Of a stretch of 64,000 nucleotides of DNA, positions 1 to 64,000 are shown piece after piece. Where the stretch lies: contig NZ_JANQBA010000006.1 in NCBI RefSeq assembly GCF_025490915.1, positions 1-64,000 of the forward strand. Direction: 5' to 3'. The notes under the pieces are model-generated. The model had not been told where the DNA came from and did no database searches. It was given only the letters and a program-made list of their open reading frames with translations. This DNA is from Lacticaseibacillus parakribbianus (GTDB taxonomy: Bacteria; Bacillota; Bacilli; Lactobacillales; Lactobacillaceae). The first letter of the stretch is position 1. Every line of letters begins with the position of its first letter. The translations under genes were made by a program, and so were the position numbers.

Positions 1-88
1 TTGGGTCTGTAATTTCAAGGGCAAGTCGGATAGACTGACTAGTAAGGGACATCACACAAACTCCATTTCTGAATTCTTTGGTCGGGAC

Positions 89-182
89 GATGAACAGGAA
101 ACCTTGTGGTGTCCTGTTTTTGTACTGGAAACTAAGATGAACAGGAAACCTTGTGGTGTCCTGTTTTTGTACTGGAAACTAA
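89..182 (+). repeat. Tandem 47-bp repeat containing a duplicated terminator hairpin
   Basis: Two identical 47-bp units lie head to tail (89-135 and 136-182). Each holds an inverted repeat, ACAGGAAACC and GGTGTCCTGT around TTGT, followed by a T run, so each looks like a rho-independent terminator read on the plus strand. The gene it would serve lies left of the window. The rest of 1-323 holds only a 7-bp inverted repeat (GGAGTTG/CAACTCC near 198-229) and no gene that I can support. Confidence 0.7.
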
Positions 183-323
183 ATGGTATAGAAAAAGGAG
201 TTGGCAGGCAAGTAGCCTATCAACTCCAAATATCGTAGCGCCGTAATCCCGCGTCGGTGCTGCGCCAAAGCCAGATGCTTCGTGGGGATACACCCGCGGG
301 GCCGCTAAGCTTTGATTGATGAC

Positions 324-1628
324 CTACCAGCCGCCGGAGAAGCCACCGCCGCCGCTTGAGCCGCCGCCGAAGCCGCCGCCAAAGTCGCCGCCAGAGCCGC
401 TTGAGGTGGTCGAATCATGCGCGTAGTTGACACCGACCCACAGCGGCAGGTCGCCGGTGTGGGTGTCGCGGCCGTACTGGTAATCGTAGATGGCCTGGAA
501 GGTCTTGCGCTGCTTTTGCGGCGTCAGCTTGGCGGCGTCCTTGGCGCGAACGTGCTTGACGAACTCGGCCCAGACCTGCTGCTGGTCCAAGGGCGTCACC
601 TTGATGTCGGCCGCCCAGGCTTCAAAGGCCGGCTGGTACGGGGCGAACGGGCCGCTGACGGCTTGCAGCTGCCCGGCACAGGCGGCCACCAAGGCGGCGA
701 AGTCCGGGTAGGCGTTGAGGGCGGCGGCGCCTTGGTGAAGTGTGATCGCGCCGAACACGTACGGTGGGAACGGGCTGCCCGTGACCAGGCGCAGGCTCAG
801 CTCGCCGAAGTTATCGCGCAGGTAGGCGGCAAAGCGCGTCTGCTGCAGCGCCAGGTCGATGGGGCCGCTCAGCGGGGCCTTGACCTGGGCGACGAAGCGG
901 TCGCGCTCGGCTTGCGGCAGGCTGGCCAAAAGCGCAAGCCCCGCCCCCGGGGCGGCGAACAGCGCCTGCAGCCGCGCGTTGCGCCGGCGCTTGCGGATCA
1001 CCAGCCAGGCGGTGCCGCCGGCGGCCAGCAGCGCCGTCAACTCGACCACCACGATCATGATGCGGCGCATGGTCGCAGCCTGCTGGCGCTTGGCGGCGAT
1101 GCCGGTCGGAGTCATGATCGCGCTGCGGTTGGCCGCAAGCGTTGCGGCGATGTTTTGCACAATCTGCTGCATCGCCGCGTCGTAGTCGCTGGCCCGCAGC
1201 TTTTTTTTGACCGCCGCCGTCACGATTTTGCTGGAGGCACCGTCCGGCACGGCGCTTTCCAGCCCGTAGCCGACCTCCAGACCGAACTTGCGGTCCTTAA
1301 CCGCCATCACGAAGTACAGCCCGTTGTCCCAATCCTTGTGGCCGATGCCCAGCGTGTTGAAGCGGCTCGCGCGAAAATCATCGATGTCGGCGCCGCCGGG
1401 AATGCGGTCGTAGGTCTCCACCGCCAGTTGCGGCGAGCCGGGCAGCTTGGCGAAGGTCGTGTCGTTGAGCGTCGCAATCTGGCGCAGCGTGGCCGGGCTC
1501 AGCACCCCGGCGTGGTCGTTGACCCAGGCGTTGTGAGCGGCGCGAACCGGCCGGGCGAAGCCGAACAGCACAAGCCCCAGCAGTAGGCCGGCCAGCAGCG
1601 CGAGCAGCCGGTGGTGGTTTTTTCTCAT
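324..1628 (-). CDS. TPM-domain (TLP18.3/Psb32/MOLO-1-type) membrane protein
   Basis: This is a 434-residue exported protein. Residues 1-30 form a signal peptide ending VRA. Residues 35-160 match the TPM domain pattern: WVNDHAGVLS near the start, then DWDNGLYFVMAVKDRK and VGYGLE, and a helical end. A transmembrane helix lies near 185-207, followed by basic residues, a long soluble domain and a Gly/Ser-rich tail ending GGFSGGW. TPM proteins are membrane-anchored extracytoplasmic proteins of mostly unclear function; some have acid phosphatase activity. The ATG at 1628 was chosen because AAAGGAG stands just upstream. It overlaps the stop of the upstream channel gene by ATGA, so the two are probably co-translated. 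The low-complexity tail is typical of this family. The exact role is unknown. Confidence 0.85.
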   Translation of the reverse strand: MRKNHHRLLALLAGLLLGLVLFGFARPVRAAHNAWVNDHAGVLSPATLRQIATLNDTTFAKLPGSPQLAVETYDRIPGGADIDDFRASRFNTLGIGHKDWDNGLYFVMAVKDRKFGLEVGYGLESAVPDGASSKIVTAAVKKKLRASDYDAAMQQIVQNIAATLAANRSAIMTPTGIAAKRQQAATMRRIMIVVVELTALLAAGGTAWLVIRKRRRNARLQALFAAPGAGLALLASLPQAERDRFVAQVKAPLSGPIDLALQQTRFAAYLRDNFGELSLRLVTGSPFPPYVFGAITLHQGAAALNAYPDFAALVAACAGQLQAVSGPFAPYQPAFEAWAADIKVTPLDQQQVWAEFVKHVRAKDAAKLTPQKQRKTFQAIYDYQYGRDTHTGDLPLWVGVNYAHDSTTSSGSGGDFGGGFGGGSSGGGGFSGGW

Positions 1629-2218
1629 CGGGACTCCTTTTGCGCAACATGCGCCTCGATGCGCCGCTCCGGCCGCACCCACAACAGCAACAGCGCCGTG
1701 TCGACCAGAATGGTCAACGGCGGCCAGACCAGCGCCAGCCCAATTGCGACCACCGCGCCGACCACGGACACCAGCGGCTTGTAGTAGCCGGCGCCGACCA
1801 GCTGGGCGAAAGCCGCGTTGTGCTGGTCGGCCGCGCTGAGGCAGCGAATCAGCAGGTAAAAGGCGAAGTTGGTCGCCGCCACCACGATGCCGTAAGTCAT
1901 CTCCGGGGCCGCGGCGCCGACGTGGTGCTCGCCGACCCAGGCCGTGACGAACGGGAACAGGCTGATGGTGAACAGGAACAGCACGTTGGCCCACAGCACC
2001 CGCCCCGAGATGCGCCGCACGATCAAGAACAGGTGGTGGTGGTTATTCCAGTACACCGCCAGGGTGAAAAACGACACCAGGTAGATTAAAATGGCGTAGC
2101 GCAACCCCCACAAGGCGGCGAAGGTGCCGCCGACCGGGGGCCGCAGCTCCAAGACCATGATGGTGATGATGATGGCAATCACGCCATCCGTGAAGGCTTC
2201 CAGACGACTTTTCGGCAT
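1625..2218 (-). CDS. TMEM175/DUF1211-family membrane protein (putative K+ channel)
   Basis: This is a 197-residue integral membrane protein with about six hydrophobic helices. The start RLEAFTDGVIAI matches the first-helix signature of the TMEM175 (DUF1211) family, in which R..(F/A)(S/T)DGV..I helps form the selectivity filter; the usual form is FSDG, so T replaces S here. Bacterial members are proposed potassium channels. Two nearby ATGs are possible. The ATG at 2218 sits 7 nt after AAAGGAG, whereas the ATG at 2224 is almost on top of it, so 2218 was chosen. The gene precedes and overlaps the TPM protein gene by 4 bp, forming a two-gene operon. Confidence 0.85.
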   Translation of the reverse strand: MPKSRLEAFTDGVIAIIITIMVLELRPPVGGTFAALWGLRYAILIYLVSFFTLAVYWNNHHHLFLIVRRISGRVLWANVLFLFTISLFPFVTAWVGEHHVGAAAPEMTYGIVVAATNFAFYLLIRCLSAADQHNAAFAQLVGAGYYKPLVSVVGAVVAIGLALVWPPLTILVDTALLLLWVRPERRIEAHVAQKESR

Positions 2219-2257
2219 AAGCATGCTCCTTTCGGCCAGCCCCCACCAGCCTGTGCG

Positions 2258-2944
2258 TTAAAGTGTGGCAAAAACTGCGGTGGCGTCCCCCACCACCAGG
2301 TGAGCCCCGGCCGGCAAGGCGATCGGCTCGCGGTTGACCGCCAAAAGTAAGGCGTTGGGTTGCGCGAAGAGAATCAGCCCGGCGAAGGGGTAGACCTGAA
2401 AGCTGGTGCCGACCACCACGATCAGGTCGGCCGCCTGCACCGCGCGAATCGCCGCGGCGCTGACTTGCGGGTCGATTGGCTCGCCGTACAAGACGATGTG
2501 CGGCCGCAGCCGACCGCCGTCGACCGTGTGAACGTCCGACTCCAGGTAATCCTGGTACGGCACCCGGCGGCCGCAGGTGAGGCAGCGGATGTCGTACAAG
2601 TTGCCGTGGAACTCGGTCACGTGCTTGGCGCCGGCCGCCTGGTGTAGCCCGTCGACGTTTTGCGTGACGATCGCCCCCTTGGCGTTGGTGATTCTCGCCA
2701 TCGCCGCATGAATCGCGTTGGGCTGGGCGCTTGGGTAGAACATGTTGGCGACCACCCAGTCGTGGAAGGCCTGGTGGTGGTCGCGCAGGTTGTCGGCCGA
2801 CAGCGCGTATTCCGGCCGCGTCATGGCCGAATACAGGCCGCCCTTGCTGCGGTAATCCGGAATGCCCGAGGCGGTCGACACCCCGGCCCCGGTCATGAAC
2901 GTGACAAAATGCGCTTGCGCAATCGCTTGTTTCAGATCAAACAT
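2258..2944 (-). CDS. Sir2-family NAD-dependent protein deacylase
   Basis: This 228-residue protein has sirtuin motifs in order: GAGVSTASGIPDYRS (NAD binding), TQNVDGLH, the catalytic-His segment EFHGN, RPHIVLYGE, and GTSFQVYPFAG. Sirtuins remove acyl groups from lysines using NAD+, in the cytoplasm. Zinc-binding sirtuins have two CxxC pairs; here only one is seen (CLTCG). The segment where the second pair should stand reads DGGRLRPHIV without Cys, so the structural zinc site looks lost or altered. The start at 2944 follows AGGGGG. It has the same orientation as its neighbours but is separated by 39 bp from the channel gene, so it may be transcribed with it. Confidence 0.9.
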   Translation of the reverse strand: MFDLKQAIAQAHFVTFMTGAGVSTASGIPDYRSKGGLYSAMTRPEYALSADNLRDHHQAFHDWVVANMFYPSAQPNAIHAAMARITNAKGAIVTQNVDGLHQAAGAKHVTEFHGNLYDIRCLTCGRRVPYQDYLESDVHTVDGGRLRPHIVLYGEPIDPQVSAAAIRAVQAADLIVVVGTSFQVYPFAGLILFAQPNALLLAVNREPIALPAGAHLVVGDATAVFATL

Positions 2945-3164
2945 GCTCGCATCCCCCTTTGCGCGTGAGCGGCGGATGGCCGCGGCGCCACCGGCTCGCC
3001 GCAATCGCCAGTCGTGGCGAGCCGGTGCGGCCAGGCGCTTAACTCGCCGGCACCACACCCGGGCGGCCGGGCGGTCGCGCCACTTGCAGCTGCTCAGTCT
3101 TCGCCGCGGCTGCGGGCGCCGATCGGACTGCCCAACCGGCCGCGAACTCGCGGCGACCGGCCGG

Positions 3165-4082
3165 TCACTCGCGAATCGTGTAATCCAGCTGGTACTGGTC
3201 CAGCACTTCCTTCAGCGGCCGGCGGTACAGGTCTTGGAAGGCCTCGGGGCTTTCGGATTGCAGCGGCAGCACGAAGACGTTTTGGCCGTCGCCCTTGGCC
3301 TGGGCCACGTAGGCGCGGTGCTTGGTGGTGCGATCGCGCATCGCGCTGTGGCGAATCTCGTAGGTCTGATTGACCGCCAGGCGCAGCTGCCGCTCGGACA
3401 ACACCGGCGGCAGGGTCGCAAACTCGTCGTTCAACGTCGCCTGGTAGCCGTGCTGGGTCAGCACGTTATCGAACTGGCGCCACAGCTTGACGACGGCGCG
3501 GCGAAAGGCGAACGGCGTGTCCAGCGGCTTGTCTTGCAGCAGCATGTACAACTGCTGGGCGGCTTCGGCCTCCTCCGGCGCCGTGGTGGTCCAGTCGCCG
3601 AACGTGCCGATCATCACGCAGGCGTCAAGCGCCGTCAGGGTGCGAAACACGCTCAGCCCCGGGGCGTCGAGCCCCAGCGTCTGCACGTAGCCGTCGGTCA
3701 GCTGTTTTTCCACCACCTCGTCCCACACGCCCAGCCTCTGCTGCCAGGCCTTGATCTGGCCGTGCAACGCCGCGTCGTACAGCGCGGTGGCGACGGCGAA
3801 GAACTGCTGGTCGACATCCGGATCGCCGGACGCCAGGTGAAACTGCAGCGGCGGGAAGCCGGCGGCGGTAAAGCGCATGTGCAACAGCTCGTGGCTCAGC
3901 GTGTAGTCGACATTGGTCGTGTCCGACACCGTGATCTGCAGGTGGTCGTTGGCCAAGAGCTCCTGGTGCGACTGGGCGTGGGTCAAAACCCCGCTGGCCG
4001 GGCCGTCAATCACGACCTCAATCGGCATGGTGTAGCGCTTTTGCACCTCTTCGAACAGCGGCTGAAGCTTCTCTGGAATCAT
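3165..4082 (-). CDS. Putative zinc-metallopeptidase-like protein (HELLH), IpaB/EvcA-type annotation in lactobacilli
   Basis: This is a 305-residue soluble protein without signal peptide or membrane helix. Its N-terminal third carries SHELLHM, the HExxH zinc-peptidase core, in a context (DYTLSHELLH) that suggests a metallopeptidase-like fold; a downstream third ligand is not obvious. Similar lactobacillar proteins are often labelled IpaB/EvcA family, a name with no proven meaning. The start at 4082 follows AGGAGG with 8-nt spacing, so the longer open frame upstream was not used. It stands alone, followed by the sirtuin gene on the same strand about 220 bp away. Substrate and role are unknown. 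Confidence 0.7.
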   Translation of the reverse strand: MIPEKLQPLFEEVQKRYTMPIEVVIDGPASGVLTHAQSHQELLANDHLQITVSDTTNVDYTLSHELLHMRFTAAGFPPLQFHLASGDPDVDQQFFAVATALYDAALHGQIKAWQQRLGVWDEVVEKQLTDGYVQTLGLDAPGLSVFRTLTALDACVMIGTFGDWTTTAPEEAEAAQQLYMLLQDKPLDTPFAFRRAVVKLWRQFDNVLTQHGYQATLNDEFATLPPVLSERQLRLAVNQTYEIRHSAMRDRTTKHRAYVAQAKGDGQNVFVLPLQSESPEAFQDLYRRPLKEVLDQYQLDYTIRE

Positions 4083-4246
4083 TGCGATAACCTCCTGTGT
4101 GACCCGACGGACAGATACTGCACTAATTCTACCATGAAAAATGCCGCGGGAGGAGTCGGCGACCCGCTCGCGACGGTTGAGATTCAAATAATTATGCCGG
4201 CGATACATCCAATCGTTATTCGCCGATTATCGCGATAAATCGCAGC

Positions 4247-4275
4247 TTTTCAGGCACCTCAGGCCATGTTACAAT
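4247..4275 (+). promoter_or_regulatory. Promoter of the type I toxin mRNA
   Basis: A -35 TTTTCA (4247-4252) and -10 TACAAT (4270-4275) are separated by 17 bp. Transcription would start near 4282, about 100 nt before the toxin ORF, giving the long leader typical of type I toxins. Confidence 0.6.
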
Positions 4276-4323
4276 CACGGAACAGTGATTACTCAGGCGG
4301 AGGCGCTCAACACGCCGGAGGTG

Positions 4324-4443
4324 ATGCCCATGGTGACTAACCGGCGGCGTTCCCCTCCAGGAAGGAGAACGCTGCCAGAATGTCGACCCATGATGTTCCT
4401 GATTTGCTCTTTGTCGGCGGCATGTTTTTGTTCGCGCTGCTGA
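4324..4443 (+). CDS. Possible leader ORF overlapping the toxin gene
   Basis: A 39-codon frame starts at ATG 4324 just after CCGGAGGTG and ends at TGA 4441-4443, inside the toxin ORF and in another frame. It is Arg-rich and then Cys-rich. Its good ribosome site, against the poorly spaced one of the toxin, suggests that leader translation could control toxin translation. It may equally be only the toxin leader region. Confidence 0.3.
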   Translation: MPMVTNRRRSPPGRRTLPECRPMMFLICSLSAACFCSRC

Positions 4444-4475
4444 CTTTTATCCTACTGCTGATCGACCGGCGGTAG
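4380..4475 (+). CDS. Holin-like type I toxin peptide (31 aa)
   Basis: The ORF encodes a 31-residue peptide with a short polar start, one transmembrane helix (LLFVGGMFLFALLTFILLLI) and a basic end, DRR. Length and pattern fit the putative holin-like toxins of lactobacilli and enterococci, membrane peptides repressed by an antisense RNA. An AAGGAG lies about 12 nt upstream, an unusually long spacing that would keep translation low. Its mRNA has its own promoter (4247-4275) and terminator (4578-4608). The antisense RNA on the other strand overlaps the 3' untranslated part of the mRNA but not the ORF. It is too short for routine gene callers. The family assignment is by pattern only. Confidence 0.7.
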   Translation: MSTHDVPDLLFVGGMFLFALLTFILLLIDRR

Positions 4476-4482
4476 GGTAAAC

Positions 4483-4610
4483 AAAAAGGCCCGCCTCGGC
4501 CGACGCATGGCTAAGCGGGTCAAATCCGTAATGTCCGTGCCACCGCCGCAACAATCGCTGCAGCGCTTCGGCGCGGGGAATCGGTGTTAGCAGCACCGAT
4601 TCTTTTTTGT
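4483..4610 (-). ncRNA. Antisense RNA (type I antitoxin), about 125 nt
   Basis: A strong minus-strand promoter (TTGGCG, 17 bp, TATAAT at 4617-4645) would start a transcript near 4610. It contains the complement of the toxin-mRNA terminator hairpin, then runs to a GC-rich hairpin (GACCCGC/GCGGGCC, about 4488-4520) followed by TTTTTGTTT near 4483. It therefore overlaps the toxin mRNA tail to tail over about 125 nt, the usual layout of holin-like and RNAII-type antitoxins. Confidence 0.7.
4578..4608 (+). terminator. Rho-independent terminator of the toxin mRNA
   Basis: A perfect 9-bp stem, GAATCGGTG/CACCGATTC, with a 7-nt loop is followed by six T. Confidence 0.9.
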
Positions 4611-4616
4611 GGTTTA

Positions 4617-4645
4617 ATTATAACATGGTGTCGCGGTCCCGCCAA
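4617..4645 (-). promoter_or_regulatory. Promoter of the antitoxin RNA
   Basis: On the minus strand, TTGGCG (4645-4640), a 17-bp spacer and a consensus TATAAT (4622-4617) form a strong sigma-A promoter that faces the toxin gene. It looks stronger than the toxin promoter, as expected for an antitoxin. Confidence 0.75.
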
Positions 4646-4786
4646 GGCATCGGCACCGCGAGCGAGCCAGTGTGTCCAATCACAAGCCCAATCGACCCGC
4701 GTCGGCGCCACGGCCGCAGCGGATTCTTGCTTGGCCCCGGGTCCAGTGTGGTAAGCTGGAGGCAAAAGTCCAAGGAGGTTTTTGCC

Positions 4787-5296
4787 ATGAAACTCATCGT
4801 TCCCACCGAAGCCGGCTACCTCGCCGCTCGCTTTGGCAAACACGCAACCGGCGCCGACGTGTACGCCGCTCACCCCAAGCGCAGCTTTCCCATCGAGATC
4901 CAAGACGCGCCGGCAGACACCAAGACCTTCGCGCTGGCCTTCATCGACTACGACGCCGTGCCGGTGTCCGGCTTCGTCTGGCTCCACTGGCTGGCCGCCG
5001 ACATTCCGGCCACGGTGACCACCATCCCCGAAGACGCCAGTCGCACCGCGGCCGTGCCGATGGTACAAGGGCGCAACTCCAACGCCGGCGGCCTGGTTCG
5101 CGCCACGGACGTGCAGGTCGCCCAGGGCTACGTCGGCCCCCAGCCGCCGGACAAGGACCACGCCTACACGCTGCTGGTGTTCGCGCTGGACACCACGCTG
5201 GGCCTAACGCCGGGCTTTTGGCTCAACGACCTGCGCCGCGCCGCCACCGGCCACGTGCTGGCCCGAGCCGAGCTGACGCTGTGGTCACGCGCCTGA
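4787..5296 (+). CDS. YbhB/YbcL-family (PEBP, Raf kinase inhibitor-like) protein
   Basis: This 169-residue protein belongs to the bacterial phosphatidylethanolamine-binding-protein-like family. Visible signatures are TKTFALAFIDYDA, the segment FVWLHWLAADIP matching the ligand-pocket strand, and the late YTLLVFALD strand. No signal peptide is present, so it is probably cytoplasmic. Biochemical roles of bacterial members are unknown. The ATG at 4787 has AAGGAGG 8 nt upstream. The gene is monocistronic, lying between the toxin-antitoxin locus and a bidirectional terminator at 5397-5449. Confidence 0.85.
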   Translation: MKLIVPTEAGYLAARFGKHATGADVYAAHPKRSFPIEIQDAPADTKTFALAFIDYDAVPVSGFVWLHWLAADIPATVTTIPEDASRTAAVPMVQGRNSNAGGLVRATDVQVAQGYVGPQPPDKDHAYTLLVFALDTTLGLTPGFWLNDLRRAATGHVLARAELTLWSRA

Positions 5297-5396
5297 GTCG
5301 CAGGCGGCCGCGCTAGGCGGCGCGACCAACCCGGGACGAACGTCACCGAACCGAAGCCCGACCCTGTCAGCCGAGCCCTTGTCACCCACCACCAAC

Positions 5397-5449
5397 AAAA
5401 ACCCGGCCCCGCCGCCTGCATTCACGTGCAGGCGGCGGGGCCGGGTTTT
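5397..5449. terminator. Bidirectional terminator
   Basis: A very long perfect inverted repeat (about 23 bp per arm, AAAACCCGG to CCGGGTTTT, 6-nt loop) stands between the convergent YbhB-like and esterase genes. A and T tails on both sides let it serve both. Confidence 0.9.
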
Positions 5450-5459
5450 GACGTTAGCG

Positions 5460-6284
5460 CTAGAACTCCTGTTTCAGCCACTTCTCAAGCAGCTGCGGCC
5501 ACACGGCGACGGCGTCCTGCAGCTCGGTGCGAGCCGGGCTGAGCGTCTGCTCGGTGGCCAGGCTCAGGCCGTGGCCGCCTTTGGCAAAAGCGTGAAACTC
5601 CACCGGCACATGGGCCTTGCGCAGCGCCAGGGCGAACAGCAGGGTGTTTTCCAGCGGCACCAGGGTGTCTTCGTCGGTGTGCCAGATGAAGGTCTTCGGG
5701 ACGCTCGGCGTCACCTGCAGCTCCAGGCTGGTTTCTTGCATCAGCGCCGGGTCGCCGTACTGCTTGCCCAGCAGGTTCTTGAACGAATCCTGGTGGCCAA
5801 AAGCCCCGTTGGTGATCACCGGGTAGGCCAGCACCAGGCCGTTGGGGCGGATGCTGGCCGGGTCGTAGCCGTATTTCAGCGTCAACAGCCGGTCCCACTG
5901 GGTCGCGAGGTTGGCCGCGAGGTGGCCACCGGCGGAGAAACCGGCGACGATGATGCACTCGGGGTCAACGCCCCAATCGGCGGCGTTGGCCCGGACCGTT
6001 TTCACCGCCTCGGCCAGCTCCAAGAGCTGCGTCGGGTAGCGCCGGTCCGAGCGATCGGTGGTGCTGTAATCCAGCACGAAGGCCTGGTTGTCCTGGGCAG
6101 ACAGCTGCAGCGCGATCGGCTCGGCCTCCCGCGGTGAGACGAAGGCGTAACCGCCGCCGGGGCAGATGATGATGCCCGGCCGGGTGGTCGTGACGATGTC
6201 CGGCGTCGTGTCGCGCAGGTAGGCGGTCAACGTCGCGTCGGTGTGGTAACGATCGAGCTTGGTGGTGATGATTCTCATAGCCAT
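5460..6284 (-). CDS. Alpha/beta hydrolase (BD-FAE-like esterase)
   Basis: This is a 274-residue cytoplasmic alpha/beta hydrolase. The oxyanion-hole motif CPGGGY stands at 41-46, the nucleophile elbow GFSAGG at 115-120 (Ser117), the likely acid at Asp206 in HTDEDTLVP, and the catalytic His238 in KGGHGLS. This arrangement matches the esterase/lipase branch that includes feruloyl and xylan esterases; the actual substrate is unknown. The start at 6284 has AAAGGA upstream and overlaps the end of the preceding gene by 10 bp, so the two are translationally coupled. It is the last gene of a minus-strand run that begins with the histidine phosphatase. Confidence 0.85.
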   Translation of the reverse strand: MAMRIITTKLDRYHTDATLTAYLRDTTPDIVTTTRPGIIICPGGGYAFVSPREAEPIALQLSAQDNQAFVLDYSTTDRSDRRYPTQLLELAEAVKTVRANAADWGVDPECIIVAGFSAGGHLAANLATQWDRLLTLKYGYDPASIRPNGLVLAYPVITNGAFGHQDSFKNLLGKQYGDPALMQETSLELQVTPSVPKTFIWHTDEDTLVPLENTLLFALALRKAHVPVEFHAFAKGGHGLSLATEQTLSPARTELQDAVAVWPQLLEKWLKQEF

Positions 6285-6823
6285 GATTTTCCTTTCAAAA
6301 TGGGCGCGAAGCGCGTGATGGTATTAGTCGAAACCGTCAGCCGCCAGCAGTGACGCGCGTCGTACAGGTAGACAACCGCGAATGCCTGCCGGTCGGGATT
6401 CGCTTGCAAAAAGGTCCGCAGCCGCGTCAGGTCGGCGGCTTCCGGCAGCATGAACAAGAACAGGTCCTGCTCGGCAAACGCCGCGTAGCCCGGCAAAAGC
6501 ACCCGCTTGCGCTCGTAGGCCGCGACCAAGTCGTTGCCGGAGGCGGTCCGGGCGTTGGGAAACACGGCGTCGCGGGGCCCTCCCGGCGCGTGGACCAGCC
6601 GCATCGCCTGGTGCGGCCCGTACCGCCGGGCGGCGTGACGGTCCCGGGCCAACAGCGCCGAGACGTCTTGCTCAATCGCTCGCGTGACCTCGCAGCCAAC
6701 GCGGCCGCCTGGCGTCTGAATGTCGGGCCGATCGGCGTTGAACGCGCCGGCGAACTTGACCGGCTCGATCTGGCGCAGCACGGCCAAGGCTCGCACTTCC
6801 TCGGGGTGAACACGGTTGGTCAT
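6275..6823 (-). CDS. Uncharacterized 182-aa protein, possible PD-(D/E)XK-like fold
   Basis: I do not recognise this protein with confidence. It is 182 residues long, soluble and Arg-rich, without signal peptide or membrane helix. The stretch RPDIQTPGGRVGCEVTRA has the D...(G)xExT look of restriction-endonuclease-like folds, where an Asp and a Glu with a nearby basic residue form a metal site; this is only a pattern resemblance. The start at 6823 has AAGGCGG about 9 nt upstream. The gene lies between a histidine phosphatase (57 bp upstream) and an esterase (10-bp overlap), probably as one operon. Confidence 0.6.
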   Translation of the reverse strand: MTNRVHPEEVRALAVLRQIEPVKFAGAFNADRPDIQTPGGRVGCEVTRAIEQDVSALLARDRHAARRYGPHQAMRLVHAPGGPRDAVFPNARTASGNDLVAAYERKRVLLPGYAAFAEQDLFLFMLPEAADLTRLRTFLQANPDRQAFAVVYLYDARHCWRLTVSTNTITRFAPILKGKSWL

Positions 6824-6880
6824 CGAAGCACCGCCTTTCGCAGTGGTGGGACTGGCTTGAGCCGGCGCTTGCGGTCGCTT

Positions 6881-7447
6881 CTACGCGTCCTGGACCGGAT
6901 CGACGATTCGCACCAGCGAGAAGGAGCCGGCCGCGTAGGTCAACTGCACGATGCCGCAATTGGGCAGCCGCGATCGAAGCACGGCGGCGTCGGCGTGACG
7001 CGCCAGGAAGTTGCGGATCGCGCCGGCGTGTGACACCATCAGCACCGACTGGCCGGGCGTCGCCGCCATCAGCGAGCCGATGGTCTGCGCCACGCGCTTT
7101 TCAACCGCCTGCTGGGCCTCGCCGCCGTAGGGTACGAAAAAGTCGTTGTAGGGAATGGCGGGGTTGAGGATCTCCGGTTGACCCTCGAAGCGGCCAAACC
7201 CCCACTCGCGCAGCCCCTTCACCCGCCGGTACGGCTGGCCGGTGACGAGCTCCAAGGTGTCTGAGGCGCGTTCGGCCGTCGAGCAAAAGGCCGCGTCGAA
7301 CGTGATGTGGTGCCGCGCGAACCACGCCGCGGCCGCCTGGCCCTGGGTGATGCCCCGCGACGTCAGTGGCGAGTCGCACCACCCCTGAATCCGGTTCTCC
7401 ACGTTGAACAGGGTCTCCCCGTGGCGCATTAAGTAAAGCGTTTGCAT
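6881..7447 (-). CDS. Histidine phosphatase family protein (phosphoglycerate mutase-like)
   Basis: This 188-residue cytoplasmic enzyme belongs to the histidine phosphatase superfamily. RHGET at residues 8-12 gives the phospho-accepting His9, Glu81 in LREWGFGRFEG fits the proton donor, and SHAGA supplies the second His140. R8 and R59/R60 would bind phosphate. The lack of the longer insertions of true glycolytic mutases and the short length point to a phosphatase of unknown substrate. The start at 7447 follows GGAGG with suitable spacing. It heads a probable three-gene operon with the next two minus-strand genes. Confidence 0.9.
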   Translation of the reverse strand: MQTLYLMRHGETLFNVENRIQGWCDSPLTSRGITQGQAAAAWFARHHITFDAAFCSTAERASDTLELVTGQPYRRVKGLREWGFGRFEGQPEILNPAIPYNDFFVPYGGEAQQAVEKRVAQTIGSLMAATPGQSVLMVSHAGAIRNFLARHADAAVLRSRLPNCGIVQLTYAAGSFSLVRIVDPVQDA

Positions 7448-7511
7448 TATCGCCGCCTCCGTCTACCTCGATTATAGTGGAAAAGCGCTTGCACCGCATG
7501 TTTTTCCGCGC

Positions 7512-7539
7512 AAAAAAGGCGCCGTAGTCGGCGCCTTTG
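7512..7539 (-). terminator. Terminator of the DJ-1/PfpI-like gene
   Basis: The stem AGGCGCCG/CGGCGCCT with a 4-nt loop is followed on the minus strand by a T run. Confidence 0.9.
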
Positions 7540-7562
7540 AGCAACACATGGCCGTCTCGAAC

Positions 7563-8243
7563 CTAATCCCCGATCGCCGCCAGCACCAGCCGGGCCACGG
7601 CCTTGACGGAAAAAGGATTCTGCCCCGTAATCAACTGGCCGTCCTGCACGGCGAACTCGCGGTAGGCCCGTTTTTGGACGAAGTGAGCACCACGGGCCGT
7701 GGCGGCCTGGCGGTTCAGGAACGGGACGACGCGGCGCTTACCGGCCAGCAGCTCCTCGCTGGCGGTGAAGCCGGTGATGGTGCGACCGGCAATCAGGCGC
7801 CGGCCCGAGGCGTCGGTCACGTTCAAAAGCCCGGCGATGCCGTGACACACCGAGGCGACGAGGCCGCCTTGCGCGTGAATGGCCGCGGCCAGCCGAGACA
7901 GCCCGGCGTCGTCTGGAAAATCCCACATCACGCCGTGGCCGCCGGTGTAGTAAATCGCCGCGTAATCGGCCGGGTTGACCGCGGCCGGGGCCAGCGTGTG
8001 GGTCAGCGCCCGGTCGATGAAGTCCGGCTGCTCGTACACGCGCATGATGTCGGCGTCGACGTAGCGCATGCTGCGCGGATCCAGCGGCACGAAGCCGCCC
8101 TTGGGACTGACGTAATCCACTGCCACGTGGTGAGCGGCCATCGCCGAGACGAACTCGGCGGCCTCGCCCAGCCACAGCCCGGTCGGCTCGGCTCGCTCAC
8201 CGTACTGCATCACATTGGTTTCAACCACCAGCACCTTGGTCAT
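7563..8243 (-). CDS. Type 1 glutamine amidotransferase-like protein (DJ-1/PfpI, Hsp31-like)
   Basis: This 226-residue protein has the nucleophile elbow ASVCHG with Cys133 and the preceding His-containing strand GGHGVMWDF, both typical of the DJ-1/PfpI superfamily. Glu27 in the first segment (LWLGEAAEF) would contact the Cys. The extra N-terminal region (PKGGFVPLDPRS) fits the Hsp31/glyoxalase III-like branch, whose members act on methylglyoxal or serve as stress chaperones. Enzyme activity here is inferred only. The start at 8243 has an AAGGAGGA site upstream. It is a single gene with its own terminator. Confidence 0.85.
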   Translation of the reverse strand: MTKVLVVETNVMQYGERAEPTGLWLGEAAEFVSAMAAHHVAVDYVSPKGGFVPLDPRSMRYVDADIMRVYEQPDFIDRALTHTLAPAAVNPADYAAIYYTGGHGVMWDFPDDAGLSRLAAAIHAQGGLVASVCHGIAGLLNVTDASGRRLIAGRTITGFTASEELLAGKRRVVPFLNRQAATARGAHFVQKRAYREFAVQDGQLITGQNPFSVKAVARLVLAAIGD

Positions 8244-8333
8244 CGTGCTCCTCCTTCGCTCCGCCGTTCAATATTGTGACTCATTAAACCATCACCGAGT
8301 GGCCGCGTCAACCGGCCGCCACCCGTTCACACC

Positions 8334-8759
8334 AAAAAAGCGCCCGGCCCCACTGCGCCGGACGCGCCGAAGCCACCGCAGGGGTAACCCCGCGGCAGCC
8401 TCGGTTATTGTGTTGATGACTTGCGTACTTACGTTGGCGACCTGCGCTCTGGTGCTGATCGCGCCGCGGCAACCGCGCTGCTGCGCGGTGCCTTGGCACA
8501 AGCCGCCTGTCAGTCGGCGCCGCAGCTACCTCGCAATGCGAGTAGGCGTCAGGCTTTGCGGCAGGCGGGTGGTGGTCCACACCCTGGTGGTCGGTCCCAA
8601 TCGGAGGGGACCGTTGCACGAAAACGTCGGCGTTGTTGCCTGGTTCGGCATGGCATGAGTGGGGTACTGGGAATGCTTATGTCCCGGACCGTTCCCCATA
8701 GACGGTGGTCGCGCTGCGGCTGTGATCAAAGCCGCCACCCCGTCCTAAGATAATCATCT
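8334..8759 (-). ncRNA. Candidate structured noncoding RNA, about 425 nt
   Basis: A consensus-like minus-strand promoter (8766-8794) and a clear terminator (stem GCGTCCGGC/GCCGGGCGC, then TTTTTT, 8334-8365) enclose a region without a credible protein. It is full of inverted repeats: CCGCGC/GCGCGG, CTCGCATTGCGAG, GGTCCC/GGGACC, and a long wobble-paired stem closed by GGGGTTACCCC near 8386-8400. I could not match it to tmRNA, RNase P RNA, SRP RNA or 6S RNA. A hydrophobic frame on the plus strand (about 8400-8460) could be a partner, but has no clear ribosome site. Confidence 0.5.
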
Positions 8760-8765
8760 GAAGCA

Positions 8766-8794
8766 AGTGTAAGCCCTGCCATTTCAGCCGTCAA
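8766..8794 (-). promoter_or_regulatory. Promoter of the candidate RNA
   Basis: TTGACG (8794-8789), a 17-bp spacer and TACACT (8771-8766) on the minus strand. The predicted start is near 8759. Confidence 0.65.
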
Positions 8795-8832
8795 CTATTA
8801 AGCTCGCTTGCCGCCACTTTTTCACCACGCAC

Positions 8833-8856
8833 AAAAGGGCCGCGGTCGCGGCCCTT
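8833..8856 (-). terminator. Terminator of the pilus operon
   Basis: The stem AAGGGCCGC/GCGGCCCTT with a 4-nt loop and TTTTG on the minus strand lies directly after the sortase gene. Confidence 0.85.
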
Positions 8857-8861
8857 CCCAG

Positions 8862-10010
8862 TTACGATTTGACAATCCGCCACACGCCGCCTTCCAGCGT
8901 GACGCGCTGGCCCTTCTTCGGGTAGAAGCGCATCTTCTGCTGGCGCAGCTTCTTGACCCCGCAGGCGACGCGCCACTTGCGGCCTTCCTCCTTCAGCAGG
9001 TAGGTGCGACCCGGCAGGTCGTCGATGCTTGCGGTGCCATCCGCCGCGGTGGTCACCGTCAGCACCTGGCGCTTGCGGTACAGCGGCTTGCCGTTGGGCT
9101 TGCACAGCCGGTACGTCACGCCCGGCACCGGGTCACCGTTCGCGTCGACCACCGTGAACCAGAGGTCAAAGAGGTGGCGCCGCAGCAAGAGCCCGTGCAG
9201 GTAGCGGCCGAGTAGCCCCAGCGTCAGCAGCAAGGCCGCGATGCAGCCGAGCAGGATGGCCAGCTGCTGCCAGGTCTCGGCGCTTTGGGCGGCCTTGACC
9301 TCCTTGGCGATTTTGGCCGTGTACGGCACCCGGTAGCCGGTCAACAGCAGCCGGTGCGAGTTGATCATGTACGGGGTGCAGGTCAGAAGCGTCGCGAGGT
9401 CGCGGCCGGGCTCGATTTTCAAGACATCGGTGTCCTCCGGCAGCACGACCTGGATGCGGAAGACCTTGTAGGCCAAGTGGTGCTTGCCGACGGTGAAAAC
9501 GAACAGGTTGCCCTTCTTGACCCGGTTGAGGTCGGAAAAAAGCCGGCGGTCGACCAGGCCGCGGTGGCCGGCGACCACCGTGTGGGTGCTGGGGCCGCCG
9601 GTCGGCAGCGAGGTCCCCGGCACCACGGCGGCACCGACGGCCAGCGTGTCGTCGGTCAGCGTCTTGAACAGCGGCACCGTCAGCGCAATCTTAGGCACCG
9701 TCACCGTGCCGAGCTGGTCTTTTTGCAGGTTGACCTTGTCCTTTTTGTCCATGCCGGAAAACGGATCGGCGTCGGCATGCAGCCCGGACTTCTTCAAAGC
9801 CGCGTTGGCCTTGGCCATCTTGGCGCGTTGGGCCTCGACGTTGGCCGCATTTTGCTTTTCCACCTGGGCCACGCGCCGCGCGTCCAGCAGGCTGTTGAGC
9901 GATTCGACGTAAAACGGGTACAACGCGACCACGACACCGACCATCAGCAAGACGACGGCAATCGCCTGGGTGATCAGGTGGCCACGGGCCCGGGGGTGTT
10001 TTTGTGCCAT
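8862..10010 (-). CDS. Class C (pilus) sortase with an extra C-terminal Cna/SpaA-like domain
   Basis: This is a 382-residue membrane transpeptidase that joins pilin subunits through LPxTG motifs. It has an N-terminal membrane helix (about 12-32), the class C lid motif Asp82-Pro-Phe, catalytic His149 (VVAGHRG), Cys211 (LLTCTPY) and Arg220 (NSHRLLLTGYR), and a second membrane helix (about 248-268). Ordinary pilus sortases end soon after that helix. Here about 100 more residues follow, and 284-345 (DANGDPVPGVTYRL ... TAADGTASIDDLPGRTYLLKEE) resemble a Cna-B/SpaA domain. With two membrane helices this domain would be cytoplasmic, which is odd. ATG 10010 was chosen because AAAGGA precedes it. It is the last gene of the pilus operon. 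Confidence 0.92.
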   Translation of the reverse strand: MAQKHPRARGHLITQAIAVVLLMVGVVVALYPFYVESLNSLLDARRVAQVEKQNAANVEAQRAKMAKANAALKKSGLHADADPFSGMDKKDKVNLQKDQLGTVTVPKIALTVPLFKTLTDDTLAVGAAVVPGTSLPTGGPSTHTVVAGHRGLVDRRLFSDLNRVKKGNLFVFTVGKHHLAYKVFRIQVVLPEDTDVLKIEPGRDLATLLTCTPYMINSHRLLLTGYRVPYTAKIAKEVKAAQSAETWQQLAILLGCIAALLLTLGLLGRYLHGLLLRRHLFDLWFTVVDANGDPVPGVTYRLCKPNGKPLYRKRQVLTVTTAADGTASIDDLPGRTYLLKEEGRKWRVACGVKKLRQQKMRFYPKKGQRVTLEGGVWRIVKS

Positions 10011-10040
10011 TGCGATCCTTTCCATTCGACCCTTACAGCA

Positions 10041-10065
10041 AGCGCCAAGCCTTGCGACTTGGCGC
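10041..10065 (-). promoter_or_regulatory. Intercistronic hairpin between backbone pilin and sortase
   Basis: GCGCCAAG/CTTGGCGC around an 8-nt loop, without a T run, stands between the two genes. It could stabilise the pilin mRNA or lower sortase expression. Confidence 0.5.
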
Positions 10066-10091
10066 CTGTTAAAAGGTCGGATTAAGTTAGC

Positions 10092-11789
10092 TTAAACCTC
10101 TTCGTGGTGCTTGCCGCGACGCAGGAAGAAGACGCCAGCCGCCATGATGGCCAGCCCGGCCACGATGACGATGTAGATCCCCATGCCACCGGTGCTTGGG
10201 AGGATACCCTTAGGGGCGTTGGTAACTTGCTGCGCCTTGGCAGCGTCCGAGTAGTCTTTGTCGGTCCAGTACGATGTTGCATCAACATCGAAGGACAACG
10301 GTGCGGTCGCAACCGCGTAACCCTCAGGTGCTTCGTATTCCTGAATCTCGTACGAGCCATAACCCAGACCCGTAATTTCGAAGGTCCCGTCATCAGCAGA
10401 GGTTAGGGTCACCGCGCCATCCTTCTTGGCAATTTCTGCCGCAGTGGCGCCGTTGACATCGGCCCAGTAGTAGTTGGTTGGAGCGGAGGTGCTTGCCGCA
10501 GCCTTCGTCTCGCTGGTCGAGCTCTCACTGGTCGTAGACGTCGAATCGGAGGACGTTGCGTCTGCATCGGTCGTGGTCGAAGCGACTGGCTTCGTGGTGG
10601 TCAGGTACTGCTTTCCGTCCTTGCTCAACACGACGAACTTGGCATTCGCCAACGTCTTGGTCTTATCATCCGCGTCAACCTTGACGAAGCGCTTGCCGCC
10701 GGTCGTCAGCGGTGTCGTACTGGTGATTGGCTTTGGTGCGTTTGGAACGGTAATGCTGTTGTTCAACGTTTTGCCAGGGGCAAGCAGCTTGTTGATCTGA
10801 GCATTGTAAGTGATGTAGAGGGCCTGACCCGCTGCATCGGCAATCTGATCGTTCTTGAAAGTAAGTGTGAAGCCGGCACCTTGCTTGTCGCTTTGAGGCG
10901 TGGCCTCAACCGTATAGTGGGTGCCGAGTGTCAGCTTGTTGGTGTGAGCCTCGTCCGTGTAAACCGCGATGGAGCTGGCATCAATGTTCAGCCCAACGTC
11001 CGGTGTATCGACAAGTGTGTAAGCGTCCAGCACGGAAATATCCGTTGGGATAGTTTCCATGACGTTGTAGGTCACATCGTCACCGAGCTGGTGAGCAGCG
11101 TTGCCGGCAAGATCCAAGTTCGATTTGCTGTCTGTCGCAAGGTCCTTGGTAGCTGCCTTACCAATTTCGTTCTTTGGGTACACATTGACAGTAGCGCCGT
11201 TATCCGCAGCCTTCAGTGGCAGCACCAGAATGATTGGGTTCGCCTTTTCAATAGTTGCACCACTCTTGTTACCAGAAACGGCCGACTTGGTTTCAAGAAG
11301 CATGTACACAGCCCAGTCGCCGCCAACCTTGTTATCAAGCTTGAACGTCGTGGTCCCGTCGTCGCCGGTCGTCTGTGCGTCACCGACCTTGGTGCCAACC
11401 GTGGTTAGATCTTTTTCGTTTTGAATTGACTGAATTGCCTTTTGCGAAGTTGTACCGTCAGTATCAAGTGCCTTCTTGTAGGCCGAGGTAACGTCGTATG
11501 CCGTGAACTCAACGCCGGGCATCGGTGTCCCACCCTTGAGTTCATCGCTCGAAAGAATGGCACCGGTGTTATCGATTGCTTCTTGTGCGTTGCCGTCCTT
11601 CTGGCTATCCTGAAGGGCCTTCCAGCCATCTTCATCATAGGCCAGTTTGTGAACGGTTACGGTGGTTTGATCCGTTGTTGACGGTTCGTCTGCCGCGCTA
11701 ACGGTCTGAACCCCTACGGCAGCTTGGAATGCCAGCGGCAGAATCAGTAACGCGCTGGCAAGGAGGTGCTTGAGTTGTCCTTTTTTCAT
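10092..11789 (-). CDS. Pilus backbone (major) pilin, LPSTG-anchored
   Basis: This is a 565-residue exported pilin. Residues 1-32 form a signal peptide ending VSA. A pilin motif with Lys206 stands in VNVYPKNEIG; sortase C would use this Lys to link subunits. An E-box-like segment (YEIQEYEAPEGYAV, near 480-495) would support an intramolecular isopeptide bond. The sorting signal is LPSTG at 530-534, followed by a membrane helix and the tail RRGKHHEEV. A Ser/Thr-rich stretch near 415-440 separates domains. The order of motifs matches SpaA-type major pilins of lactobacilli. The start overlaps the stop of the minor pilin gene (ATGA), with GAGGGA upstream. It is the third gene of the operon. Confidence 0.92.
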   Translation of the reverse strand: MKKGQLKHLLASALLILPLAFQAAVGVQTVSAADEPSTTDQTTVTVHKLAYDEDGWKALQDSQKDGNAQEAIDNTGAILSSDELKGGTPMPGVEFTAYDVTSAYKKALDTDGTTSQKAIQSIQNEKDLTTVGTKVGDAQTTGDDGTTTFKLDNKVGGDWAVYMLLETKSAVSGNKSGATIEKANPIILVLPLKAADNGATVNVYPKNEIGKAATKDLATDSKSNLDLAGNAAHQLGDDVTYNVMETIPTDISVLDAYTLVDTPDVGLNIDASSIAVYTDEAHTNKLTLGTHYTVEATPQSDKQGAGFTLTFKNDQIADAAGQALYITYNAQINKLLAPGKTLNNSITVPNAPKPITSTTPLTTGGKRFVKVDADDKTKTLANAKFVVLSKDGKQYLTTTKPVASTTTDADATSSDSTSTTSESSTSETKAAASTSAPTNYYWADVNGATAAEIAKKDGAVTLTSADDGTFEITGLGYGSYEIQEYEAPEGYAVATAPLSFDVDATSYWTDKDYSDAAKAQQVTNAPKGILPSTGGMGIYIVIVAGLAIMAAGVFFLRRGKHHEEV

Positions 11790-12901
11790 TGTTTTTCCCT
11801 CTTATTCGTCTTGGTGTGGAACCAAAAATATAGTGCGATGCCGATGATGACGATCCCCAAGAGCGCCATCGCGGATCTGGCCTCCCCGGTCTGGGGAAGC
11901 CAACCGCCGGTGATCGGCAGGTGTGGCCAAAAGCTGTGGTGCGTGGTGGCCGGTGGCTTGGTACTTGGCGTCGAAGGCGTCGCCGGCGTTGGCGGCGTCG
12001 TCTCCTTGCCAGGCGGTCCGGCCGGCTTCTGCGGGTTGTAGACCCGCAGGACGGCCCGGGCCGACTCGCCGTTTTGGATGTGCCCATCCAGCAGATTGGC
12101 GAGCCGGTGGCCGTTCAGCCACAGATCCGTGGCCGTGACGCGCAAGTCGACGCGCCGGGCCGCGGCGGTGATGGTGAAGCCTTGCGGGGCTCGGACCTCG
12201 CGGAACCAGTAGCGTCCGGCGGGAAGCCGGATGTTTTCCAGCAAAACCGCGCCCGAGGCATCCGAGCGAAGCTTGCGAACCGCCTTGTCGGCTCGCGGTG
12301 CGGTGCTTTCCACCCAGCCGCCGCCGGTGCCGAGGTACTGCCGCGACCCGTCGTGGGTTCGGGCAAGTACGAATCTCGCGCCGGCAAGCGGCGTCTTGGC
12401 GCCATCGACCAGCGTCGCATACTTGTAAAAGTACACGGCCGCGGTCTCGGTCACCGGCTTGGGATACGCCCCGACCACGCCGTCTGCCGGCGTGACCTCA
12501 ACGATGACCGCAAGCGTCCGGGCGAACCCGGCGAAGTCCAGCGTCGCCGCCGTGTCCTGCAAAAGCAGGTAGTCGCGGTTGTCGCTTGGCACCGCCAGGC
12601 TCTCGGCGCCGGTCGCGGCGGCCACCAGGTGGTGGTTGGCCACGAACTGGCGCAGCTTTCTGGCGTCTGCGGCCTGCAGGCGCAGCCTTAGTTCGTCCAG
12701 CGACTCGCCGGCCGCCTTGCGCTTTTGGACGTAGGCGGTGATGTCGTAGGCCGAAAAATTCGGGTGCCCCCGCGACGTGATCGCGCTTGGCGCGTGGATC
12801 ACGACGGTGGCGCTGGCGGCTCTCACCGGTTGCCCCCTCAGGCCGAGGCCCAAGGCGCAACCGATCAGCAAGGCGATGAACACTTGAAGCGATTTTTTCA
12901 T
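11786..12901 (-). CDS. Minor (basal/SpaB-type) pilin with two adjacent sorting motifs
   Basis: This 371-residue exported protein has a signal peptide (1-28) and an N-terminal domain with a pilin-like YPKPVTET segment near 145. A SpaA/Cna-like domain follows (about 155-265: LAGARFVLARTHDG ... YWFREVRAPQGF), then a Pro/Thr-rich wall-spanning stretch. The end reads LPITGGWLPQTGE: LPITG at 328 and LPQTG at 335, then a membrane helix and a basic tail. Either could be the cleavage site; the second stands at the usual distance from the helix. Position and size fit a basal SpaB-like pilin that ends pilus growth on the wall. It overlaps both neighbours by ATGA. Confidence 0.88.
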   Translation of the reverse strand: MKKSLQVFIALLIGCALGLGLRGQPVRAASATVVIHAPSAITSRGHPNFSAYDITAYVQKRKAAGESLDELRLRLQAADARKLRQFVANHHLVAAATGAESLAVPSDNRDYLLLQDTAATLDFAGFARTLAVIVEVTPADGVVGAYPKPVTETAAVYFYKYATLVDGAKTPLAGARFVLARTHDGSRQYLGTGGGWVESTAPRADKAVRKLRSDASGAVLLENIRLPAGRYWFREVRAPQGFTITAAARRVDLRVTATDLWLNGHRLANLLDGHIQNGESARAVLRVYNPQKPAGPPGKETTPPTPATPSTPSTKPPATTHHSFWPHLPITGGWLPQTGEARSAMALLGIVIIGIALYFWFHTKTNKREKQ

Positions 12902-15900
12902 CCGCGCTCACCCGCCTTTCGCTGCACATGCGCCAGCCAGAACAGCCCGGCCGCCGCGGCGAAGGTCAGAGTCGCCAGGATCAGGGGCACCAGCGGCCCC
13001 GTCCCGCCCGTTTTGGGCAAAATGCCCTTCTTCGGATCCTTCACGGTGATGGTGACGACATGCGCCGTCGTGTCGACGCTCGCCACCACCTGGTGCGAGG
13101 CGGCGTCCTTGGCGTCGGCCGCAGTCACCGTGGCCCCTTGCCAGGTCAGTGTCGGCGGCGAGTCGTCGCTGGCGGTCTTGATGGTGATGGCGCCGTTCAG
13201 CGGCACGTAGCCGGCCGGCGCCGTGCCCTCCTCCAGCGTGTAGCCAGCGCCCATGTCGAGGTTCTCGATGGTGGCGCCGGCCGTGGCCGTCGGCTTCAGC
13301 GTGGTGACGGCCTTGCCGTCGGATCCGGTCAGTGGGAACGCCGCCCCATCGATTTGCTTGCCGGTGTCTTGGTCGACCTTGACGACCTTGAGGGACCAGG
13401 GCTTAGCCTCGGGCTGGTCGGTGAAGGTCATGGCGTAGCCGTCGTCGGTGAGCTTCAGCGTGACCGGCAGTTTTTTAATCTCATCGTCTGACAGGGGCGA
13501 GCCCTTGTCGTCGACAAGCTGACCGTTTTGAATGTATATCGGAGTCTTGTCGACCGTGTAGCCAACCGGCGCCGAAATCTCCCACAGCTTGTAACGCACC
13601 CCTGCCTGCATGCTGTGCGTGTAGGTGACGGGGCTAGCGCTGAAGTTGGTCAGGTGACCATCGATGTCGGTAATCAAGACGCCCGGGTTGTCATCTCCGC
13701 GCTGCCAGAAGAAGACGGCGCCGCCGAGTGGATTGCCTTGCGGATTGACCTTGGTGATGGTCAGCGGCTGCAACGCGTCCTCTTGGGTAAAATGCACCAG
13801 GTGAATCGGGCCGCTCTGCGTGTTGTCTGCCGAAAAGCCGTTATCGGTCTGCGACGGCAGGTCAGTCCAGATTGAGGCGTCGGTGAGTTGCGCCTCGGCC
13901 TCCGGAATGGTGGTAGCCGTCAGCACCGTCTCTTGCCAGTCGTACGTTGTACCAGTCACCGGATTGCCGGTGGTGCTGAGGCGCAGCGCGTAGATCTTGG
14001 AGCTGAGCTGCAGCCCCGTCGGCGCCTTGGTTTCCTGCAGCAGGTAAGTTCCTGGCTTCAGCTTCGTCGTGGGATGCAGGTCAGCCTCGGTGGTGGTGAT
14101 GGTTTTCGGTGCGGTGCCAGGATTGCTCAGATCGGTCAGCGTGTAGCTGGCGCCAGCCAGCGGCTCGTCTTCGTCTTTGGTCAGCTTGGTGATATCAAAG
14201 CCGAACTCCGCGTTGGTGACGGTCAGCTCACGCCTGCCGTCGATGTTTTTGGCCTCATACACCGGCGTGTAACCACTCGGTGGGTCCGTCTCCTTCACGT
14301 AATACACCAGCTCGTAACCATCCGCTCGCGTCGGCAGGTTGCTGACGGTGATCGACCAGTTATTGGCCTTCGACAAAACCAGCGGATCGTGGTCGACCTT
14401 CGTGTCATGCGTGGTGCCGTCCGGATCGGTGATGCGCTGGTAAAGCGCCATCGTGACCGAGTCGCTGGCCGGATTACTGCCGGTCAGGCCGGACCACTTC
14501 TTGGTCACCGTGACGCTAGTGGTATCGGGTAATTTGCTCGGTTCGTTGGTGACGATTCGGTTGTTCGACTTTTCATCGGTGGTACTAGTCCAAGGGTTGT
14601 ACTGCAGGTCCCAACGGGAAACCTCACCACCGGAAACATTGACCGAGTTGGCAATCATCGAGCCGAAAATGTGACCCTGTTTATTGATCAGGTTGGCCCC
14701 AGGTGCCAAAATCGTGCCGTAGAAGGTATCACTGGAGACGCTGATGGTTTTGCCCTCGGCGTTCTTGTAGTTCCAAAGAATCTTGTTGGAATATTGGGCG
14801 CGATCTGCATCCTCTTCGAGCGGCATCGGGGTGGCTGAAGCCGCATCAAGCGCATCCTTGGGCGAGTTAGCGGCGGAGACGAACACGACGTTCGGGGCGC
14901 CGACGTCCAGGTTGTCCGGGGCTCCGGTGAAGTCGATATTGATTTCAACTGGCGCCGCGTGCTTGGACAGATCCATGTTCAGGAAGTACACTTTCCCGCC
15001 GGAAGTGACATTGCTGCCGACCGCAAAAATCTGGTCGTAAGGAATGTTGAACTCACGGGCCATTGGCGTCGTGCTGGTGCGGAAGGTCGTGACATCGGTA
15101 TCGATGGTGGTCGGCATCGCGTAGCCCTTTGGCGCCGCCACTTCGCGAAAGCGGTAGTTACCGGAGACGTTGACGGCGACGTTAATTTCACCTTTGTCAT
15201 TCGTATTCAGGATGTAGATGCCGGCGGTCAGGCCGTACTGCTTGCCATCCGCCACCTTGTACAAATCGTTGTAGGCGGTGTCATCCGGAATAATCTGGTG
15301 CTGCGCGTCATACAGGCTGGCCGGCTTGGTGATCAGCTTGTGGTTCTCATCGTAGGTCGGGTTGCCGTCGTCATCGGTCACCGGCAGTTCAGTTCCTGGC
15401 GCCATATCCGCCCACTTCACCGGGTCCGGTGAACCACTGCCGGTGTAGGTCGCGGGATACACCGGGTACTGCACCGTGAACCGGGCCCCGGCCAACAGGG
15501 CGCCGGTCTCGGCATCTTTCTTGGTCAGTTTCAGAGCGTAGGCATTCTCGTAGGTATCCCCGTAGGCATCGGCGGTACCGGTGTTGTTCAAGTCGTAAAT
15601 GGTGAGGTTGGGATCCGCGGTGTCCAGGTCAGTCAGCTTTTCCTGCTTGTCATCGTTGGACAGCTCATCGGACTTGAGGTCGAGGCTATCAAGGACGGCG
15701 GAGATGTTGATGTACGGCGCAACGCTATCGGCCAGCGCGACCTGGCCGGCCTTCAAGTGGTTAAAGTCGCGGCCGTTAATCGCATAAATCTGCCCGACTC
15801 TAGTGGTAACATGAAGGCCACTAATGCCGCTGCCAAGAACTAACTTCGGATTCAACGATGGATCATCCGTGATATCAGGAAGTGTGTTCGTGCCATCCGC

Positions 15901-16365
15901 AAAGTTCTGATAGTAGAAAACGTCGCGGCCATCCGTATCGTTGGCACCTGGGCCGGTGACCAGCTCGCTCTTGAGCTGAACTGGGCTGGCAATCCCGTTA
16001 CCCCCAGTCGATATCGTGCCGGCCGCGACGTTCCCGTGAACGTTGCTGGAGAGGGTCACCGTATTAGCAAAAATAGTGAAGTGCTGGGCACTGCCGAGGT
16101 AGTCATTTTGAGTGGAGGGGAATTCATTGGCGTAGGTCTGAATCTGGGAAATCGGTAATCGTGCGTCGTCGCTGCCGATACCGGAATCGACGGTCATGCG
16201 GGGATCTTGTGTGACCCGAGGTTCAACATCACTGGTGGTTTCGGCATTGGTGTTTGCAAACGCATTGACCAGCACAAAATAGGCGACCCAAAAGACGCCC
16301 ATCAGGCTCAATGCTGCGCCTAATAGACGACCGAGTCGTCTCAGCTGTGCTAGTTGCTGTTGCAT
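12898..16365 (-). CDS. Pilus tip adhesin with choice-of-anchor A and Cna/SpaA domains, LPKTG
   Basis: This is a 1155-residue exported protein. A membrane or signal helix lies at about 15-40. A choice-of-anchor A-type domain starts near 90 (LGSAQHFTIFANTVTLSSN) and seems to resume near 550-600 (GTILAPGANLINK ... VSRWDLQY), with a SpaA-type domain inserted between them. Further Cna-B and SpaA domains follow, with E-box-like segments (YRFREVAAPKGYA, VYYVKETDPPSGY, YLLQETKAPTG). LPKTG stands at 1116, then a helix and a basic tail. No von Willebrand A domain with a MIDAS motif, as in L. rhamnosus SpaC, was seen. The gene leads the operon. ATG 16365 was chosen over 16386 because GGGGGG lies upstream; that site sits in a hairpin. 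Confidence 0.88.
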   Translation of the reverse strand: MQQQLAQLRRLGRLLGAALSLMGVFWVAYFVLVNAFANTNAETTSDVEPRVTQDPRMTVDSGIGSDDARLPISQIQTYANEFPSTQNDYLGSAQHFTIFANTVTLSSNVHGNVAAGTISTGGNGIASPVQLKSELVTGPGANDTDGRDVFYYQNFADGTNTLPDITDDPSLNPKLVLGSGISGLHVTTRVGQIYAINGRDFNHLKAGQVALADSVAPYINISAVLDSLDLKSDELSNDDKQEKLTDLDTADPNLTIYDLNNTGTADAYGDTYENAYALKLTKKDAETGALLAGARFTVQYPVYPATYTGSGSPDPVKWADMAPGTELPVTDDDGNPTYDENHKLITKPASLYDAQHQIIPDDTAYNDLYKVADGKQYGLTAGIYILNTNDKGEINVAVNVSGNYRFREVAAPKGYAMPTTIDTDVTTFRTSTTPMAREFNIPYDQIFAVGSNVTSGGKVYFLNMDLSKHAAPVEINIDFTGAPDNLDVGAPNVVFVSAANSPKDALDAASATPMPLEEDADRAQYSNKILWNYKNAEGKTISVSSDTFYGTILAPGANLINKQGHIFGSMIANSVNVSGGEVSRWDLQYNPWTSTTDEKSNNRIVTNEPSKLPDTTSVTVTKKWSGLTGSNPASDSVTMALYQRITDPDGTTHDTKVDHDPLVLSKANNWSITVSNLPTRADGYELVYYVKETDPPSGYTPVYEAKNIDGRRELTVTNAEFGFDITKLTKDEDEPLAGASYTLTDLSNPGTAPKTITTTEADLHPTTKLKPGTYLLQETKAPTGLQLSSKIYALRLSTTGNPVTGTTYDWQETVLTATTIPEAEAQLTDASIWTDLPSQTDNGFSADNTQSGPIHLVHFTQEDALQPLTITKVNPQGNPLGGAVFFWQRGDDNPGVLITDIDGHLTNFSASPVTYTHSMQAGVRYKLWEISAPVGYTVDKTPIYIQNGQLVDDKGSPLSDDEIKKLPVTLKLTDDGYAMTFTDQPEAKPWSLKVVKVDQDTGKQIDGAAFPLTGSDGKAVTTLKPTATAGATIENLDMGAGYTLEEGTAPAGYVPLNGAITIKTASDDSPPTLTWQGATVTAADAKDAASHQVVASVDTTAHVVTITVKDPKKGILPKTGGTGPLVPLILATLTFAAAAGLFWLAHVQRKAGERG

Positions 16366-16394
16366 CAACAATAACCCCCCAGTCATTGTTGATG
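16363..16394 (-). promoter_or_regulatory. Hairpin enclosing the ribosome site and start codon of the pilus operon
   Basis: CATCAACAAT and ATTGTTGATG form a perfect 10-bp stem around a 12-nt loop that contains GGGGGG. The ATG start is the last three bases of the stem. In the mRNA the start codon would be paired, so translation of the first pilus gene may depend on opening this hairpin. Confidence 0.65.
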
Positions 16395-16931
16395 TGTAGT
16401 GGTGGCCCAGTGCTTACGCTGGGTGCGAAACTTACACGTTGCCCCGAAAATTGTGTCGCGTCACGATACGAATTCAACCTGTACCCAAGTAAATGCGCAT
16501 TAGGTTATGGTTAATAAACTCAAAGGCTATACAGGTCCATCCTACAAGAATTTTTGTTGAATGTATATGGTTTTGCAAATTTTAGTGCGAATATTTTCAA
16601 TAATCGTCTGGGTGATTGTACCGCAGGAGTTCCCGCGAAACAAGCGGTCAGGAGCGGTCACGTCCCGTCGCGTCGGGCTTTGTGAAATCGCTTGCACAAA
16701 AACGTTTCCTCTAATTTCTTATGTTACTTATCAAATTTTATAACCGAATAGTTGAAAACATGACGTGCAAACTCCCATGCGAGGGCATCACCCGTACCAA
16801 TCGCCGCCGCTGACCGGTGCAGTCACTGTTCGCGTGGCGTCGACAGCCGCCCGGCCGGTCAGGCGGCACCGGGCTATTTTCGGTGCCAATTTTTCCGACT
16901 TTTTGATCTCGCCGACTGGGCTATACCAAAC
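16395..16931. other. Intergenic region upstream of the pilus operon
   Basis: No gene is supported. The part from about 16430 to 16760 is clearly lower in GC than the surroundings and should hold the pilus promoter on the minus strand; no -35/-10 pair stood out enough to call. Confidence 0.5.
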
Positions 16932-16964
16932 AAAAATCGGCCCTGCCAGCTGGCAGAACCGATT
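16932..16964 (-). terminator. Terminator of the NlpC/P60 gene
   Basis: AATCGGTTCTGCCA/TGGCAGGGCCGATT (with G-U pairs) is followed by TTT on the minus strand. Confidence 0.85.
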
Positions 16965-16989
16965 ACGGTGTGACCTATTCAGTCTGAAA

Positions 16990-18300
16990 TTACAGGCGAC
17001 GGGCGAAGCTTGGCATGAAGCCGGCGGAGATCGTCGCGATGCGAACCACGTCGCCTTCCTGAGGCGCGTGGATGTACTGGCCGCCACCGATGTAGATGGC
17101 GACGTGGTAGGCGCTGTTGCGGCCACCCCAGAAGAGGAGGTCACCGGCCTGCAGGCTGCTCAGGGATACTTCGGAGCCGTAGTGAGCCTGTTGCGAGGCC
17201 TGGTGCGGCAGGGAGATGCCGACCTGGGCGGCGGACCACATCACAAGCCCGGAGCAGTCGAAGCCAACGGATGGGTCAGCGGCGGCCCAGACGTAAGCCT
17301 TGCCCTGCTGAGATTCGGCGGCGGCGATCATGCTGGAGAAGCTGCCGGCCGAGACGTGGCTGGTGCTGCCGGTGTTGGCGCTTGAGCTTGAGCTGTTCGT
17401 GTTGGCGGCACTGCTGTGGTGCGAGGTGCTGGAGCTGGTGTTGGAGACGACGGTGGCGGCGCTGGACTTGCTGCTCGTGGCCTTCTTGACGGTCGTTGCG
17501 GCGCTGGTGGCCTTGGCGATCGCAGTGTCTTGAGCGGCCTGGGCGGCAGCGGTGGCCTTCGCCTGCTCGGCGGCGGCCTTCAGGGCGGCGGCCTGGGCGG
17601 TGGCGGTGGTCAGCTTCTTTTCAAGGGCGGCGATTTCGTCCTTGTTGTCATCCAGCTTCTTGGCCAAGGCGGCGGAGTCCTTCTTGGCCTGCTTTTGCAA
17701 GCTGGTCAGTTCCTTCTTGTCGGCCTCCAGCTGGTTCTTGGTGGCGACCAGGTCGGCCTTCTTGTCTTCCTGGGTGGCCTTGAGCGTCTTGACCTTGGCC
17801 TTGGCGGCGTTCACGGCGTCCAGCGCATCCTTGCTGGCGGAGTTGAGCTTGTTGACGGTGACCCCGCGGGAGACCAGGTCGGACAGGTCCTTGGCGTTCA
17901 GGACGAAGTCGACGTAGACGTTACCGGTGATGGAGTCGCCGGCCTTTTTTTGCAGGGAAACCAGTTGCTTTTTCAAAACAGCTTTGCGGCTCTTGATCTC
18001 CTGGTTCTCCTTGGCGATCTTGGCTGCGTAGCTGGCGATGGTGTCTTCAGTGGTGCTGATGTTCTTCTTAGTGTCGATAATGGCCAGCGTCTTGTCGGAG
18101 ACCTTATTATCGATCTTGGCGACCTTCTCTTGGGCCGTCTGCAGTTCCTTAAGCAAGGTCGTGGCTTCGCTCTTCTTGTTGCTCAGCGCGGACTTCGCCG
18201 AGCTGACATCGTCGGCGGAGACGGTGTTGCTGGTGCTGAAGGTGCCTGCTGCCAGGATGGTCATCAGGGCAGCCACTGTGATTGATTTTGCGAATTTCAT
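16990..18300 (-). CDS. Secreted NlpC/P60 peptidoglycan endopeptidase with coiled-coil N-terminus
   Basis: This is a 436-residue secreted hydrolase that would cut peptide stems of peptidoglycan (gamma-D-Glu to diamino acid bonds in known members). The signal peptide covers 1-29. A long coiled coil (about 33-265, rich in Ala, Lys and Asp) resembles CwlO/PcsB-type proteins that are activated through FtsEX. A Ser/Thr-rich linker follows, and the catalytic domain covers 315-436 with Cys349 (GFDCSGL), His399 (AYHVAIYIG) and His411 (YIHAP). The start at 18300 has AGGGAG upstream. A WalR-like box overlaps the -35 region of its promoter, as expected for a major wall hydrolase. It is a single gene with its own terminator. 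Confidence 0.92.
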   Translation of the reverse strand: MKFAKSITVAALMTILAAGTFSTSNTVSADDVSSAKSALSNKKSEATTLLKELQTAQEKVAKIDNKVSDKTLAIIDTKKNISTTEDTIASYAAKIAKENQEIKSRKAVLKKQLVSLQKKAGDSITGNVYVDFVLNAKDLSDLVSRGVTVNKLNSASKDALDAVNAAKAKVKTLKATQEDKKADLVATKNQLEADKKELTSLQKQAKKDSAALAKKLDDNKDEIAALEKKLTTATAQAAALKAAAEQAKATAAAQAAQDTAIAKATSAATTVKKATSSKSSAATVVSNTSSSTSHHSSAANTNSSSSSANTGSTSHVSAGSFSSMIAAAESQQGKAYVWAAADPSVGFDCSGLVMWSAAQVGISLPHQASQQAHYGSEVSLSSLQAGDLLFWGGRNSAYHVAIYIGGGQYIHAPQEGDVVRIATISAGFMPSFARRL

Positions 18301-18330
18301 AAATTACACTCCCTTACTTCACTGTCTAAG

Positions 18331-18363
18331 AATATAGCAGACCAAAGTTACAGCGCTGTTACA
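18331..18363 (-). promoter_or_regulatory. WalR-type box and -10 of the NlpC/P60 gene
   Basis: On the minus strand, TGTAAC-N5-TGTAAC (18363-18347) matches the WalR (YycF) consensus TGTWAH-N5-TGTWAH exactly. A TATATT -10 lies at 18336-18331. The box covers the -35 position, which lacks a TTGACA-like sequence, so activation by WalR is likely. Confidence 0.75.
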
Positions 18364-18593
18364 GTGAAGTTAACGATTCGCGGCGCTTGTCATGAAAACG
18401 GTCGGTTGTAACACACGGGCTCGGCTCCCAGCGGCCGCAATCCCGCGTCCCGCCTGGTCTCGCGGCCGCCTGGCCCCAGTCGTTCCACTCTGTCCAAAAT
18501 GTCACAAACTATTCGCCGAATATTCCCGGGATCGGCGCAAAACCGCGACCCCAAGCCGGTCCGACCGACAAATGCCGAAGATTGCGCCGACGC

Positions 18594-18639
18594 AAAGACC
18601 CGCCTGGGCAGCCGGTGGTTCCGGTTGTCCAGGCGGGTC
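18594..18639 (-). terminator. Terminator of the TetR gene at 18698
   Basis: A perfect 11-bp stem, GACCCGCCTGG/CCAGGCGGGTC, with a 21-nt loop and a short TTT tail on the minus strand. The rest of 18364-18697 holds nothing else that I can support. Confidence 0.7.
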
Positions 18640-18697
18640 GGCGTCAGCGGTGGCCAAGTGCCACCACTGACTGACTATATAGAAGAAACACGATTGT

Positions 18698-19270
18698 TCA
18701 CCGCACCCCGGCGATGAACAGCGCGGTCAGCTTGGTCTGGTCACTGCCCGGCTGCGCGTCGATCAGCGCGTCGACCAGAATCATCAGGAACCGGCGCAGC
18801 GTCGCCTCGTCGGTGGTCGCGGCGATTTCGCCGCTGGCGCGACCCTGCGCGATGATGGCCGCCCACAGCTCGTTGTTCCAGTCCGTCAGCTGCGCGGCGT
18901 GGGTCGGCGACGCCTGCAGCCGCAAGAACAGCTGCTGGAAGCCCTTGCCCGGAATGCCGGCGCGGAAGGCCTGGGCGCAGGCCGCGAACTGCGTGATGCG
19001 CTGGGTCAAGGACACCCCCGGCGCCGTCGCCTGCTTTTGCGCCTGGCGGTAGAACCGCGAGAACGCCCGCATCCCCGCCAGGTCGATCAGCTCGTCCTTG
19101 CGAAACGAGTTGCGCATCGTCGCGTAATCTACCCGCGCCAGCACGCAGATCTCGCTGACGTTGAAGTGCCCGATGCCCTTCACCTGCATCAGCTGGTCCG
19201 TCGCCGCGATCAGCCGCTCCTGCGCCGTACCCCGTGCCTGTGCCGTTGTCTCCAAAAATGCCACCCCCAT
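18698..19270 (-). CDS. TetR/AcrR-family transcriptional regulator
   Basis: This protein of about 190 residues has an N-terminal helix-turn-helix (AATDQLMQVKGIGHFNVSEI, then CVLARVDYATMRNSF) in the TetR arrangement and an all-helical C-terminal ligand domain. The HTH departs from the usual YYHF pattern, with RNSF instead. The start is uncertain: ATG 19270 has no clear ribosome site, while a TTG eight codons further in follows GGGGGTG. It lies downstream of the CadD-like transporter on the same strand and may regulate it, but this is inference from position only. Confidence 0.75.
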   Translation of the reverse strand: MGVAFLETTAQARGTAQERLIAATDQLMQVKGIGHFNVSEICVLARVDYATMRNSFRKDELIDLAGMRAFSRFYRQAQKQATAPGVSLTQRITQFAACAQAFRAGIPGKGFQQLFLRLQASPTHAAQLTDWNNELWAAIIAQGRASGEIAATTDEATLRRFLMILVDALIDAQPGSDQTKLTALFIAGVR

Positions 19271-19423
19271 GACGTTATGCGTCCATGTTACCACAGGGTG
19301 TCAGGACGCGCGAATCTGAAGCACGCCGCCGCGACGGCACACCGCTGCCGCGGTCCAACACCGCTTGGCGGGGCGCGTTTTCCCTCACTCGCTCCGGCGA
19401 CCAACCGCGCCGCGTCAATCGGC

Positions 19424-20014
19424 TCACCCGCCCAGTGCTAGCAGCGCCGCGCGAACCGCCGTCTGCAGCTGCCCCAGCAAGTCCGAATCCCACATCACAT
19501 AGGCGCCGACCAGCACGTAGCAGGCCTTGGTCGGCGCGAGGCTGCGAGCCTGAATCTCTGCCGCCCAGGCCGGGTGACGCGCGACGGTGCTGGCGGCCAG
19601 CATTACGACCACCGTCGCCACGCCGATCAGCACCCCGGCCAGCAGCGCCTCCGTGGCCCCGATGCCGGTGAGAATCGGCAGGTACAGCGCGAGGTGGCAG
19701 CGCGTGGTCACCGCAAGCACCGTCAGCACCACCGCCACCGTCGCGGCCTGCGGCGACAGCGCCGGGTCCGTCGGTGACTTGGCGTGCAGCGCGAAGACCA
19801 GCGGCAGCAGGCCGACGCCGCCGACCACCCAATCGGGCACGATCAGCTCAAGCCCCAGGCCCAGCGCGTAGCTCAGCCCCATCAGCACCGCATCCGCCGC
19901 GAGGTAGCCCAAGGTGACCTGAAGCGGCGCGTATTTTTGCAGCAAAAACAGCAGCAGGAACAGGTACTCCAGGTTCACGCTGACAAAAGCCAGCAGCAAC
20001 AAGATTAATCGCAT
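19424..20014 (-). CDS. CadD-like cadmium resistance/permease family membrane protein
   Basis: This is a 196-residue protein with about six membrane helices. The pattern GYLAADAVLMGLSYALGL, then PDWVVGGVGLLPLVFALHA and TTRCHLALYLPIL aligns with CadD-type transporters, whose third segment usually reads NGGDNIGIYIP; the polar GGDN is replaced here by TTRCH, so cadmium transport is doubtful. The start at 20014 has AAGGAGG upstream. It lies between the DUF2922 gene and a TetR gene on the same strand. Confidence 0.65.
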   Translation of the reverse strand: MRLILLLLAFVSVNLEYLFLLLFLLQKYAPLQVTLGYLAADAVLMGLSYALGLGLELIVPDWVVGGVGLLPLVFALHAKSPTDPALSPQAATVAVVLTVLAVTTRCHLALYLPILTGIGATEALLAGVLIGVATVVVMLAASTVARHPAWAAEIQARSLAPTKACYVLVGAYVMWDSDLLGQLQTAVRAALLALGG

Positions 20015-20074
20015 GGCGCTTCCTCCTTCGCGCGTTAACGCTTATGTACCGGGGAGCTCACTCCCCGGGCGACG

Positions 20075-20302
20075 CTAGGCCTGATAGATCTGCTCGACAT
20101 CCGTCGCGATGTACCAAGCCTCAAGCGGCTGGACGTACAGCGCGATGCCGCCAATGCTGAAGAGCTGGGCGTTGGCCATCGCCGCCATCATCGTTTCGAC
20201 GGCCTCGGTCGACGGCTTCGCGCCGATGTTGCTCATCGTCAGGGTACGCCGAAGCCCACTCGCGGCGGCAAAAACCAGCCGCAGTTGAACGGTATCATTC
20301 AT
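20075..20302 (-). CDS. DUF2922-family small protein
   Basis: This 75-residue protein has the DUF2922 pattern: a beta strand VQLRLVFAAASG, a second strand RTLTMSNI, then an amphipathic helix (EAVETMMAAMANAQLF) and a closing strand. Function is unknown; in many Firmicutes such genes stand next to a DUF1659 gene. The start at 20302 was chosen because AAAGGAGGTG lies 6-8 nt upstream. Its partner at 20770-20997 is on the same strand but is separated by a repeat array, which is unusual. A GGGGAG/CTCCCC hairpin (20049-20068) lies downstream. Confidence 0.75.
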   Translation of the reverse strand: MNDTVQLRLVFAAASGLRRTLTMSNIGAKPSTEAVETMMAAMANAQLFSIGGIALYVQPLEAWYIATDVEQIYQA

Positions 20303-20332
20303 GTGATTCACCTCCTTTCGAGAAGAGCGGGT

Positions 20333-20760
20333 GGAACCCGTTGAGAGGGTGGAACAAGGCGGGTTTAGCGGGGCGGCAAGCGTAGGACTGGCGCTTGGCG
20401 CGTCCTTTGCGTCGAGTGCCAGTCCTAGCTGGACGCACCCGCGTTGCCTTGGGGAACCCGTTGAGAGGGTGGAACAAGGCGGGTTTAGCGGGGCGGCAAG
20501 CGTAGGACTGGCGCTTGGCGCGTCCTTTGCGTCGAGTGCCAGTCCTAGCTGGACGCACCCGCGTTGCCTTGGGGAACCCGTTTAGCCGGTGGAACAAGGC
20601 GGGTTTAGCGGGGCGGCAAGCGTAGGACTGGCGCTTGGCGCGTCCTTTGCGTCGAGTGCCAGTCCTAGCTGGACGCACCCGCGTTGCCTTGGGGAACCCG
20701 TTTAGCCGGTGGAACGCCGTGCAGTTAGCGGGACGGATAGCCTACCCGCTCCCGCCTCCC
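20333..20760 (+). repeat. Repeat array A: three 120-bp long-hairpin units plus a partial fourth
   Basis: Units at 20341, 20461 and 20581 have a 120-bp period. The first two are identical, and the third differs only in its first 10 bp. A diverged, shortened unit starts at 20701. Each unit can fold into one long hairpin: CAAGGC/GCCTTG outermost, then GCGGGT/ACCCGC, TAGGACTGGC/GCCAGTCCTA, and the apical CTTGGCGC/GCGTCGAG. The array begins about 10 bp beyond the stop of the DUF1659 gene. Related arrays lie at 37.7, 39.2, 43.0 and 46.9 kb. Open frames across it are repeat artefacts. Confidence 0.95.
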
Positions 20761-20769
20761 GCCTCACGG

Positions 20770-20997
20770 TTACGCGGTCGGCGCCTCGCTGTCTGCGGTG
20801 ACCTGGTAGACCTTGGTCATCACGGCGTCCGCCAGGTGGTAGCCTGGGTTGAGAATCGCCAGGGCCTCACCGTAGCTGGTGACCGACGCGTCGCGCGGAT
20901 CGAGGTTGACGTTGCCGAAGCTGCGCTTGAACGTGTCCGTAGCGTCAGTGTCGTTCGCGTAGGTGTACACCACGTGAACAGATTGAATCAGTTGCAT
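20770..20997 (-). CDS. DUF1659-family small protein
   Basis: This 75-residue protein starts MQLIQSVHVVYTY and contains FKRSFGNVNLD followed by SYGEALAILN, the layout of DUF1659 proteins (strand, TFxNV-like segment, helix). Function is unknown. The ATG at 20997 has GGGAGG 8 nt upstream; a GTG at 21006 is too close to that site. It normally pairs with a DUF2922 gene; here the partner at 20075-20302 lies beyond repeat array A, so both may still be on one transcript. It is divergent from the GH25 lysozyme gene, with a large hairpin between them. Confidence 0.7.
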   Translation of the reverse strand: MQLIQSVHVVYTYANDTDATDTFKRSFGNVNLDPRDASVTSYGEALAILNPGYHLADAVMTKVYQVTADSEAPTA

Positions 20998-21050
20998 TGC
21001 ACTCACCTCCCTTGCGGCCGGATTAAGCTCTCGCTTGGGCCTACACCTTT

Positions 21051-21113
21051 AAGACAACAATTTTGGCCAAAAGTGCTAGGGGGTCTAGCAACTTTTGTCA
21101 AAATTGTTGTCTT
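21051..21113. promoter_or_regulatory. Large near-perfect hairpin in the DUF1659-lysozyme divergent region
   Basis: AAGACAACAATTTTG and CAAAATTGTTGTCTT form a perfect 15-bp outer stem. Inside it AAAAGT/ACTTTT and GCTAG/CTAGC pair around a GGGGT loop. It ends 7 bp before the lysozyme ribosome site and has no T run. It could be an operator or a leader hairpin controlling the lysozyme gene. Confidence 0.6.
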
Positions 21114-21135
21114 AGTCAGTAAGGAGGCGAAAACA

Positions 21136-22188
21136 ATGACACTCAATGGCATCGATATTTCCAGCAACAACGCACTCAACGGGCACTACATCAACGCCGG
21201 CGGCATCCCCGGCAGCTTCGTGATCGTCAAGGCCACGGAAGGCGTCGCCTACAAGAACCCGGTGATGGCCCTCAACCTGAAGCAGGCGAGCGACTCGGGC
21301 AAGCTGATTGGGCTTTACCACTACCTGCGCAACAACGACCCGGTGCGGGAGGCCGACTACTTTCTGGACGCGGCCGGGCCTTACCTGGGCCGGGCGCTGT
21401 TGGCGCTCGACATCGAAGACGGGCCGCTGCTCAGCCAGGCCGGGCCGGATCACGGGCTGCTTTTTCTTCAGCGCATTGTCAGCCTGACCGGCGTCCGGCC
21501 GTTGGTCTACACCAACCTGGCCGAGGAACGCACCCGCAACTGGGCCAAGGTCGTGCAAGGGGGCTTTGGCCTGTGGCTGGCCCAGTACAACAACTACAAC
21601 CAGGTCACCGGCTACCAGCCCCGGCCGCTGCCGGCCGCACCGCGCTGGTGGCCGGCGGCGACGCTTTTTCAGTACACCAGCAGCGGCCGGCTGCCGGGCT
21701 GGGCCGGGCCCTTGGACTTCGACGTGTTCAGCGGCGGCAGCGCCGACTGGGCGGCCCTGGCCGCTGGCGCCAAGAATACCGCGGCGGTCACGCCCAAGGA
21801 CCCGGTGGTGACCGCCGCCCAGGCCTTCCTCAACCAGCGCTTCAAGGCGGGGCTGGCCACCGACGGCGTGGCGGGACCGCTGACGAAAAAGGCGCTGGTG
21901 CGTGGTGTCCAGACCACGCTCAACGCCTTGTACCACGCGGGGCTGGCCGTCGATGGCGTGTTCGGGCCCCGCTCGGCCCAGGCGGTGCGGCCGCTTGGCA
22001 CCGGCGCCAGCGGCGACCTGGTGCGGCTGATTCAGATTGGCCTGCACCTGGCCGGCCACGACCCGCAAGGCGTGGACGGGGTGTTCGGCGCCAAGACCCG
22101 CGCCGCGGTGGTGGCCTTCCAGCAGGCCAGGCGGCTGGTGGCCGATGGCATCGTCGGACCCCTGACCGCCACTCAGCTGTTCGCGTGA
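21136..22188 (+). CDS. GH25 muramidase with peptidoglycan-binding domains
   Basis: This 350-residue protein has an N-terminal GH25 lysozyme domain (1-205) with Asp7 in GIDISS and Asp92/Glu94 in LALDIED at the active site. The C-terminal part (230-350) holds two peptidoglycan-binding-type modules with the repeated phrases DGVAGPLT, DGVFGPRS, DGVFGAKT and DGIVGPLT. It would cleave beta-1,4 bonds in wall glycans. There is no signal peptide, as in phage endolysins, so release would need a holin or lysis; no other phage genes lie nearby. The start at 21136 has AAGGAGG 8 nt upstream. A strong hairpin precedes it and a terminator follows. Confidence 0.9.
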   Translation: MTLNGIDISSNNALNGHYINAGGIPGSFVIVKATEGVAYKNPVMALNLKQASDSGKLIGLYHYLRNNDPVREADYFLDAAGPYLGRALLALDIEDGPLLSQAGPDHGLLFLQRIVSLTGVRPLVYTNLAEERTRNWAKVVQGGFGLWLAQYNNYNQVTGYQPRPLPAAPRWWPAATLFQYTSSGRLPGWAGPLDFDVFSGGSADWAALAAGAKNTAAVTPKDPVVTAAQAFLNQRFKAGLATDGVAGPLTKKALVRGVQTTLNALYHAGLAVDGVFGPRSAQAVRPLGTGASGDLVRLIQIGLHLAGHDPQGVDGVFGAKTRAAVVAFQQARRLVADGIVGPLTATQLFA

Positions 22189-22209
22189 CCCGACCGCCGC
22201 CAACAGACC

Positions 22210-22271
22210 AAAAAGCCGCGGGTATCACGCGGCTGCTGTCTCAGCAGCTGCGCCGGCACCCGCGGCTTTTT
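22210..22271. terminator. Bidirectional terminator between lysozyme and comK-like genes
   Basis: AAAAAGCCGCGGGT/ACCCGCGGCTTTTT is a 14-bp perfect stem, with a second GCTGCTG/CAGCAGC hairpin inside. It serves two convergent genes. Confidence 0.9.
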
Positions 22272-22327
22272 GAAATTCAATCGGGCCAAGGCAGCGTTCG
22301 CACCGGCCGCGGTCTGGCCGCCCCGGT

Positions 22328-22918
22328 TCAGCGGAAGCCGAACGCGCTGCGGCCGCTTTGCAGGTCGTCGATCACCAGCTTCCGCAGGCGCCCGGCCGCC
22401 TCGCAGCGCCGCACGAAGGTCGCTGGGCTCATCGGCGTCGCGACCAGCCGCAGGACGTGCCACCGCCCGTCGCCGAGTCGCACCTGACAGCTGAAGCCTG
22501 CCGGGCCCAGGCAGGTCGCGCGGTACACGCGGCCCATCCCCAGCCACAAGCTGCCGGTCGGGCTGCGGGTCAGACACACCAGGTGGTTGTGCAGGTACGG
22601 CAGACTCCAAGGCAGCGCGGCAACCCCCAATTCCGCTTCGACCTGCCGCTCACAGGCGGCGAGGTCGGCCGCCCCCCGCTTCTGACTGTCCCGGGCGGCC
22701 GCGATCAGCTGGGCCGGCGAACAATCGCTTCGGTACCAACGGCCGTGAGCCAAAAGCACCGCACCAGGGCCACCGGAAGCGTTGGCGACGGCCACTAGCA
22801 GCGCGACGCCGTCCAGTGACGCCCCGCTGTGCCAATCCGCCGTGGTCAGCGCTTGCGGCGCGACCGGGTAACCATCAAGCGTCAGGATCACCGCCGATTT
22901 TTGCTTTGTCGTTCTCAT
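22328..22918 (-). CDS. comK: ComK-like competence regulator
   Basis: This 196-residue protein matches the ComK layout. The N-terminal part contains SDCSPAQLIAAARDSQKRG, which aligns with the C.......Y.GR segment. The C-terminal part reads LPYLHNHLVCLTRSPTGSLWLGMGRVYRA, then a strand pair and ATPMSPATFVRRCEAAGRLRKL, like LPTxSPxxxxCxWLxxxHI and the SxxxFxxQxxRAxxL end of ComK. ComK proteins activate DNA-uptake genes by binding AT boxes. Similarity is moderate, so the function is inferred. The start at 22918 has AAGGAGG upstream, and the promoter region is very AT-rich. It is divergent from a ComX/SigH-like sigma gene. Confidence 0.65.
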   Translation of the reverse strand: MRTTKQKSAVILTLDGYPVAPQALTTADWHSGASLDGVALLVAVANASGGPGAVLLAHGRWYRSDCSPAQLIAAARDSQKRGAADLAACERQVEAELGVAALPWSLPYLHNHLVCLTRSPTGSLWLGMGRVYRATCLGPAGFSCQVRLGDGRWHVLRLVATPMSPATFVRRCEAAGRLRKLVIDDLQSGRSAFGFR

Positions 22919-22973
22919 CTGAATCCCTCCTTAGCCTAAAATCGTTTTCATTCTAGCAACATTTTTATAAATA

Positions 22974-22999
22974 TACGAATATTATGCTCATTTCGAATA
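22974..22999 (+). promoter_or_regulatory. cin-box-like motifs between comK-like and sigma-factor genes
   Basis: TACGAATA (22974-22981) is identical to the streptococcal ComX cin-box, and TTCGAATA follows at 22992-22999. Both point towards the sigma-factor gene at 23210. The surrounding 60 bp is AT-rich and may also hold the comK-like promoter. Confidence 0.4.
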
Positions 23000-23209
23000 A
23001 AAATCGGCCGGAGTTTCACTTAACAATTGCCGTGCGGCCGCCACTTGCGCCGGCCGCACCGGACCCAGTGCCGCCAGGCCCCGTCGTATCGGTCCTGGCC
23101 ACGCCGAAGGTCGCGTTGGCGCCGGCGCGACCCCGCGGTAACCTGACGTCATCATCGATGAATAACCCGCGCGGTTGACTGCAGCGACCGCGTCCGAGAA
23201 GGCATTGTG

Positions 23210-23731
23210 ATGACCCTTGACATCGATTCCCTGCTCCGCGACTATGACCCCCTGATTCGCCGGGTGGCGACCCACGCCGGCGACTTCGACCAGTTCTACG
23301 GGGAGGCGCTGGAACTCGCCTGGCACTTCATCGCCACCGAGTACCCGGCCTACCAGTCCCGCGGCGCAAGTGACGACTTCGCTCACCTGCTGGCCTGGCG
23401 CCTCAAGCGCAGCTTGGCCACCCTGGCTCGCAACCGCCGCACTGGCCAACGGCGCCAGGACCGCGTCGCCCGGGTCCTGCAGGAGGCAGTCCGGGAGCCA
23501 CCGCCGGCCGCGCAGCCGATTGAGCCGCTGCTGGTGACGGAGGCGCTGGTCGGACTTTGGCCGCGGCTCACCGCAAGCGAGCGGCGGGTGCTGAACCTGG
23601 CCTACCAAGGCGCGACCAACGCCGCGATCGCCCGGGAGCTCGGCCTGTCGCACCAGCGCGTCACCCAGCTGCGAGCCGCCATTCGCAAGAAATTTTTGGC
23701 GGCAAATAATGATAGCGGTCCCAACCGTTGA
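23210..23731 (+). CDS. ComX/SigH-like RNA polymerase sigma factor
   Basis: This 173-residue protein has the shape of a small sigma-70 factor: an N-terminal region-2-like helical part (DYDPLIRRVATHAGDFDQFYGEALELAW) and a C-terminal region-4 HTH (ERRVLNLAYQGATNAAIARELGLS, then HQRVTQLRAAIRKKF). Length and lack of extra domains fit the ComX/SigH-like factors that lactobacilli and streptococci use for late competence genes. It stands divergent from a ComK-like gene, which supports a competence role by inference. Start ATG 23210 has GAAGG 7 nt upstream; a GTG codon directly before is less likely. The downstream membrane protein gene may be co-transcribed. Confidence 0.7.
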   Translation: MTLDIDSLLRDYDPLIRRVATHAGDFDQFYGEALELAWHFIATEYPAYQSRGASDDFAHLLAWRLKRSLATLARNRRTGQRRQDRVARVLQEAVREPPPAAQPIEPLLVTEALVGLWPRLTASERRVLNLAYQGATNAAIARELGLSHQRVTQLRAAIRKKFLAANNDSGPNR

Positions 23732-23794
23732 GTGATAGAATGATTAGAAAATGAGCGCATCGTGAGACTCACGGTCGCGCTGACGGAGGCCGCC

Positions 23795-25060
23795 ATGCAC
23801 GGATTACTGTCGCTCGAGCTCAAGAAGCACCCCTGGTCGCTGCACCTCGCTGCCCTGCTCGGTCTGCTGCTGCTTTTCGCGGTGCCGCTGGGGCACCACC
23901 TCGGGATTCTCACCACCACCTACCGCTACGTCGCCGGCACCCGTTTTCCCTCCTACGACCCAAGCCCCGCCACGACGATGGAACAGGCGGCGCCTGGCCA
24001 GCGAGCGGCCGCAAAGCGCCAGGTACTTGCCGACTTGAAGGCCAATCCCAACCTCACCGCCGCCAAGCCGACGCTGGCTTTGCTGAGCGCGATTCGCGAC
24101 CCGCTGGCCGAACGCGACTACCTGACCGTCGACCGGCTGACGCTCGCCGCCATCACCAAGCACCCCGAGATTCTCGACAACATCGGGAGGCTGGACTTCA
24201 TCGAAAACACCTTCACCAGCTCCCAGCTGAACCTGGAGGCCAAGCAGCAGATTCTAGCCTACTACGTCAAGCACCGCATCAACGCGCTGCCGGCGATCGC
24301 CAGCCGCGGCACGGCCGCCGCTGCGGTCTACGGCGTGTTCTCCCACTACGGCAGCCACGTCTGGAAGTGGACGATGGTCGGCACCCGCAAGCACTACTTC
24401 TACAAGCTCAACGCCGGCACCACGCTGACTTGGGTGTTTCTCTTCTACGCCGCCTTCGTGCTGACGGCGGCGCTTGGGTACGACCAGCGCCACAACACCG
24501 AGACCCTGATGCGCATGACGCCGCGCCGCGACCTGCGCATGGTCGCGACGCAGGCGGCCCTCACGCTCGCCGTCATCGCCGTCGTGCTGGTCGCCTTGGT
24601 CGGCCTGGCGATGCTGATCACCGCCATCGTGCCGGGCAAGCGCATGGGAACCCTGTGGCAGCCGGTGCTTCACACCACCCCGGCCAGCGTCTACCTGACG
24701 CCGATGTGGCAGGAGATTGCGCTGCAGCTCGGAATGCTGTGGCTTTGGGCAGCGCTTTTGGCCGGCGTCGCCTTCCTGGTCACGCAGCTCACTGACAACC
24801 CGCTGCTGGCGCTGCTGATGACCTGCGCCGCGTTCTTCCTGGCACCGCTGCACGTGCTGGACGCCTTGCCGTTGGCGGTGCAAAAAGTGCTGCCGGCCTT
24901 TTACACCAACCCGCCGGCCATCTTGGCCAAGGCCGAGCCCTTCAACAACACGACGCCGGCGAGCGTCTTTCTCGTGCTGGCGGTTTGGGCGGTCGGCTTT
25001 TGGGCCGCTGCGGCGGTCGTGCAGCAGCTGCGCTACCGCCGGCTGGTGCTGGGCCACTAG
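23795..25060 (+). CDS. ABC-2-permease-like membrane protein of unknown function
   Basis: This is a 421-residue membrane protein. One helix near 15-33 is followed by a large extracytoplasmic loop (about 35-205), then about six more helices (near 213, 260, 310, 335, 365 and 395). The layout of N-terminal helix, long loop and C-terminal helix bundle resembles ABC-2-type export permeases, but no ATPase gene is adjacent. The start at 23795 was chosen because GGAGG stands 5 nt upstream. It begins 63 bp after the sigma-factor gene on the same strand, so the two may form a unit. Function is not known. Confidence 0.65.
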   Translation: MHGLLSLELKKHPWSLHLAALLGLLLLFAVPLGHHLGILTTTYRYVAGTRFPSYDPSPATTMEQAAPGQRAAAKRQVLADLKANPNLTAAKPTLALLSAIRDPLAERDYLTVDRLTLAAITKHPEILDNIGRLDFIENTFTSSQLNLEAKQQILAYYVKHRINALPAIASRGTAAAAVYGVFSHYGSHVWKWTMVGTRKHYFYKLNAGTTLTWVFLFYAAFVLTAALGYDQRHNTETLMRMTPRRDLRMVATQAALTLAVIAVVLVALVGLAMLITAIVPGKRMGTLWQPVLHTTPASVYLTPMWQEIALQLGMLWLWAALLAGVAFLVTQLTDNPLLALLMTCAAFFLAPLHVLDALPLAVQKVLPAFYTNPPAILAKAEPFNNTTPASVFLVLAVWAVGFWAAAAVVQQLRYRRLVLGH

Positions 25061-25087
25061 GTTCGGTGATCTGAATCCAGCTACGCC

Positions 25088-25145
25088 AAAAAAACGCCGG
25101 AGCCGGTCGTGATGCGACATCACGGCCAGTTCCAGCGTTTTTTTT
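25088..25145 (+). terminator. Terminator after the 421-aa membrane protein
   Basis: A long imperfect stem with the core GTGATG/CATCAC and outer ACGC/GCGT pairs is followed by eight T. Confidence 0.85.
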
Positions 25146-25150
25146 GGTTT

Positions 25151-25258
25151 GGGCTTGCTCAGGCTTGCTCGGGCTTGCTCGGTTTGCTCGACTTGCTCGA
25201 CTTGTTCGGGCTTGATCGAATTGCTCGGACTTGTTCGAATTGCTCGGACTTGCTCGAG
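25151..25258. repeat. Degenerate short tandem repeat (about 9-10 bp)
   Basis: About eleven imperfect copies of a CTTGCTCGG-type unit run in tandem. No gene fits it. The rest of 25259-25448 is GC-rich, with a GTCCGGCC/GGCCGGAC hairpin near 25383-25405 that may be part of the metal-transporter 3' end. Confidence 0.85.
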
Positions 25259-25448
25259 TTCACCTACAGTCGGGCCGGGCTAGCGCAGCACCGGCCTAAC
25301 GCCGAGTCAGGTGCAGCTCGGTCAGCTCACCCATCGCGGTGCGGTCGCCCAGCCCAGCTCTTGGTCCGAGGACTTAGCGCTGGTCCGGCCGGGCCGGGGC
25401 CGGACATAGTGGTCCATCCGGGCCGGAGCCCGACTCGGCAAATTCTTC

Positions 25449-26384
25449 CTAGGCCGCAAGCCCTGCGTAGATCTGGTCGAGGTTCCACTTCATCATCGTG
25501 TAGTAGGTGTCGCCGGTGGTGCCGGCGGCGGCCAAGGAGTCGGTGAAGAGCTTGGCGTAGATGGTGCGGCCGCTTTCCTTGGCCACTTTTTGCATGGCCT
25601 TGGGCGAGACCGAGCTTTCGACGAAGACGTGACGGCCGGTGCTTGTCGCGAGCTTGCCCAGCACCGCCTGAAGCTGCGCCGGGGTGCCTTGCGACTCGGT
25701 GTTGATCTCCCAGATGTAGGTCGGGGTGACGCCGTAAGCGGCGCCGAAGTACTTGAACGCGCCTTCCGAGGTGACCAGGACGCGCCGGTCTTCGGGCAGC
25801 TTGCGGTATTTGGCGACCGCGGCCTCGTGCAGCGCCTCGAGCTTGGCCACGTAGGCGTCGGCGTTTTGGCCGAACACCGCCGCGTTGGCCGGGTCGGCCG
25901 CACTCAGGCGCTTGGCGATGGTGCGAACGTACTGGATGCCGTTTTGCAAGTCCAGCCAGGCGTGGGGGTCGACCTCGTTCGCGTTGGTGGTCAGGTGCTT
26001 GGGCGTGACGCCCTCGGACGCGGCGAAAACGGTCTTGCCGAACGCCTGCCCGGTGGTGGTCACCAGCTTCTTGAACCAGCCAGAGCCGCCGGTTTCGAGG
26101 TTCAGGCCGTTGTGAAACAGCAGATCGGCCTCGGCGGCGGCGGCGACGTCGCTGGGCCGCGGTTCGTACTCGTGGGGGTCGACGCCGCGGCGAACAATGC
26201 TGTAGACCTCGACGTCGCGACCGCCGACTTCTTGGACCATGTCGGCCAGAATCGAGTTGGTCGCGACCACCCGCAGCTTGGCGCCGGTCGCCTGCTGCTG
26301 GGTCGCGGCCCGGGTGGCGATGAAGTGATGGACGCCGAACAGCATGGCGGCGACGGCGGCCAGGGTGAGCAGAATTTTTCTCAT
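25449..26384 (-). CDS. mntA: Manganese ABC transporter substrate-binding protein (PsaA/MtsA type)
   Basis: This 311-residue binding protein captures metal outside the cell. The four metal ligands of the PsaA family are all present at expected spacing: His71 (GVDPHEYEP), His141 (NEVDPHAWLD), Glu207 (TSEGAFKYF) and Asp282 (LFTDSLA). The phrase YIWEINTE is characteristic of the manganese group rather than the zinc group. The N-terminus has a hydrophobic segment (4-24) but no lipobox Cys, so the usual lipid anchor is absent; it is probably held by an uncleaved helix. It overlaps the permease gene by ATGA, with GGAGGG upstream. It is the last gene of the operon. Confidence 0.92.
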   Translation of the reverse strand: MRKILLTLAAVAAMLFGVHHFIATRAATQQQATGAKLRVVATNSILADMVQEVGGRDVEVYSIVRRGVDPHEYEPRPSDVAAAAEADLLFHNGLNLETGGSGWFKKLVTTTGQAFGKTVFAASEGVTPKHLTTNANEVDPHAWLDLQNGIQYVRTIAKRLSAADPANAAVFGQNADAYVAKLEALHEAAVAKYRKLPEDRRVLVTSEGAFKYFGAAYGVTPTYIWEINTESQGTPAQLQAVLGKLATSTGRHVFVESSVSPKAMQKVAKESGRTIYAKLFTDSLAAAGTTGDTYYTMMKWNLDQIYAGLAA

Positions 26385-27226
26385 TGGGTGACCCTCCGGC
26401 GCAGGAAGCCCTGCTTGGGCGAGGCGACGAACGACAGGCCGAACAAGGCGGCTGCGACCAGAACGATGGCCGGGCCGGACGCCCAGTTGAAGGTGAAGCT
26501 CAGGTACAGCCCCGCGGTGGCGGCGACCGCCCCGATGACGGCGGCCAACACCAGCATCACGTGCAGCCGGTCGGTCCAAAGAAACGCCGTGGCCGCCGGC
26601 GTGATCAGCATCGCGACCACCAGGATGATGCCGACGGTCTGAAGCGACGACACGGTCACTAGGGTCAGCACCAGCATCAGGGCGTAATGCACCACCTGGG
26701 CCGGCAACCCGTAAGTCCGGGCGAAGGTCTCATCGAAACTGGTGATGAACAGTTCCTTGTAAAACACCACGACGAAGACGACGACCAGCCCCAGCACAAC
26801 GGCGGTGGTCATGATGTCCGAATCCGACACGGCCAGGATGTTCCCGAACAGGATGTGGTGCAGGTTCGTCGCGCTTTCGGCCAGCGAGATCAGGATGAAG
26901 CCCAGCGCGTAAAAGGCCGAAAAGACGATGCCGATGCTGGTGTCGGTCTTAATCTTGCTGCGTGACGCGACGAAGCCGATCAGCATCGCTGCCAGGATGC
27001 CGAACACCGACGCCCCGAGCAGCACGTTGATGCCGAGCATGTAGGCGACGGCGACGCCGGGCAGCACGGCGTGGGAGATCGCGTCGCCCATCAGAGACAT
27101 CCCCCGCAGGATGATGAAGCTGCCGACGATGCCGGACATCACACCGACCATGATGGCGGTGATCAAGGCGCTTTGGAGAAAATCGTACTTACCAAGCGCC
27201 GCTACGAAATCGGTCAGGGTGGTCAT
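26381..27226 (-). CDS. mntC: Metal (manganese) ABC transporter permease
   Basis: This is a 281-residue membrane protein with eight or nine helices, of the ABC-3 (ZnuB/MtsC) family. The phrases SFIILRGMSLMGDAISHAVLPG and GASVFGILAAMLIGF are typical of the family's conserved first half. It forms the channel of the importer with the ATPase and binding protein beside it. The start at 27226 has GGAGGTG upstream and overlaps the ATPase gene stop by 4 bp. Confidence 0.93.
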   Translation of the reverse strand: MTTLTDFVAALGKYDFLQSALITAIMVGVMSGIVGSFIILRGMSLMGDAISHAVLPGVAVAYMLGINVLLGASVFGILAAMLIGFVASRSKIKTDTSIGIVFSAFYALGFILISLAESATNLHHILFGNILAVSDSDIMTTAVVLGLVVVFVVVFYKELFITSFDETFARTYGLPAQVVHYALMLVLTLVTVSSLQTVGIILVVAMLITPAATAFLWTDRLHVMLVLAAVIGAVAATAGLYLSFTFNWASGPAIVLVAAALFGLSFVASPKQGFLRRRVTQ

Positions 27227-27957
27227 GCCGTCACCTCCGGTTCAAAAAGCACGGTGGCCAGGTCCTGCGAGAAGGCCTTGGCAATGTTTGGCGCGGTGTA
27301 GACCTGCCGGGTCGGCCCGGCCGCCACGATGCCGCGGTTGACGATCACCAACTCGTCGAAGTAGTCGAATACCTTGTTCAGGTCGTGGTGAACCACGATA
27401 ATCGTCTTGCCGGCGTCGCGCCATGCCTTGAGGATTGTCATGATCGCGGCCTCGCTTTGCACGTCGATGCCGACGAAGGGTTCGTCAAGAATGATCAGGT
27501 CGGCGTCTTGGACGATTGCCCGGGCGACGAACACCCGCTGCAGCTGGCCGCCGGAGAGCTGGCCGATCTGCCGGTGCGTGAAGGCGGTCAGGTCGACCTG
27601 GTGCAAGGCGTTGAGGCTGGCGGCTTTTTCGGCCTTACCGGGGCTCTTGAACAGCCCGAGGTTGGCGTAGGTGCCGGTCAGCACCACGTCCAGCACCGAG
27701 GCCGGGAAGGTCAGGTCCAGCTCCTTGCGCTGTTCGACGTAAGCGACGTTTTTTCGGCTGTCCTTGATCGGGCGGTCATTGAACGTGACGGTTCCGGTGG
27801 CTTTGATCAGGCCGAGGGCGGCCTTGATCATGGTTGATTTACCCGCACCGTTGGGGCCGATGATCCCAGTAATGGCGCCTGCGTGAAAGTCCACGGCAAC
27901 ATCAGAGAAGACTGGTGTGTCATCGTAAGCAACGGTGAGGGCCGTGAGCTTGAGCAT
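27223..27957 (-). CDS. mntB: Metal (manganese) ABC transporter ATPase
   Basis: This 244-residue ABC ATPase has Walker A GPNGAGKST near 37, the signature LSGGQ near 135, Walker B ADLIILDEPF and the switch His in VVHHD. It would drive uptake by the two following genes. The start at 27957 has GGAGGTG upstream. It is the first gene of the three-gene operon, whose promoter region carries an MntR-like palindrome. Confidence 0.93.
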   Translation of the reverse strand: MLKLTALTVAYDDTPVFSDVAVDFHAGAITGIIGPNGAGKSTMIKAALGLIKATGTVTFNDRPIKDSRKNVAYVEQRKELDLTFPASVLDVVLTGTYANLGLFKSPGKAEKAASLNALHQVDLTAFTHRQIGQLSGGQLQRVFVARAIVQDADLIILDEPFVGIDVQSEAAIMTILKAWRDAGKTIIVVHHDLNKVFDYFDELVIVNRGIVAAGPTRQVYTAPNIAKAFSQDLATVLFEPEVTA

Positions 27958-27974
27958 GCGGCACCTCCATTATT

Positions 27975-28031
27975 TTTAGGGACGTCTAAACTATCTACAC
28001 TAATTCTACCCAAGCCTCGCTCAAAAGGCAA
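27975..28031 (-). promoter_or_regulatory. Promoter and MntR-like operator of the manganese transporter operon
   Basis: On the minus strand, TTGCCT (28031-28026), a 17-bp spacer and TAGAAT (28008-28003) give a start near 27996. Just downstream, 27975-27990 reads TTTAG-N6-CTAAA, a palindrome of the DtxR/MntR type. A repressor bound there with Mn2+ would block transcription. Confidence 0.65.
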
Positions 28032-28381
28032 CCACGGCCCGATTGGCGGCGCCAAAAAGCGGTCGCACCGGCGTTCTCACGTCGTTGCGGCCGCCAAATT
28101 GTGGCACGGGTGGTGCAACAAACCAGACCGCCCGGCACGACTTGGAGAATCGTGCCGGGGCAGGTTCTGAGGTGGTGACAGTGTTTGCACAACGCGGGGA
28201 AGCCGCTGTGACATGTGGCGTCTTCATAGCCAAGCGGAACGCACAACCCCTGCCGCAGGCCGCCTTGCCCGACCGCCGGATTCAAGTCGTGTCCCACAGT
28301 GTCGTGATACACGATAGCCAACGCGAGCTTAAAAATTGCCGGCGCCGGAATTTTCCATTATTGTAGTCACGGGGCGGCCGT
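28032..28381. other. Intergenic region with one hairpin
   Basis: No gene is supported here. A perfect 10-bp stem, CCCGGCACGA/TCGTGCCGGG (28131-28159), has no T run. Open frames that cross it lack ribosome sites. Confidence 0.5.
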
Positions 28382-29023
28382 CTACTCGCCGCCTTCGCCC
28401 AAAAGCCGCGGCAGCTCAAAGACACCTGCAATCACCCGGTCGGCGGCGCGTTGGTCCAGCGCGTAGCCGGTCGGCCGCACCGCCCAGGTCTCAAGGCCGG
28501 CACCCTTGGCCGCGGCGATGCCGACCGCGCTGTCCTCGATGGCCAGGCAGGCGGCGGCCGAAAGCCCCAGCGCGGCGAGCGCGGTCCGGTAGATCAAGGG
28601 GTCCGGCTTGTTGGCCGGCAGGTCGACGCCGCTGATGATCCGGTCGAAGCGCAGGTCGCACTCGGCGACGAAGCGCTGCAGGTCCGGCATCGCCCCGGCC
28701 GAGGCCAGCGCCAGCTGGAAGCCGTGGCCGCGCAGCCACGCCAGGGCCGCGGCCACGCCGGGCTTCAGGATGCTTGGGAACGGCACGGGCTGCGCCGCGA
28801 CGGCCGCCTCGAACATCGCGCGTTGCCGCTGCCGCAGCGCGGCATCGGTCGGAAATGCCTGCAGCCAAAAGGCGTCGTCGGCCACCCCCGCCGTCTCCGC
28901 CAGCGAAAAATGCGCCGGCGTCACGCCGGTTTCTCTGAACTGCTTTTGCCGCCACCGGAAGTACAGCGGCTCGCTGTCGATCAGCACCCCATCTAGGTCA
29001 AAAATCACTGCCTGCTTCTTCAT
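28382..29023 (-). CDS. HAD-family phosphatase (beta-phosphoglucomutase-like)
   Basis: This is a 213-residue cytoplasmic HAD hydrolase of subfamily IA. Motif I is FDLDGVLIDSEP (Asp9, Asp11), motif II is the Ser of LALASAG, motif III is the Lys in ANKPDPLIY and motif IV is AIEDSAVG. The helical cap inserted after motif I is the size found in beta-phosphoglucomutases and sugar phosphatases. It lacks neighbouring maltose or trehalose genes, so the substrate cannot be told. The start at 29023 has GGGAGG upstream. Single gene. Confidence 0.9.
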   Translation of the reverse strand: MKKQAVIFDLDGVLIDSEPLYFRWRQKQFRETGVTPAHFSLAETAGVADDAFWLQAFPTDAALRQRQRAMFEAAVAAQPVPFPSILKPGVAAALAWLRGHGFQLALASAGAMPDLQRFVAECDLRFDRIISGVDLPANKPDPLIYRTALAALGLSAAACLAIEDSAVGIAAAKGAGLETWAVRPTGYALDQRAADRVIAGVFELPRLLGEGGE

Positions 29024-29111
29024 TCGATCCTCCCGCCACCCGTGCGGCGCTTTTGCATTGCCACTAGATGTAAACGTTTTCTAAACATTCATTCGATTAA
29101 GGAGCGTACCC

Positions 29112-29615
29112 ATGGCAGACCCCTGCGAGCTGCAAGGCGTGTTCAACCGCCTGACGCTGTACACCACCACCGGCACCACCCGGACCGGCGAACCCGTCAC
29201 CCGTCCCTTCGTCTCCGCCCCCAACGCGTTGCGCGTCGGCTTCACCCCCACCTTCATCCAGGCCGACGTGCGGTGCGGCGACACGGCGCTGGTCGGCGGC
29301 CGCACCCAGCTTTGGTACATCGCCCCGCCCGGCACCGGCGCCGCCCTGATTGAAGCCTGGGTCGCCGCCGGTCGCAGCTTCGCCGCAGACAGGCGCCTGG
29401 CGACCCTGCAAAGCCAGCTGGTGCCACTCCTAGTGCTGCCAGAACCCCGCTACGTCACCCGGATGGCAAGCGCCGCCCGACCGCGGCGATCACTAGCCTA
29501 CGAGCCGTTCATGCTGGACTATCCCGGAGCCCTGGTCCGGCTGGGCAAGGAATGGCTGCACCAGCCAATCATGCGCCGCCGGCCAGCGGCGCCGAAAACG
29601 GAACTGCGACGGTAA
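29112..29615 (+). CDS. Uncharacterized 167-aa protein
   Basis: I do not recognise this protein. It is 167 residues long, basic and soluble, with no signal peptide or membrane helix. The N-terminal half looks beta-rich (LTLYTTTGTTRTGEPVTRPF, then ADVRCGDTALVGGRTQLWYIAP); the second half is Arg-rich and helical. AAGGAG stands 8 nt before the ATG, and codon use fits the surroundings, so it is probably real. It stands alone between a HAD gene and a TetR gene. Confidence 0.6.
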   Translation: MADPCELQGVFNRLTLYTTTGTTRTGEPVTRPFVSAPNALRVGFTPTFIQADVRCGDTALVGGRTQLWYIAPPGTGAALIEAWVAAGRSFAADRRLATLQSQLVPLLVLPEPRYVTRMASAARPRRSLAYEPFMLDYPGALVRLGKEWLHQPIMRRRPAAPKTELRR

Positions 29616-29755
29616 CCGTGGCCGTTGCGTGACCGCCCACCTTGGCTACCGTGGCCGCGGCGGCCTGGGCCCCAGCTCGCTGCGCTGTCGACGCGTCGTT
29701 CGGGTGCCGGCAGCGCGGCGAGCCGCACCACGATTCTACCATATTTAACGGGACC

Positions 29756-29787
29756 AAAAAGGCCACGATTCACACTGAATCGTGGCC
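29756..29787 (-). terminator. Terminator of the mntH-usp-tetR operon
   Basis: A perfect 12-bp stem, GGCCACGATTCA/TGAATCGTGGCC, with a 3-nt loop and five T on the minus strand. Confidence 0.92.
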
Positions 29788-29794
29788 TGAAGGG

Positions 29795-30436
29795 TCAGCG
29801 GGTCGGCACAGCGGCCGCTTGCCCCATGCGCGTGGTCAAAAGGCGCAGCCCGGGTTGCACCGCCGCGGCCAGGTCGATTGTGTCGTGCGACCTGCCGGCA
29901 ATCAGCAGCTCCTCAAGCACCGTTTTTTGATACAGACCGCGAATCACCGGGGCCAGGGCCGCCGCCGTCGCTTCCGCCATCGCCAGGGGGCCGCGCATCG
30001 CCGCCAGTGCCTGGGCCACGCTGCCCGTGGCCTGAGCCTCGCGTTCGCGGCACCAGCTCACCTGCGTTGCGGTCAGAAGCGGCCGTTCGCGAACCAGGAT
30101 CAGCAGGGTCTCGGCGACCGCCGGCGTCGCCAGCACCTGCCACCAGGCGGCCATGCCGGTCAAAAGTCTTGCCTCAAGCGCGGCCGCGTCGGCCGGGGCG
30201 CCCAGCTGCCACACCGGCAGCGGCGGCCAGTCGGCACCGGCGGCGATGATGGCATCGAGTACCGCCCGTTTGCCACCGGGAAAGTAATAGTAAAGCAGCC
30301 CCGGGCTTTCGCTGCCGCCGAGGTTCAGCCGCCGCGTGGTGGTCGCCTGGTACCCCTGCGTGGCAAACAGGTGCCGGGCCAGCGTCAGCAGGCGCGTTCG
30401 CGGGTCCGTTGCCCCGCGGCCTTCAATCGTCGTCAC
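29795..30436 (-). CDS. TetR-family transcriptional regulator
   Basis: This 213-residue regulator has an N-terminal HTH (TRLLTLARHLFATQGYQATTTRRL ... GLLYYYFPGGKRAVLDAI), where YYYF and the GK(R)AVL follow-on are typical of TetR proteins. The C-terminal domain is Ala-rich and helical. The GTG at 30436 was chosen because GGGAG stands 8 nt upstream; another GTG at 30445 overlaps the usp stop but is too close to that site. It lies at the end of the mntH-usp-tetR run, so it may sense or answer the same stress, by inference. Confidence 0.8.
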   Translation of the reverse strand: MTTIEGRGATDPRTRLLTLARHLFATQGYQATTTRRLNLGGSESPGLLYYYFPGGKRAVLDAIIAAGADWPPLPVWQLGAPADAAALEARLLTGMAAWWQVLATPAVAETLLILVRERPLLTATQVSWCREREAQATGSVAQALAAMRGPLAMAEATAAALAPVIRGLYQKTVLEELLIAGRSHDTIDLAAAVQPGLRLLTTRMGQAAAVPTR

Positions 30437-30441
30437 CGGCC

Positions 30442-30876
30442 TCACTCCCGCACGATCAGCACCGAGATGTCGGCATACTTGGCCATGTAGGCGGCCTGGC
30501 TGCCGAAGTGCCGGGCCAGGCCCTTCTTGGACTCGGCGCCGATGATCAACAGGTCCGGCTGCACCTCGGGAATGATCGTCTTGATGATGGTCTCCCCGGC
30601 GTCGCCCTCGCCGATGATCGCGCGAACCTTGGCGATGCCGGCCTTTTCCGCCAGCTCGACGTAGGCGTTGAGGTGAGCCTCAAGCTCGGCGCGTTCGCCG
30701 TGAACGTAATCCTTGCTCAGCGCCTGGTAGACGTTCATCTCGCCGGACTCCAGAATGCTTGTGATGATGAGCTCGGCCGCGTCGGCCTTGGCGCGGTGGA
30801 TGGCGTAGCGAAAAGCCGCCAGCGCATCCGCCGAGTCGTCGACCCCGACCAGAATTTTGGTATAATCTTCTGCCAT
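30442..30876 (-). CDS. Universal stress protein (UspA family)
   Basis: This 144-residue cytoplasmic protein has the UspA fold signatures: the start KILVGVDDSADALAAFRYA and the nucleotide-binding motif GAESKKGLARHFGSQAAYMA (G2xG9xG(S/T) type), then SVLIVRE. It probably binds ATP. It starts 36 bp after mntH on the same strand with GGGAGG upstream, so it is likely co-transcribed with the manganese importer, and overlaps or abuts the following TetR gene. Confidence 0.92.
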   Translation of the reverse strand: MAEDYTKILVGVDDSADALAAFRYAIHRAKADAAELIITSILESGEMNVYQALSKDYVHGERAELEAHLNAYVELAEKAGIAKVRAIIGEGDAGETIIKTIIPEVQPDLLIIGAESKKGLARHFGSQAAYMAKYADISVLIVRE

Positions 30877-30912
30877 AGTTGTGCCTCCCTAAGAATTATC
30901 TACCCTATCAAC

Positions 30913-32505
30913 TTAATTATCGCGGGTGGCGGTCGCCTCGTGCAACTTTGCCGCGGCGATGTGGTCGGCCAGCCGCTGGTTGCCGCGGCGCAGGTCGGCG
31001 ATGCACCAGACCAGAAGCGCCAGGATCGCCGCAATCGCCACGTAGGCCGCGATGTGAGCCGATAGTACCGCATCGGCGCTGGCACCGTCACCCAGGAAGT
31101 CGGCGAAGGACTTCGGCAGGTTCAGCATGTTCAGGAAGGTCAGGCCGATCACGGAAATCCAGCCGCAGACCTTGACCCACGTTGAGTTCTTGAACCGGGC
31201 CCCCATTTCGGCCGGGCTGTCCGTCAGCATCAGAAGCGGCAGCATCGAAAACGGCAGGGCGAAGGCCAAAAATACCTGCGAGTTATTCATCAGCGTGTTC
31301 AGCGCCTCGTGCTGGTCGACCTTGTTCAGGCCGCTGGTCATCGCGACGCAGATCAAAACTGGAATCACGGAGATCAGCCGGGTGACCAGGCGCCGGGCCC
31401 AAAGCGGCATCCGCATGTGAACGAACCCCTCCATGATCACCTGCCCGGTCAGGGTGCCGGTGATCGTGGAGTTTTGGCCCGAGGCCAGCAGGGCGACGGC
31501 GAACAGGATGGACAAAATGCCGGACTTGGCGACGGCGATCAACACGCCGTTGCTCAGCGTGTCGGTGTTCGACAGCGCTTCGTACAGGCCGAAGAAGGAC
31601 GGGTCCTTGACGGCGCCGGACTTGAACACCGCCACCCCCATGATCAGCAACAGCGCGTTGACCACGAAGGCGAAGCTGAGCTGAATGTTGGAGTCCCACT
31701 GCGAGAAGCGAACCGCCGTGGCGACTTCGTCCGGATCGTCGTGGTTGAGCTTGCGCGTCTGTGAAATCGCGGAGTGCAGGTACAGGTTGTGCGGCATCAC
31801 GGTGGCCCCGATGATGCCCAAGGCCCCGCTCAACGGCGTCATGCCGGCGACGGTCGGGCTGATCGCGACGGACTTGGCGCTAGGCACCAACCCGAGGATC
31901 ACCTGCCCCCACTGCGGGTCGGACAAGGCGACCTGGTAGGCGAAGACCAGCAGAATCACCAGAATCAAGCAGACCACAATCGCCTCGATTTTGCGGAAGC
32001 CGATTTTGGTCAAAAGCAGCAGGATCAAGACGTCCAAAACGGTCAGGAACACCGCGATGACCAGGGGAATCTTGAACAGCAGGTACAAGGCGATCGCCGC
32101 CCCGATGACCTCGGCGATGTCGGTCGCCATGATGGCAAACTCGGTCATGATCCAGAGGATGATGCCCAGCGGCTTGCTGGTCCTGGCGCGAATCGCCTGG
32201 GCGAGGTCCATGCGGGTGACGATGCCGAGCTTGGCCGCCATGTTCTGCAGCAGCATCGCAATCAGACTCGAAATCAGGATGATGCTCATCAGGAGGTAGC
32301 CGAAGTTCTGACCACCGGTGATGCTGGTCGACCAGTTACCGGGGTCCATGTACCCGACGGCGACTAGGGCCCCGGGTCCGGAGTAGGCGAATAAGGTTCG
32401 CCAAAATCCTTTGCCCTTGGGGACCTCCACGGTGCCGTTAATCTCCTCCAAAGACGGCCCGTTCGCGTATTCGATCAGCTTGTGCTTGCGTGGTTCTTCT
32501 GCCAT
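30913..32505 (-). CDS. mntH: NRAMP-family manganese/proton symporter
   Basis: This is a 530-residue membrane protein with about eleven helices. The metal site motifs of NRAMP proteins are present: VGYMDPGNWST (helix 1) and VMPHNLYLHS (helix 6). It imports Mn2+ with protons. The start at 32505 was chosen because AAAGGAAGG precedes MAEEPRKHK; the longer frame upstream is GC-rich leader. A GCCGGGCC/GGCCCGGC hairpin stands in the leader (32522-32542). It heads the mntH-usp-tetR operon. A second Mn importer (ABC type) lies 3 kb away. Confidence 0.93.
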   Translation of the reverse strand: MAEEPRKHKLIEYANGPSLEEINGTVEVPKGKGFWRTLFAYSGPGALVAVGYMDPGNWSTSITGGQNFGYLLMSIILISSLIAMLLQNMAAKLGIVTRMDLAQAIRARTSKPLGIILWIMTEFAIMATDIAEVIGAAIALYLLFKIPLVIAVFLTVLDVLILLLLTKIGFRKIEAIVVCLILVILLVFAYQVALSDPQWGQVILGLVPSAKSVAISPTVAGMTPLSGALGIIGATVMPHNLYLHSAISQTRKLNHDDPDEVATAVRFSQWDSNIQLSFAFVVNALLLIMGVAVFKSGAVKDPSFFGLYEALSNTDTLSNGVLIAVAKSGILSILFAVALLASGQNSTITGTLTGQVIMEGFVHMRMPLWARRLVTRLISVIPVLICVAMTSGLNKVDQHEALNTLMNNSQVFLAFALPFSMLPLLMLTDSPAEMGARFKNSTWVKVCGWISVIGLTFLNMLNLPKSFADFLGDGASADAVLSAHIAAYVAIAAILALLVWCIADLRRGNQRLADHIAAAKLHEATATRDN

Positions 32506-32589
32506 GCTACCCTTCCTTTCTGCCGGGCCACCGCGGCCCGGCTGCCGCATTCGCGGCGTCACAATCATGTTCCTAATAATTCCAAAATC

Positions 32590-32618
32590 AGTATACGGCG
32601 GTCCTTGCCGAAGTTAAA
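32590..32618 (-). promoter_or_regulatory. Putative mntH promoter
   Basis: TTTAAC (32618-32613), 17 bp and TATACT (32595-32590) on the minus strand. The TTTAG-N6-CTAAA palindrome of the Mn ABC operon is not repeated here. Confidence 0.5.
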
Positions 32619-33182
32619 GGATTTTTTAAGGCACGGCTAACTCGTCAATTTTGGGCAGCGTCGCGAGATGATAACGGCGATCTAAACAAGCGTCGCAAAA
32701 TGCCAATGACCGTTCCGAGAAGACGCCACCAATTCCACCTAAAGTTGACTGAGCGACCGTTTAAGCGAAATTCGTCGCTGGTTCGAGGCTTGACGGCGCG
32801 AGAAAAACCGTTTTCTTACGTTACAACGAAGGCGATTGAGTCGGACAATCGGTTATTATCCGCCGAAAATTCGCCTCCTAACGAATCTCAAAAAAGTTCG
32901 CCACGCTTAATTAAATTTTTATGTGAGGCGAGCTCCAGCGCATTCCGCGACGGTTTCGCTGACGAATGCCCGTAACTAGGCATTTCGGTAAGTTCGCCGA
33001 CACTAACTTTAGCCAAGGGGACCAGGAGGCGTCGCACCGCGGCCCGTTGTCGCACGAACAACGGCCTGCCGATTGGCACCTCAGCGGTTGGCCGCCGTGC
33101 AGCCGTCACTAACGCGGCGGCGGCGGTGCGACCACCGCCACGCGCCGCAAGTTAGCGTGGCCTTAATCTTCGTCGCGGCACC
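32619..33182. other. Intergenic region without recognised genes
   Basis: The stretch is lower in GC than its neighbours between about 32640 and 33010 and rich in TTCG/CGAA words. A 91-codon plus-strand frame (32700-32975) lacks a ribosome site and any recognisable pattern. I see no gene or RNA here. Confidence 0.5.
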
Positions 33183-33213
33183 AAAAAGGCCGCCACGCTC
33201 ACGCGTGACGGCC
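33183..33213 (-). terminator. Terminator of the amino acid ABC operon
   Basis: The stem GGCCGTCACGC/GCGTGGCGGCC (one G-U pair) is followed by five T on the minus strand. Confidence 0.9.
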
Positions 33214-33228
33214 ACAACGGTTGTTCGG

Positions 33229-33969
33229 TTACGCCTCCAACACCTTTTCCAAGAAGCTCTGCAGCCTCGGGCACTGCGGGTGGTTGAAGATCTGCTCCGG
33301 GGTCCCCTGCTCCATAATCTGGCCGTCGCCGAAGAAGACGACGCGGTCGGCGACCTCCTTGGCAAAGCCCATTTCGTGGGTCACGATCACCATGGTCATG
33401 CCCTGCTTGGCCAGCTTGCGCATGACGGCCAGGACGTCGCCGACCATTTCCGGGTCAAGCGCCGAGGTCGGCTCGTCGAACAGCATGATGTCCGGCTTCA
33501 TCGCCAGGGCCCGGGCGATGGCGACGCGCTGCTTTTGGCCGCCGGAGAGCTTGGCCGGCCGGGCATCCGCCTTGTCGGCCAGGCCGACCACATCCAGCAG
33601 GCGCCGCCCTTCCTTGGCGGCCGCGTCCTTGCTCATCAGACCCAGCTCGACCGGCGCCAGCGTGATGTTGCCCAGCACGGTGAGGTTGGGAAAAAGGTTG
33701 AAGTGCTGGAACACCATGCCGATTTTGGTTCGCACCTGGTCGATGTTGACGTGCGGCTTGGCGATGTCGACGCCGTCGATTAGGATCTCGCCGGCGCTGG
33801 TGGTTTCCAGGCCGTTCATCATCCGCAGCACCGTGCTTTTCCCCGCCCCGGAGGCGCCGATCAGCACGACGACCTCGTTGTCTTGCACCGCCAGGTTGAC
33901 GCCCTTGATCACCTCGTTGTGACCGTAGCGCTTGTGAACGTCCTTCATTTCGATTCGGGTCTTGGTCAT
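33229..33969 (-). CDS. Polar amino acid ABC transporter ATPase (GlnQ-like)
   Basis: This 246-residue ABC ATPase has Walker [10 protein letters not shown], the Q-loop phrase [19 protein letters not shown] typical of polar amino acid importers, signature LSGGQKQRV, Walker [15 protein letters not shown] and switch VTHEMGFA. It energises the fused binding-protein/permease encoded just upstream; the ATG overlaps the stop of that gene by one base (TAATG), with GAAGGTG upstream. Confidence 0.94.
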
Positions 33970-35426
33970 TATCGCACCTTCTTTTGGATGTAGTTGGACA
34001 GCCAGGTCAACAGGGTGATCAAGATCAGGTAGATCAAGGCGACAATCGTCCAGATCTTGAAGCCCTCCATGTTCCGGGCGATGATGATTTTACCGGTCTG
34101 GGTCAGCTCCAAGAGGCCCAGCACCGACAGGATCGAGGTGTCCTTGAGCGTGATGATGAACTGGTTGACGAAGCTTGGAATCATGATGCGGATGCCCTGC
34201 GGCAGGATCACGCGCCGCATCGCCTTGCCCCAAGGCAGGCCGAGGCTTCGCGCCGCCTCCATCTGGCCACGGTCGACCGCCGCGATGCCGCCCTTGACGA
34301 AGGCCGCCGTGTAGGCCCCTTCGTTGAGCGTCAGGGTGATGATGCCGGCGACGAAGGCCGGAATTTTGAAACCAATCAGCCCCGGCACCCCGGTGTAGAT
34401 GAACAGGGCCAACACGATCATCGGCAGGCCGCGGAACACGTAGACGAAGGTCGCGGCGACGCCTTGGGCGAAGCGGTTGGGAATCACGCCGAGCAGCCCG
34501 ACCAGGATGCCGACCACGGTGGCGCAGAGGATGCCGACCACGGTCAGCTCCAGCGTCTCGGCCAGCCCGGCCACAAGCGTCTGGCGGTTGGCCTTCAACA
34601 GGCCCCAGAAGCTGCGATCGGTTTCTTGGGTCTTCTTGGTCGCCGCCGACTGCGACTTTTGCGAGCCGTCGCCGACGTACTTGGCGACGATCTTGGCGTA
34701 GTCGCCCGACGCTCGCAGCTTCTTGAGGCCGGCGTTAATCTTTGCGACCAGCTGCGGCTTGGCCTTTTGCACCGCGATGCCGTAGTCGTTGGCCGCGTAA
34801 GGCTTTGAGTTGACCACCCGCAACGCGACGCCCTGGGCGATGCCGTACTGCATCACCGGGAAGTCCTCGAAGCAGGCCTGCGAGTTGCCGGAGGTCACGT
34901 CTTGGTAGACGTTGTTGGAGTCGTCGAAGGTGACGACGGAAAAGCCGTACCGCTTGGCGTGAGCCGTCGCAAAGGCGGCCGATTCCGTGCCGGTTTTGAC
35001 CGCCACGCGCTTGCCGCGCAAGCCGGCCAGGCCCGAGACCTTGCTGGTTTTGGCGACCGCCATCGCGATGCCCGACTGGTAGTACGGGTCGGACATCGCG
35101 AACTTCTGCTGCCGCTCGGGGGTGATGCTCATCCCCGCCATCACGCCGTCGACCTGCTTGGCCTCAAGCGCCTGAACCGCCGCGTTGAAGCCCAGGATTT
35201 TCCACTGCACCTTGAACCCCTCGGCCTTGCCGATCGCGTTGAGCAAGTCGATGTCGATGCCGACGTACTGGTTGTTCTTGTCCGCGAATTCGAAGGGGGC
35301 GAAGGTCACGTCCGTCCCGATGGTGTAGGTCTGTTCGGCTGCCTGCACCTGCTGTTCCTGGGGCTTCCCCCATGTCATAATCGATAGCAACAGCGCCAAT
35401 ACCGGCACCCATAGCTTGCGTCTCAT
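33969..35426 (-). CDS. Fused substrate-binding protein/permease of a polar amino acid ABC transporter (GlnPH-like)
   Basis: This 485-residue fusion has a signal or anchor segment (1-31), one binding domain of the SBP_bac_3 type (about 34-262: [29 protein letters not shown], then [19 protein letters not shown]) and a permease domain with membrane helices (about 285-480), including the EAA loop [21 protein letters not shown]. It would import an amino acid such as glutamine. Some homologues carry two binding domains; here only one is seen. The ATG at 35426 was preferred over a directly preceding GTG. It forms an operon with the ATPase gene. Confidence 0.93.
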
Positions 35427-35684
35427 CACCTACACCGCTTTCCTTGTTTTGTTGGGTGACCGCCGCGGCCGCGACGGCACAAGAACGAGCATACCCATAA
35501 TGCTCGGACGGGTCGAGTGATAATGTGAGCTAAGCTGACATTAGCGGTAATTAAATCCCGCTCTCATTCGCTTGGGCGGCGGGTGGCGCCTTAACCGGCG
35601 GGAATTGGCAGCGATCACAGGGGTCGCGCCGGCTTTCTTTGAAATTTATGGCGACTGCCACCGAAATGAAATCAGTTTTTAAGG

Positions 35685-35713
35685 TTGACAGGAAAAATGT
35701 CATGCAGTAGGCT
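35685..35713 (+). promoter_or_regulatory. Promoter of the Cys-rich leader ahead of opp
   Basis: A perfect TTGACA (35685-35690) and TAGGCT (35708-35713) are separated by 17 bp. The start would be near 35720, only about 23 nt before the leader ORF. The rest of the gap 35427-35684 holds nothing that I can support. Confidence 0.6.
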
Positions 35714-35742
35714 TGACTCAAGTTCGCAAGGGAGGGATTACC

Positions 35743-35856
35743 ATGGCCCAGGTTACGCTGAGCATGTGCATGGCTATGTGTTGCTGTTATGACAATCATA
35801 ACGGCTTCTTTCACGTACCCGTAGTGCATGCTCACCGGCGACCGGTCACGGTCTAA
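35743..35856 (+). CDS. Cys-rich 37-aa leader peptide upstream of oppA
   Basis: A 37-codon ORF has a very strong ribosome site, GGGAGGG 6 nt before the ATG. The peptide contains MCMAMCCCYDNHN, with four Cys within seven residues, and then a basic His/Arg/Val-rich end. A promoter stands just upstream and a strong terminator 26 bp downstream, before oppA. This layout fits a leader peptide for attenuation (ribosome stalling at Cys codons, or sensing of the nascent peptide), or a small secreted or signalling peptide. No homologue is known to me, and the function is inferred only from position. A 91-aa frame on the opposite strand is a shadow. Confidence 0.55.
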   Translation: MAQVTLSMCMAMCCCYDNHNGFFHVPVVHAHRRPVTV

Positions 35857-35881
35857 CCCTGTTTTTGTGAGCGCAACGACT

Positions 35882-35922
35882 GGCGGTGTGACGAGAAGCG
35901 ATTCTTGTCACACCGCCTTTTT
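35882..35922 (+). terminator. Strong terminator between the leader and oppA
   Basis: A perfect 11-bp stem, GGCGGTGTGAC/GTCACACCGCC, extended inside by AGAA/TTCT, is followed by TTTTT. It would end leader transcripts before oppA unless read through or attenuated. Confidence 0.92.
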
Positions 35923-36023
35923 GTATCCAATCGACCACCTTGCGACTGCAGACGCAAGGCGATCGCACCGCGTCGCACCGGCTTGGCCGCCCCGTGCGAC
36001 GCCACTCAAGGAGAGAATTGATT

Positions 36024-37694
36024 ATGAAGAGAAAAACACTTGGCATCACCCTGACCGCCGCCGCCTTAACGCTGTTGCTCAGCGCTTGCGGCGGCAAGCA
36101 AAACGCGGCCACAACGGCCACGCTGAATCTGGTTCAGGCCTCCGATCCCACCACCGTCGACGTCAACGACGTGCGTAACGCCAACGAGTTCGACGTGCTG
36201 AACGCCACCCAAGAAGGGCTGTTTCGCATCACCTCCAAGAACGGCCACGACGGGCTGCAGCTGGCGCAGGCCAAGTCCTACACCGTCTCCAAGGACGGTC
36301 TGACCTACACGTTCAAGCTGCGGGACGCCAAGTGGAGCGACGGCAAGGCGGTGACCGCCCAGCAGTTCGTCGACTCCATCATCCGCGAGCTGACCCCCAA
36401 GAACGCGTTCGCCTACGCCTCCATGGCCTACGACATACGGGGGGCCGAGGCCTTCAACACCGGCAAGGGTACCGCGGCGCAGGTCGGTGCCAAGGCGCTT
36501 GACGCCCACACCCTGCAGCTGACGCTCGCCAACAAGACCCCGTACTTCCTCAAGAAGCTCGCAAGCGTCGTCTTCTACCCCGTGCGGCTGGATTTGATCC
36601 AAAAGGCCGGCGGCACCAAGGCCTGGAAGACCGATTGGCAAGACCAGGTCTCCAACGGCGCCTACACCATCCAGTCCTGGAAGAAGAACGGCAAGATCGT
36701 GCTGGCCAAAAACCCGAAGTTCTGGAACGCCAAGAAGGTCAGCTTCACTAAGGTCAACATCACCACCACCGCCAAGGACGCGACCGTCTTGTCGCTTCTG
36801 CAATCCGGGCAGCTGGACTTCGTGAAGGCCAGCGGGGCCCAGGCCGCCGATTTTGACAAGCTATCCTCAAGCGCCAAGCTGAGCAAGTCGACGCAGGCCA
36901 GCGGCAACACCTCCTTTTTGGCCTTCAACCAGCACAACGGCGGCCTGTCTAAGCTGATGACCAACGCCAAAATTCGCCAGGCGCTGTCTTTGGCCATCAA
37001 CCGCGAGGCCTACAACAAGGCCGTCGCCAACGGCCAGAGCAAGGCGGTCTACAGCTTCGTGCCGGCCTCGATCTCCGTTGGCACCAGCAACTACCACGAC
37101 TACGCCGGCGACCTGCTGAAACCAGCCTTGGCCAAGTACAACACGAACGCCAAGCTCCAGGCGCTTTTCAAGGCCGGCCTCAAGGAGCTCGGCCAGTCGA
37201 CCGACCTGGCGAAGGTCAAGCTGACCTACCTGACCATGGCCGGCGACGAGGACACCTCGAGCTTTCTGGCCCAAACCTACAAGCAGTCGCTTGGCATCAC
37301 CGTCAAGGCCGTGGTCGCCCCGGATTCCGCGTCCTTCATCGCCGCGCGTAATGGCAACAAGTACGACCTGTTGACCAACGGCTGGAACGGCGACTACGAC
37401 GATCCGTCGACCTTCCTGAACCTGTGGGTCTCCACCGGCGGCTTCCAGCAGTTCTTCGGCGGCTACAACGACCCCGCCTACGACAAGCTCTACGCGACGC
37501 TGGCGCCGGTCGCCGACACCAAGTCGCGCCTGGCCATCTACAAGCGCCTGGAGACGCTGCTTTTGACCAAGGACTACGGCGTCGCCCCGCTGATCTCCGA
37601 CCAAAACCGCTACTATGTCGCCAAGGACATCAAGGGCATTCAGACCCCAACCTTCGGCCCGGATTTGGATTACGTCTACGCGACGAGAGGGTGA
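36024..37694 (+). CDS. oppA: Oligopeptide ABC transporter substrate-binding lipoprotein
   Basis: This is a 556-residue family-5 extracellular binding protein. The signal peptide ends in the lipobox LLLSAC with Cys22 as lipid anchor. The domain pattern is typical: PTTVDVNDVRNANEFDVLNATQEGLFR at the start, KWSDGKAVTAQQFVDS, NPKFWNAKKV, KIRQALSLAINRE, and a late NGWNGDYDDPSTFLNL segment. It captures peptides for the OppBCDF importer encoded downstream. The start at 36024 has AAGGAGA upstream. The gene is followed directly by repeat array B, then a 500-bp gap before oppB. Confidence 0.93.
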   Translation: MKRKTLGITLTAAALTLLLSACGGKQNAATTATLNLVQASDPTTVDVNDVRNANEFDVLNATQEGLFRITSKNGHDGLQLAQAKSYTVSKDGLTYTFKLRDAKWSDGKAVTAQQFVDSIIRELTPKNAFAYASMAYDIRGAEAFNTGKGTAAQVGAKALDAHTLQLTLANKTPYFLKKLASVVFYPVRLDLIQKAGGTKAWKTDWQDQVSNGAYTIQSWKKNGKIVLAKNPKFWNAKKVSFTKVNITTTAKDATVLSLLQSGQLDFVKASGAQAADFDKLSSSAKLSKSTQASGNTSFLAFNQHNGGLSKLMTNAKIRQALSLAINREAYNKAVANGQSKAVYSFVPASISVGTSNYHDYAGDLLKPALAKYNTNAKLQALFKAGLKELGQSTDLAKVKLTYLTMAGDEDTSSFLAQTYKQSLGITVKAVVAPDSASFIAARNGNKYDLLTNGWNGDYDDPSTFLNLWVSTGGFQQFFGGYNDPAYDKLYATLAPVADTKSRLAIYKRLETLLLTKDYGVAPLISDQNRYYVAKDIKGIQTPTFGPDLDYVYATRG

Positions 37695-37695
37695 G

Positions 37696-37810
37696 CTGCG
37701 GCGGGTTTAGCGGGACCGGTAGCCTAGCCGTGGCGCTTGGGACGCGGGCCTGGTCCCGAGTAACGCGGCGTCGCTAGCCGCTCCCGCGTTGCTGCAGGGA
37801 ACCCGTTTGA
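37696..37810 (+). repeat. Repeat array B: one long-hairpin unit
   Basis: A single unit of the same family as arrays A, C, D and E starts at the oppA stop codon and ends with GGAACCCGTTTGA. Conserved core words are AGCGGGACCGGTAGCCTAGCC on one arm and GCTAGCCGCTCCCGC on the other. The apical stem differs from array A but is still paired. Confidence 0.9.
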
Positions 37811-38022
37811 AGGCCGCGGCCTCCGGGCCCCGGGCCACCTCGAACGGTGCGGCCGGCCTCCGCACGGCTCCGGCCTAAAAGCTGAGCCAAGCCGTTGCCT
37901 ACGGCCCCGTGCTTGTCTCAGCTTTTGCCGGGATTGGCCGCGCGAATGCCCCGCAAGACCCGCGGGTCATCCGGGCCGCCAATCCTTTCACGGTCCGAGG
38001 TGGCCCGGGGCCCTGCGGCCGC
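37811..38022. repeat. Inverted repeat with 34-bp arms, second repeat family
   Basis: Arms at 37816-37849 and 37989-38022 are inverted copies (GCGGCC..GGGCCCCGGGCC and its complement, with a few mismatches). The left half (37811-37876) has a close relative at 43295-43354. Inside lies the terminator-like hairpin 37877-37926. No gene fits 37811-38230. Confidence 0.75.
37877..37926. terminator. Bidirectional terminator-like hairpin in the oppA-oppB gap
   Basis: AAAAGCTGAG.CAAGC pairs with GCTTG.CTCAGCTTTT (15 of 16 positions), with A and T tails on both sides. Confidence 0.65.
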
Positions 38023-38230
38023 TACATAGTGGTTGTGCTGGGCGTCAGGCGCTTGGGTAATCGACTCACGACCTGTGCGAAACGCGTTTGGGAGCCCGAA
38101 TCGGCATCTTGCAATCAAGGCGCGGATTCAGGCCACACGTTGCGATCGGCTGGACGATTGGTGCCACGACCACCGAGGATTGAAACTGTCTCACGACGTC
38201 CATCGACATCCTCGCCACAAGGAGAAAGTC

Positions 38231-39181
38231 ATGTTCAAAATCATTTTGAGGCGGCTCGTTGAGCTGTTCGTCTCACTGTTTCTCATCGCCAGTGCCACCT
38301 TTTTCCTGCTGGCGGCGGTGCCGGGCGACGCGCTGTCGGCGCAAACCGACCGGCTACCGGCGGCGACGCGGCGGCAGGTCTACGCCAACACCGGGCTGGA
38401 CAAGCCGGTGCTTGAGCGCTACGGCCTGACCATGGTCAAGATGCTGCACGGCGACTTCGGCACGTCGATCGTCGACCCCAGCGAGACCATGAGCCGCGTG
38501 TTGGCCGAGAAGCTGCCGCCGAGTGCCAGGCTGGGGCTGCAGGAGATGCTGATCGGCATCCCCCTGGGGCTTCTCCTCGGCGTTTTGGCCGCGGTGTTCA
38601 AAAACACCTGGGTCGACCGGCTGATCACGGTGGCCGTTTTACTTCTGATGTCCGTGCCCAGCCTGATTATCGCGCTGCTTTTGCAAAGCTACTTCGGCGG
38701 CAAGCTCGGGTGGTTCCCCATCATCGGCTGGCCGGAGGGGGCGCAGCTTTGGTGGGGCGGCTGGTCCTACACCATTTTGCCGACCATCGCCGGGGGGCTT
38801 GGCTACATCGCCGCTTACGCCCGGTTGCTGAAAAACTCGATGCTCGACGTGCTGTCGGCCGATTACGTGCTGACCGCCCGGGCCAAGGGGCTGTCCGAGC
38901 CGCGGATTGTGCTTCACCACGTGATTCGTAACGCCGCGATTCCGATTGTCACCAGCCTGCCGGTCACGGTCGCGTTCGGCATCACCGGTTCGGTGTTCGT
39001 CGAAAGCATTTTCGTCATTCCCGGCGTCGGTCAGTACTTCGTTCAGGCGCTGACCAACCGCGACGTGCCGATTGTGATGGGCGAAACCGTGCTGCTGGCG
39101 GCGCTCTACATCGTCACCCTGTTTCTCACCGACCTGCTGTACATGGCGGTGGATCCAAGAATCAAACTGTACCAGGATTAG
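38231..39181 (+). CDS. oppB: Oligopeptide ABC transporter permease (OppB)
   Basis: This 316-residue permease has six helices. The first helix (RRLVELFVSLFLIASATFFLL) and the phrase GDFGTSIVDPSETMSRVLAEKLP are characteristic of OppB/DppB. The EAA-type loop reads DYVLTARAKGLSEPRIVLHHVIRNA. It forms the channel with OppC. The start at 38231 has AAGGAGA upstream. Repeat array C begins directly after the stop. Confidence 0.94.
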   Translation: MFKIILRRLVELFVSLFLIASATFFLLAAVPGDALSAQTDRLPAATRRQVYANTGLDKPVLERYGLTMVKMLHGDFGTSIVDPSETMSRVLAEKLPPSARLGLQEMLIGIPLGLLLGVLAAVFKNTWVDRLITVAVLLLMSVPSLIIALLLQSYFGGKLGWFPIIGWPEGAQLWWGGWSYTILPTIAGGLGYIAAYARLLKNSMLDVLSADYVLTARAKGLSEPRIVLHHVIRNAAIPIVTSLPVTVAFGITGSVFVESIFVIPGVGQYFVQALTNRDVPIVMGETVLLAALYIVTLFLTDLLYMAVDPRIKLYQD

Positions 39182-39550
39182 AGGGTGGCGCCGAGCGGCC
39201 TTAGCGGGACGGGTAGCCTAGCCGTGGTGCTTGGGGCCTGCACTTGGTCCCGAGTGACGCGGCGTCGCTAGCCGCTCCCGCGTTGCTCGGCGGAACCCGT
39301 TTAGGGGCGGAGCCGAGCGGCCTTAGCGGGACGGGTAGCCTAGCCGTGGCGCTTGGGGCCTGCACTTGGCCCCGAGTGACGCGGCGTCGCTAGCCGCTCC
39401 CGCGTTGCTCGGCGGAACCCGTTTAGAGGGTGGCGCCGAGCGACCTTAGCGGGACGGGTAGCCTAGCCGTAGCGCTTGGGGCCGGCACTTGGCCCCAGGC
39501 GACCCGAGCAGGACGCACTTCGGCGACGTCACGGGAAGCCCGTTTCGAGC
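39182..39550 (+). repeat. Repeat array C: three long-hairpin units
   Basis: Units start at 39182, about 39304 and about 39427, with a period of 122-123 bp. The third decays after its first half. Unit ends carry GCCGAGC/GCTCGGC in place of the CAAGGC/GCCTTG of array A, and the apical stem is CTTGGGGCC/GGCCCCGAG. It lies between oppB and oppC and starts at the oppB stop codon. Confidence 0.95.
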
Positions 39551-39598
39551 GTGTCACCGCTCACCGCCACACTCGCACAACAATCATTGGAGGTCACC

Positions 39599-40513
39599 AT
39601 GGATAATTCCGCCTTTCGCTTCGTGTCACGCCGGCCCGATGCGGCTGCGCCAACCGCGCAACCGCCCAAAAGCATCGGGTTCTGGCAGGCCGCGGGGCAT
39701 AAGCTGCTCAAGGACCACCTGGCCATGGTCTGGCTGGTCATTTTGCTGGCGCTGGTCCTCGTCGCCTTGATCGGGCCGCTGGCGTCTAGCGCCAGCCCCT
39801 ACACGATTCACGTCAACCTGCGGAACGCGGCGCCGAGTGCCGCGCATTGGTTCGGCACCGACCACCTGGGCCGCGACCTGTTCGTTCGCACCTGCCTGGG
39901 CGTCCGGGTGTCTTTGGCCGTCGGGCTGGTCGCCACGTTTTTGGCCATCGGCTTTGGCACCGTCTACGGCATGGTGATGAGCTTCTTCGGCGGCTGGGTC
40001 GATGAGCTTTTGATGCGCATCATCGAGATTTTCAACTCGCTGCCGGGGCTGCTCGTCACCATGATCATCATGATCGTGCTGGGCAACGGCGTCTCCACGA
40101 TGCTGTTCGCTTTGGCAATCACCAGCTGGTCGGGGGCGGCGCGGCAGGCCCGGGGGCTGGTGCTGCAGCTGCGCCAGGCCGATTACGTCACCGCCGCGGT
40201 GATGCTTGACACCCCGCTCTACAAAATCATGGCGCGACACCTGGTGCCGAACATGATGAGCATTTTGATTCTGGACATCGGCCAAAGCATCCCCGGCAAC
40301 ATTTTCGCCGAGGCCGGGCTGAGCTTCCTAGGCCTGGGCATCCAGGCGCCGAACACCAGCCTCGGGCTTTTGATCTCGGACGGGCAAAACCAGATGCTGC
40401 AGTCGCCCAGCCAGCTGTACATCCCGGTGGCGATTCTGGTCGTCATCGTCTTGGCCTTCAACATTCTGGGCGACGGGCTGCGCGACGCCCTCGACCCCAA
40501 GTTCAGGGGGTGA
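39599..40513 (+). CDS. oppC: Oligopeptide ABC transporter permease (OppC)
   Basis: This 304-residue permease has a cytoplasmic N-terminus (SRRPDAAAPTAQPPKS), a first helix at about 43-65, the OppC/DppC phrase HWFGTDHLGRDLFVRTCLG and the EAA loop DYVTAAVMLDTPLYKIMARHL. It ends with DGLRDALDPKFRG, typical of the family. The start at 39599 has GGAGGTC upstream; the long GC-rich frame before it is repeat DNA. The next small gene starts 5 bp after its stop. Confidence 0.94.
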   Translation: MDNSAFRFVSRRPDAAAPTAQPPKSIGFWQAAGHKLLKDHLAMVWLVILLALVLVALIGPLASSASPYTIHVNLRNAAPSAAHWFGTDHLGRDLFVRTCLGVRVSLAVGLVATFLAIGFGTVYGMVMSFFGGWVDELLMRIIEIFNSLPGLLVTMIIMIVLGNGVSTMLFALAITSWSGAARQARGLVLQLRQADYVTAAVMLDTPLYKIMARHLVPNMMSILILDIGQSIPGNIFAEAGLSFLGLGIQAPNTSLGLLISDGQNQMLQSPSQLYIPVAILVVIVLAFNILGDGLRDALDPKFRG

Positions 40514-40517
40514 GCGC

Positions 40518-40865
40518 ATGCCAGTGACTCACGCCAAAACGCCGCTCGCACCCTTGCCGCAGCGTCAGCTTAGGCGCCGGCACATTGCCTTGCTCGGTCT
40601 GGGGCTGGCCCTTGGCCTGGCCGCTTTGGCTTGGAACCTGACCCGCTACCCGCTGGCCGTGGCCGTGCTTTGGACCGGCCACAGCCTGAGCTGGGGCGTG
40701 GCCGGCCTGACCGCCTTGGCCCTGGCCGGCCGCCTGCTGGTCTCGCCCCTCCGGCCGGGCCGGCTCGGTGCCGCCTATCGCCGGGCGACCCCGCGACCGC
40801 TGCGGTTGATCGCCGGGCTCGCCGCGGCAATCGCCATCGGCGCCGCCTTGGACACCTTGCTGTAA
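40518..40865 (+). CDS. Small membrane protein of unknown function in the opp cluster
   Basis: I do not recognise this 115-residue protein. It has a basic start (RRRH), three likely helices (about 22-40, 47-70 and 93-112) and Arg/Pro-rich loops. GGGGGTGAGC precedes the ATG. It lies 5 bp after oppC and before oppD, so it is co-transcribed with the peptide transporter; a role in that complex is possible but has no direct support. Confidence 0.6.
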   Translation: MPVTHAKTPLAPLPQRQLRRRHIALLGLGLALGLAALAWNLTRYPLAVAVLWTGHSLSWGVAGLTALALAGRLLVSPLRPGRLGAAYRRATPRPLRLIAGLAAAIAIGAALDTLL

Positions 40866-40945
40866 ACGGGCTGGGCCCTCTCGCGTTAAACGGGATCGGC
40901 CTTCTCGCGTCAACGGGCTGGGCCCTCTCGCTTAAACGTGCTGGG
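40864..40945 (+). repeat. Short tandem repeat before oppD
   Basis: About three and a half imperfect copies of a 23-24 bp unit (AAACGGGCTGGGCCCTCTCG) lie between the small membrane gene and oppD. The rest of the gap to 41098 holds only the oppD ribosome site GGAGG. Confidence 0.8.
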
Positions 40946-41098
40946 CCGAGCATCGCGGAAGTTGCTTGCACTGAGGCGCGAAGCCAAGACCGCTTGCACC
41001 GAGGCCGCAACGCCGGGCCAAGGGCTGGCCCAGGTGCCACACCCGGTCGACTCGTCCCGGACAGAATGCGCGGCGCCGCTTTTTAATTGGAGGACACC

Positions 41099-42148
41099 AT
41101 GTCAGACATCATTGAGATTCAAAACCTGCACGTTCAGTTCCAAGAAGACCACGGCATTCTCCACGCCGTCAACGGGGTCGACCTGACCGTCCATCAAGGC
41201 GAGACGCTGGCGATTGTCGGCGAATCCGGCTCCGGCAAGTCCGTCACGACCCACGCGCTGCTCGGTCTGTTGGGCAAGGACGCGACCGTCACGACCGATG
41301 CCATGCGCCTGGCCGACGTCGACTTGACCCACGCGACGCCGCGGGACTTCGCCGGGGTTCGCGGCCGGCTGGCGTCCCTGATTTTTCAAGACCCCCTGAG
41401 TGCCCTGAACCCGACCATGCGCATCGGCCGCCAGATTGGCGAGGCGCTGACCGTCTGGCACCACCCGGGCAAAGCCGCGCTGCGCCAGGCGGTGCTGGAA
41501 GCGATCGCCGACGTCGAGCTGCCCGACCCGGCCCTAGTCGCCAGCAAGTACCCGCACGAGCTGTCGGGCGGCCAGCGCCAGCGCGTGATGATCGCCCAGG
41601 CGCTGATCGCCCAGCCGCGGGTTTTGATCGCCGACGAGCCGACCACGGCGCTTGACGTCACCCTGCAGGCGCAGGTGCTGGCGCTGATTCAGGCGCAAAA
41701 AGCCAAGCGCGACCTCAGCGTCGTTTTCATCACCCACGACCTGGGCGTGGTCGCCAACATCGCCGACCGCGTCGCCATCATGTATGCCGGCCAGATTGTC
41801 GAGGTCGGCACCGCCACCGAGATTTTCTACCACCCGCAGCACCCCTACACCTGGGGGCTGCTCGACGCCGTACCAGACGACACGGCCGATCGCAGCGAGC
41901 TGTTCACGCTGCCCGGCACCCCGCCGGACATGCACCAGCTGCCGGTCGGCGACCCGTTCGCCCCGCGCAATCCCCAGGCGTTGGCGATCGATTACCAGCA
42001 GGCGCCGCCGGTCTTTGCCGTCACGCCGACCCACCGGGTGCGGTCGTGGCTGCTCGACCCCCGCACCCCGCCTTACCAGCCGCCGGTCAGCATCCAGCGC
42101 CGCTGGGCCCGTTACGCCGCAATCATGAAGGAGGCCAGCCATGCCTGA
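41099..42148 (+). CDS. oppD: Oligopeptide ABC transporter ATPase (OppD)
   Basis: This 349-residue ATPase has Walker A GESGSGKS, signature LSGGQRQRVMIA, Walker B VLIADEPTTALDVT and switch FITHDLGVVA. The C-terminal oligopeptide/dipeptide ABC extension starts near 240 (HPYTWGLLDAVPD); the Cys cluster found in some OppD proteins (iron-sulfur) is absent. The start at 41099 has GGAGG 5 nt upstream. It overlaps oppF by 8 bp. Confidence 0.94.
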   Translation: MSDIIEIQNLHVQFQEDHGILHAVNGVDLTVHQGETLAIVGESGSGKSVTTHALLGLLGKDATVTTDAMRLADVDLTHATPRDFAGVRGRLASLIFQDPLSALNPTMRIGRQIGEALTVWHHPGKAALRQAVLEAIADVELPDPALVASKYPHELSGGQRQRVMIAQALIAQPRVLIADEPTTALDVTLQAQVLALIQAQKAKRDLSVVFITHDLGVVANIADRVAIMYAGQIVEVGTATEIFYHPQHPYTWGLLDAVPDDTADRSELFTLPGTPPDMHQLPVGDPFAPRNPQALAIDYQQAPPVFAVTPTHRVRSWLLDPRTPPYQPPVSIQRRWARYAAIMKEASHA

Positions 42149-43013
42149 GCCGTTAGTTGCAGTCCAAGACCTCAGTGTTATTTTCAGGAAAAACCGCCGG
42201 GCCCTGACCGCCGTCGACCGGGTGAGCTTCGCCATTGACGCCGGCACCACCGTCGGCCTGGTCGGCGAGTCGGGCTCGGGCAAAAGCACCACCGGCCGCG
42301 CCATCGCCGGCATCGGCCCGATCACGAGCGGCACCGTCAGCTACCGCGGCCAGGTGCTGGGAGCCCGGGGCTTCGACCGCCGCGCCTTCCGCCGCCAGGT
42401 CCAGCTGATTTTCCAGGACCCCTTCTCGAGCCTGGACCCGCGGCAAAAAGTCGGCGACGCGATCGCCGAGGGCATCGAAAACTTCCGCCTGGCCAACAGC
42501 GCGGCCGAACGCCGCGACCAGGTTCAGGCGCTTTTGGCCCAGGTCGGGCTGCCGCCCGACGCCGCCAACCGGTTCCCCCACGAGTTCTCCGGCGGCCAGC
42601 GCCAGCGCATCGGCATCGCCCGGGCCCTCGCGGTGCAGCCCGAGTTTCTGGTGCTGGACGAGCCGATCTCGGCGCTTGACGTCTCGATTCAGGCGCAGAT
42701 TGTCAACTTGCTGCGGCAGATTCAGCGCGACCGCCACCTGACCTACCTGTTCATCGCGCATGACCTGTCGATGGTGCGGTACCTCTGCGACCGGGTGCTG
42801 GTGATGTCGCACGGCCGCATCGTCGAGGCCGGCGCCACGGCCGCCGTCTACACCGACCCGCGCCATCCCTACACCAAGTCGCTCCTGTCGGCGGTCCCCC
42901 ACGCCGACCCAATCTACGAGCACCAAAAAATCCTGGTCCCAGACACCAGTTCGGCCCCGGCCCCAGACGCCAAGTTGACCCCAGTGGCAAAAGACCACTG
43001 GGTGCTGCAGTGA
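42141..43013 (+). CDS. oppF: Oligopeptide ABC transporter ATPase (OppF)
   Basis: This 290-residue ATPase has Walker A GESGSGKST, the Q-loop phrase QLIFQDPFSSLDPRQKVGD, signature FSGGQRQRIGIA, Walker B FLVLDEPISALDVS and switch FIAHDLSMV. The C-terminus has HPYTKSLLSAVPHADP, as in OppF. Ribosome site AAGGAGG lies 5-6 nt before the ATG, within oppD. Last gene of the opp cluster; array D starts at its stop codon. Confidence 0.94.
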   Translation: MPEPLVAVQDLSVIFRKNRRALTAVDRVSFAIDAGTTVGLVGESGSGKSTTGRAIAGIGPITSGTVSYRGQVLGARGFDRRAFRRQVQLIFQDPFSSLDPRQKVGDAIAEGIENFRLANSAAERRDQVQALLAQVGLPPDAANRFPHEFSGGQRQRIGIARALAVQPEFLVLDEPISALDVSIQAQIVNLLRQIQRDRHLTYLFIAHDLSMVRYLCDRVLVMSHGRIVEAGATAAVYTDPRHPYTKSLLSAVPHADPIYEHQKILVPDTSSAPAPDAKLTPVAKDHWVLQ

Positions 43014-43280
43014 CCAGGGCGGAGCGGCGCGTATTTAGCGAACCGAGTAGCGCCGGGCCGTTGCTTGAGGCCTGGGCTTGGCCTCGAGTGACGGCCCTAG
43101 CTAATCGCGTTCGCGTTGCGTCGCGGAGCCCGACGATCCAGGGCGGAGCGGCGCGTATTTAGCGGGACGGGTAGCCTAGCCCCAAGTCCCGCGGCGTAGC
43201 TAGCCGCTCCCGCGTTGCGTCGCGGAGCCCGACAATCCAGGGCGAAGCCCGGCGGGTTTAGCGGGACGGGTACGAAATCG
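43014..43280 (+). repeat. Repeat array D: one full unit, one with the apex deleted, one truncated
   Basis: Unit 1 (about 43014-43137) is full size. Unit 2 (about 43138-43236) has lost the apical stem and joins TAGCC to AGTCCCGCGGCG. Unit 3 (about 43237-43280) keeps only the left arm. Outer arms are GCGGCGCG/GCGTCGC, again different from the other arrays but paired. The array starts at the oppF stop codon. Confidence 0.92.
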
Positions 43281-43294
43281 TTTGGCGAGCTAAG

Positions 43295-43354
43295 GGCCGC
43301 GGCCGCCGGGCCCCTCGAACCGTGCGGCCAGCCTTCGCACGGCTTTGCTGGGCC
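43295..43354 (+). repeat. Second copy of the repeat seen at 37811-37876
   Basis: GGCCGCGGCC, CCGGGCCCC, then CGTGCGGCC and CGCACGGCT recur in the same order as at 37811, with a CCGTGCG/CGCACGG hairpin. Both copies follow an array of the 120-bp family and precede a terminator. Confidence 0.7.
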
Positions 43355-43365
43355 GCGACAAAACT

Positions 43366-43408
43366 AAAGCGAGCCGCCTTCCCGAATTCGGGAAAGCGGC
43401 TCGCTTTT
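43366..43408. terminator. Bidirectional terminator between opp and the HTH gene
   Basis: AAAGCGAGCCGC/GCGGCTCGCTTT, with TTCCCGAATTCGGGAA inside, forms a nearly continuous stem for two convergent genes. Confidence 0.92.
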
Positions 43409-43421
43409 GACGTCCGACTGG

Positions 43422-43766
43422 TCACTTGCGGCTGACGATGTTGCCGACCGTCGACTTGCTGATGTTGAGCAGCCGGGCGATGCCGCGGTAGGACATGCCC
43501 TGCTCGCGCATCGCGATCACCTGCTTTTGCACGGCAATCGGCAGGCCGCGGTGCGACACGGTCTCGCCGTCGGGCAGAAGCGGCGTGAGGGTCACGGCGA
43601 CCGCCTGGCCCTCGGATTGGTGGGCGACGCGCCGCGCCTCCAGCTCGCTGTAAGTCAGCCAGGTGCGGCGAATGTCTGGGGTCCACGCGGCAAGCAGCAG
43701 CAGGCTGTCGGCCTCCAGGAATTCCCCTTGTGCGTTAACAACCGTGTAGCGCGTTGCGTTTGCCAT
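43422..43766 (-). CDS. Small protein with C-terminal resolvase-like helix-turn-helix
   Basis: This is a 114-residue protein. The C-terminal 40 residues (LPIAVQKQVIAMREQGMSYR, then GIARLLNISKSTVGNIVSRK) form a helix-turn-helix of the Hin/transposase HTH_38 type. The N-terminal 70 residues (YTVVNAQGEFLEADSLLLLA, then WTPDIRRTWLTY) are unrecognised. It could be a DNA-binding regulator or a remnant of a mobile gene. The start at 43766 has AAAGGAGG upstream. Single gene. Confidence 0.75.
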   Translation of the reverse strand: MANATRYTVVNAQGEFLEADSLLLLAAWTPDIRRTWLTYSELEARRVAHQSEGQAVAVTLTPLLPDGETVSHRGLPIAVQKQVIAMREQGMSYRGIARLLNISKSTVGNIVSRK

Positions 43767-43901
43767 GGTGTGCCTCCTTTGGGCGTTACTTAACTCTATT
43801 GTAACGCACTTGGTCGCGGATTGGGGGCAGGGAAAAAGCACCGCTTACGTCGTCGGTCATCCTGCTTGCCTTGCCGCGAGCGGTCAAGGGCGCCGTCTCG
43901 C

Positions 43902-45098
43902 TCACCGCGGCTCCGGCCGGTCGTCGTCGGTGGTGGTGCCGTCCGGGGCGGCTGGGTCGCTCAAAGTCGCGTCTTGCACCGTGCTGATCTGGGTCGTGTC
44001 GGCCCAGACGTCGTAGAAGTAGCGGTTGTCGCGGGTCACGACCTCCCAGAGGAAGTTGGCGACCAAGAACACCGCGGGTATCGCCAGCAGTCCCAGCAAG
44101 ATGAAGTTGGTCTCGGTGCGGTGGAACTTGCTGAAAATCTGCTCGAACACCCACTGGAACGCTCGCATGACGTTGAACGCGGCGCCGTACAGCAGGAACT
44201 CGCGCCACCACACCCGCCAGATGCTGGCGGGACTGCCATCGGCCCGGACGATGCGGATCCGCACCGCCCGTTTGCCCGGCGTCTGGCCGTTCATCAGAAG
44301 CGGCGCCAAGCCGAAGGTCAAAAGCATCCCGGCGACGTTGCCGAACAAGGTCAGATCGGTGGCGACCCCGAGCAGCTGCAGCAGCAGGTGAGCCAGGGCC
44401 CCGAGCAGGCTGGCCACGATGAGGTTATCGATCAGCATCGCCACCAGCCGCCGCGTCCAGGTCACGCGTCGGCCTTTTTGGATGGCGGCTTGGTCCATTT
44501 CGTCGCGCGACGGGAAAACGCGCATCAAGGTCGGCGCCAGCAGGCCACCCAACGTCCCGCCAAGCGTGTTCAAGATCAGGTCGTCGACCTCAAACAGCCG
44601 GTACGGCCGCGGGTAGTACCCGTACAGGCCGGACAGCTGGGTCAGCTCGAAGAACAAACTCAGCGTGAAGCTCGCGATCACCACCTGCCACACCGGCCGC
44701 TTGAAGTAGTAGCGCAGATACACGCCGAAGGGCAGCGTCAAGGCGACGTTGAACAGCGGCATGAAAAACGTCGACTCCCGCACCGTCGCCAGCCAGGTCG
44801 CCGGCTGGTTCCAGACGAACGGCGTGGCCGCCAGGAACTCGGCCAGCTCGTGGAACGGCACCAGGCTGTAGCGCGGCGTGGTCAACGCCGCAACGCTGGC
44901 GCGGTCCGGCAGCGGCAGGATCACCAGGAAGTAGGCGGCCAGCAGGTAGAAGATGAAGGTGTAGACCACCACCGCTCGCCAGGCGATCAGGCTGCCGTAG
45001 CGGCGGTACTGGCCGAGCAGGAAGGGCAAGGCGATGAGCAGCGCGATGACCGGGAAGGTCAGCGCCGCCATTTTGAGGGGAAAAACATAGGCACTCAC
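43902..45098 (-). CDS. VanZ-like and RDD-domain fusion membrane protein
   Basis: This is a membrane protein of about 398 residues. The first half (1-210) is VanZ-like, with the phrases SLVPFHELAEF, FNVALTLPFGVYLRYYF and LTQLSGLYGYYPRPYRLFEVDDLILNT spread over several helices. The second half (about 213-370) is an RDD domain starting RRLVAMLIDNLIVASLLGA and containing GQTPGKRAVRIRIVRADG. The tail is acidic. VanZ proteins are linked to glycopeptide tolerance; RDD proteins are of varied or unknown role. GTG 45098 was preferred because GAGGA stands 6 nt upstream; an ATG at 45104 is adjacent to that site. Confidence 0.85.
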   Translation of the reverse strand: MSAYVFPLKMAALTFPVIALLIALPFLLGQYRRYGSLIAWRAVVVYTFIFYLLAAYFLVILPLPDRASVAALTTPRYSLVPFHELAEFLAATPFVWNQPATWLATVRESTFFMPLFNVALTLPFGVYLRYYFKRPVWQVVIASFTLSLFFELTQLSGLYGYYPRPYRLFEVDDLILNTLGGTLGGLLAPTLMRVFPSRDEMDQAAIQKGRRVTWTRRLVAMLIDNLIVASLLGALAHLLLQLLGVATDLTLFGNVAGMLLTFGLAPLLMNGQTPGKRAVRIRIVRADGSPASIWRVWWREFLLYGAAFNVMRAFQWVFEQIFSKFHRTETNFILLGLLAIPAVFLVANFLWEVVTRDNRYFYDVWADTTQISTVQDATLSDPAAPDGTTTDDDRPEPR

Positions 45099-45221
45099 AG
45101 GCATTCCTCACTTTGATTAGGCTAGTTCCATTATATGAAACTAACCGGCAAGTTAACAGCCGCGAATCTTTGGGGTAAACTGAATTAACGCCACAATCAC
45201 GGATAATGAAAGGTTCATCAC

Positions 45222-46244
45222 ATGCCACAATCTCACCGCATCTTCTACTTCGACGCGCTACGGGCCCTCGGCTGCCTGCTGGTCGTTTTGACCCACGTCA
45301 CCTCGCAGTTCTTAATCGGCCCCCCGGCTCGCAGCTACTGGGTAGTGACCGCCGCCCTGAACAACGGCACCCGCGCCGCCGTGCCGCTGTTCATCATGAT
45401 CTCCGGCGCCTTGTTCCTCGATCCCGACCGCCCCGTCGCGTTCGCTCGCCTGCTGCGCAAAAACGTGCTGCGGCTGGTGGTGATGCTGGTCGCGTGGAAC
45501 CTCATCTACGCCGTCGCCGAATGGGTGCGGTCGCACGACTGGTCCCAAGTCACCCACACCCTGCTGCTCGGCCCCTTCCACCTCTGGTTCCTCTACGCCT
45601 TGATCGGCTGCTACCTGATGGTGCCGCTGCTGCGGCCGATCACGGCCAATCCGCGGCTGATGGGCTGGGCCCTGACGCTTGCGGCGGTGTTCACCGTGCT
45701 GCCGGCCACCGCCCAGCCGTTCCTGCGGCCGGGCAGCCCGGTGCTGGCGCTTTTGACCCAGTTTCACGTGCCGACGCTTGGCAGCTACGTGTTTTACTTC
45801 GTGCTGGGCTACGCGCTGCACCGTGCGACGCTCTCGCGGCTTCAGACCTGGGTGCTGGCCGCGGCCGGGCTGGTCGGCACCCTGGGCATGATCTGGCTGA
45901 CCCAAGTCGCGTCGGTCGCCGCCGGTCACCTCGATCAGGCCTTCCAGGCCAACCTCGGGCTGTGGATTCTGCTGCAAGCGACCGGCTGGTTTTCGCTGGC
46001 TAAGGCCTACTGGAACCGGCCGTTGCCGCGGGGCGTCGCCTTTCTCGCCGCGGTATCGCTGCCGGTTTACCTGGTTCATCCGCTGGTGCTTGGGCTCTTG
46101 CAGCGCGTCGGGCTGGTGCGGCCGGGGTTGCACTGGCTGGTCTTGGTCTACCTGCTGGTGCTGGCCGGCTCGCTGGTGTTCGGCGCGGTCTATCACTGGG
46201 GGCAAAAGCAGCTGCACCGCCAGGGAACGCCGGTTAAAAGCTGA
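45222..46244 (+). CDS. Acyltransferase-3 family membrane protein
   Basis: This 340-residue protein has about ten helices. The start IFYFDALRALGCLLVVLTHV is the acyltransferase-3 signature, with the catalytic His in LTHV; FLYALIGCYLMVPLLRP and SLPVYLVHPLVL also fit. Such proteins acetylate surface polysaccharides or peptidoglycan. The target here is unknown. AAAGG stands 8 nt before the ATG. The next gene starts 35 bp downstream and is probably co-transcribed. Confidence 0.9.
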   Translation: MPQSHRIFYFDALRALGCLLVVLTHVTSQFLIGPPARSYWVVTAALNNGTRAAVPLFIMISGALFLDPDRPVAFARLLRKNVLRLVVMLVAWNLIYAVAEWVRSHDWSQVTHTLLLGPFHLWFLYALIGCYLMVPLLRPITANPRLMGWALTLAAVFTVLPATAQPFLRPGSPVLALLTQFHVPTLGSYVFYFVLGYALHRATLSRLQTWVLAAAGLVGTLGMIWLTQVASVAAGHLDQAFQANLGLWILLQATGWFSLAKAYWNRPLPRGVAFLAAVSLPVYLVHPLVLGLLQRVGLVRPGLHWLVLVYLLVLAGSLVFGAVYHWGQKQLHRQGTPVKS

Positions 46245-46279
46245 CTGACGATGACTTTCGGGCAAAGGAGCGACGACGC

Positions 46280-46777
46280 ATGACCGCAACTCACCACCAC
46301 TGGCGCTACCTGGCGCCGCTTGGCATCGGCACCGTTGTCCTCGGCGCGGTGTTGCTGATGCCGATGCCCCTCCCCATTCAGGATTACGAACCCGGCGCCG
46401 GCCTCGCCTTGGGCGGCGTAACCAACGGTTTGGGCAGCGGCCTGATTCTGGTCGGCGTCGCTGCCATTCTGGTCGGTCTCGGGCTCGACGCGCGTCGGGC
46501 CAACACACGCGGTCGCGTCTGGCGCGGGGCCGTTGCGCTGGCGCTAATGCTTGGGCTCTGGGGCGGCGGCCGCGGCCTGACCACCTACACCGGCGCTATC
46601 GTGTCGGCCAGCGGCGGCGAGCTGACGGTTCGCGCCAGCGGCCGCACCTTCGTTTTGACCGGCACCGCGCCGCCGCAAACCGCCGCGACCCACGTCACCT
46701 TCACCCTGCGCTGGCCGCTGATCGCCTGGGGTGCGACCACCGCCGTACAACCCCAATCGGTGACCTTCAGCAAGTGA
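46280..46777 (+). CDS. Small membrane protein of unknown function
   Basis: This is a 165-residue protein with three likely helices (about 10-28, 50-68 and 82-96) followed by an outside domain of about 60 residues with beta character (GGELTVRASGRTFVLTGTAP). I do not recognise it. AAAGGAG stands 9 nt upstream. It follows the acyltransferase gene and ends at a terminator, so the two form an operon; a role linked to surface modification is only inference. Confidence 0.65.
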   Translation: MTATHHHWRYLAPLGIGTVVLGAVLLMPMPLPIQDYEPGAGLALGGVTNGLGSGLILVGVAAILVGLGLDARRANTRGRVWRGAVALALMLGLWGGGRGLTTYTGAIVSASGGELTVRASGRTFVLTGTAPPQTAATHVTFTLRWPLIAWGATTAVQPQSVTFSK

Positions 46778-46807
46778 CGCCGCCGACCAAAATGCCGACG
46801 AGACAGC

Positions 46808-46846
46808 AAACAACCGGCCCCCCGCTTGGGGAGGACCGGTTGTTTT
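46808..46846 (+). terminator. Terminator of the acyltransferase operon
   Basis: AAACAACCGG/CCGGTTGTTT with CCCC/GGGG inside, followed by TTTT. Confidence 0.9.
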
Positions 46847-46865
46847 GGTGTGTCGGACGAATTCG

Positions 46866-47341
46866 TGGTTGAGGCGGCTAGCTACGCACCAGCACTCGAG
46901 GCCAAGTTCGGGCCCCAAGCGTTGGCGCTAGGCTACCCGTCCTGCTAAGAGCGCGTCCTTACGCTCTGGTTTCGTCGAGCTTCACCCGGCAACGCGGGAG
47001 CGGCTAGCTACGCACCAGCACTCGAGGCCAAGTTCGGGCCTCAAGCGCTGGCGCTAGGCTACCCGTCCCGCTAAGAGCGCGTCCTTACGCTCTGGTTTCG
47101 TCGAGCTTCACCCGGCAACGCGGGAGCGGCTAGCTACGCCCTGGCGCCGAGGCATAACCCGCCTCAACGCCAGGGCTAGGCTACCCGTCCCGCTAATCCC
47201 GCCGGCTTACGCTCTGGTTCGTCGAGCTTCAGGCCGCAACGCGGGAGCGGCTAGCTACGCACCAGCACTCGAGGCCAAGTTCAGGCCTCAAGCGCTGGCG
47301 CTAGGCTACCCGTCCCGCTAAGAGCGCGTCCTTACGCTCTG
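46866..47341 (-). repeat. Repeat array E: four long-hairpin units in reverse orientation
   Basis: Units begin at 46875, 47001, 47127 and 47248 (periods 126, 126 and 121 bp). Core words CGGCTAGCTACGC and GGCTACCCGTCCCGCTAA are the complement of the core of arrays B-D. Unit 3 has a different apical stem, CCCTGGCG/CGCCAGGG, in place of CCAGC/GCTGG, but remains paired. The array ends 4 bp from the stop of the ABC permease gene at 47346, which is also on the minus strand. Confidence 0.95.
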
Positions 47342-47345
47342 GTTC

Positions 47346-48110
47346 TTACACGCTCCGCTTGCGGAAGCTCAGGTAGGCGATCACGGTGAACAGCACCGTG
47401 TAGACCAGCGAACCGCCGATCATCACCGGCGTCGAGAGGTGGGTCATTTTGCTGTAGGTCTCATTGGCCACCTGGCTGCCGACCATCAGGAAGGTGAATG
47501 GGTTCCACTTGAGAAATTCCCACTTGTCGATCAGGGCGATGAAAATGCCCGAGGCGATGTTCATCAGGAAGTAGCCGACGATCCCGGTGGAAACGGCCGC
47601 GGCGTTGCTCTTGAGCAGCGTCGACAGCAGCAGCACGACGGACAGCAACAGCAGGCTGACCAAGAAGAAGCCGATCACGCTGATGCCGTAAGTCTCCCAG
47701 TTGGCGTGTTTGCCGACCACCTTGAGCCAGTCGTACTTGCCGGTGGTCACGGACAGCACCACGGTGACAATCGTGGCGATGGCCTGCAGGATGAAAAGGT
47801 ACAAGACCATGGTGATCACCTTGCTGATGAAGACCTGGCTGCGGTAGTACTTGCGGTACAAAAGCTGCTTCATCGTGCCGAACTGGAACTCCTGGGCAAC
47901 CACGCTCGCGGTCGCCGCGACGGCCAAAATGATGACCAGGCCGCCGCCCATGAAGTCAAGGGACACGAGGTCACCGAGCGTGAAGAGGTCCGGGTTGACC
48001 ATCCGGACGATGGCGAAGACAATCTGCAAGGCAACCATGATGCCGATGGCAATCCAGGTGCCGGTTTTGTGAAAAAGCTTGTAAAATTCCTGTTTGATCA
48101 ACGTTCCCAT
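47346..48110 (-). CDS. ABC-2-type transporter permease (BcrB-like)
   Basis: This 254-residue permease has six helices, starting MGTLIKQEFYKLFHKTGTWI, as in small BcrB/NisE-like permeases that begin with a short amphipathic K/R-rich stretch. It works with the ATPase encoded 2 bp upstream. Such pairs export or resist peptide antibiotics, or have unknown substrates. The start at 48110 has AAGGAGG upstream. Repeat array E starts 4 bp after its stop. Confidence 0.9.
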   Translation of the reverse strand: MGTLIKQEFYKLFHKTGTWIAIGIMVALQIVFAIVRMVNPDLFTLGDLVSLDFMGGGLVIILAVAATASVVAQEFQFGTMKQLLYRKYYRSQVFISKVITMVLYLFILQAIATIVTVVLSVTTGKYDWLKVVGKHANWETYGISVIGFFLVSLLLLSVVLLLSTLLKSNAAAVSTGIVGYFLMNIASGIFIALIDKWEFLKWNPFTFLMVGSQVANETYSKMTHLSTPVMIGGSLVYTVLFTVIAYLSFRKRSV

Positions 48111-48112
48111 GG

Positions 48113-49024
48113 TTAAGCCTCCTTCTTGTCTTTTTGGACCATGTCGAGGAAGGACGCCTCGAGGTCGCGCGTCTTCTGGTCGACGGCGGTGATGGCCACG
48201 CCGTGCTGCACCAGGGCGTAAAGCGCCTGGTTCAGGGTGCCAACCGCTTCGTCGTCCTTGATCACGAGATTTTGGCCGTTTTGCGTGAAGGCGACGTTGG
48301 CCGTGGCCAAGGCGGCCTTGGCCTGGTCGAGGTTGCCGGTGGTGATCTCGTAGGTCACGCCACCGTCATGCGCGAGCTCGGCCATGCCGGTCTCCCGCAC
48401 GATGTGGCCGTGGTTGAGGATCAAGACGTCATCGGCGACCTTCTCCAGCTCGGACAAAATGTGGCTGGAAATCAGGAAGCTGGTGCCGTTGGCGGCCATT
48501 TTGCGAATGATGTCGCGCAAGTCCTTGACCGCCTGGGGATCCAGGCCGTTCATCGGCTCGTCCAAGATGACCAGCTTGGGCTGGTTGACCAGCGCCTGGG
48601 CGATGCCGAGCTTTTGCTTCATGCCCAGCGAGTAGAGCTTGGCCTTGCGGTTGATGTAGGTCCCCATGCCCAGCGCGTCGACAATTTCTTTGATGTTGGC
48701 GGCCTTGTTGTGCTTATCAGCGAACAGCTCGAGGTGCTGCTGGCCGGTCAAAAACGGGTAGATGCCCGGGTACTCGATCAAGGCCCCGACCTTGCGCAGC
48801 GCCTGGTGGCTAGTGATGGACACCGGTTGGCCGGTGATCTCGACGCCGCCACCGTTGACCGGAATCAGCCCCAGGATGGCCTTCATAATTGTGCTTTTCC
48901 CCGCACCGTTGGGGCCGACCAGCCCCGCCACGTGCCCTTCCTCAACGAAAAAGTCGACGCCGTGCAGGACCTGCTTGCTGCCGAACGATTTGTCGAGGTG
49001 GTCGACTGTCAAAACTGTGCTCAT
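48113..49024 (-). CDS. ABC transporter ATPase (BcrA-like)
   Basis: This 303-residue ATPase has Walker A GPNGAGKST, the phrase GALIEYPGIYPFLTG and a YSLGMKQKLGIAQAL signature typical of BcrA-type exporters, Walker B LVILDEPMNGLDP and switch SSHILSE. It has a C-terminal extension after 215. The start at 49024 has AGGAGGAG upstream. It lies downstream of an XRE regulator on the same strand but is separated by a terminator. Confidence 0.92.
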   Translation of the reverse strand: MSTVLTVDHLDKSFGSKQVLHGVDFFVEEGHVAGLVGPNGAGKSTIMKAILGLIPVNGGGVEITGQPVSITSHQALRKVGALIEYPGIYPFLTGQQHLELFADKHNKAANIKEIVDALGMGTYINRKAKLYSLGMKQKLGIAQALVNQPKLVILDEPMNGLDPQAVKDLRDIIRKMAANGTSFLISSHILSELEKVADDVLILNHGHIVRETGMAELAHDGGVTYEITTGNLDQAKAALATANVAFTQNGQNLVIKDDEAVGTLNQALYALVQHGVAITAVDQKTRDLEASFLDMVQKDKKEA

Positions 49025-49254
49025 ATTACTCCTCCTCCGTGTCGCCTGGCCTCACAGCGTGAACCCAGGCGCAGTGATGTGGTACCGCCGGTCTTGCCGG
49101 CGGCATCCACATTGTGAATAGCATAACACGTTAAGCCCCTGTCACATCCGCCTTGGGATGGAGATTCAAGCGGCTATCGTGATTAAGTATACGGCCAGAG
49201 CCGAGGCGACGCACGAACAGTTCCGTCACATGGGGCCACGGCCCCGACCCAATC

Positions 49255-49290
49255 AAAAAGCGCTTGCCTCGGCACTACCGAGGCAAGCGC
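49255..49290 (-). terminator. Terminator of the XRE-regulator gene
   Basis: A perfect 13-bp stem, GCGCTTGCCTCGG/CCGAGGCAAGCGC, with a 5-nt loop and TTTTT on the minus strand. The region 49025-49254 should hold the ABC operon promoter; a CCGCCGG/CCGGCGG hairpin lies near 49085-49103. Confidence 0.92.
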
Positions 49291-49330
49291 CAATTTAGCC
49301 GGTCGCCGGGCCAGACGGCAATTCAGGCGG

Positions 49331-49912
49331 TCACCGGCCGCCCCAGATCATGAACGGCACCATCACAATCAGTGCCAGCACCAAGACGACGGCGCCGAAC
49401 ACCGCCACGATCAGCGCCAACTGCCAGAAGTTGCGCCACTTGCTGCGCCTGGCCCGCAGCGCCGCGATGTCGCCGTTTTTCTCGTAGGCGATGATCTCTT
49501 GGTAGGTTCGCACGTCGGCGCGGTGCTTGAGCACTTCCAGGTGGGTGGCCGGCACCATCGCCGCCACCCAGAGCAGACCGGGAACCAGCCACCACCACGG
49601 GGCCCCCATGAACGCGGTCGGGCCCATCGACACGATGGCCGCCGCCAGCAGCCCCAGCATCCACTTGACGTCTCGCGTCGAGCGAGCGGTGAACACTTTT
49701 TGCTTCATTGCCGAAACATCTCCTTTGACTAAGTCGTCGAGGGAGGTGTGAAACAATACACTCAGCAAAAGCAGGTTCTCGATGTCCGGGTAGTGGCGGT
49801 CGTTCTCCCAGTTCGAGATGGTCTGCCGCGACACGTACAGCTTCTCCGCCAGCTGGTCTTGGGTCATTCCCAGGTCTTGGCGATGCGTCTGAATCTGCTT
49901 GCCGATCTGCAT
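49331..49912 (-). CDS. XRE-family HTH regulator with membrane helices
   Basis: This 193-residue protein starts with an XRE HTH (MQIGKQIQTHRQDLGMTQDQ, LAEKLYVSRQTISNWENDR, about 1-65). It is followed by three or four membrane helices (about 85-102, 105-122, 165-188). This layout matches HTH-DUF regulators in lactobacilli that probably sense envelope stress from the membrane. The adjacent BcrAB-like exporter could be its target by position. The start at 49912 has GAGGAGG upstream. The mobile element begins about 100 bp upstream, so this gene marks the left chromosomal flank. Confidence 0.88.
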   Translation of the reverse strand: MQIGKQIQTHRQDLGMTQDQLAEKLYVSRQTISNWENDRHYPDIENLLLLSVLFHTSLDDLVKGDVSAMKQKVFTARSTRDVKWMLGLLAAAIVSMGPTAFMGAPWWWLVPGLLWVAAMVPATHLEVLKHRADVRTYQEIIAYEKNGDIAALRARRSKWRNFWQLALIVAVFGAVVLVLALIVMVPFMIWGGR

Positions 49913-50004
49913 GTCTCGCCCTCCTCTTGCCCATCGTCTCAGGAACTATGCCAGTCTACCATCAAAGCCTTGCCGCCGGGTGTCAAAAGCGTTGGACGCG
50001 GCAG

Positions 50005-50020
50005 TATTTCCCGGGAAATA
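50005..50020. other. Probable left attachment site (attL)
   Basis: TATTTCCCGGGAAATA is a perfect 16-bp palindrome that shares TTCCCGGGAAATA with the right end. It lies just upstream of the XRE gene. Confidence 0.65.
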
Positions 50021-50136
50021 AACGTCTCAAACGAATGAAATTCAGAATCGCGGTGTAAACTGCCCTTTAGGACACTTTGCTAAATCAATATTATATAATG
50101 TGCTGATGGAATGTGCCACAAACGTGCCACCCCACG

Positions 50137-50169
50137 AAAAAAGAGAAGCGTGTTGGCTTCTTTTTTTTT
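50137..50169 (+). terminator. Terminator just inside the left end of the element
   Basis: AGAAGC/GCTTCT around a 6-nt loop with nine T. It has no gene upstream in the integrated form; in an excised circle it would lie after the integrase gene across the joined ends. The rest, to 50692, is AT-rich and should hold the adhesin promoter; I see no gene there. Confidence 0.85.
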
Positions 50170-50692
50170 ACTAGCAAAACGTTATACTGAGTTCGGGCTT
50201 CTTGTAACTCCGATTTTAACTTGATGTCAATGGCAATTTAAAAATGTAGGTTTGGGCGTGAATTAAATTTCGTGGCAAACAAGCTTCCAGTTCTTTATCC
50301 TTTGCGAATGTCTATAGTTTTGATTTTTTTAAGCAGGTCCTTAAATTGTTAGATGGCCGTAAGCGTGTTTGGTTTGCAGCTTTCAATCGATGCCGTTTAA
50401 GTCGTGGGTGCTGTTGCGCCTTTTGGACTTATACTGAATAACCAGTTTTTCAGTCGAACACATGGAGCGTCTGTTTTTAGGTTACGTTTGAACGCATTGT
50501 TATACAAGTGGAATAAACGGTGGAAGCCTGGTATATTTAAAGTGTGTAACCGTAGTCAAAACCACATCAGGTTAGTAATATAAATTAACATATGGTTAGA
50601 CGCGGAAACTCGAATTTCAAGAAAGTGGGGTGTTCAAATTATCATGTATAAATTGAGGGGTAGAAACTCAATCATGGAAAGAGGTAAAAAAC

Positions 50693-53600
50693 ATGGATAA
50701 AAGGAAAATTGGACAGCAAATATATGCTTTAGTTTTAGTGCTTCTGCTGTTCTTACAATCCTCGGCACAAGTTGTAGGGGCGGTGACGGATAGCTCTGGC
50801 GGTACTAATGATTCCAAGACTGTTCAACTTTTAAAGGCTACCCAAGAAACGCCTGGATCGCGAACAATTGGGCTGAAACTTTCACTAAACAACTCAACGG
50901 ATGAAATTGTTCAAGAGCAAGTTTCAGTATCCTTATCAGGTGATCAGAAACTGAAAGAGACGAGCAACTCTAATATTCTCGATGCCAGTCAAAAAGTTGT
51001 TGGAAAATATACCTATTCGGCCAACAAATTACAGTTAGAGGTTTTAGGTAATGTTTCTGGAACAGCAACGATCCAACTAGGCCTCACAGATACTTCATCC
51101 TTAGAAGGATCTATCAATTTCTCAACGGATGGTCAAAACGTTACTGCAAAACTGTCTGATACTACTTCAACAGCAAAAGCTTATATGCCTTTAGCCAATG
51201 TTAGCAGCAAGGATGCTTCTAGTGTTGCTTCGAAGAGCCAAATCGTAAAGACAGTATCTGAGAGTGCTGAGGGCAATGATATCTCACAATATTTGCCAGA
51301 TGCCTCCAAAGGAACAATCATTACCGGAGCAAATATTGAATTCACAGATAGCAAAGGTAATACTGTTGATCCTACACAAGTGACAAAAGATACCAATCTT
51401 AATTTTCAATATACGTGGGCAATTCCGGATGAGCTGAAAGACGGATACCAAATTAAAGATGGTGACTATTTCTCATTTAAGTTACCTGAAGGAATTACCT
51501 ATAAACCAGGTACGGGAACTCTCGGTGACTATGGAACTTATAGCATAGCTGCTGATGGCACAGTTAAGTTCACCTTTAACAGTGATGTTGAAAACGTGAA
51601 CCACATTGAAGGGACATTTAGTTATACTTCTACCATCAGCAGTGACTCATCGTCTGGCAAAGAAGGCATTGTCATTGACACGACTACTGGACCGGTAACG
51701 ATACCAATCGTTGTTCAGCCATCAGGTGGTAACGACATCGCAAAGACTGGTCAACTAACTGGCGCTAACACATCTGGAAATAATCCAACCGGGATTACGT
51801 GGAACGTCACAATTAATACCAATGGTCAAGAGCTAAAGAATGCAACAATTTCTGACCCAATGCCAAGTGATACTACTAACACTGTGCCAACCACGCTGAA
51901 ATCGGTTAGTGTATATCCCTTGACAGTTGATCTGAATGGGAATGTGACTAAAACTGGCGATCCTCTTAAAGAAGGTACAGATTACAAGGTTGAAAATGGA
52001 AAAATCACGTTTATTGGTGCATATGCAGATACCTATCAGGCTTTTAAGGTTGAATACACTAGCGATATTGATTCGAGTAAATTGCCAGATAATGGTGGAA
52101 AATTAACCTTTACGAACAACGCTACCTTAACTAACGGTGATAAAAACTATCCAGCTAGTGCGACAGTCAACGCTAACTACGGAAAACTTTTAAACAAGAG
52201 TTTTGACGGTCAAGATAATAATGGTAGTCAAAAGTATAATTGGCATATTGACTACAATTATGGCGAAAAGACACTTCCTGCTAATACTAAATTGGTGGAT
52301 ACGTTATCACCGGGTCAAACATTCCCTGAGAACAATAAGATTTCATTAGTTGATGAGGCTGGTGGCCCTATTAGTCCCGATCAGTATAAAGTGACTTACA
52401 ACACTGATAGAACGGAAATGACTATTACTTTCCCCAATGGGCTGAACAAGGGAGTCAAAATTTCGTATCAGTCACAAGTAACAGACCCAATTGGTGATAA
52501 AGGCCAAGAGATTAGTAACTCGGTAACTAGCAACGGCAAAACCTCGAATTCTGGAGATCATTCAGTCGGACAGCAGGGACTAACTAAGTCACTCGGTAGC
52601 GTTGACTACAACGCTAAGACTGTTTCGTGGAACTTTGATATCAATATGGCTCGGCAAGATATGAGCAATTGGTCAATGACCGATCCAGTCCCGAATGGGC
52701 TGACCGTAGACTATGATTCCTTTGTTTTAAAGGATAAAGATCATAATACAACTCTCAGTGAAGGAACGGACTATGTGATTAGCAAGCAGGGAAACGGGTT
52801 TACCATATCCTTTGCTAATGCTTTAAAGGAACATGCCACAAGTTGGTATACACTAAGTTATAAAACTGCCTTTGAAACGAATAGCCTTCCAGATGGGGGC
52901 AAGTGGACTAACACTGCGACGGCAACTTGGACTGACAAAGACGGTCACGATCATACAAACAAGGGACAGGCAGACTTCACTCCTAAGACTGAGTTTAAAA
53001 ATGATGGCAGCAAGTCAGGAAGTTACAACGCCGTTTCGAAGCAAATTACTTGGACCGTGGTTACTAACTATAATCAACGTAAACTTAGCAATGCCTCCAT
53101 TACTGATCCAATTATTGGTGACCAAGACTATGTAGCAGATAGCGCCAAGTTGTATGAAGCTTCTATTAACACAAATGGCTCATATGTTTTGGGGACACAA
53201 GTTGCTTCCGCTAATATTTCCTTTGACAGTACTAAGAAACAGCTTACTGCTAAATTACCAAATGATAGTTCTAAAGCTTATGTATTGATTTACCAGACTA
53301 GTCTCTCTGGTAAGGTCATTGATCAAAAGTCATATGACAATACAGCAACCTATACAAATAACGAAAAATCTAGTGATTTGACGGCTAAGGTGACAGTGCC
53401 AAACAGTGGTAATGTTCTGGATAAGAGTGGTAAACAAGATCCAACGAACTCTGCTTATGCGTTGTGGACAATATGGGTCAATAAAGCACAATCAACTTTC
53501 AGCGATGCAGTTGTTACCGATGAGCCTTCTGACAATCAGATTATTGATCAGAGTTCTATTGTGATCTATCCAGGAAAGGTAGCTTCTAATGGTAACTTTA

Positions 53601-56600
53601 CCGAAGATACGAGTAATCCATTAGTACTTGGTAAGGATTACTCTGTGGATTTGCAGACTGATAATGCAACTGGTAAGCAAACGATGAAGATTTCCTTTAC
53701 AAATGAAATCAGCTCGGCTTACTCGATACACTATCGCTCACTGATCAATTCGTCAAAGATTAATGATACGCTGACAAATACAGCTTCAATATCAGGAAAA
53801 GGCGAAAAAGATGTTGATAACAATACCAGTGGATCGACGGCAGTAGTAAACAATAGCGGGTCAGCAACTGGTAAGAACACCAATCTTGTTCTCACTAAGA
53901 GTGATGCAGATACCAAAAAGTCAATTGCTGGAGCTTCTTTTGAACTTTGGTCGGATGTTTCCGGACAAAAAGGGCAGAAGCTTCGTACAGGGACGACGGA
54001 TGCTGCAGGCAGTATCACATGGAGTAATCTTAAATCTGGAAAATATATTTTAGTTGAAACAAAGGCCCCAGATGGCTATGTGATTTCTACCAGTTTGGCA
54101 AATGGAAAAGAAATCAATCTTCAGTATAATGAAGCAAATGCTGATAATAATATCTTGGTTTCTGCCACTAATCAAAAAGGCAAGGTCACGATTGAGAAGT
54201 CTGATGCTGATAACTCAAGTCCTTTAGCTGGAGCAATATTTGATCTTTATAAGAAAGACGGGACTAAGGTTGCTTCGAATCTTAAGACGGGATTAGATGG
54301 CACTGTAAGTTATACCGGTCTTAATGCTGGAGACTATTATATTGTCGAAACAAAGGCTCCTGATGGATATAAGCTAGATGATACTCAGCATGCCTTTACA
54401 ATTAATGGCGATAGTATTCAATTAAAAGTTCCAGTCACAAATGATAAAGCATTAGGGAGCGTTCTTCTAACAAAGACAGATGGTGATACTGGTAAAGTTC
54501 TTTCCGGTGCCGTGTTCGATCTGTATAGGAAGGACGGCACAAAGCTTGCTAGTGGTTTGACGACAGATGCTAAAGGTCAAATCAAGGTCAATAACTTGAA
54601 GCCAGGCGACTACTATTTTGTCGAAACAGCAGCACCAGCTGGTTATGAATTAAATGACAGTAAGCTGAACTTCACGGTTGAGTTACAAACAACAACCAAG
54701 GTTGCGACCGTTTCCGCAACCAATGCTGAGAAGACAGGTTCGGTCGTCTTGAACAAGACAGACGGCGATACTGGTAAAACTCTTGCTGGTGCAGTATTCA
54801 ATCTGTACAAGAAAGACGGCACTAAGATTGCCAGTGGTTTGACGACAGATGCTAAAGGTCAGATCCAAGTCAATGATTTGAAGCCAGGCGACTACTACTT
54901 TGTCGAAACAGCAGCGCCAGCTGGCTATGAATTGAATGACAGTAAGCTGAACTTCACCGTTGAATTACAAACAACGACTAAGGTTGCGACCGTTTCCGCA
55001 ACAAATGCTCAGAAGACTGGTTCCGTTGTCTTGAACAAGACGGATAGTGATACTGGTAAAACACTTGCCGGTGCGGTATTCGAACTGTATAAGAAGGACG
55101 GCACTAAGGTTGCCAGTGGTTTAACCACAGACGCTAAGGGTCAAATCAAGGTTAATGACTTGAAGCCAGGTGACTACTACTTTGTTGAAACAGCAGCGCC
55201 AGCTGGCTATGAATTGAATGACGGTAAATTGAACTTTACGGTTGAATTCCAGGCAACGACCAAGGTTGCGACCGTCTCCGCAACAAATGCCGAAAAGACC
55301 GGTTCCGTTGTTCTGAATAAGACGGACGGTGATACAGGTAAAGCCCTGGCGGGCGCCGTGTTCAATCTGTATAAGAAGGACGGGACGAAGGTTGCCAGTG
55401 GCTTGACCACCAATGCCAAGGGTCAGATTAAAGTTGATGACCTGAAGCCAGGCGACTACTACTTTGTTGAAACTGCCGCCCCTGCTGGTTATGAACTAAA
55501 TGACAGTCAGCTGAGCTTCACGGTTGAACTACAAACAACCACCAAGGTCGCGACCGTCTCGGCCACAAATGCCGAAAAGACCGGTTCCGTTGTTCTGAAT
55601 AAGACGGACGGTGATACAGGTAAAGCCCTGGCGGGCGCTGTGTTTGATCTTCATAAGAAGGACGGGACGAAGGTTGCCAGTGGCTTGACCACCGATGCCA
55701 AGGGTCAAATTAAAGTTGATGACCTGAAGCCAGGCGACTACTACTTTGTTGAAACTGCTGCCCCTGCTGGTTATGAATTGAATGACAGCCAGCTGAGCTT
55801 CATGGTTGAATTGCAAACAACCACCAAAGTTGCGACCGTTTCAGCTACGAACGCCCAAAAGACCGGTTCCGTTGTCCTGAATAAGACCGACGGTGATACA
55901 GGTAAAGCCCTGGCGGGCGCTGTGTTTGATCTTCATAAGAAGGACGGGACGAAGGTTGCCAGTGGCTTGACCACCGATGCCAAGGGTCAAATTAAAGTTG
56001 ATGACCTGAAGCCAGGCGACTACTACTTTGTTGAAACTGCTGCCCCTGCTGGTTATGAATTGAATGACAGCCAGCTGAGCTTCATGGTTGAATTGCAAAC
56101 AACCACCAAAGTTGCGACCGTTTCAGCTACGAACGCCCAAAAGACCGGTTCCGTTGTCCTGAATAAGACCGACGGTGATACAGGTAAAGCCCTGGCGGGC
56201 GCTGTGTTTGATCTTCATAAGAAGGACGGGACGAAGGTTGCTAGTGGCTTGACCACCGATGCCAAGGGTCAGATTAAAGTTGATGACCTGAAGCCAGGCG
56301 ACTACTACTTTGTTGAAACTGCCGCCCCTGCTGGTTATGAACTAAATGACAGTCAGCTGATCTTCACGGTTGAACTACAAACAACTACCAAGGTCGCGAC
56401 CGTCTCGGCCACAAATGCCGAAAAGACCGGTTCCGTTGTTCTGAATAAGACGGACGGTGATACAGGTAAAGCCCTGGCGGGCGCCGTGTTCAATCTGTAT
56501 AAGAAGGACGGGACGAAGGTTGCCAGTGGCTTGACCACCAATGCCAAGGGTCAGATTAAAGTTGATGACCTGAAGCCAGGCGACTACTACTTTGTTGAAA

Positions 56601-56866
56601 CTGCTGCCCCTGCTGGTTATGAATTGAATGATGGTAAGCTTTCATTTACTATCGACCTACAAGTTAGTGGCAAACAGTCTGTAGTTACGGCTAAGAATTT
56701 TAAGAAGAGTTCATCACAAAGTAACAACGATAAGCACAAAGGCGACCAAAACATGCCTGCTACAGGAGATGGCAATAGTTTAGTAACGACACTGATGGGA
56801 GTGGCTTTGTTGCTCAGTATGTTCACCTACAGTCTTTTCAATCTTTACAGACGAGAACGCCAGTAG
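50693..56866 (+). CDS. Giant MPxTG-anchored adhesin with collagen-binding-like and ten SpaA domains
   Basis: This is a 2057-residue surface protein. The signal peptide ends near residue 30. From about 195 to 1040 it has several tandem beta domains of the collagen-binding/adhesin type (each with an ITWNVTINTN or KQITWTVVTNY segment and an ATISDPMPS-like segment). Two diverged SpaA-type domains start near 1061 and 1162. Eight repeats of exactly 282 bp (94 aa) start near 1255, 1349, 1443, 1537, 1631, 1725, 1819 and 1913, each with the E-box YYFVETAAPAGYELND. The sorting signal reads MPATG in place of LPxTG, then a helix and RRERQ. Ribosome site AGAGG. The 5' part is AT-rich, and the later repeats use GC-richer codons. 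It may bind host matrix. Confidence 0.9.
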   Translation: MDKRKIGQQIYALVLVLLLFLQSSAQVVGAVTDSSGGTNDSKTVQLLKATQETPGSRTIGLKLSLNNSTDEIVQEQVSVSLSGDQKLKETSNSNILDASQKVVGKYTYSANKLQLEVLGNVSGTATIQLGLTDTSSLEGSINFSTDGQNVTAKLSDTTSTAKAYMPLANVSSKDASSVASKSQIVKTVSESAEGNDISQYLPDASKGTIITGANIEFTDSKGNTVDPTQVTKDTNLNFQYTWAIPDELKDGYQIKDGDYFSFKLPEGITYKPGTGTLGDYGTYSIAADGTVKFTFNSDVENVNHIEGTFSYTSTISSDSSSGKEGIVIDTTTGPVTIPIVVQPSGGNDIAKTGQLTGANTSGNNPTGITWNVTINTNGQELKNATISDPMPSDTTNTVPTTLKSVSVYPLTVDLNGNVTKTGDPLKEGTDYKVENGKITFIGAYADTYQAFKVEYTSDIDSSKLPDNGGKLTFTNNATLTNGDKNYPASATVNANYGKLLNKSFDGQDNNGSQKYNWHIDYNYGEKTLPANTKLVDTLSPGQTFPENNKISLVDEAGGPISPDQYKVTYNTDRTEMTITFPNGLNKGVKISYQSQVTDPIGDKGQEISNSVTSNGKTSNSGDHSVGQQGLTKSLGSVDYNAKTVSWNFDINMARQDMSNWSMTDPVPNGLTVDYDSFVLKDKDHNTTLSEGTDYVISKQGNGFTISFANALKEHATSWYTLSYKTAFETNSLPDGGKWTNTATATWTDKDGHDHTNKGQADFTPKTEFKNDGSKSGSYNAVSKQITWTVVTNYNQRKLSNASITDPIIGDQDYVADSAKLYEASINTNGSYVLGTQVASANISFDSTKKQLTAKLPNDSSKAYVLIYQTSLSGKVIDQKSYDNTATYTNNEKSSDLTAKVTVPNSGNVLDKSGKQDPTNSAYALWTIWVNKAQSTFSDAVVTDEPSDNQIIDQSSIVIYPGKVASNGNFTEDTSNPLVLGKDYSVDLQTDNATGKQTMKISFTNEISSAYSIHYRSLINSSKINDTLTNTASISGKGEKDVDNNTSGSTAVVNNSGSATGKNTNLVLTKSDADTKKSIAGASFELWSDVSGQKGQKLRTGTTDAAGSITWSNLKSGKYILVETKAPDGYVISTSLANGKEINLQYNEANADNNILVSATNQKGKVTIEKSDADNSSPLAGAIFDLYKKDGTKVASNLKTGLDGTVSYTGLNAGDYYIVETKAPDGYKLDDTQHAFTINGDSIQLKVPVTNDKALGSVLLTKTDGDTGKVLSGAVFDLYRKDGTKLASGLTTDAKGQIKVNNLKPGDYYFVETAAPAGYELNDSKLNFTVELQTTTKVATVSATNAEKTGSVVLNKTDGDTGKTLAGAVFNLYKKDGTKIASGLTTDAKGQIQVNDLKPGDYYFVETAAPAGYELNDSKLNFTVELQTTTKVATVSATNAQKTGSVVLNKTDSDTGKTLAGAVFELYKKDGTKVASGLTTDAKGQIKVNDLKPGDYYFVETAAPAGYELNDGKLNFTVEFQATTKVATVSATNAEKTGSVVLNKTDGDTGKALAGAVFNLYKKDGTKVASGLTTNAKGQIKVDDLKPGDYYFVETAAPAGYELNDSQLSFTVELQTTTKVATVSATNAEKTGSVVLNKTDGDTGKALAGAVFDLHKKDGTKVASGLTTDAKGQIKVDDLKPGDYYFVETAAPAGYELNDSQLSFMVELQTTTKVATVSATNAQKTGSVVLNKTDGDTGKALAGAVFDLHKKDGTKVASGLTTDAKGQIKVDDLKPGDYYFVETAAPAGYELNDSQLSFMVELQTTTKVATVSATNAQKTGSVVLNKTDGDTGKALAGAVFDLHKKDGTKVASGLTTDAKGQIKVDDLKPGDYYFVETAAPAGYELNDSQLIFTVELQTTTKVATVSATNAEKTGSVVLNKTDGDTGKALAGAVFNLYKKDGTKVASGLTTNAKGQIKVDDLKPGDYYFVETAAPAGYELNDGKLSFTIDLQVSGKQSVVTAKNFKKSSSQSNNDKHKGDQNMPATGDGNSLVTTLMGVALLLSMFTYSLFNLYRRERQ
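54455..56690 (+). repeat. Eight tandem 282-bp repeats inside the adhesin gene
   Basis: Repeat starts (GGTTCC-type word or equivalent) are at 54455, 54737, 55019, 55301, 55583, 55865, 56147 and 56429, always 282 bp apart. The units at 55583, 55865 and 56147 are nearly identical, differing at few bases, so copy number probably changes by recombination. Confidence 0.95.
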
Positions 56867-57060
56867 AGATAGAAAATAAGGGCCTCTGGTGCTGAAGGAT
56901 TGTTTTAGTGAAGTAAAAGAACTGCGACTCAAATTTTTAGAGCGTCAGTAAACCGCTAACAATTAGTAATCACCTAATATTCGACCATACGAAGGAACCC
57001 CACAAACTTGTTTTTTGAGATTGTGGCTCTTCGTCAAGTAGAGTTGATAATTTTTTTATG

Positions 57061-57095
57061 AAGCACTTGGGCCTTAACTGGTCTAGGTGCTTTTC
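57061..57095 (+). terminator. Terminator downstream of the adhesin gene
   Basis: AAGCACTTGGGCC/GGTCTAGGTGCTT pairs with some G-U, then TTTTCTT. Two related hairpins without strong T runs lie at about 57000-57027 and 57185-57217 (GGCCCGCAATCTC/GAGATTGCGGGCC). Around 57111 the words GTAAGCACCCAATAACTGACC look like an IS66-family end. Confidence 0.7.
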
Positions 57096-57227
57096 TTATG
57101 CCCTTTCATTCGTAAGCACCCAATAACTGACCGCATATGAATCCCGCTCGTAAGGTAGGCACCTAGTAATCGACCGCTGAAATAGGCCCGCAATCTCGTC
57201 TTTTGAGATTGCGGGCCTTCGTATTCT

Positions 57228-57501
57228 TTAAACGATTGATTCTACGTTTGAACTGTTAGTCTTTAAATTCCATGGCAAACACGCCTCCAACGATTCCGTT
57301 TTTGCGAATGTTGGTAGCTGTGAGACAATCTCTAACAGTTGTGTGATGTAGTTCCGCGGATCGATCCCATTGGCTTTCGCGGTTTCAACCACGGTCATCC
57401 AGATGGCGTTGGCTTCGGCACCTTTTGGACTAGTGCTAAACAGCCAGTTTTTCCGGCCAATCACATAACTCTTCATGTTGCGCTCAGAAGCGTTATTACT
57501 T
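57228..57501 (-). pseudogene. IS66-family transposase, C-terminal piece (disrupted)
   Basis: The minus-strand frame reads NNASERNMKSYVIGRKNWLF, STSPKGAEANAIWMTVVETA and ends near LPWN, the C-terminal segment of IS66 transposases. It is cut off at 57501 by the insertion at 57502-59067. Removing that insertion and one copy of the ACTT duplication joins it in frame with the main part at 59068 onward (FGEIDLS then NNASERN). Confidence 0.88.
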
Positions 57502-59067
57502 AGTGGCTGTTCAAAAACGTGTAGCGTTTGATACTAGTGATTTTAGGTCATTAATGTCATATAATAAATGCATACGAAATCCTGGTTTTCAGACATTTCC
57601 CGTGCATTCACGAAATTCACTCAGAGGTTTTATCCATGGTTTATCGTCAAAGTCCCCACCAACTCTCTTTTGAATCCTTTGGTTGCGGTCTGAGTACACC
57701 GCTCAGTCCAAATAATGAGTGGGTTCGCTTAGCCGATATTTTTCCGTGGAAAGAACTCGATGAGGCATACCAATTGGAGTTTTCCAAGAAAAGTACTGGG
57801 CGAGCGGCCAAGCCATTTCGGATGCTTTATGGCGCTGGACTGATTCAGAATCGAATGAAACTAACCGATCGCGGTGTGGTCGACGCAATTCGAGATACGC
57901 CGGCTTATCAGTATTTCATCGGGCTCTCGGAATATCGTGCAGAGAAGCCCTTCGCATACACCAGCTTGTGTACCTTCCGTAAACGGATTGCGGATATCTC
58001 TGAACTGGTCAGAAACATTATCAATGATTGGCTTCGTGCCAAGATCGAAGCGGTGGTGCCATTCAAAGTTGACGTCATGATCACGGATGCCACAGCGATT
58101 CCGGTGAAGATCCGCTATCCCCAAGATACCTCGCTGCTCAATCAAGCCCGCCAGAATCTTGAAGACATGGCCATTGACATGGCGCATCAACTGAATGTCC
58201 CTAATCCACGCATGTATAAGCGTGAAGCTAAACAAGTTTGGACGGCTTTCTCACGCCATCCAAAGAGCCAAAAGCAATCCGTTCACAAGCAAGTTAAAGC
58301 GCAACTTCAATACGTCCGTCGCGACTTGCGCTACATCAATGAATTCATTGATGCAGGGGCAATCTTAACCGCCAAACAAGCAGTACGCTTGGGTGTCATC
58401 CGAATCTTGTTTGACCAACAGTGGCACATGTTTACACACAAGATTCACCATGTCGCAGACCGCATTATTAGTCTCCAACAGCCTTATATTCGACCGATCC
58501 AGCGCGGTAAGGCGAAAGCTAAAGTTGAGTTTGGTGCCAAAATCGACGCTTCATTAAGCGAAGGTATCGTTGATATTGAGCGCTTTGAATTCAGTGCTTT
58601 AAATGAAAGTAAGGACTTTGAAGCGACCTTGGATCATTACTTTGATTTGCATGGCCATTACCCAGATGAGGTATTGGCGGATACACTTTACCGCAACCGC
58701 GACAATCGCAAGTTGTGTAAAGATCTAGGTATCATGATCTGTGGCCCAAAACTGGGCGCAAAACCAAAACACGTTGATGCCAAGAAACGTCGCCAGGATA
58801 CGGACGCAGAGAATCGACGCGGTGCCATTGAACGCCGATTTGCCTTTCTCAAAGGGTCAGTAGGCTTGGACTTAGTCAATACCCGAACAGCTGAGTCATT
58901 GGCCGTTAAAATCGATCAGGCAATGGTATTAAGCAATGCGCTGACATTCTTGAGAGTGTTTGCTATACCAATTTTAATTTCAACCACGAACGAAGGGCAA
59001 ACCTATCGTTTCCGGTACAAATTTACTACCAGCACCAAGAATATGGTGGCCTAGTTGAACAGCCACT
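57502..59067 (+). mobile_element. IS5/IS1182-type insertion sequence, complete
   Basis: This is a 1566-bp element with perfect 13-bp terminal inverted repeats AGTGGCTGTTCAA/TTGAACAGCCACT and one transposase gene. It is flanked by a 4-bp target duplication ACTT (57498-57501 and 59068-59071). It sits inside the IS66 transposase gene. All parts look intact, so it may be active or recent. Confidence 0.92.
57636..59054 (+). CDS. IS5/IS1182-type DDE transposase
   Basis: This is a 472-residue transposase. The N-terminal domain (LSFESFGCGLSTPLSPNNEW, then RLADIFPWKELDEAY, GRAAKPFRMLYGAGLIQ) is the DUF772-type domain. The catalytic core has Asp in MITDATAIPVKIRYPQDTSLL, a second Asp in DEVLADTLYRNRDN and Glu in RRGAIERRFAFLK. 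Subfamily naming (IS5 or IS1182) is from pattern only. The start at 57636 has AGAGG upstream. The reading frame is intact. Confidence 0.9.
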   Translation: MVYRQSPHQLSFESFGCGLSTPLSPNNEWVRLADIFPWKELDEAYQLEFSKKSTGRAAKPFRMLYGAGLIQNRMKLTDRGVVDAIRDTPAYQYFIGLSEYRAEKPFAYTSLCTFRKRIADISELVRNIINDWLRAKIEAVVPFKVDVMITDATAIPVKIRYPQDTSLLNQARQNLEDMAIDMAHQLNVPNPRMYKREAKQVWTAFSRHPKSQKQSVHKQVKAQLQYVRRDLRYINEFIDAGAILTAKQAVRLGVIRILFDQQWHMFTHKIHHVADRIISLQQPYIRPIQRGKAKAKVEFGAKIDASLSEGIVDIERFEFSALNESKDFEATLDHYFDLHGHYPDEVLADTLYRNRDNRKLCKDLGIMICGPKLGAKPKHVDAKKRRQDTDAENRRGAIERRFAFLKGSVGLDLVNTRTAESLAVKIDQAMVLSNALTFLRVFAIPILISTTNEGQTYRFRYKFTTSTKNMVA

Positions 59068-60100
59068 ACTTAAATCGATTTCCCCAAATTCTAGGACGCG
59101 ATTTAATGCGACACGTTGCCCCTGCGCATACGCCAATGCTTTACCTAGACGATCTTTTGGTAAAGTCTCGACATGATCACACCACTCCCAAAAGTGCTCG
59201 ATCAACGGTTTAAGCACCACTTGACGCTTTTCCAGGGGTGATGCGCTATCTAAGCCTGCCCAATTCCGTTCGAGTTCAAACATCTGATTGAGTAGCTTCA
59301 AGCCCAGCGTCATCTTCTTAGTGTTCTTGAAATTATCGAAGAACTTACGCCGTACATGCGCCCAACAACCAACGCGAGTGATTGAATCACCCAGAAGATT
59401 GTAGCCGGCGTAGTCGTCGCATTGTAGGACACCAGGAAAGCCACTGTATAAGTTCTGAGCGAATTTCCCGGAGCGAGTATTCGCATAGGCATACATGACG
59501 ACTGGCGTTTCGCACCGCGTGATACTACGGGCTACCCAAATATACGACTTGCTCTGCGCCGACTTGCCAGGCTCTTGAAGTACCTGATAAGGGGTCTCAT
59601 CGCCTTGGAGAAAACCTTGGCTCATCAAGTGGCTACGCATCAGGTCATAAACTGGCTTCACTAACTCGGCACACTTGATGACCCAATTTGAGATTGTGGT
59701 CTCACTTAATAAGACGCCTGCACGCTGCCAATCCTTTAATTGGCGATAGAGCGGTGTCCCGAGAATGCATTTTTGATGCAAAATCGACGCGATCAACGAA
59801 GGCGTCGCAATGCTGTGGGCAATTAATGCCTTCGGCGCGTTACCACGATAGATATGACTACATCCATCTTCAAGTTCGCAAGTCGAGCACTTGTAGGTCT
59901 TCTCATAGATTTTCTCGACAAACAAACGCCCTGGGATTCTATGAACGACCTCGCGAACAAAGTGAGTGCCTACCAATTTCAATTCATGACCATGTTCACT
60001 GTGTTCATCGGTTTTGGAAACAAAGGTGGTTCTTACCGGTAGATCATTCGCCAACAACTGCTGCCGAGTAGATTTCGGCTTTCTTAGCTGCTGCGGTTCA
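59068..60100 (-). pseudogene. IS66-family transposase, main part (disrupted, N-terminus lost)
   Basis: The minus-strand frame carries typical IS66 parts: a zinc-ribbon-like YKCSTCELEDGC, GNAPKALIAHSIATPSLIAS, the DDE core with QGDETPYQVLQ and CDDYAGYNLL, and CWAHVRRKFFD. It lacks the usual N-terminal coiled coil; its upstream frame runs into an oxidoreductase remnant at 60101-60265. It is separated from its C-terminal piece by the 1566-bp IS. Confidence 0.88.
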
Positions 60101-60265
60101 TCATCTGTTACTGCTTCGCTTTGTTGCCCAGTTTGCGACAATATCACCGATATTGTCGTCCGAATCCCCAACATCAATGTAGTTGACAGCGTTGTCCACC
60201 GATATAAAGGCATTACCGATTGCTTGCTCCATGTTCCCTTTTCCACAAATCGTAATTTTAGTCAT
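60101..60265 (-). pseudogene. N-terminal fragment of an NAD(P)-binding oxidoreductase (F420-reductase-like)
   Basis: A 54-codon frame encodes MTKITICGKGNMEQAIGNAF followed by VNYIDVGDSDD, the Rossmann start (GxGxM..AIG) of the F420:NADPH reductase-like family. After about 45 residues it meets IS66 sequence and stops. It is clearly broken, probably by IS66 insertion or deletion. Confidence 0.65.
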
Positions 60266-60900
60266 TATACTTCGTCTCTTTCTTTTAGTGAGTTAGGAAT
60301 ATCCTGATTGGCTTATTTAGTCAAGGCGATATTTCGTCAACACCCAAACAACTAGCTTGGAAATTAAATCAATAAGAAGATTTCAGAAGGCTTCGAATTT
60401 CCGGCAACAAGTAGTTGTGGCGTCATACCTTAATTGCCTTACATTGGGCCTCACAATACAAATAGCGGGTCTTCCATATGCTTGCCAAATCCTTAATAGT
60501 CTGAACTTGAACGGACCTAGGTTGACCTCAACAGCGTCAAATCCGTGATCCGAATCTCTGGCACTGACTAGAGCAGATAAAGAACGCCGAGCACTTGTTA
60601 CGAAAAGTGGTAGTAATAAAGCCTTTTAATCCATGTTATTCACTTCGAATGCGTTATAGGACTTACATTCCGTGTATATGTAAGCAGAAATTTGAATTGG
60701 CATAAATCGGAATTGCTTACGAGGTGTTATACAAAGACGGTTAGTGACTTGGTGATTAGTGGAGGCTCAGAATTTTTGAGGAGCGTAAAGTGCCTTAAAT
60801 ATTAGGAAACCATTACATTTCAGAGCTTTGGTTTCAAATACGCTGTAAAAGCTGTCTGTATATGGTGAGAGCAAAAGTTCTCAAATCTTTTTGAAAGGAG
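60266..60900. other. Decayed intergenic region in the element
   Basis: No intact gene is seen. On the minus strand around 60546-60440 the frame GFDAVEVNLGP is faintly like the C-terminal part of oxidoreductases related to the fragment at 60101-60265, but it is broken by stops and shifts. The region is AT-rich. Confidence 0.4.
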
Positions 60901-60955
60901 GTAGCCTTGCCGCCGTGCGCGGCGTGCAGCGCGAAAGCCGCTAGCGCGAGCGGCG

Positions 60956-61006
60956 GCGGTCGGCGTTAGCCGACCGCCATCAGCCCCCAGTGTCTAATAG
61001 GGGGGC
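60956..61006 (+). other. Hairpins ahead of rep: probable nick site (double-strand origin or oriT)
   Basis: A perfect hairpin GCGGTCGGC/GCCGACCGC (60956-60977) is followed by GCCCCC-AGTGTCTAATA-GGGGGC (60983-61006). The TCTAATA loop between C and G runs matches the nick-site hairpins of pT181-type replicons and the oriT of Tn916-like elements, which use Rep_trans relaxases. The rep gene starts 110 bp downstream. Confidence 0.7.
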
Positions 61007-61115
61007 AAATACAAGTAACAAGAAATCCGACGGTAGGCATAAAGCGCCTGTGGCACGGCCTTACCGTATAGGTAAAACGCCGAATTGCTGTTAGGACGCT
61101 TGGAAAGGAGCTAAC

Positions 61116-62396
61116 ATGCTCAAAGACTTAAACCTAATTGGCGGCATGACCAACAAAGATTGGCTTGATCAAGTCCACGACGAAATGCGCGATAACAATA
61201 TTACTCAAGGTCAGCTCGCAGACATGGCTAATTACAGCCGGTCACACCTGAATCAACTGCTGGGTCGCAAGAAGCCGCTCAACGATAAAGCCCGATTAGA
61301 ACTGACGTTGGCGTTGCGTGCGTTGACCGGTCAGAATAATCTGGACGTCTGTATCGACTATCTCAGCGTCACCTTCAAGACGCACGACTACGAAGAGTTG
61401 ATTAACGAACTGTTCCAAATCAGCCCGATCCATTTCAATCTCCACGACGGCGCTCACTACGGCTATTCAGCAACCTTAACATGCGGTGAGATCAAGATGA
61501 TGTTATCACCTTACCAAGATGTGGATGCCGAAGATTACAACCCGAAAGACGACAGTGGCACAATGATTGAGCTGAAAGGTCAAGGTTGTCGCTACGTCGA
61601 ATCGTATCTGCAATCGCAACATCGAACTTGGTACGATTTTCTCGAAACTTGTCTCAAACTGGATTGCCACTTTACCCGACTTGATTTAGCCATCAACGAC
61701 CGCAACGGATTACTAGATGTGCCAACACTAATTGAGAAGTGCGACCATGATGAATTCAGCTCACGCTTTCGCGGGTTCAGGGACAACCGCACCAAACAGT
61801 GGCACGCCTCTGGGCGCACCTTGTACCTTGGTTCGCCACAAAGCGAAGTCAATTTCTGTATCTACGACAAGGCATTTGAGCAACATCAGAAACACCCAGA
61901 AATCGCCATTGAAGATCAACCGATCCGTACTCGCTTTGAAGTGCGGCTACGCCGCGAACGTGCCGCCACAGCGGTTGAACATCTATTGGCGACGCGCGAT
62001 CCCGAACAAGTCGTGTTCGGCATCATCAATCAGTATCTGCGTTTCTTGACGCCAAGTCATAAACCCAGAAGTGAGTGGGTGTTAGATCCTCGTTGGGCGG
62101 CGTTCATCGGTAACAATCGGGATAAGCTGCGACTTTCCACTAATCCAGAACCGTTAAACTATGACCATATTACGCGGTGGTTGAGAAAGCAAGTCGCACC
62201 CTCACTCAAGATGTTGCAGTTGATTGACCAGTACAATAACACAAACGAACTCAAAGCCATCATCGACAGTGGTAAGTTGACGCAACGCCACTGGGACGTG
62301 ATCCACCATTTTCAGCACCAACGCAACGGTGTTATGACCGATTCAAAGCAACGTGAGAAATCAAAAAAGAGCGACTACGCCGACCAAAGCAAGTAG
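61116..62396 (+). CDS. Rep_trans-type replication initiation factor with N-terminal HTH
   Basis: This 426-residue protein has an N-terminal XRE-like HTH (NNITQGQLADMANYSRSHLNQLLG, split here as NNITQGQLADMANYS and RSHLNQLLG). A Rep_trans domain follows (about 85-340) with LDVCIDYLSVTF, LDCHFTRLDLAIND, NFCIYDKAFEQ (likely catalytic Tyr) and RTRFEVRLRRERA. It would nick the origin hairpin upstream and start rolling-circle replication, or act as a relaxase for transfer. GGAAAGGAG precedes the ATG. It is followed by the excisionase-like and integrase genes, as in Tn916-like elements. Confidence 0.9.
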   Translation: MLKDLNLIGGMTNKDWLDQVHDEMRDNNITQGQLADMANYSRSHLNQLLGRKKPLNDKARLELTLALRALTGQNNLDVCIDYLSVTFKTHDYEELINELFQISPIHFNLHDGAHYGYSATLTCGEIKMMLSPYQDVDAEDYNPKDDSGTMIELKGQGCRYVESYLQSQHRTWYDFLETCLKLDCHFTRLDLAINDRNGLLDVPTLIEKCDHDEFSSRFRGFRDNRTKQWHASGRTLYLGSPQSEVNFCIYDKAFEQHQKHPEIAIEDQPIRTRFEVRLRRERAATAVEHLLATRDPEQVVFGIINQYLRFLTPSHKPRSEWVLDPRWAAFIGNNRDKLRLSTNPEPLNYDHITRWLRKQVAPSLKMLQLIDQYNNTNELKAIIDSGKLTQRHWDVIHHFQHQRNGVMTDSKQREKSKKSDYADQSK

Positions 62397-62473
62397 TCAC
62401 CCTTCACAGATAAAATATGGGTTCTATCTGGTTTGATTATCTCACTCCCACCAAACTTTAGGAAGTGATTTGA

Positions 62474-62737
62474 TTGAATATTAACGTACCAGAACAGCCA
62501 GTCTTCCTGACGATGACTAGAGCTGACCTTATCAAGCTGGGGTACAGTCAATCGCAAGCAAGCCGTATCATCAAAATGGCAAAAGAGTTGTTGCTCAAAC
62601 GTGGCCTTGGATGGTACGGTAAGAAAGGCGTAGACCGTGTTCCAGTGGAAGCAGTAGACGCAGTATTAGGCTTGAAACTAAGCCAACTTGAGGGTGCACC
62701 AAGTGGCCTTTCCGCAGTTAAGGAGGAACTATCTTGA
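62474..62737 (+). CDS. DUF3173-family excisionase-like protein
   Basis: This 87-residue protein contains MTRADLIKLGYSQSQASRII and GWYGKKGVDRVPVEAVDAVL, the DUF3173 pattern with a winged-helix-like fold. Such proteins sit directly before integrase genes of IMEs and probably act as recombination directionality factors. A TTG start at 62474 has AGGAAG upstream; an internal ATG thirteen codons in is possible. It overlaps the integrase gene by 4 bp (TTGA). Confidence 0.8.
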   Translation: MNINVPEQPVFLTMTRADLIKLGYSQSQASRIIKMAKELLLKRGLGWYGKKGVDRVPVEAVDAVLGLKLSQLEGAPSGLSAVKEELS

Positions 62738-63867
62738 CTACGAAAGACCATATTACCAAACAGGCGGACGGCACTTTTAGCTTCCGCGTAAGCTTAGGAA
62801 CTGACAAACGAACTGGCAAACGAATTCAAAAACGTGCCAGCGGCTTCAAAACGAAAACGGAGGCGAAAAAAGCAAGAGTTGCAATGTTGGCGGCGGGGAT
62901 CGCCGATGATGAGGACATCAAGCAGACTAAGTTTGTCGACTTTATGGAAGACGTGTTCAAGCCTTGGTACAAAACCCAAGTAAAGCCACGCACCTACCGT
63001 CAGCGGCTAGTCTTGATGAACAGTGAGTATCTGACTAGGTTCAACGACATCGTCATTGACCAAATTCGGCCGATTGATGTGCAACATTGGCAAGTCAGCG
63101 TACTCAAAGACTGTAAGCAATCCTATGCGCGTACCATCAACATTATGTTAGGCCAAGTGCTTGAACGTGCTAAGGCGCTTGGTATCATCAACGAGAATCC
63201 AGTACGGGTCGTTGGCCTCATCAAAAAGAAGAAAGCGAAGATCAATTTCTGGACGCAAGCCGACTTCCAAAAGGTACTCGCCAAGACGAACACCAACACG
63301 TACACTGGCCGCTTTGATTACACGATGTTGTGGTTCATGTTCATGTCTGGCTTGCGTAGCGGTGAAGCACGGGCGTTAAAGTGGACAGACGTTGATCTTG
63401 AAGCTAAGACGGTGAACATCAATAAGACCATGGACTATCACAACCGCAACTGGTTTGAAACTCCAGCGCCAAAGACTGCCGCCAGTCGCCGTACCGTGGC
63501 GCTTGATGATGATACCATTGCGTGCTTAGATGCGTGGCAGGTCGCACAAGCGGCGATGGTGACGTCCGAGTGGGTATTCTCACGTGATGGGATTCCGTGC
63601 TCTGACGGGCAATTTTTGGATATTGTGGACGCGTACAGTACACTCGCCAAAGTTCAGCGGATTACCGTGCATGGCCTCCGCCACTCGCATGTGTCGCTGT
63701 TGATCAGTCTCGGTGAAAACCCGCTCCAGATTAAAGAACGTCTGGGACATGAGGACATCGAAACGACGCTCGGCACTTACGGTCATCTTTACCCCAACAG
63801 TAACTTTGAAGTCGCAAAAAAGCTCAACGGGATATTCTCCAAGGAGGTGCCCGATGAGCCAAAATAA
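62734..63867 (+). CDS. int: Tyrosine recombinase/integrase
   Basis: This is a 377-residue phage-type integrase. The N-terminal AP2-like arm-binding part (1-60) is followed by a SAM-like core-binding domain (about 65-165). The catalytic domain has Arg in MSGLRSGEARAL, the HxxR motif HGLRHSHVS, the later His in GHEDIETT and the nucleophile Tyr in LGTYGHLYP. It would integrate and excise the element at the TTCCCGGGAAATA core. A TTG start at 62734 follows AAGGAGG. Confidence 0.94.
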   Translation: MTTKDHITKQADGTFSFRVSLGTDKRTGKRIQKRASGFKTKTEAKKARVAMLAAGIADDEDIKQTKFVDFMEDVFKPWYKTQVKPRTYRQRLVLMNSEYLTRFNDIVIDQIRPIDVQHWQVSVLKDCKQSYARTINIMLGQVLERAKALGIINENPVRVVGLIKKKKAKINFWTQADFQKVLAKTNTNTYTGRFDYTMLWFMFMSGLRSGEARALKWTDVDLEAKTVNINKTMDYHNRNWFETPAPKTAASRRTVALDDDTIACLDAWQVAQAAMVTSEWVFSRDGIPCSDGQFLDIVDAYSTLAKVQRITVHGLRHSHVSLLISLGENPLQIKERLGHEDIETTLGTYGHLYPNSNFEVAKKLNGIFSKEVPDEPK

Positions 63868-63898
63868 TTTGAAAAGGGTCAAAACTGTGCCACAGTAA
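63854..63898 (+). CDS. Possible 14-codon peptide after integrase
   Basis: The frame MSQNNLKRVKTVPQ starts at ATG 63854 with AAGGAGGTG just upstream and overlaps the end of the integrase gene. It ends inside a GTGCCACA word near the right end. The strong ribosome site is notable, but the peptide may have no function. Confidence 0.25.
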   Translation: MSQNNLKRVKTVPQ

Positions 63899-63953
63899 AA
63901 TCGGTGGTGCTAGAAACCTTGATACCACGGGACGGGCGCGAGATGTGCCATTG

Positions 63954-63966
63954 TTCCCGGGAAATA
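63954..63966. other. Probable right attachment site (attR)
   Basis: TTCCCGGGAAATA is identical to the core at the left end. After it the sequence returns to GC-rich chromosome. Confidence 0.65.
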
Positions 63967-64000
63967 TTGCCGGAGCCGGCGCGGTAACGCCGGGGCGTTG

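Follow-up and report, generated by a model that had tools for sequence, protein, structure and literature searches.

Are the covarying hairpin repeats that lie behind stop codons in Lacticaseibacillus parakribbianus RNA structures that act on the genes before them, or are they mobile palindromes for which the folded strand is the form that moves? The question arises in the window (64,000 nucleotides at the start of contig NZ_JANQBA010000006.1), in which a first-pass annotation had described about 14 such units in five intergenic arrays. The unit is a non-coding, bulged hairpin of about 122 nt, and the five arrays comprise 13 units and two 5' fragments. A sixth, collapsed array (F) is also present. 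The features, in order of position, are:

Array A, 20344..20705, + strand: three near-identical type I units (20344-20465, 20464-20586, 20589-20705), from nhmmer and folds.
20708..20744, + strand: 5' remainder of array A's collapsed fourth unit (nhmmer E 7.2e-5).
Array B, 37686..37810, + strand: a single type I unit.
37812..38060, - strand: a copy of a second repeat, which is branched and GC-rich (fold z-score -7.5).
Array C, 39180..39546, + strand: units 39180-39304 and 39305-39427, and a degenerate unit, 39425-39546.
Array F, 40866..41059, - strand, newly found: apparent collapsed units and outer-frame mini-hairpins of about 18 nt, from weak nhmmer pieces (E 0.005 and 0.69), the mini-units being read by eye.
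Array D, 43014..43236, + strand: a type II unit (43014-43137) and an apex-deleted unit (43138-43236).
43237..43272, + strand: 5' fragment of array D's third unit, which is truncated on its 3' side; it spans model positions 2-37 (nhmmer E 1.4e-5).
Array E, 46872..47342, - strand: type II units 47342-47217, 47217-47096 and 47095-46970, and a last, 3'-truncated unit, 46969-46872.

All five originally described arrays had been placed at stop codons, and four of them do begin there, each in the orientation of its upstream gene as had been noted. The TGA at array B is the stop codon of an oppA-like gene, array C begins with the TAG of its upstream gene and lies between oppB-like and oppC-like genes, array D directly follows the TGA of the last opp ATPase-like gene, and array E lies just after the TAA of an ABC-2-type membrane gene (47346-48110; Pfam). 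Array A, in contrast, has its 5' end upstream of the point where an antisense gene (20075-20302) has its ribosome-binding site, and it is only on the 3' side that the array faces a stop, that of the following antisense gene (20770-20997). The small genes on its two sides, both antisense to it, are DUF2922-like and one with a sub-threshold DUF1659 match, in Pfam. Array F is located between a TAA (40863-40865) and gene 41099-42148. Of the three arrays that had been assigned to spacers between opp genes, B and C occupy such spacers, but D follows the last opp-like gene, as judged from Pfam domains.

The hairpin family is real and considerably larger than had been noted. Of 92 full units taken for alignment, three were dropped beforehand for apex deletions or degeneration, and an nhmmer profile made from the remaining 89 detected 172 units, grouped into 73 arrays, across the stretches of this genome that were retrieved. 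These 40 stretches were chosen for carrying hits, so densities in them are not genome averages; they amount to 17% of the genome, and the repeat already covers about 20 kb there. A covariance-model search of the genome scored at least 150 units. The genome therefore holds well over a hundred copies of the 122-nt hairpin, and the absence of further copies, which the annotation had named as the outcome contrary to its proposal, was not what was found. No array lies inside a gene as called on these stretches by a codon-usage script rather than a standard annotator, and the extragenic, clustered, high-copy distribution agrees with the REP/BIME-like dispersal that had been suggested. Units of one array are not independent of each other. 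Matches were found in 27 of 30 genus genomes, the strongest of those listed being in the L. parakribbianus genome itself (G000), G006 and G001, of which the latter two also have many copies; the other three (G009, G011 and G019) gave no match at E<=1e-3, with 117 candidates scored in each. Ten of 40 sampled Lactobacillaceae genera have matches, as does one genus outside the Lactobacillaceae (one of seven matching genomes in one search, and then a second genome of that genus, g75). The family is not limited to L. parakribbianus and has relatives in many lactobacilli. A blastn search for plasmid or phage carriage with unit C1 gave no match, and five pattern matches in viral contigs were unrelated on reading of the sequences. 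Rfam gave no match in the window at the gathering score, and at E up to 10 the five matches in 37600-39600 did not fall over a unit. As the annotation had stated, no description of a lactobacillar repeat of this form was recognised in the literature searched, a body that excludes most subscription papers.

The claim that each unit is one end-to-end hairpin stands for nine of the 12 window units that were folded (the 3'-truncated one was left out), with predicted minimum energies of -52.5 to -86.0 kcal/mol; the other three are predicted to branch: A3 has an altered outer arm, C3 is degenerate, and the arms of E3 are mismatched. Covariation between the arrays is clear and goes far beyond that of shuffles (94.2% versus 78.3% of cells pair), where the control for relatedness consists of shuffles and slid partners rather than a tree; under that control, the lack of significant covariation that the annotation had named as a second contrary outcome does not apply either. 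The fold is specific to the sense strand, which folds better than the antisense strand in 148 of 150 units; one G.U pair is present in 89 of 89 units, and at consensus pairs G.U outnumbers A.C by 250 to 37, or by 58 to 37 (P 0.04) without three G.U-rich column pairs. By eye, unpaired internal-loop sequence recurs across genera. The arrays had been called probably transcribed, which does not hold generally: 18 of 73 are antisense to both neighbouring genes, and folding is equally good there (-76.9 kcal/mol, n=44, versus -76.7 kcal/mol for units sense to both, n=49; P 0.77).

The 5' ends of the arrays are anchored. Relative to uniformly drawn non-coding positions of the same stretches, they abut a stop codon in 25 of 72 arrays (1.9 expected), a T-tract in 14 (5.4 expected) and the start of an antisense gene in 12 (2.4 expected). 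Attachment to stop codons is thus strong but, given these other starts and the 21 of 72 arrays that fit none of the three classes, not a general rule. The two end types differ in target: type II arrays begin at 13 T-tracts and one antisense start, and type I arrays at one and 11, respectively (Fisher P 2.7e-5), where types were assigned by the 3' ends of arrays. Typing by the two bases before the foot (type II 13/0, type I 1/12) misplaced some arrays. The 5' foot is (N)AG or CCAG ahead of the outer arm, and the two ends of a unit show no complementarity other than that of the hairpin itself. Short repeats occur at some junctions, with neither a constant target-site duplication nor a constant tetranucleotide observed. 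Unit strand shows no bias relative to gene direction (27 versus 18, P 0.23), and thus no sign of lagging-strand preference. Within multi-unit arrays the 3' part is missing from 26 units, every one of them the last of its array, although two L. kribbianus units that start inside the model show that 5' loss occurs too. Outer arms and the 3' linker are shared within arrays at 0.92-0.94 versus 0.66 between arrays, whereas the core is not array-specific (0.56 versus 0.59), and some arrays contain chimeric units with mismatched mid-outer arms.

Comparison with L. kribbianus shows occupied and unoccupied orthologous sites. Arrays of L. parakribbianus have no counterpart at ten of 38 comparable sites, where global alignment of nine of the ten found those listed to be mostly too diverged for clean empty sites; array B is among the arrays with none at the orthologous place. 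Conversely, 14 of 39 comparable L. kribbianus arrays have no detected array in L. parakribbianus, and their junctions include stops, T-tracts and antisense SD sequences. Collapsed remnants were seen by eye at at least two of these 14 'empty' sites and at least one of the ten, and some of the site polymorphism is therefore loss. At shared sites the number of units differs between the two species, and for 49 of 61 full L. parakribbianus units the best L. kribbianus match falls below 85% (median 77%). The site of array C is occupied there by partly different units, and that of array F by one full unit. Additionally, the loop of one particular arm of the second repeat contains a unit in five of 22 copies and is empty in the other 17; all five are in L. 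kribbianus, in a single orientation.

A cis-acting RNA would be one explanation: the transcribed hairpin behind the stop would shield the mRNA before it from 3' exonucleases or attenuate transcription of the following gene, or do both, and covariation would reflect selection on the RNA. The sense stop codons at 25 arrays, the better sense fold with its constant G.U pair and the arrays inside the opp-like cluster are in its favor, as are the Efa (E. faecalis) and Ype (Y. pestis) repeats, which may stabilize mRNA according to unpublished preliminary data mentioned by their authors (PMC1590033). It is nonetheless unlikely, given the equal folding of units antisense to both neighbours, the 14 of 72 arrays behind T-tracts, where little transcript is expected if these are terminators, and the divergence of units at shared sites. 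If the palindromes were instead neutral, it would be hairpin-templated correction or recombination, not selection, that keeps them paired, and tandems would arise by slippage and unequal exchange, with arms copied onto each other. Such a process fits the variable unit number at shared sites and the chimeric units, yet those mismatched chimeras stay uncorrected, arm correction predicts Watson-Crick pairs on both strands rather than a sense bias and one G.U pair common to all 89 units, internal-loop sequence appears to recur across genera, and the anchored 5' ends and nested units are left unexplained; we regard it as improbable.

It is also improbable that the repeat belongs to a known system whose enzyme was lost in this lineage, be it the Y1 (RAYT-type) transposase of REP/REPIN elements or the reverse transcriptase of a retroelement. 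The folded-strand logic, extragenic arrays and defined 5' junction do resemble IS200/IS605 and REP biology (PMC6006769), and Y1_Tnp (PF01797) and RVT_1 (PF00078) are present in 13 and 11 of 30 genus genomes, respectively. However, neither family has a match in G000, G006 or G001, the three with the strongest repeat matches listed, so that the linked REP-type tyrosine transposase suggested by the annotation was not found in these genomes. Nor does the presence of Y1 follow that of the repeat (G011 has the former without a match to the latter, and G006 the latter without the former), and no GT[AG]G (GTAG) foot was seen at the hairpin foot. No mobilising enzyme was found among these two tested families.

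The reading that we favor, with modest confidence, is that of REP/MITE-like mobile non-coding palindromes. The sense strand folds into the 122-nt bulged hairpin, and a trans-acting enzyme would recognise and move this folded single strand. Its 5' end would be joined at a chosen target: directly behind a stop codon or a terminator T-tract, immediately ahead of an antisense ribosome-binding site, or inside another hairpin's loop, with end types I and II using different targets. The linker between existing units may also serve as a target, by which tandem arrays would build up, and the inner hairpin would be exchanged between units while the outer frame stays with its array. Dispersal, presence or absence at sites, nesting, 5' anchoring, the polarity of 3' loss, the strand-specific fold, the mixing of cores and frames, and the equal folding of antisense-to-both and sense-to-both units argue for this reading. 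Against it count the lack of an enzyme (Y1 and RVT_1), of a constant duplication or tetranucleotide and of strand bias, the 21 of 72 arrays outside the target classes, the thin G.U excess without three columns, the remnants and the 5' losses. More tentatively, the repeats could represent an ancient Lactobacillales class of mobile elements whose only moving form is a folded single strand, with exchangeable cores in array-specific frames, two target-choosing end types (terminators versus antisense ribosome-binding sites, both also using stop codons), landing in hairpin loops, and an enzyme that is neither Y1 nor a reverse transcriptase. If the mobile reading is correct, this would be an abundant non-coding lactobacillar feature without a matching Rfam entry or description in the literature searched, would offer hundreds of natural covarying hairpins in which to study palindrome movement and landing behind stops and terminators, and would raise whether a novel single-strand recombinase acts. 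Arrays in operon spacers may alter the expression of nutrient-uptake genes such as opp.

Integron attC sites are substrates read as folded single strands. In IS200/IS605 elements a short target flanks the left end and the ends are read as folded single strands (PMC6006769). In contrast to both, the repeat here has no cassette, no such enzyme identified and no fixed target tetranucleotide. With REP, BIME and REPIN sequences it shares short extragenic palindromes in many copies, clustering and dependence on structure (PMC6006769, PMC3733652, PMC3116915). REP hairpins, however, are 20-65 nt long, whereas the unit here is one long bulged hairpin of 122 nt, and unlike REP/REPIN-RAYT systems it has no GTAG foot, a host without a Y1_Tnp match and two end types that differ in target. 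Compared by description, the Efa and Ype repeats are likewise larger than REP and preferentially near gene 3' ends (PMC1590033). BOX, RUP and SPRITE of streptococci are also folded small interspersed repeats proposed to be parasitic, and BOX elements vary in how many tandem modules they carry, through the copy number of the inner boxB (PMC3049150). The present repeat is set apart from BOX (boxA-boxB(n)-boxC) by its anatomy: whole hairpins stand in tandem with the last unit truncated, and outer frames are array-specific while cores are interchangeable.

The five intergenic arrays of hairpin repeats (A to E) proposed in the first-pass annotation are real, and a profile of 89 units assigns 13 units of about 122 nt to these arrays (three each to A and C, one to B, two to D, and four to E), besides two additional 5' fragments. 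The accompanying claim that each unit forms one hairpin holds, in the model register, for nine of 12 window units; A3, C3, and E3 are branched. Two other features lie in the window:

37812-38060, minus strand: second repeat, branched and GC-rich, with several hairpin arms (fold z-score -7.5)
about 40866-41059, minus strand: sixth array, collapsed, consisting of mini-hairpins of the outer frame, about 18 nt

The mini-hairpins of the sixth array are apparently leftovers after deletion of inner hairpins. Array A is located between two 75-aa genes (20075-20302 and 20770-20997, minus strand), one product being DUF2922-like and one having a sub-threshold DUF1659 match. A gene at 50693-56866 (plus strand) encodes a protein of 2057 aa, combining collagen-binding with numerous SpaA/SdrD-type domains.

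The family is abundant in the 2.82 Mb L. parakribbianus genome (32 contigs). A single unit used as blastn query gave at least 76 matches (best 40 of 102 candidates), and the covariance model search recommended in the first-pass annotation, once built and run, gave at least 150 (best 150 of 2826 candidates; weakest E 1.4e-10). Stretches totalling 488 kb, selected for carrying hits, contain 172 units in 73 arrays of 1 to 6 units, with 151 units near full length. In contig C23, a run of N between 96523 and 96624 is flanked by two arrays and is possibly an assembly gap due to the repeats.

At E <= 1e-3, matches occur in 27 of 30 genomes of the genus (this genome counted) and in 14 of 21 genomes of one more Lactobacillaceae genus. 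Across the Lactobacillaceae, at least 27 of 251 genomes and at least 10 of 40 genera carry a match (E <= 1e-4; best 13 candidates per genome). An order-wide sample yielded at least 7 of 295 genomes (best 11 candidates each), including one carrier from beyond the Lactobacillaceae; in that carrier's own family, 2 of 18 genomes match, both of the same genus. With a single unit, blastn matched in the own genus only (13 of 60 genomes). By eye, distant units share a common plan, with 5' (N)AGAGNG or a variant, 3' CGTTT or CGAC, and a recurrent internal loop TAGCCTAGC/GCGTAGCTA. Fourteen of 36 units from other genomes, two of these units being from the own genus, begin -12 to +3 of a stop codon under a crude rule (open frame of at least 90 codons, no chance control). 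Units of some other Lactobacillaceae, at L176 (1176-1298, G146) and L177 (916-1039, G072), form an almost continuous palindrome of about -89 kcal/mol, with fewer internal loops than L. parakribbianus units.

The suggested compensatory change was borne out in 89 distinct units (3 of 92 left out). Both-sided changes occur in 24 of 31 consensus pairs, paired cells make up 94.2% against 78.3% after shuffling, and the covariation score is 0.465 compared with 0.171 for shuffled and at most 0.09 for slid controls, which remove relatedness only partly. Among 18 similar unit pairs at shared sites, which are non-independent, 36 base pairs changed on both sides, 31 changed on one side yet stayed paired, and 33 were broken; 122 of 636 unpaired positions changed. 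The both-sided and still-paired changes, set against the broken pairs, thus indicate that structure was largely maintained after divergence.

The fold is strand-specific: the sense strand is more stable in 148 of 150 distinct full units, by a mean of 13.7 kcal/mol, and in 34 of 36 units from other genomes (2 of the 36 from the own genus). At consensus pairs, G.U outnumbers A.C by 250 to 37, or 58 to 37 once three G.U-rich column pairs are excluded, and one particular G.U pair occurs in 89 of 89 units.

The proposal that arrays are attached to stop codons stood in part. When 72 arrays were classified by 5' end, using our own gene calls and uniform non-coding positions as expectation, 25 began -13 to +3 of a same-strand stop (1.9 expected). 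Of the others, 14 have a run of at least four T within 16 nt (5.4 expected), 12 have an antisense start codon no more than 24 nt away (2.4 expected), and the remaining 21 belong to none of these classes. Most antisense-start junctions carry strings complementary to a ribosome-binding site (SD; CCTCC, TCCTT) immediately before the unit. End types, assigned by 3' end, differ in placement. Type II arrays (CCAG...CGACGA) comprise 14 stop, 13 T-tract, 1 antisense-start, and 11 other, and type I arrays (NAG...CGTTT) 11, 1, 11, and 10, respectively (T-tract versus antisense start, Fisher P 2.7e-5). In several type I arrays the unit start overlaps the TAG or TGA that ends the gene.

Units are also polar. 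Those lacking the 3' part number 20 in L. parakribbianus and 9 in the relative taken as L. kribbianus (G006); three are solitary, and the other 26, all in multi-unit arrays, are last in 26 of 26 cases. Units lacking the 5' part number 0 and 2, respectively, one of the latter lacking both ends. Mosaic construction was assessed in unit pairs with dissimilar cores (inner hairpins), 50 within and 3343 between arrays. Identity of linkers and outer arms, the frame, is 84-94% within arrays versus 58-66% between, that of mid-outer arms 52% versus 37%, and that of the inner part 56% versus 59%; the within-array values for linkers, outer arms, and mid-outer arms were reached by 0 of 200 label shuffles. 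Because outer parts are array-specific and inner parts are not, arrays hold their frame and swap cores.

Comparison with L. kribbianus, whose OppB (contig NZ_JAIPUL010000003.1) is 97% identical to that of the window, separates sites from their contents. Of 38 comparable L. parakribbianus sites, 26 have same-orientation units in L. kribbianus, 2 opposite ones only, and 10 none. For 61 full units at shared sites, the best match is at least 85% in 12, 60-85% in 48, and lower in 1 (median 77%), below the flanking blocks (median 88%, range 72-96), and therefore positions outlast most units. Conversely, no L. parakribbianus array was detected at 14 of 39 comparable L. kribbianus arrays. Among these 14 are L. 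kribbianus arrays that start directly after a stop codon (K4:205507, K4:220373, K4:176158) or a T-tract (K4:63113, K4:8426, K5:371548), or adjoin an antisense SD (K5:259229, K4:199621). By eye, at least 2 of the 14 "empty" sites hold collapsed remnants (K4:173374, K5:259229).

The second repeat occurs in 9 other places in L. parakribbianus (our count from 14 blastn pieces), including contigs C3, C10, C23, and C29, and in 22 copies across the stretches of both species. Five copies, all from L. kribbianus, hold one 122-nt unit at an identical loop point and orientation; this loop of one arm is empty in the other 17. It looks like the linker that joins units in tandem, a likeness that points to a possible route of array growth.

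Some sense-oriented arrays may have an mRNA role. By orientation, the genes on either side of the arrays are same/same in 27 cases, opposite/opposite in 18, opposite/same in 15, and same/opposite in 13. Folding is alike in 44 units running antisense to both neighbours and in 49 sense to both (-76.9 versus -76.7 kcal/mol; P 0.77), and thus upkeep of the fold does not visibly depend on flanking-gene transcription. We conclude that the element is a mobile palindrome: its 5' junction is defined, and its sense strand is used in folded, single-stranded form. Movement would proceed as single-stranded DNA through a mobilising enzyme acting on the folded strand, and a route of core exchange would connect units.

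Family searches of L. parakribbianus, G006, and a further repeat-rich relative (G001) gave no match to Y1 transposases or reverse transcriptases. The family was not found described in the literature searched, most subscription journals being outside its coverage. In working, it is closest to REP/BIME elements, and it departs from the RAYT criteria tested; GTAG/CGTC REPs are covered in PMC3733652. The nearest described repeats include BOX/RUP/SPRITE (PMC3049150) and Efa/Ype (PMC1590033), with Efa compared by description. In its anchored junction and folded strand, the family resembles IS200/IS605 ends as presented in PMC6006769.
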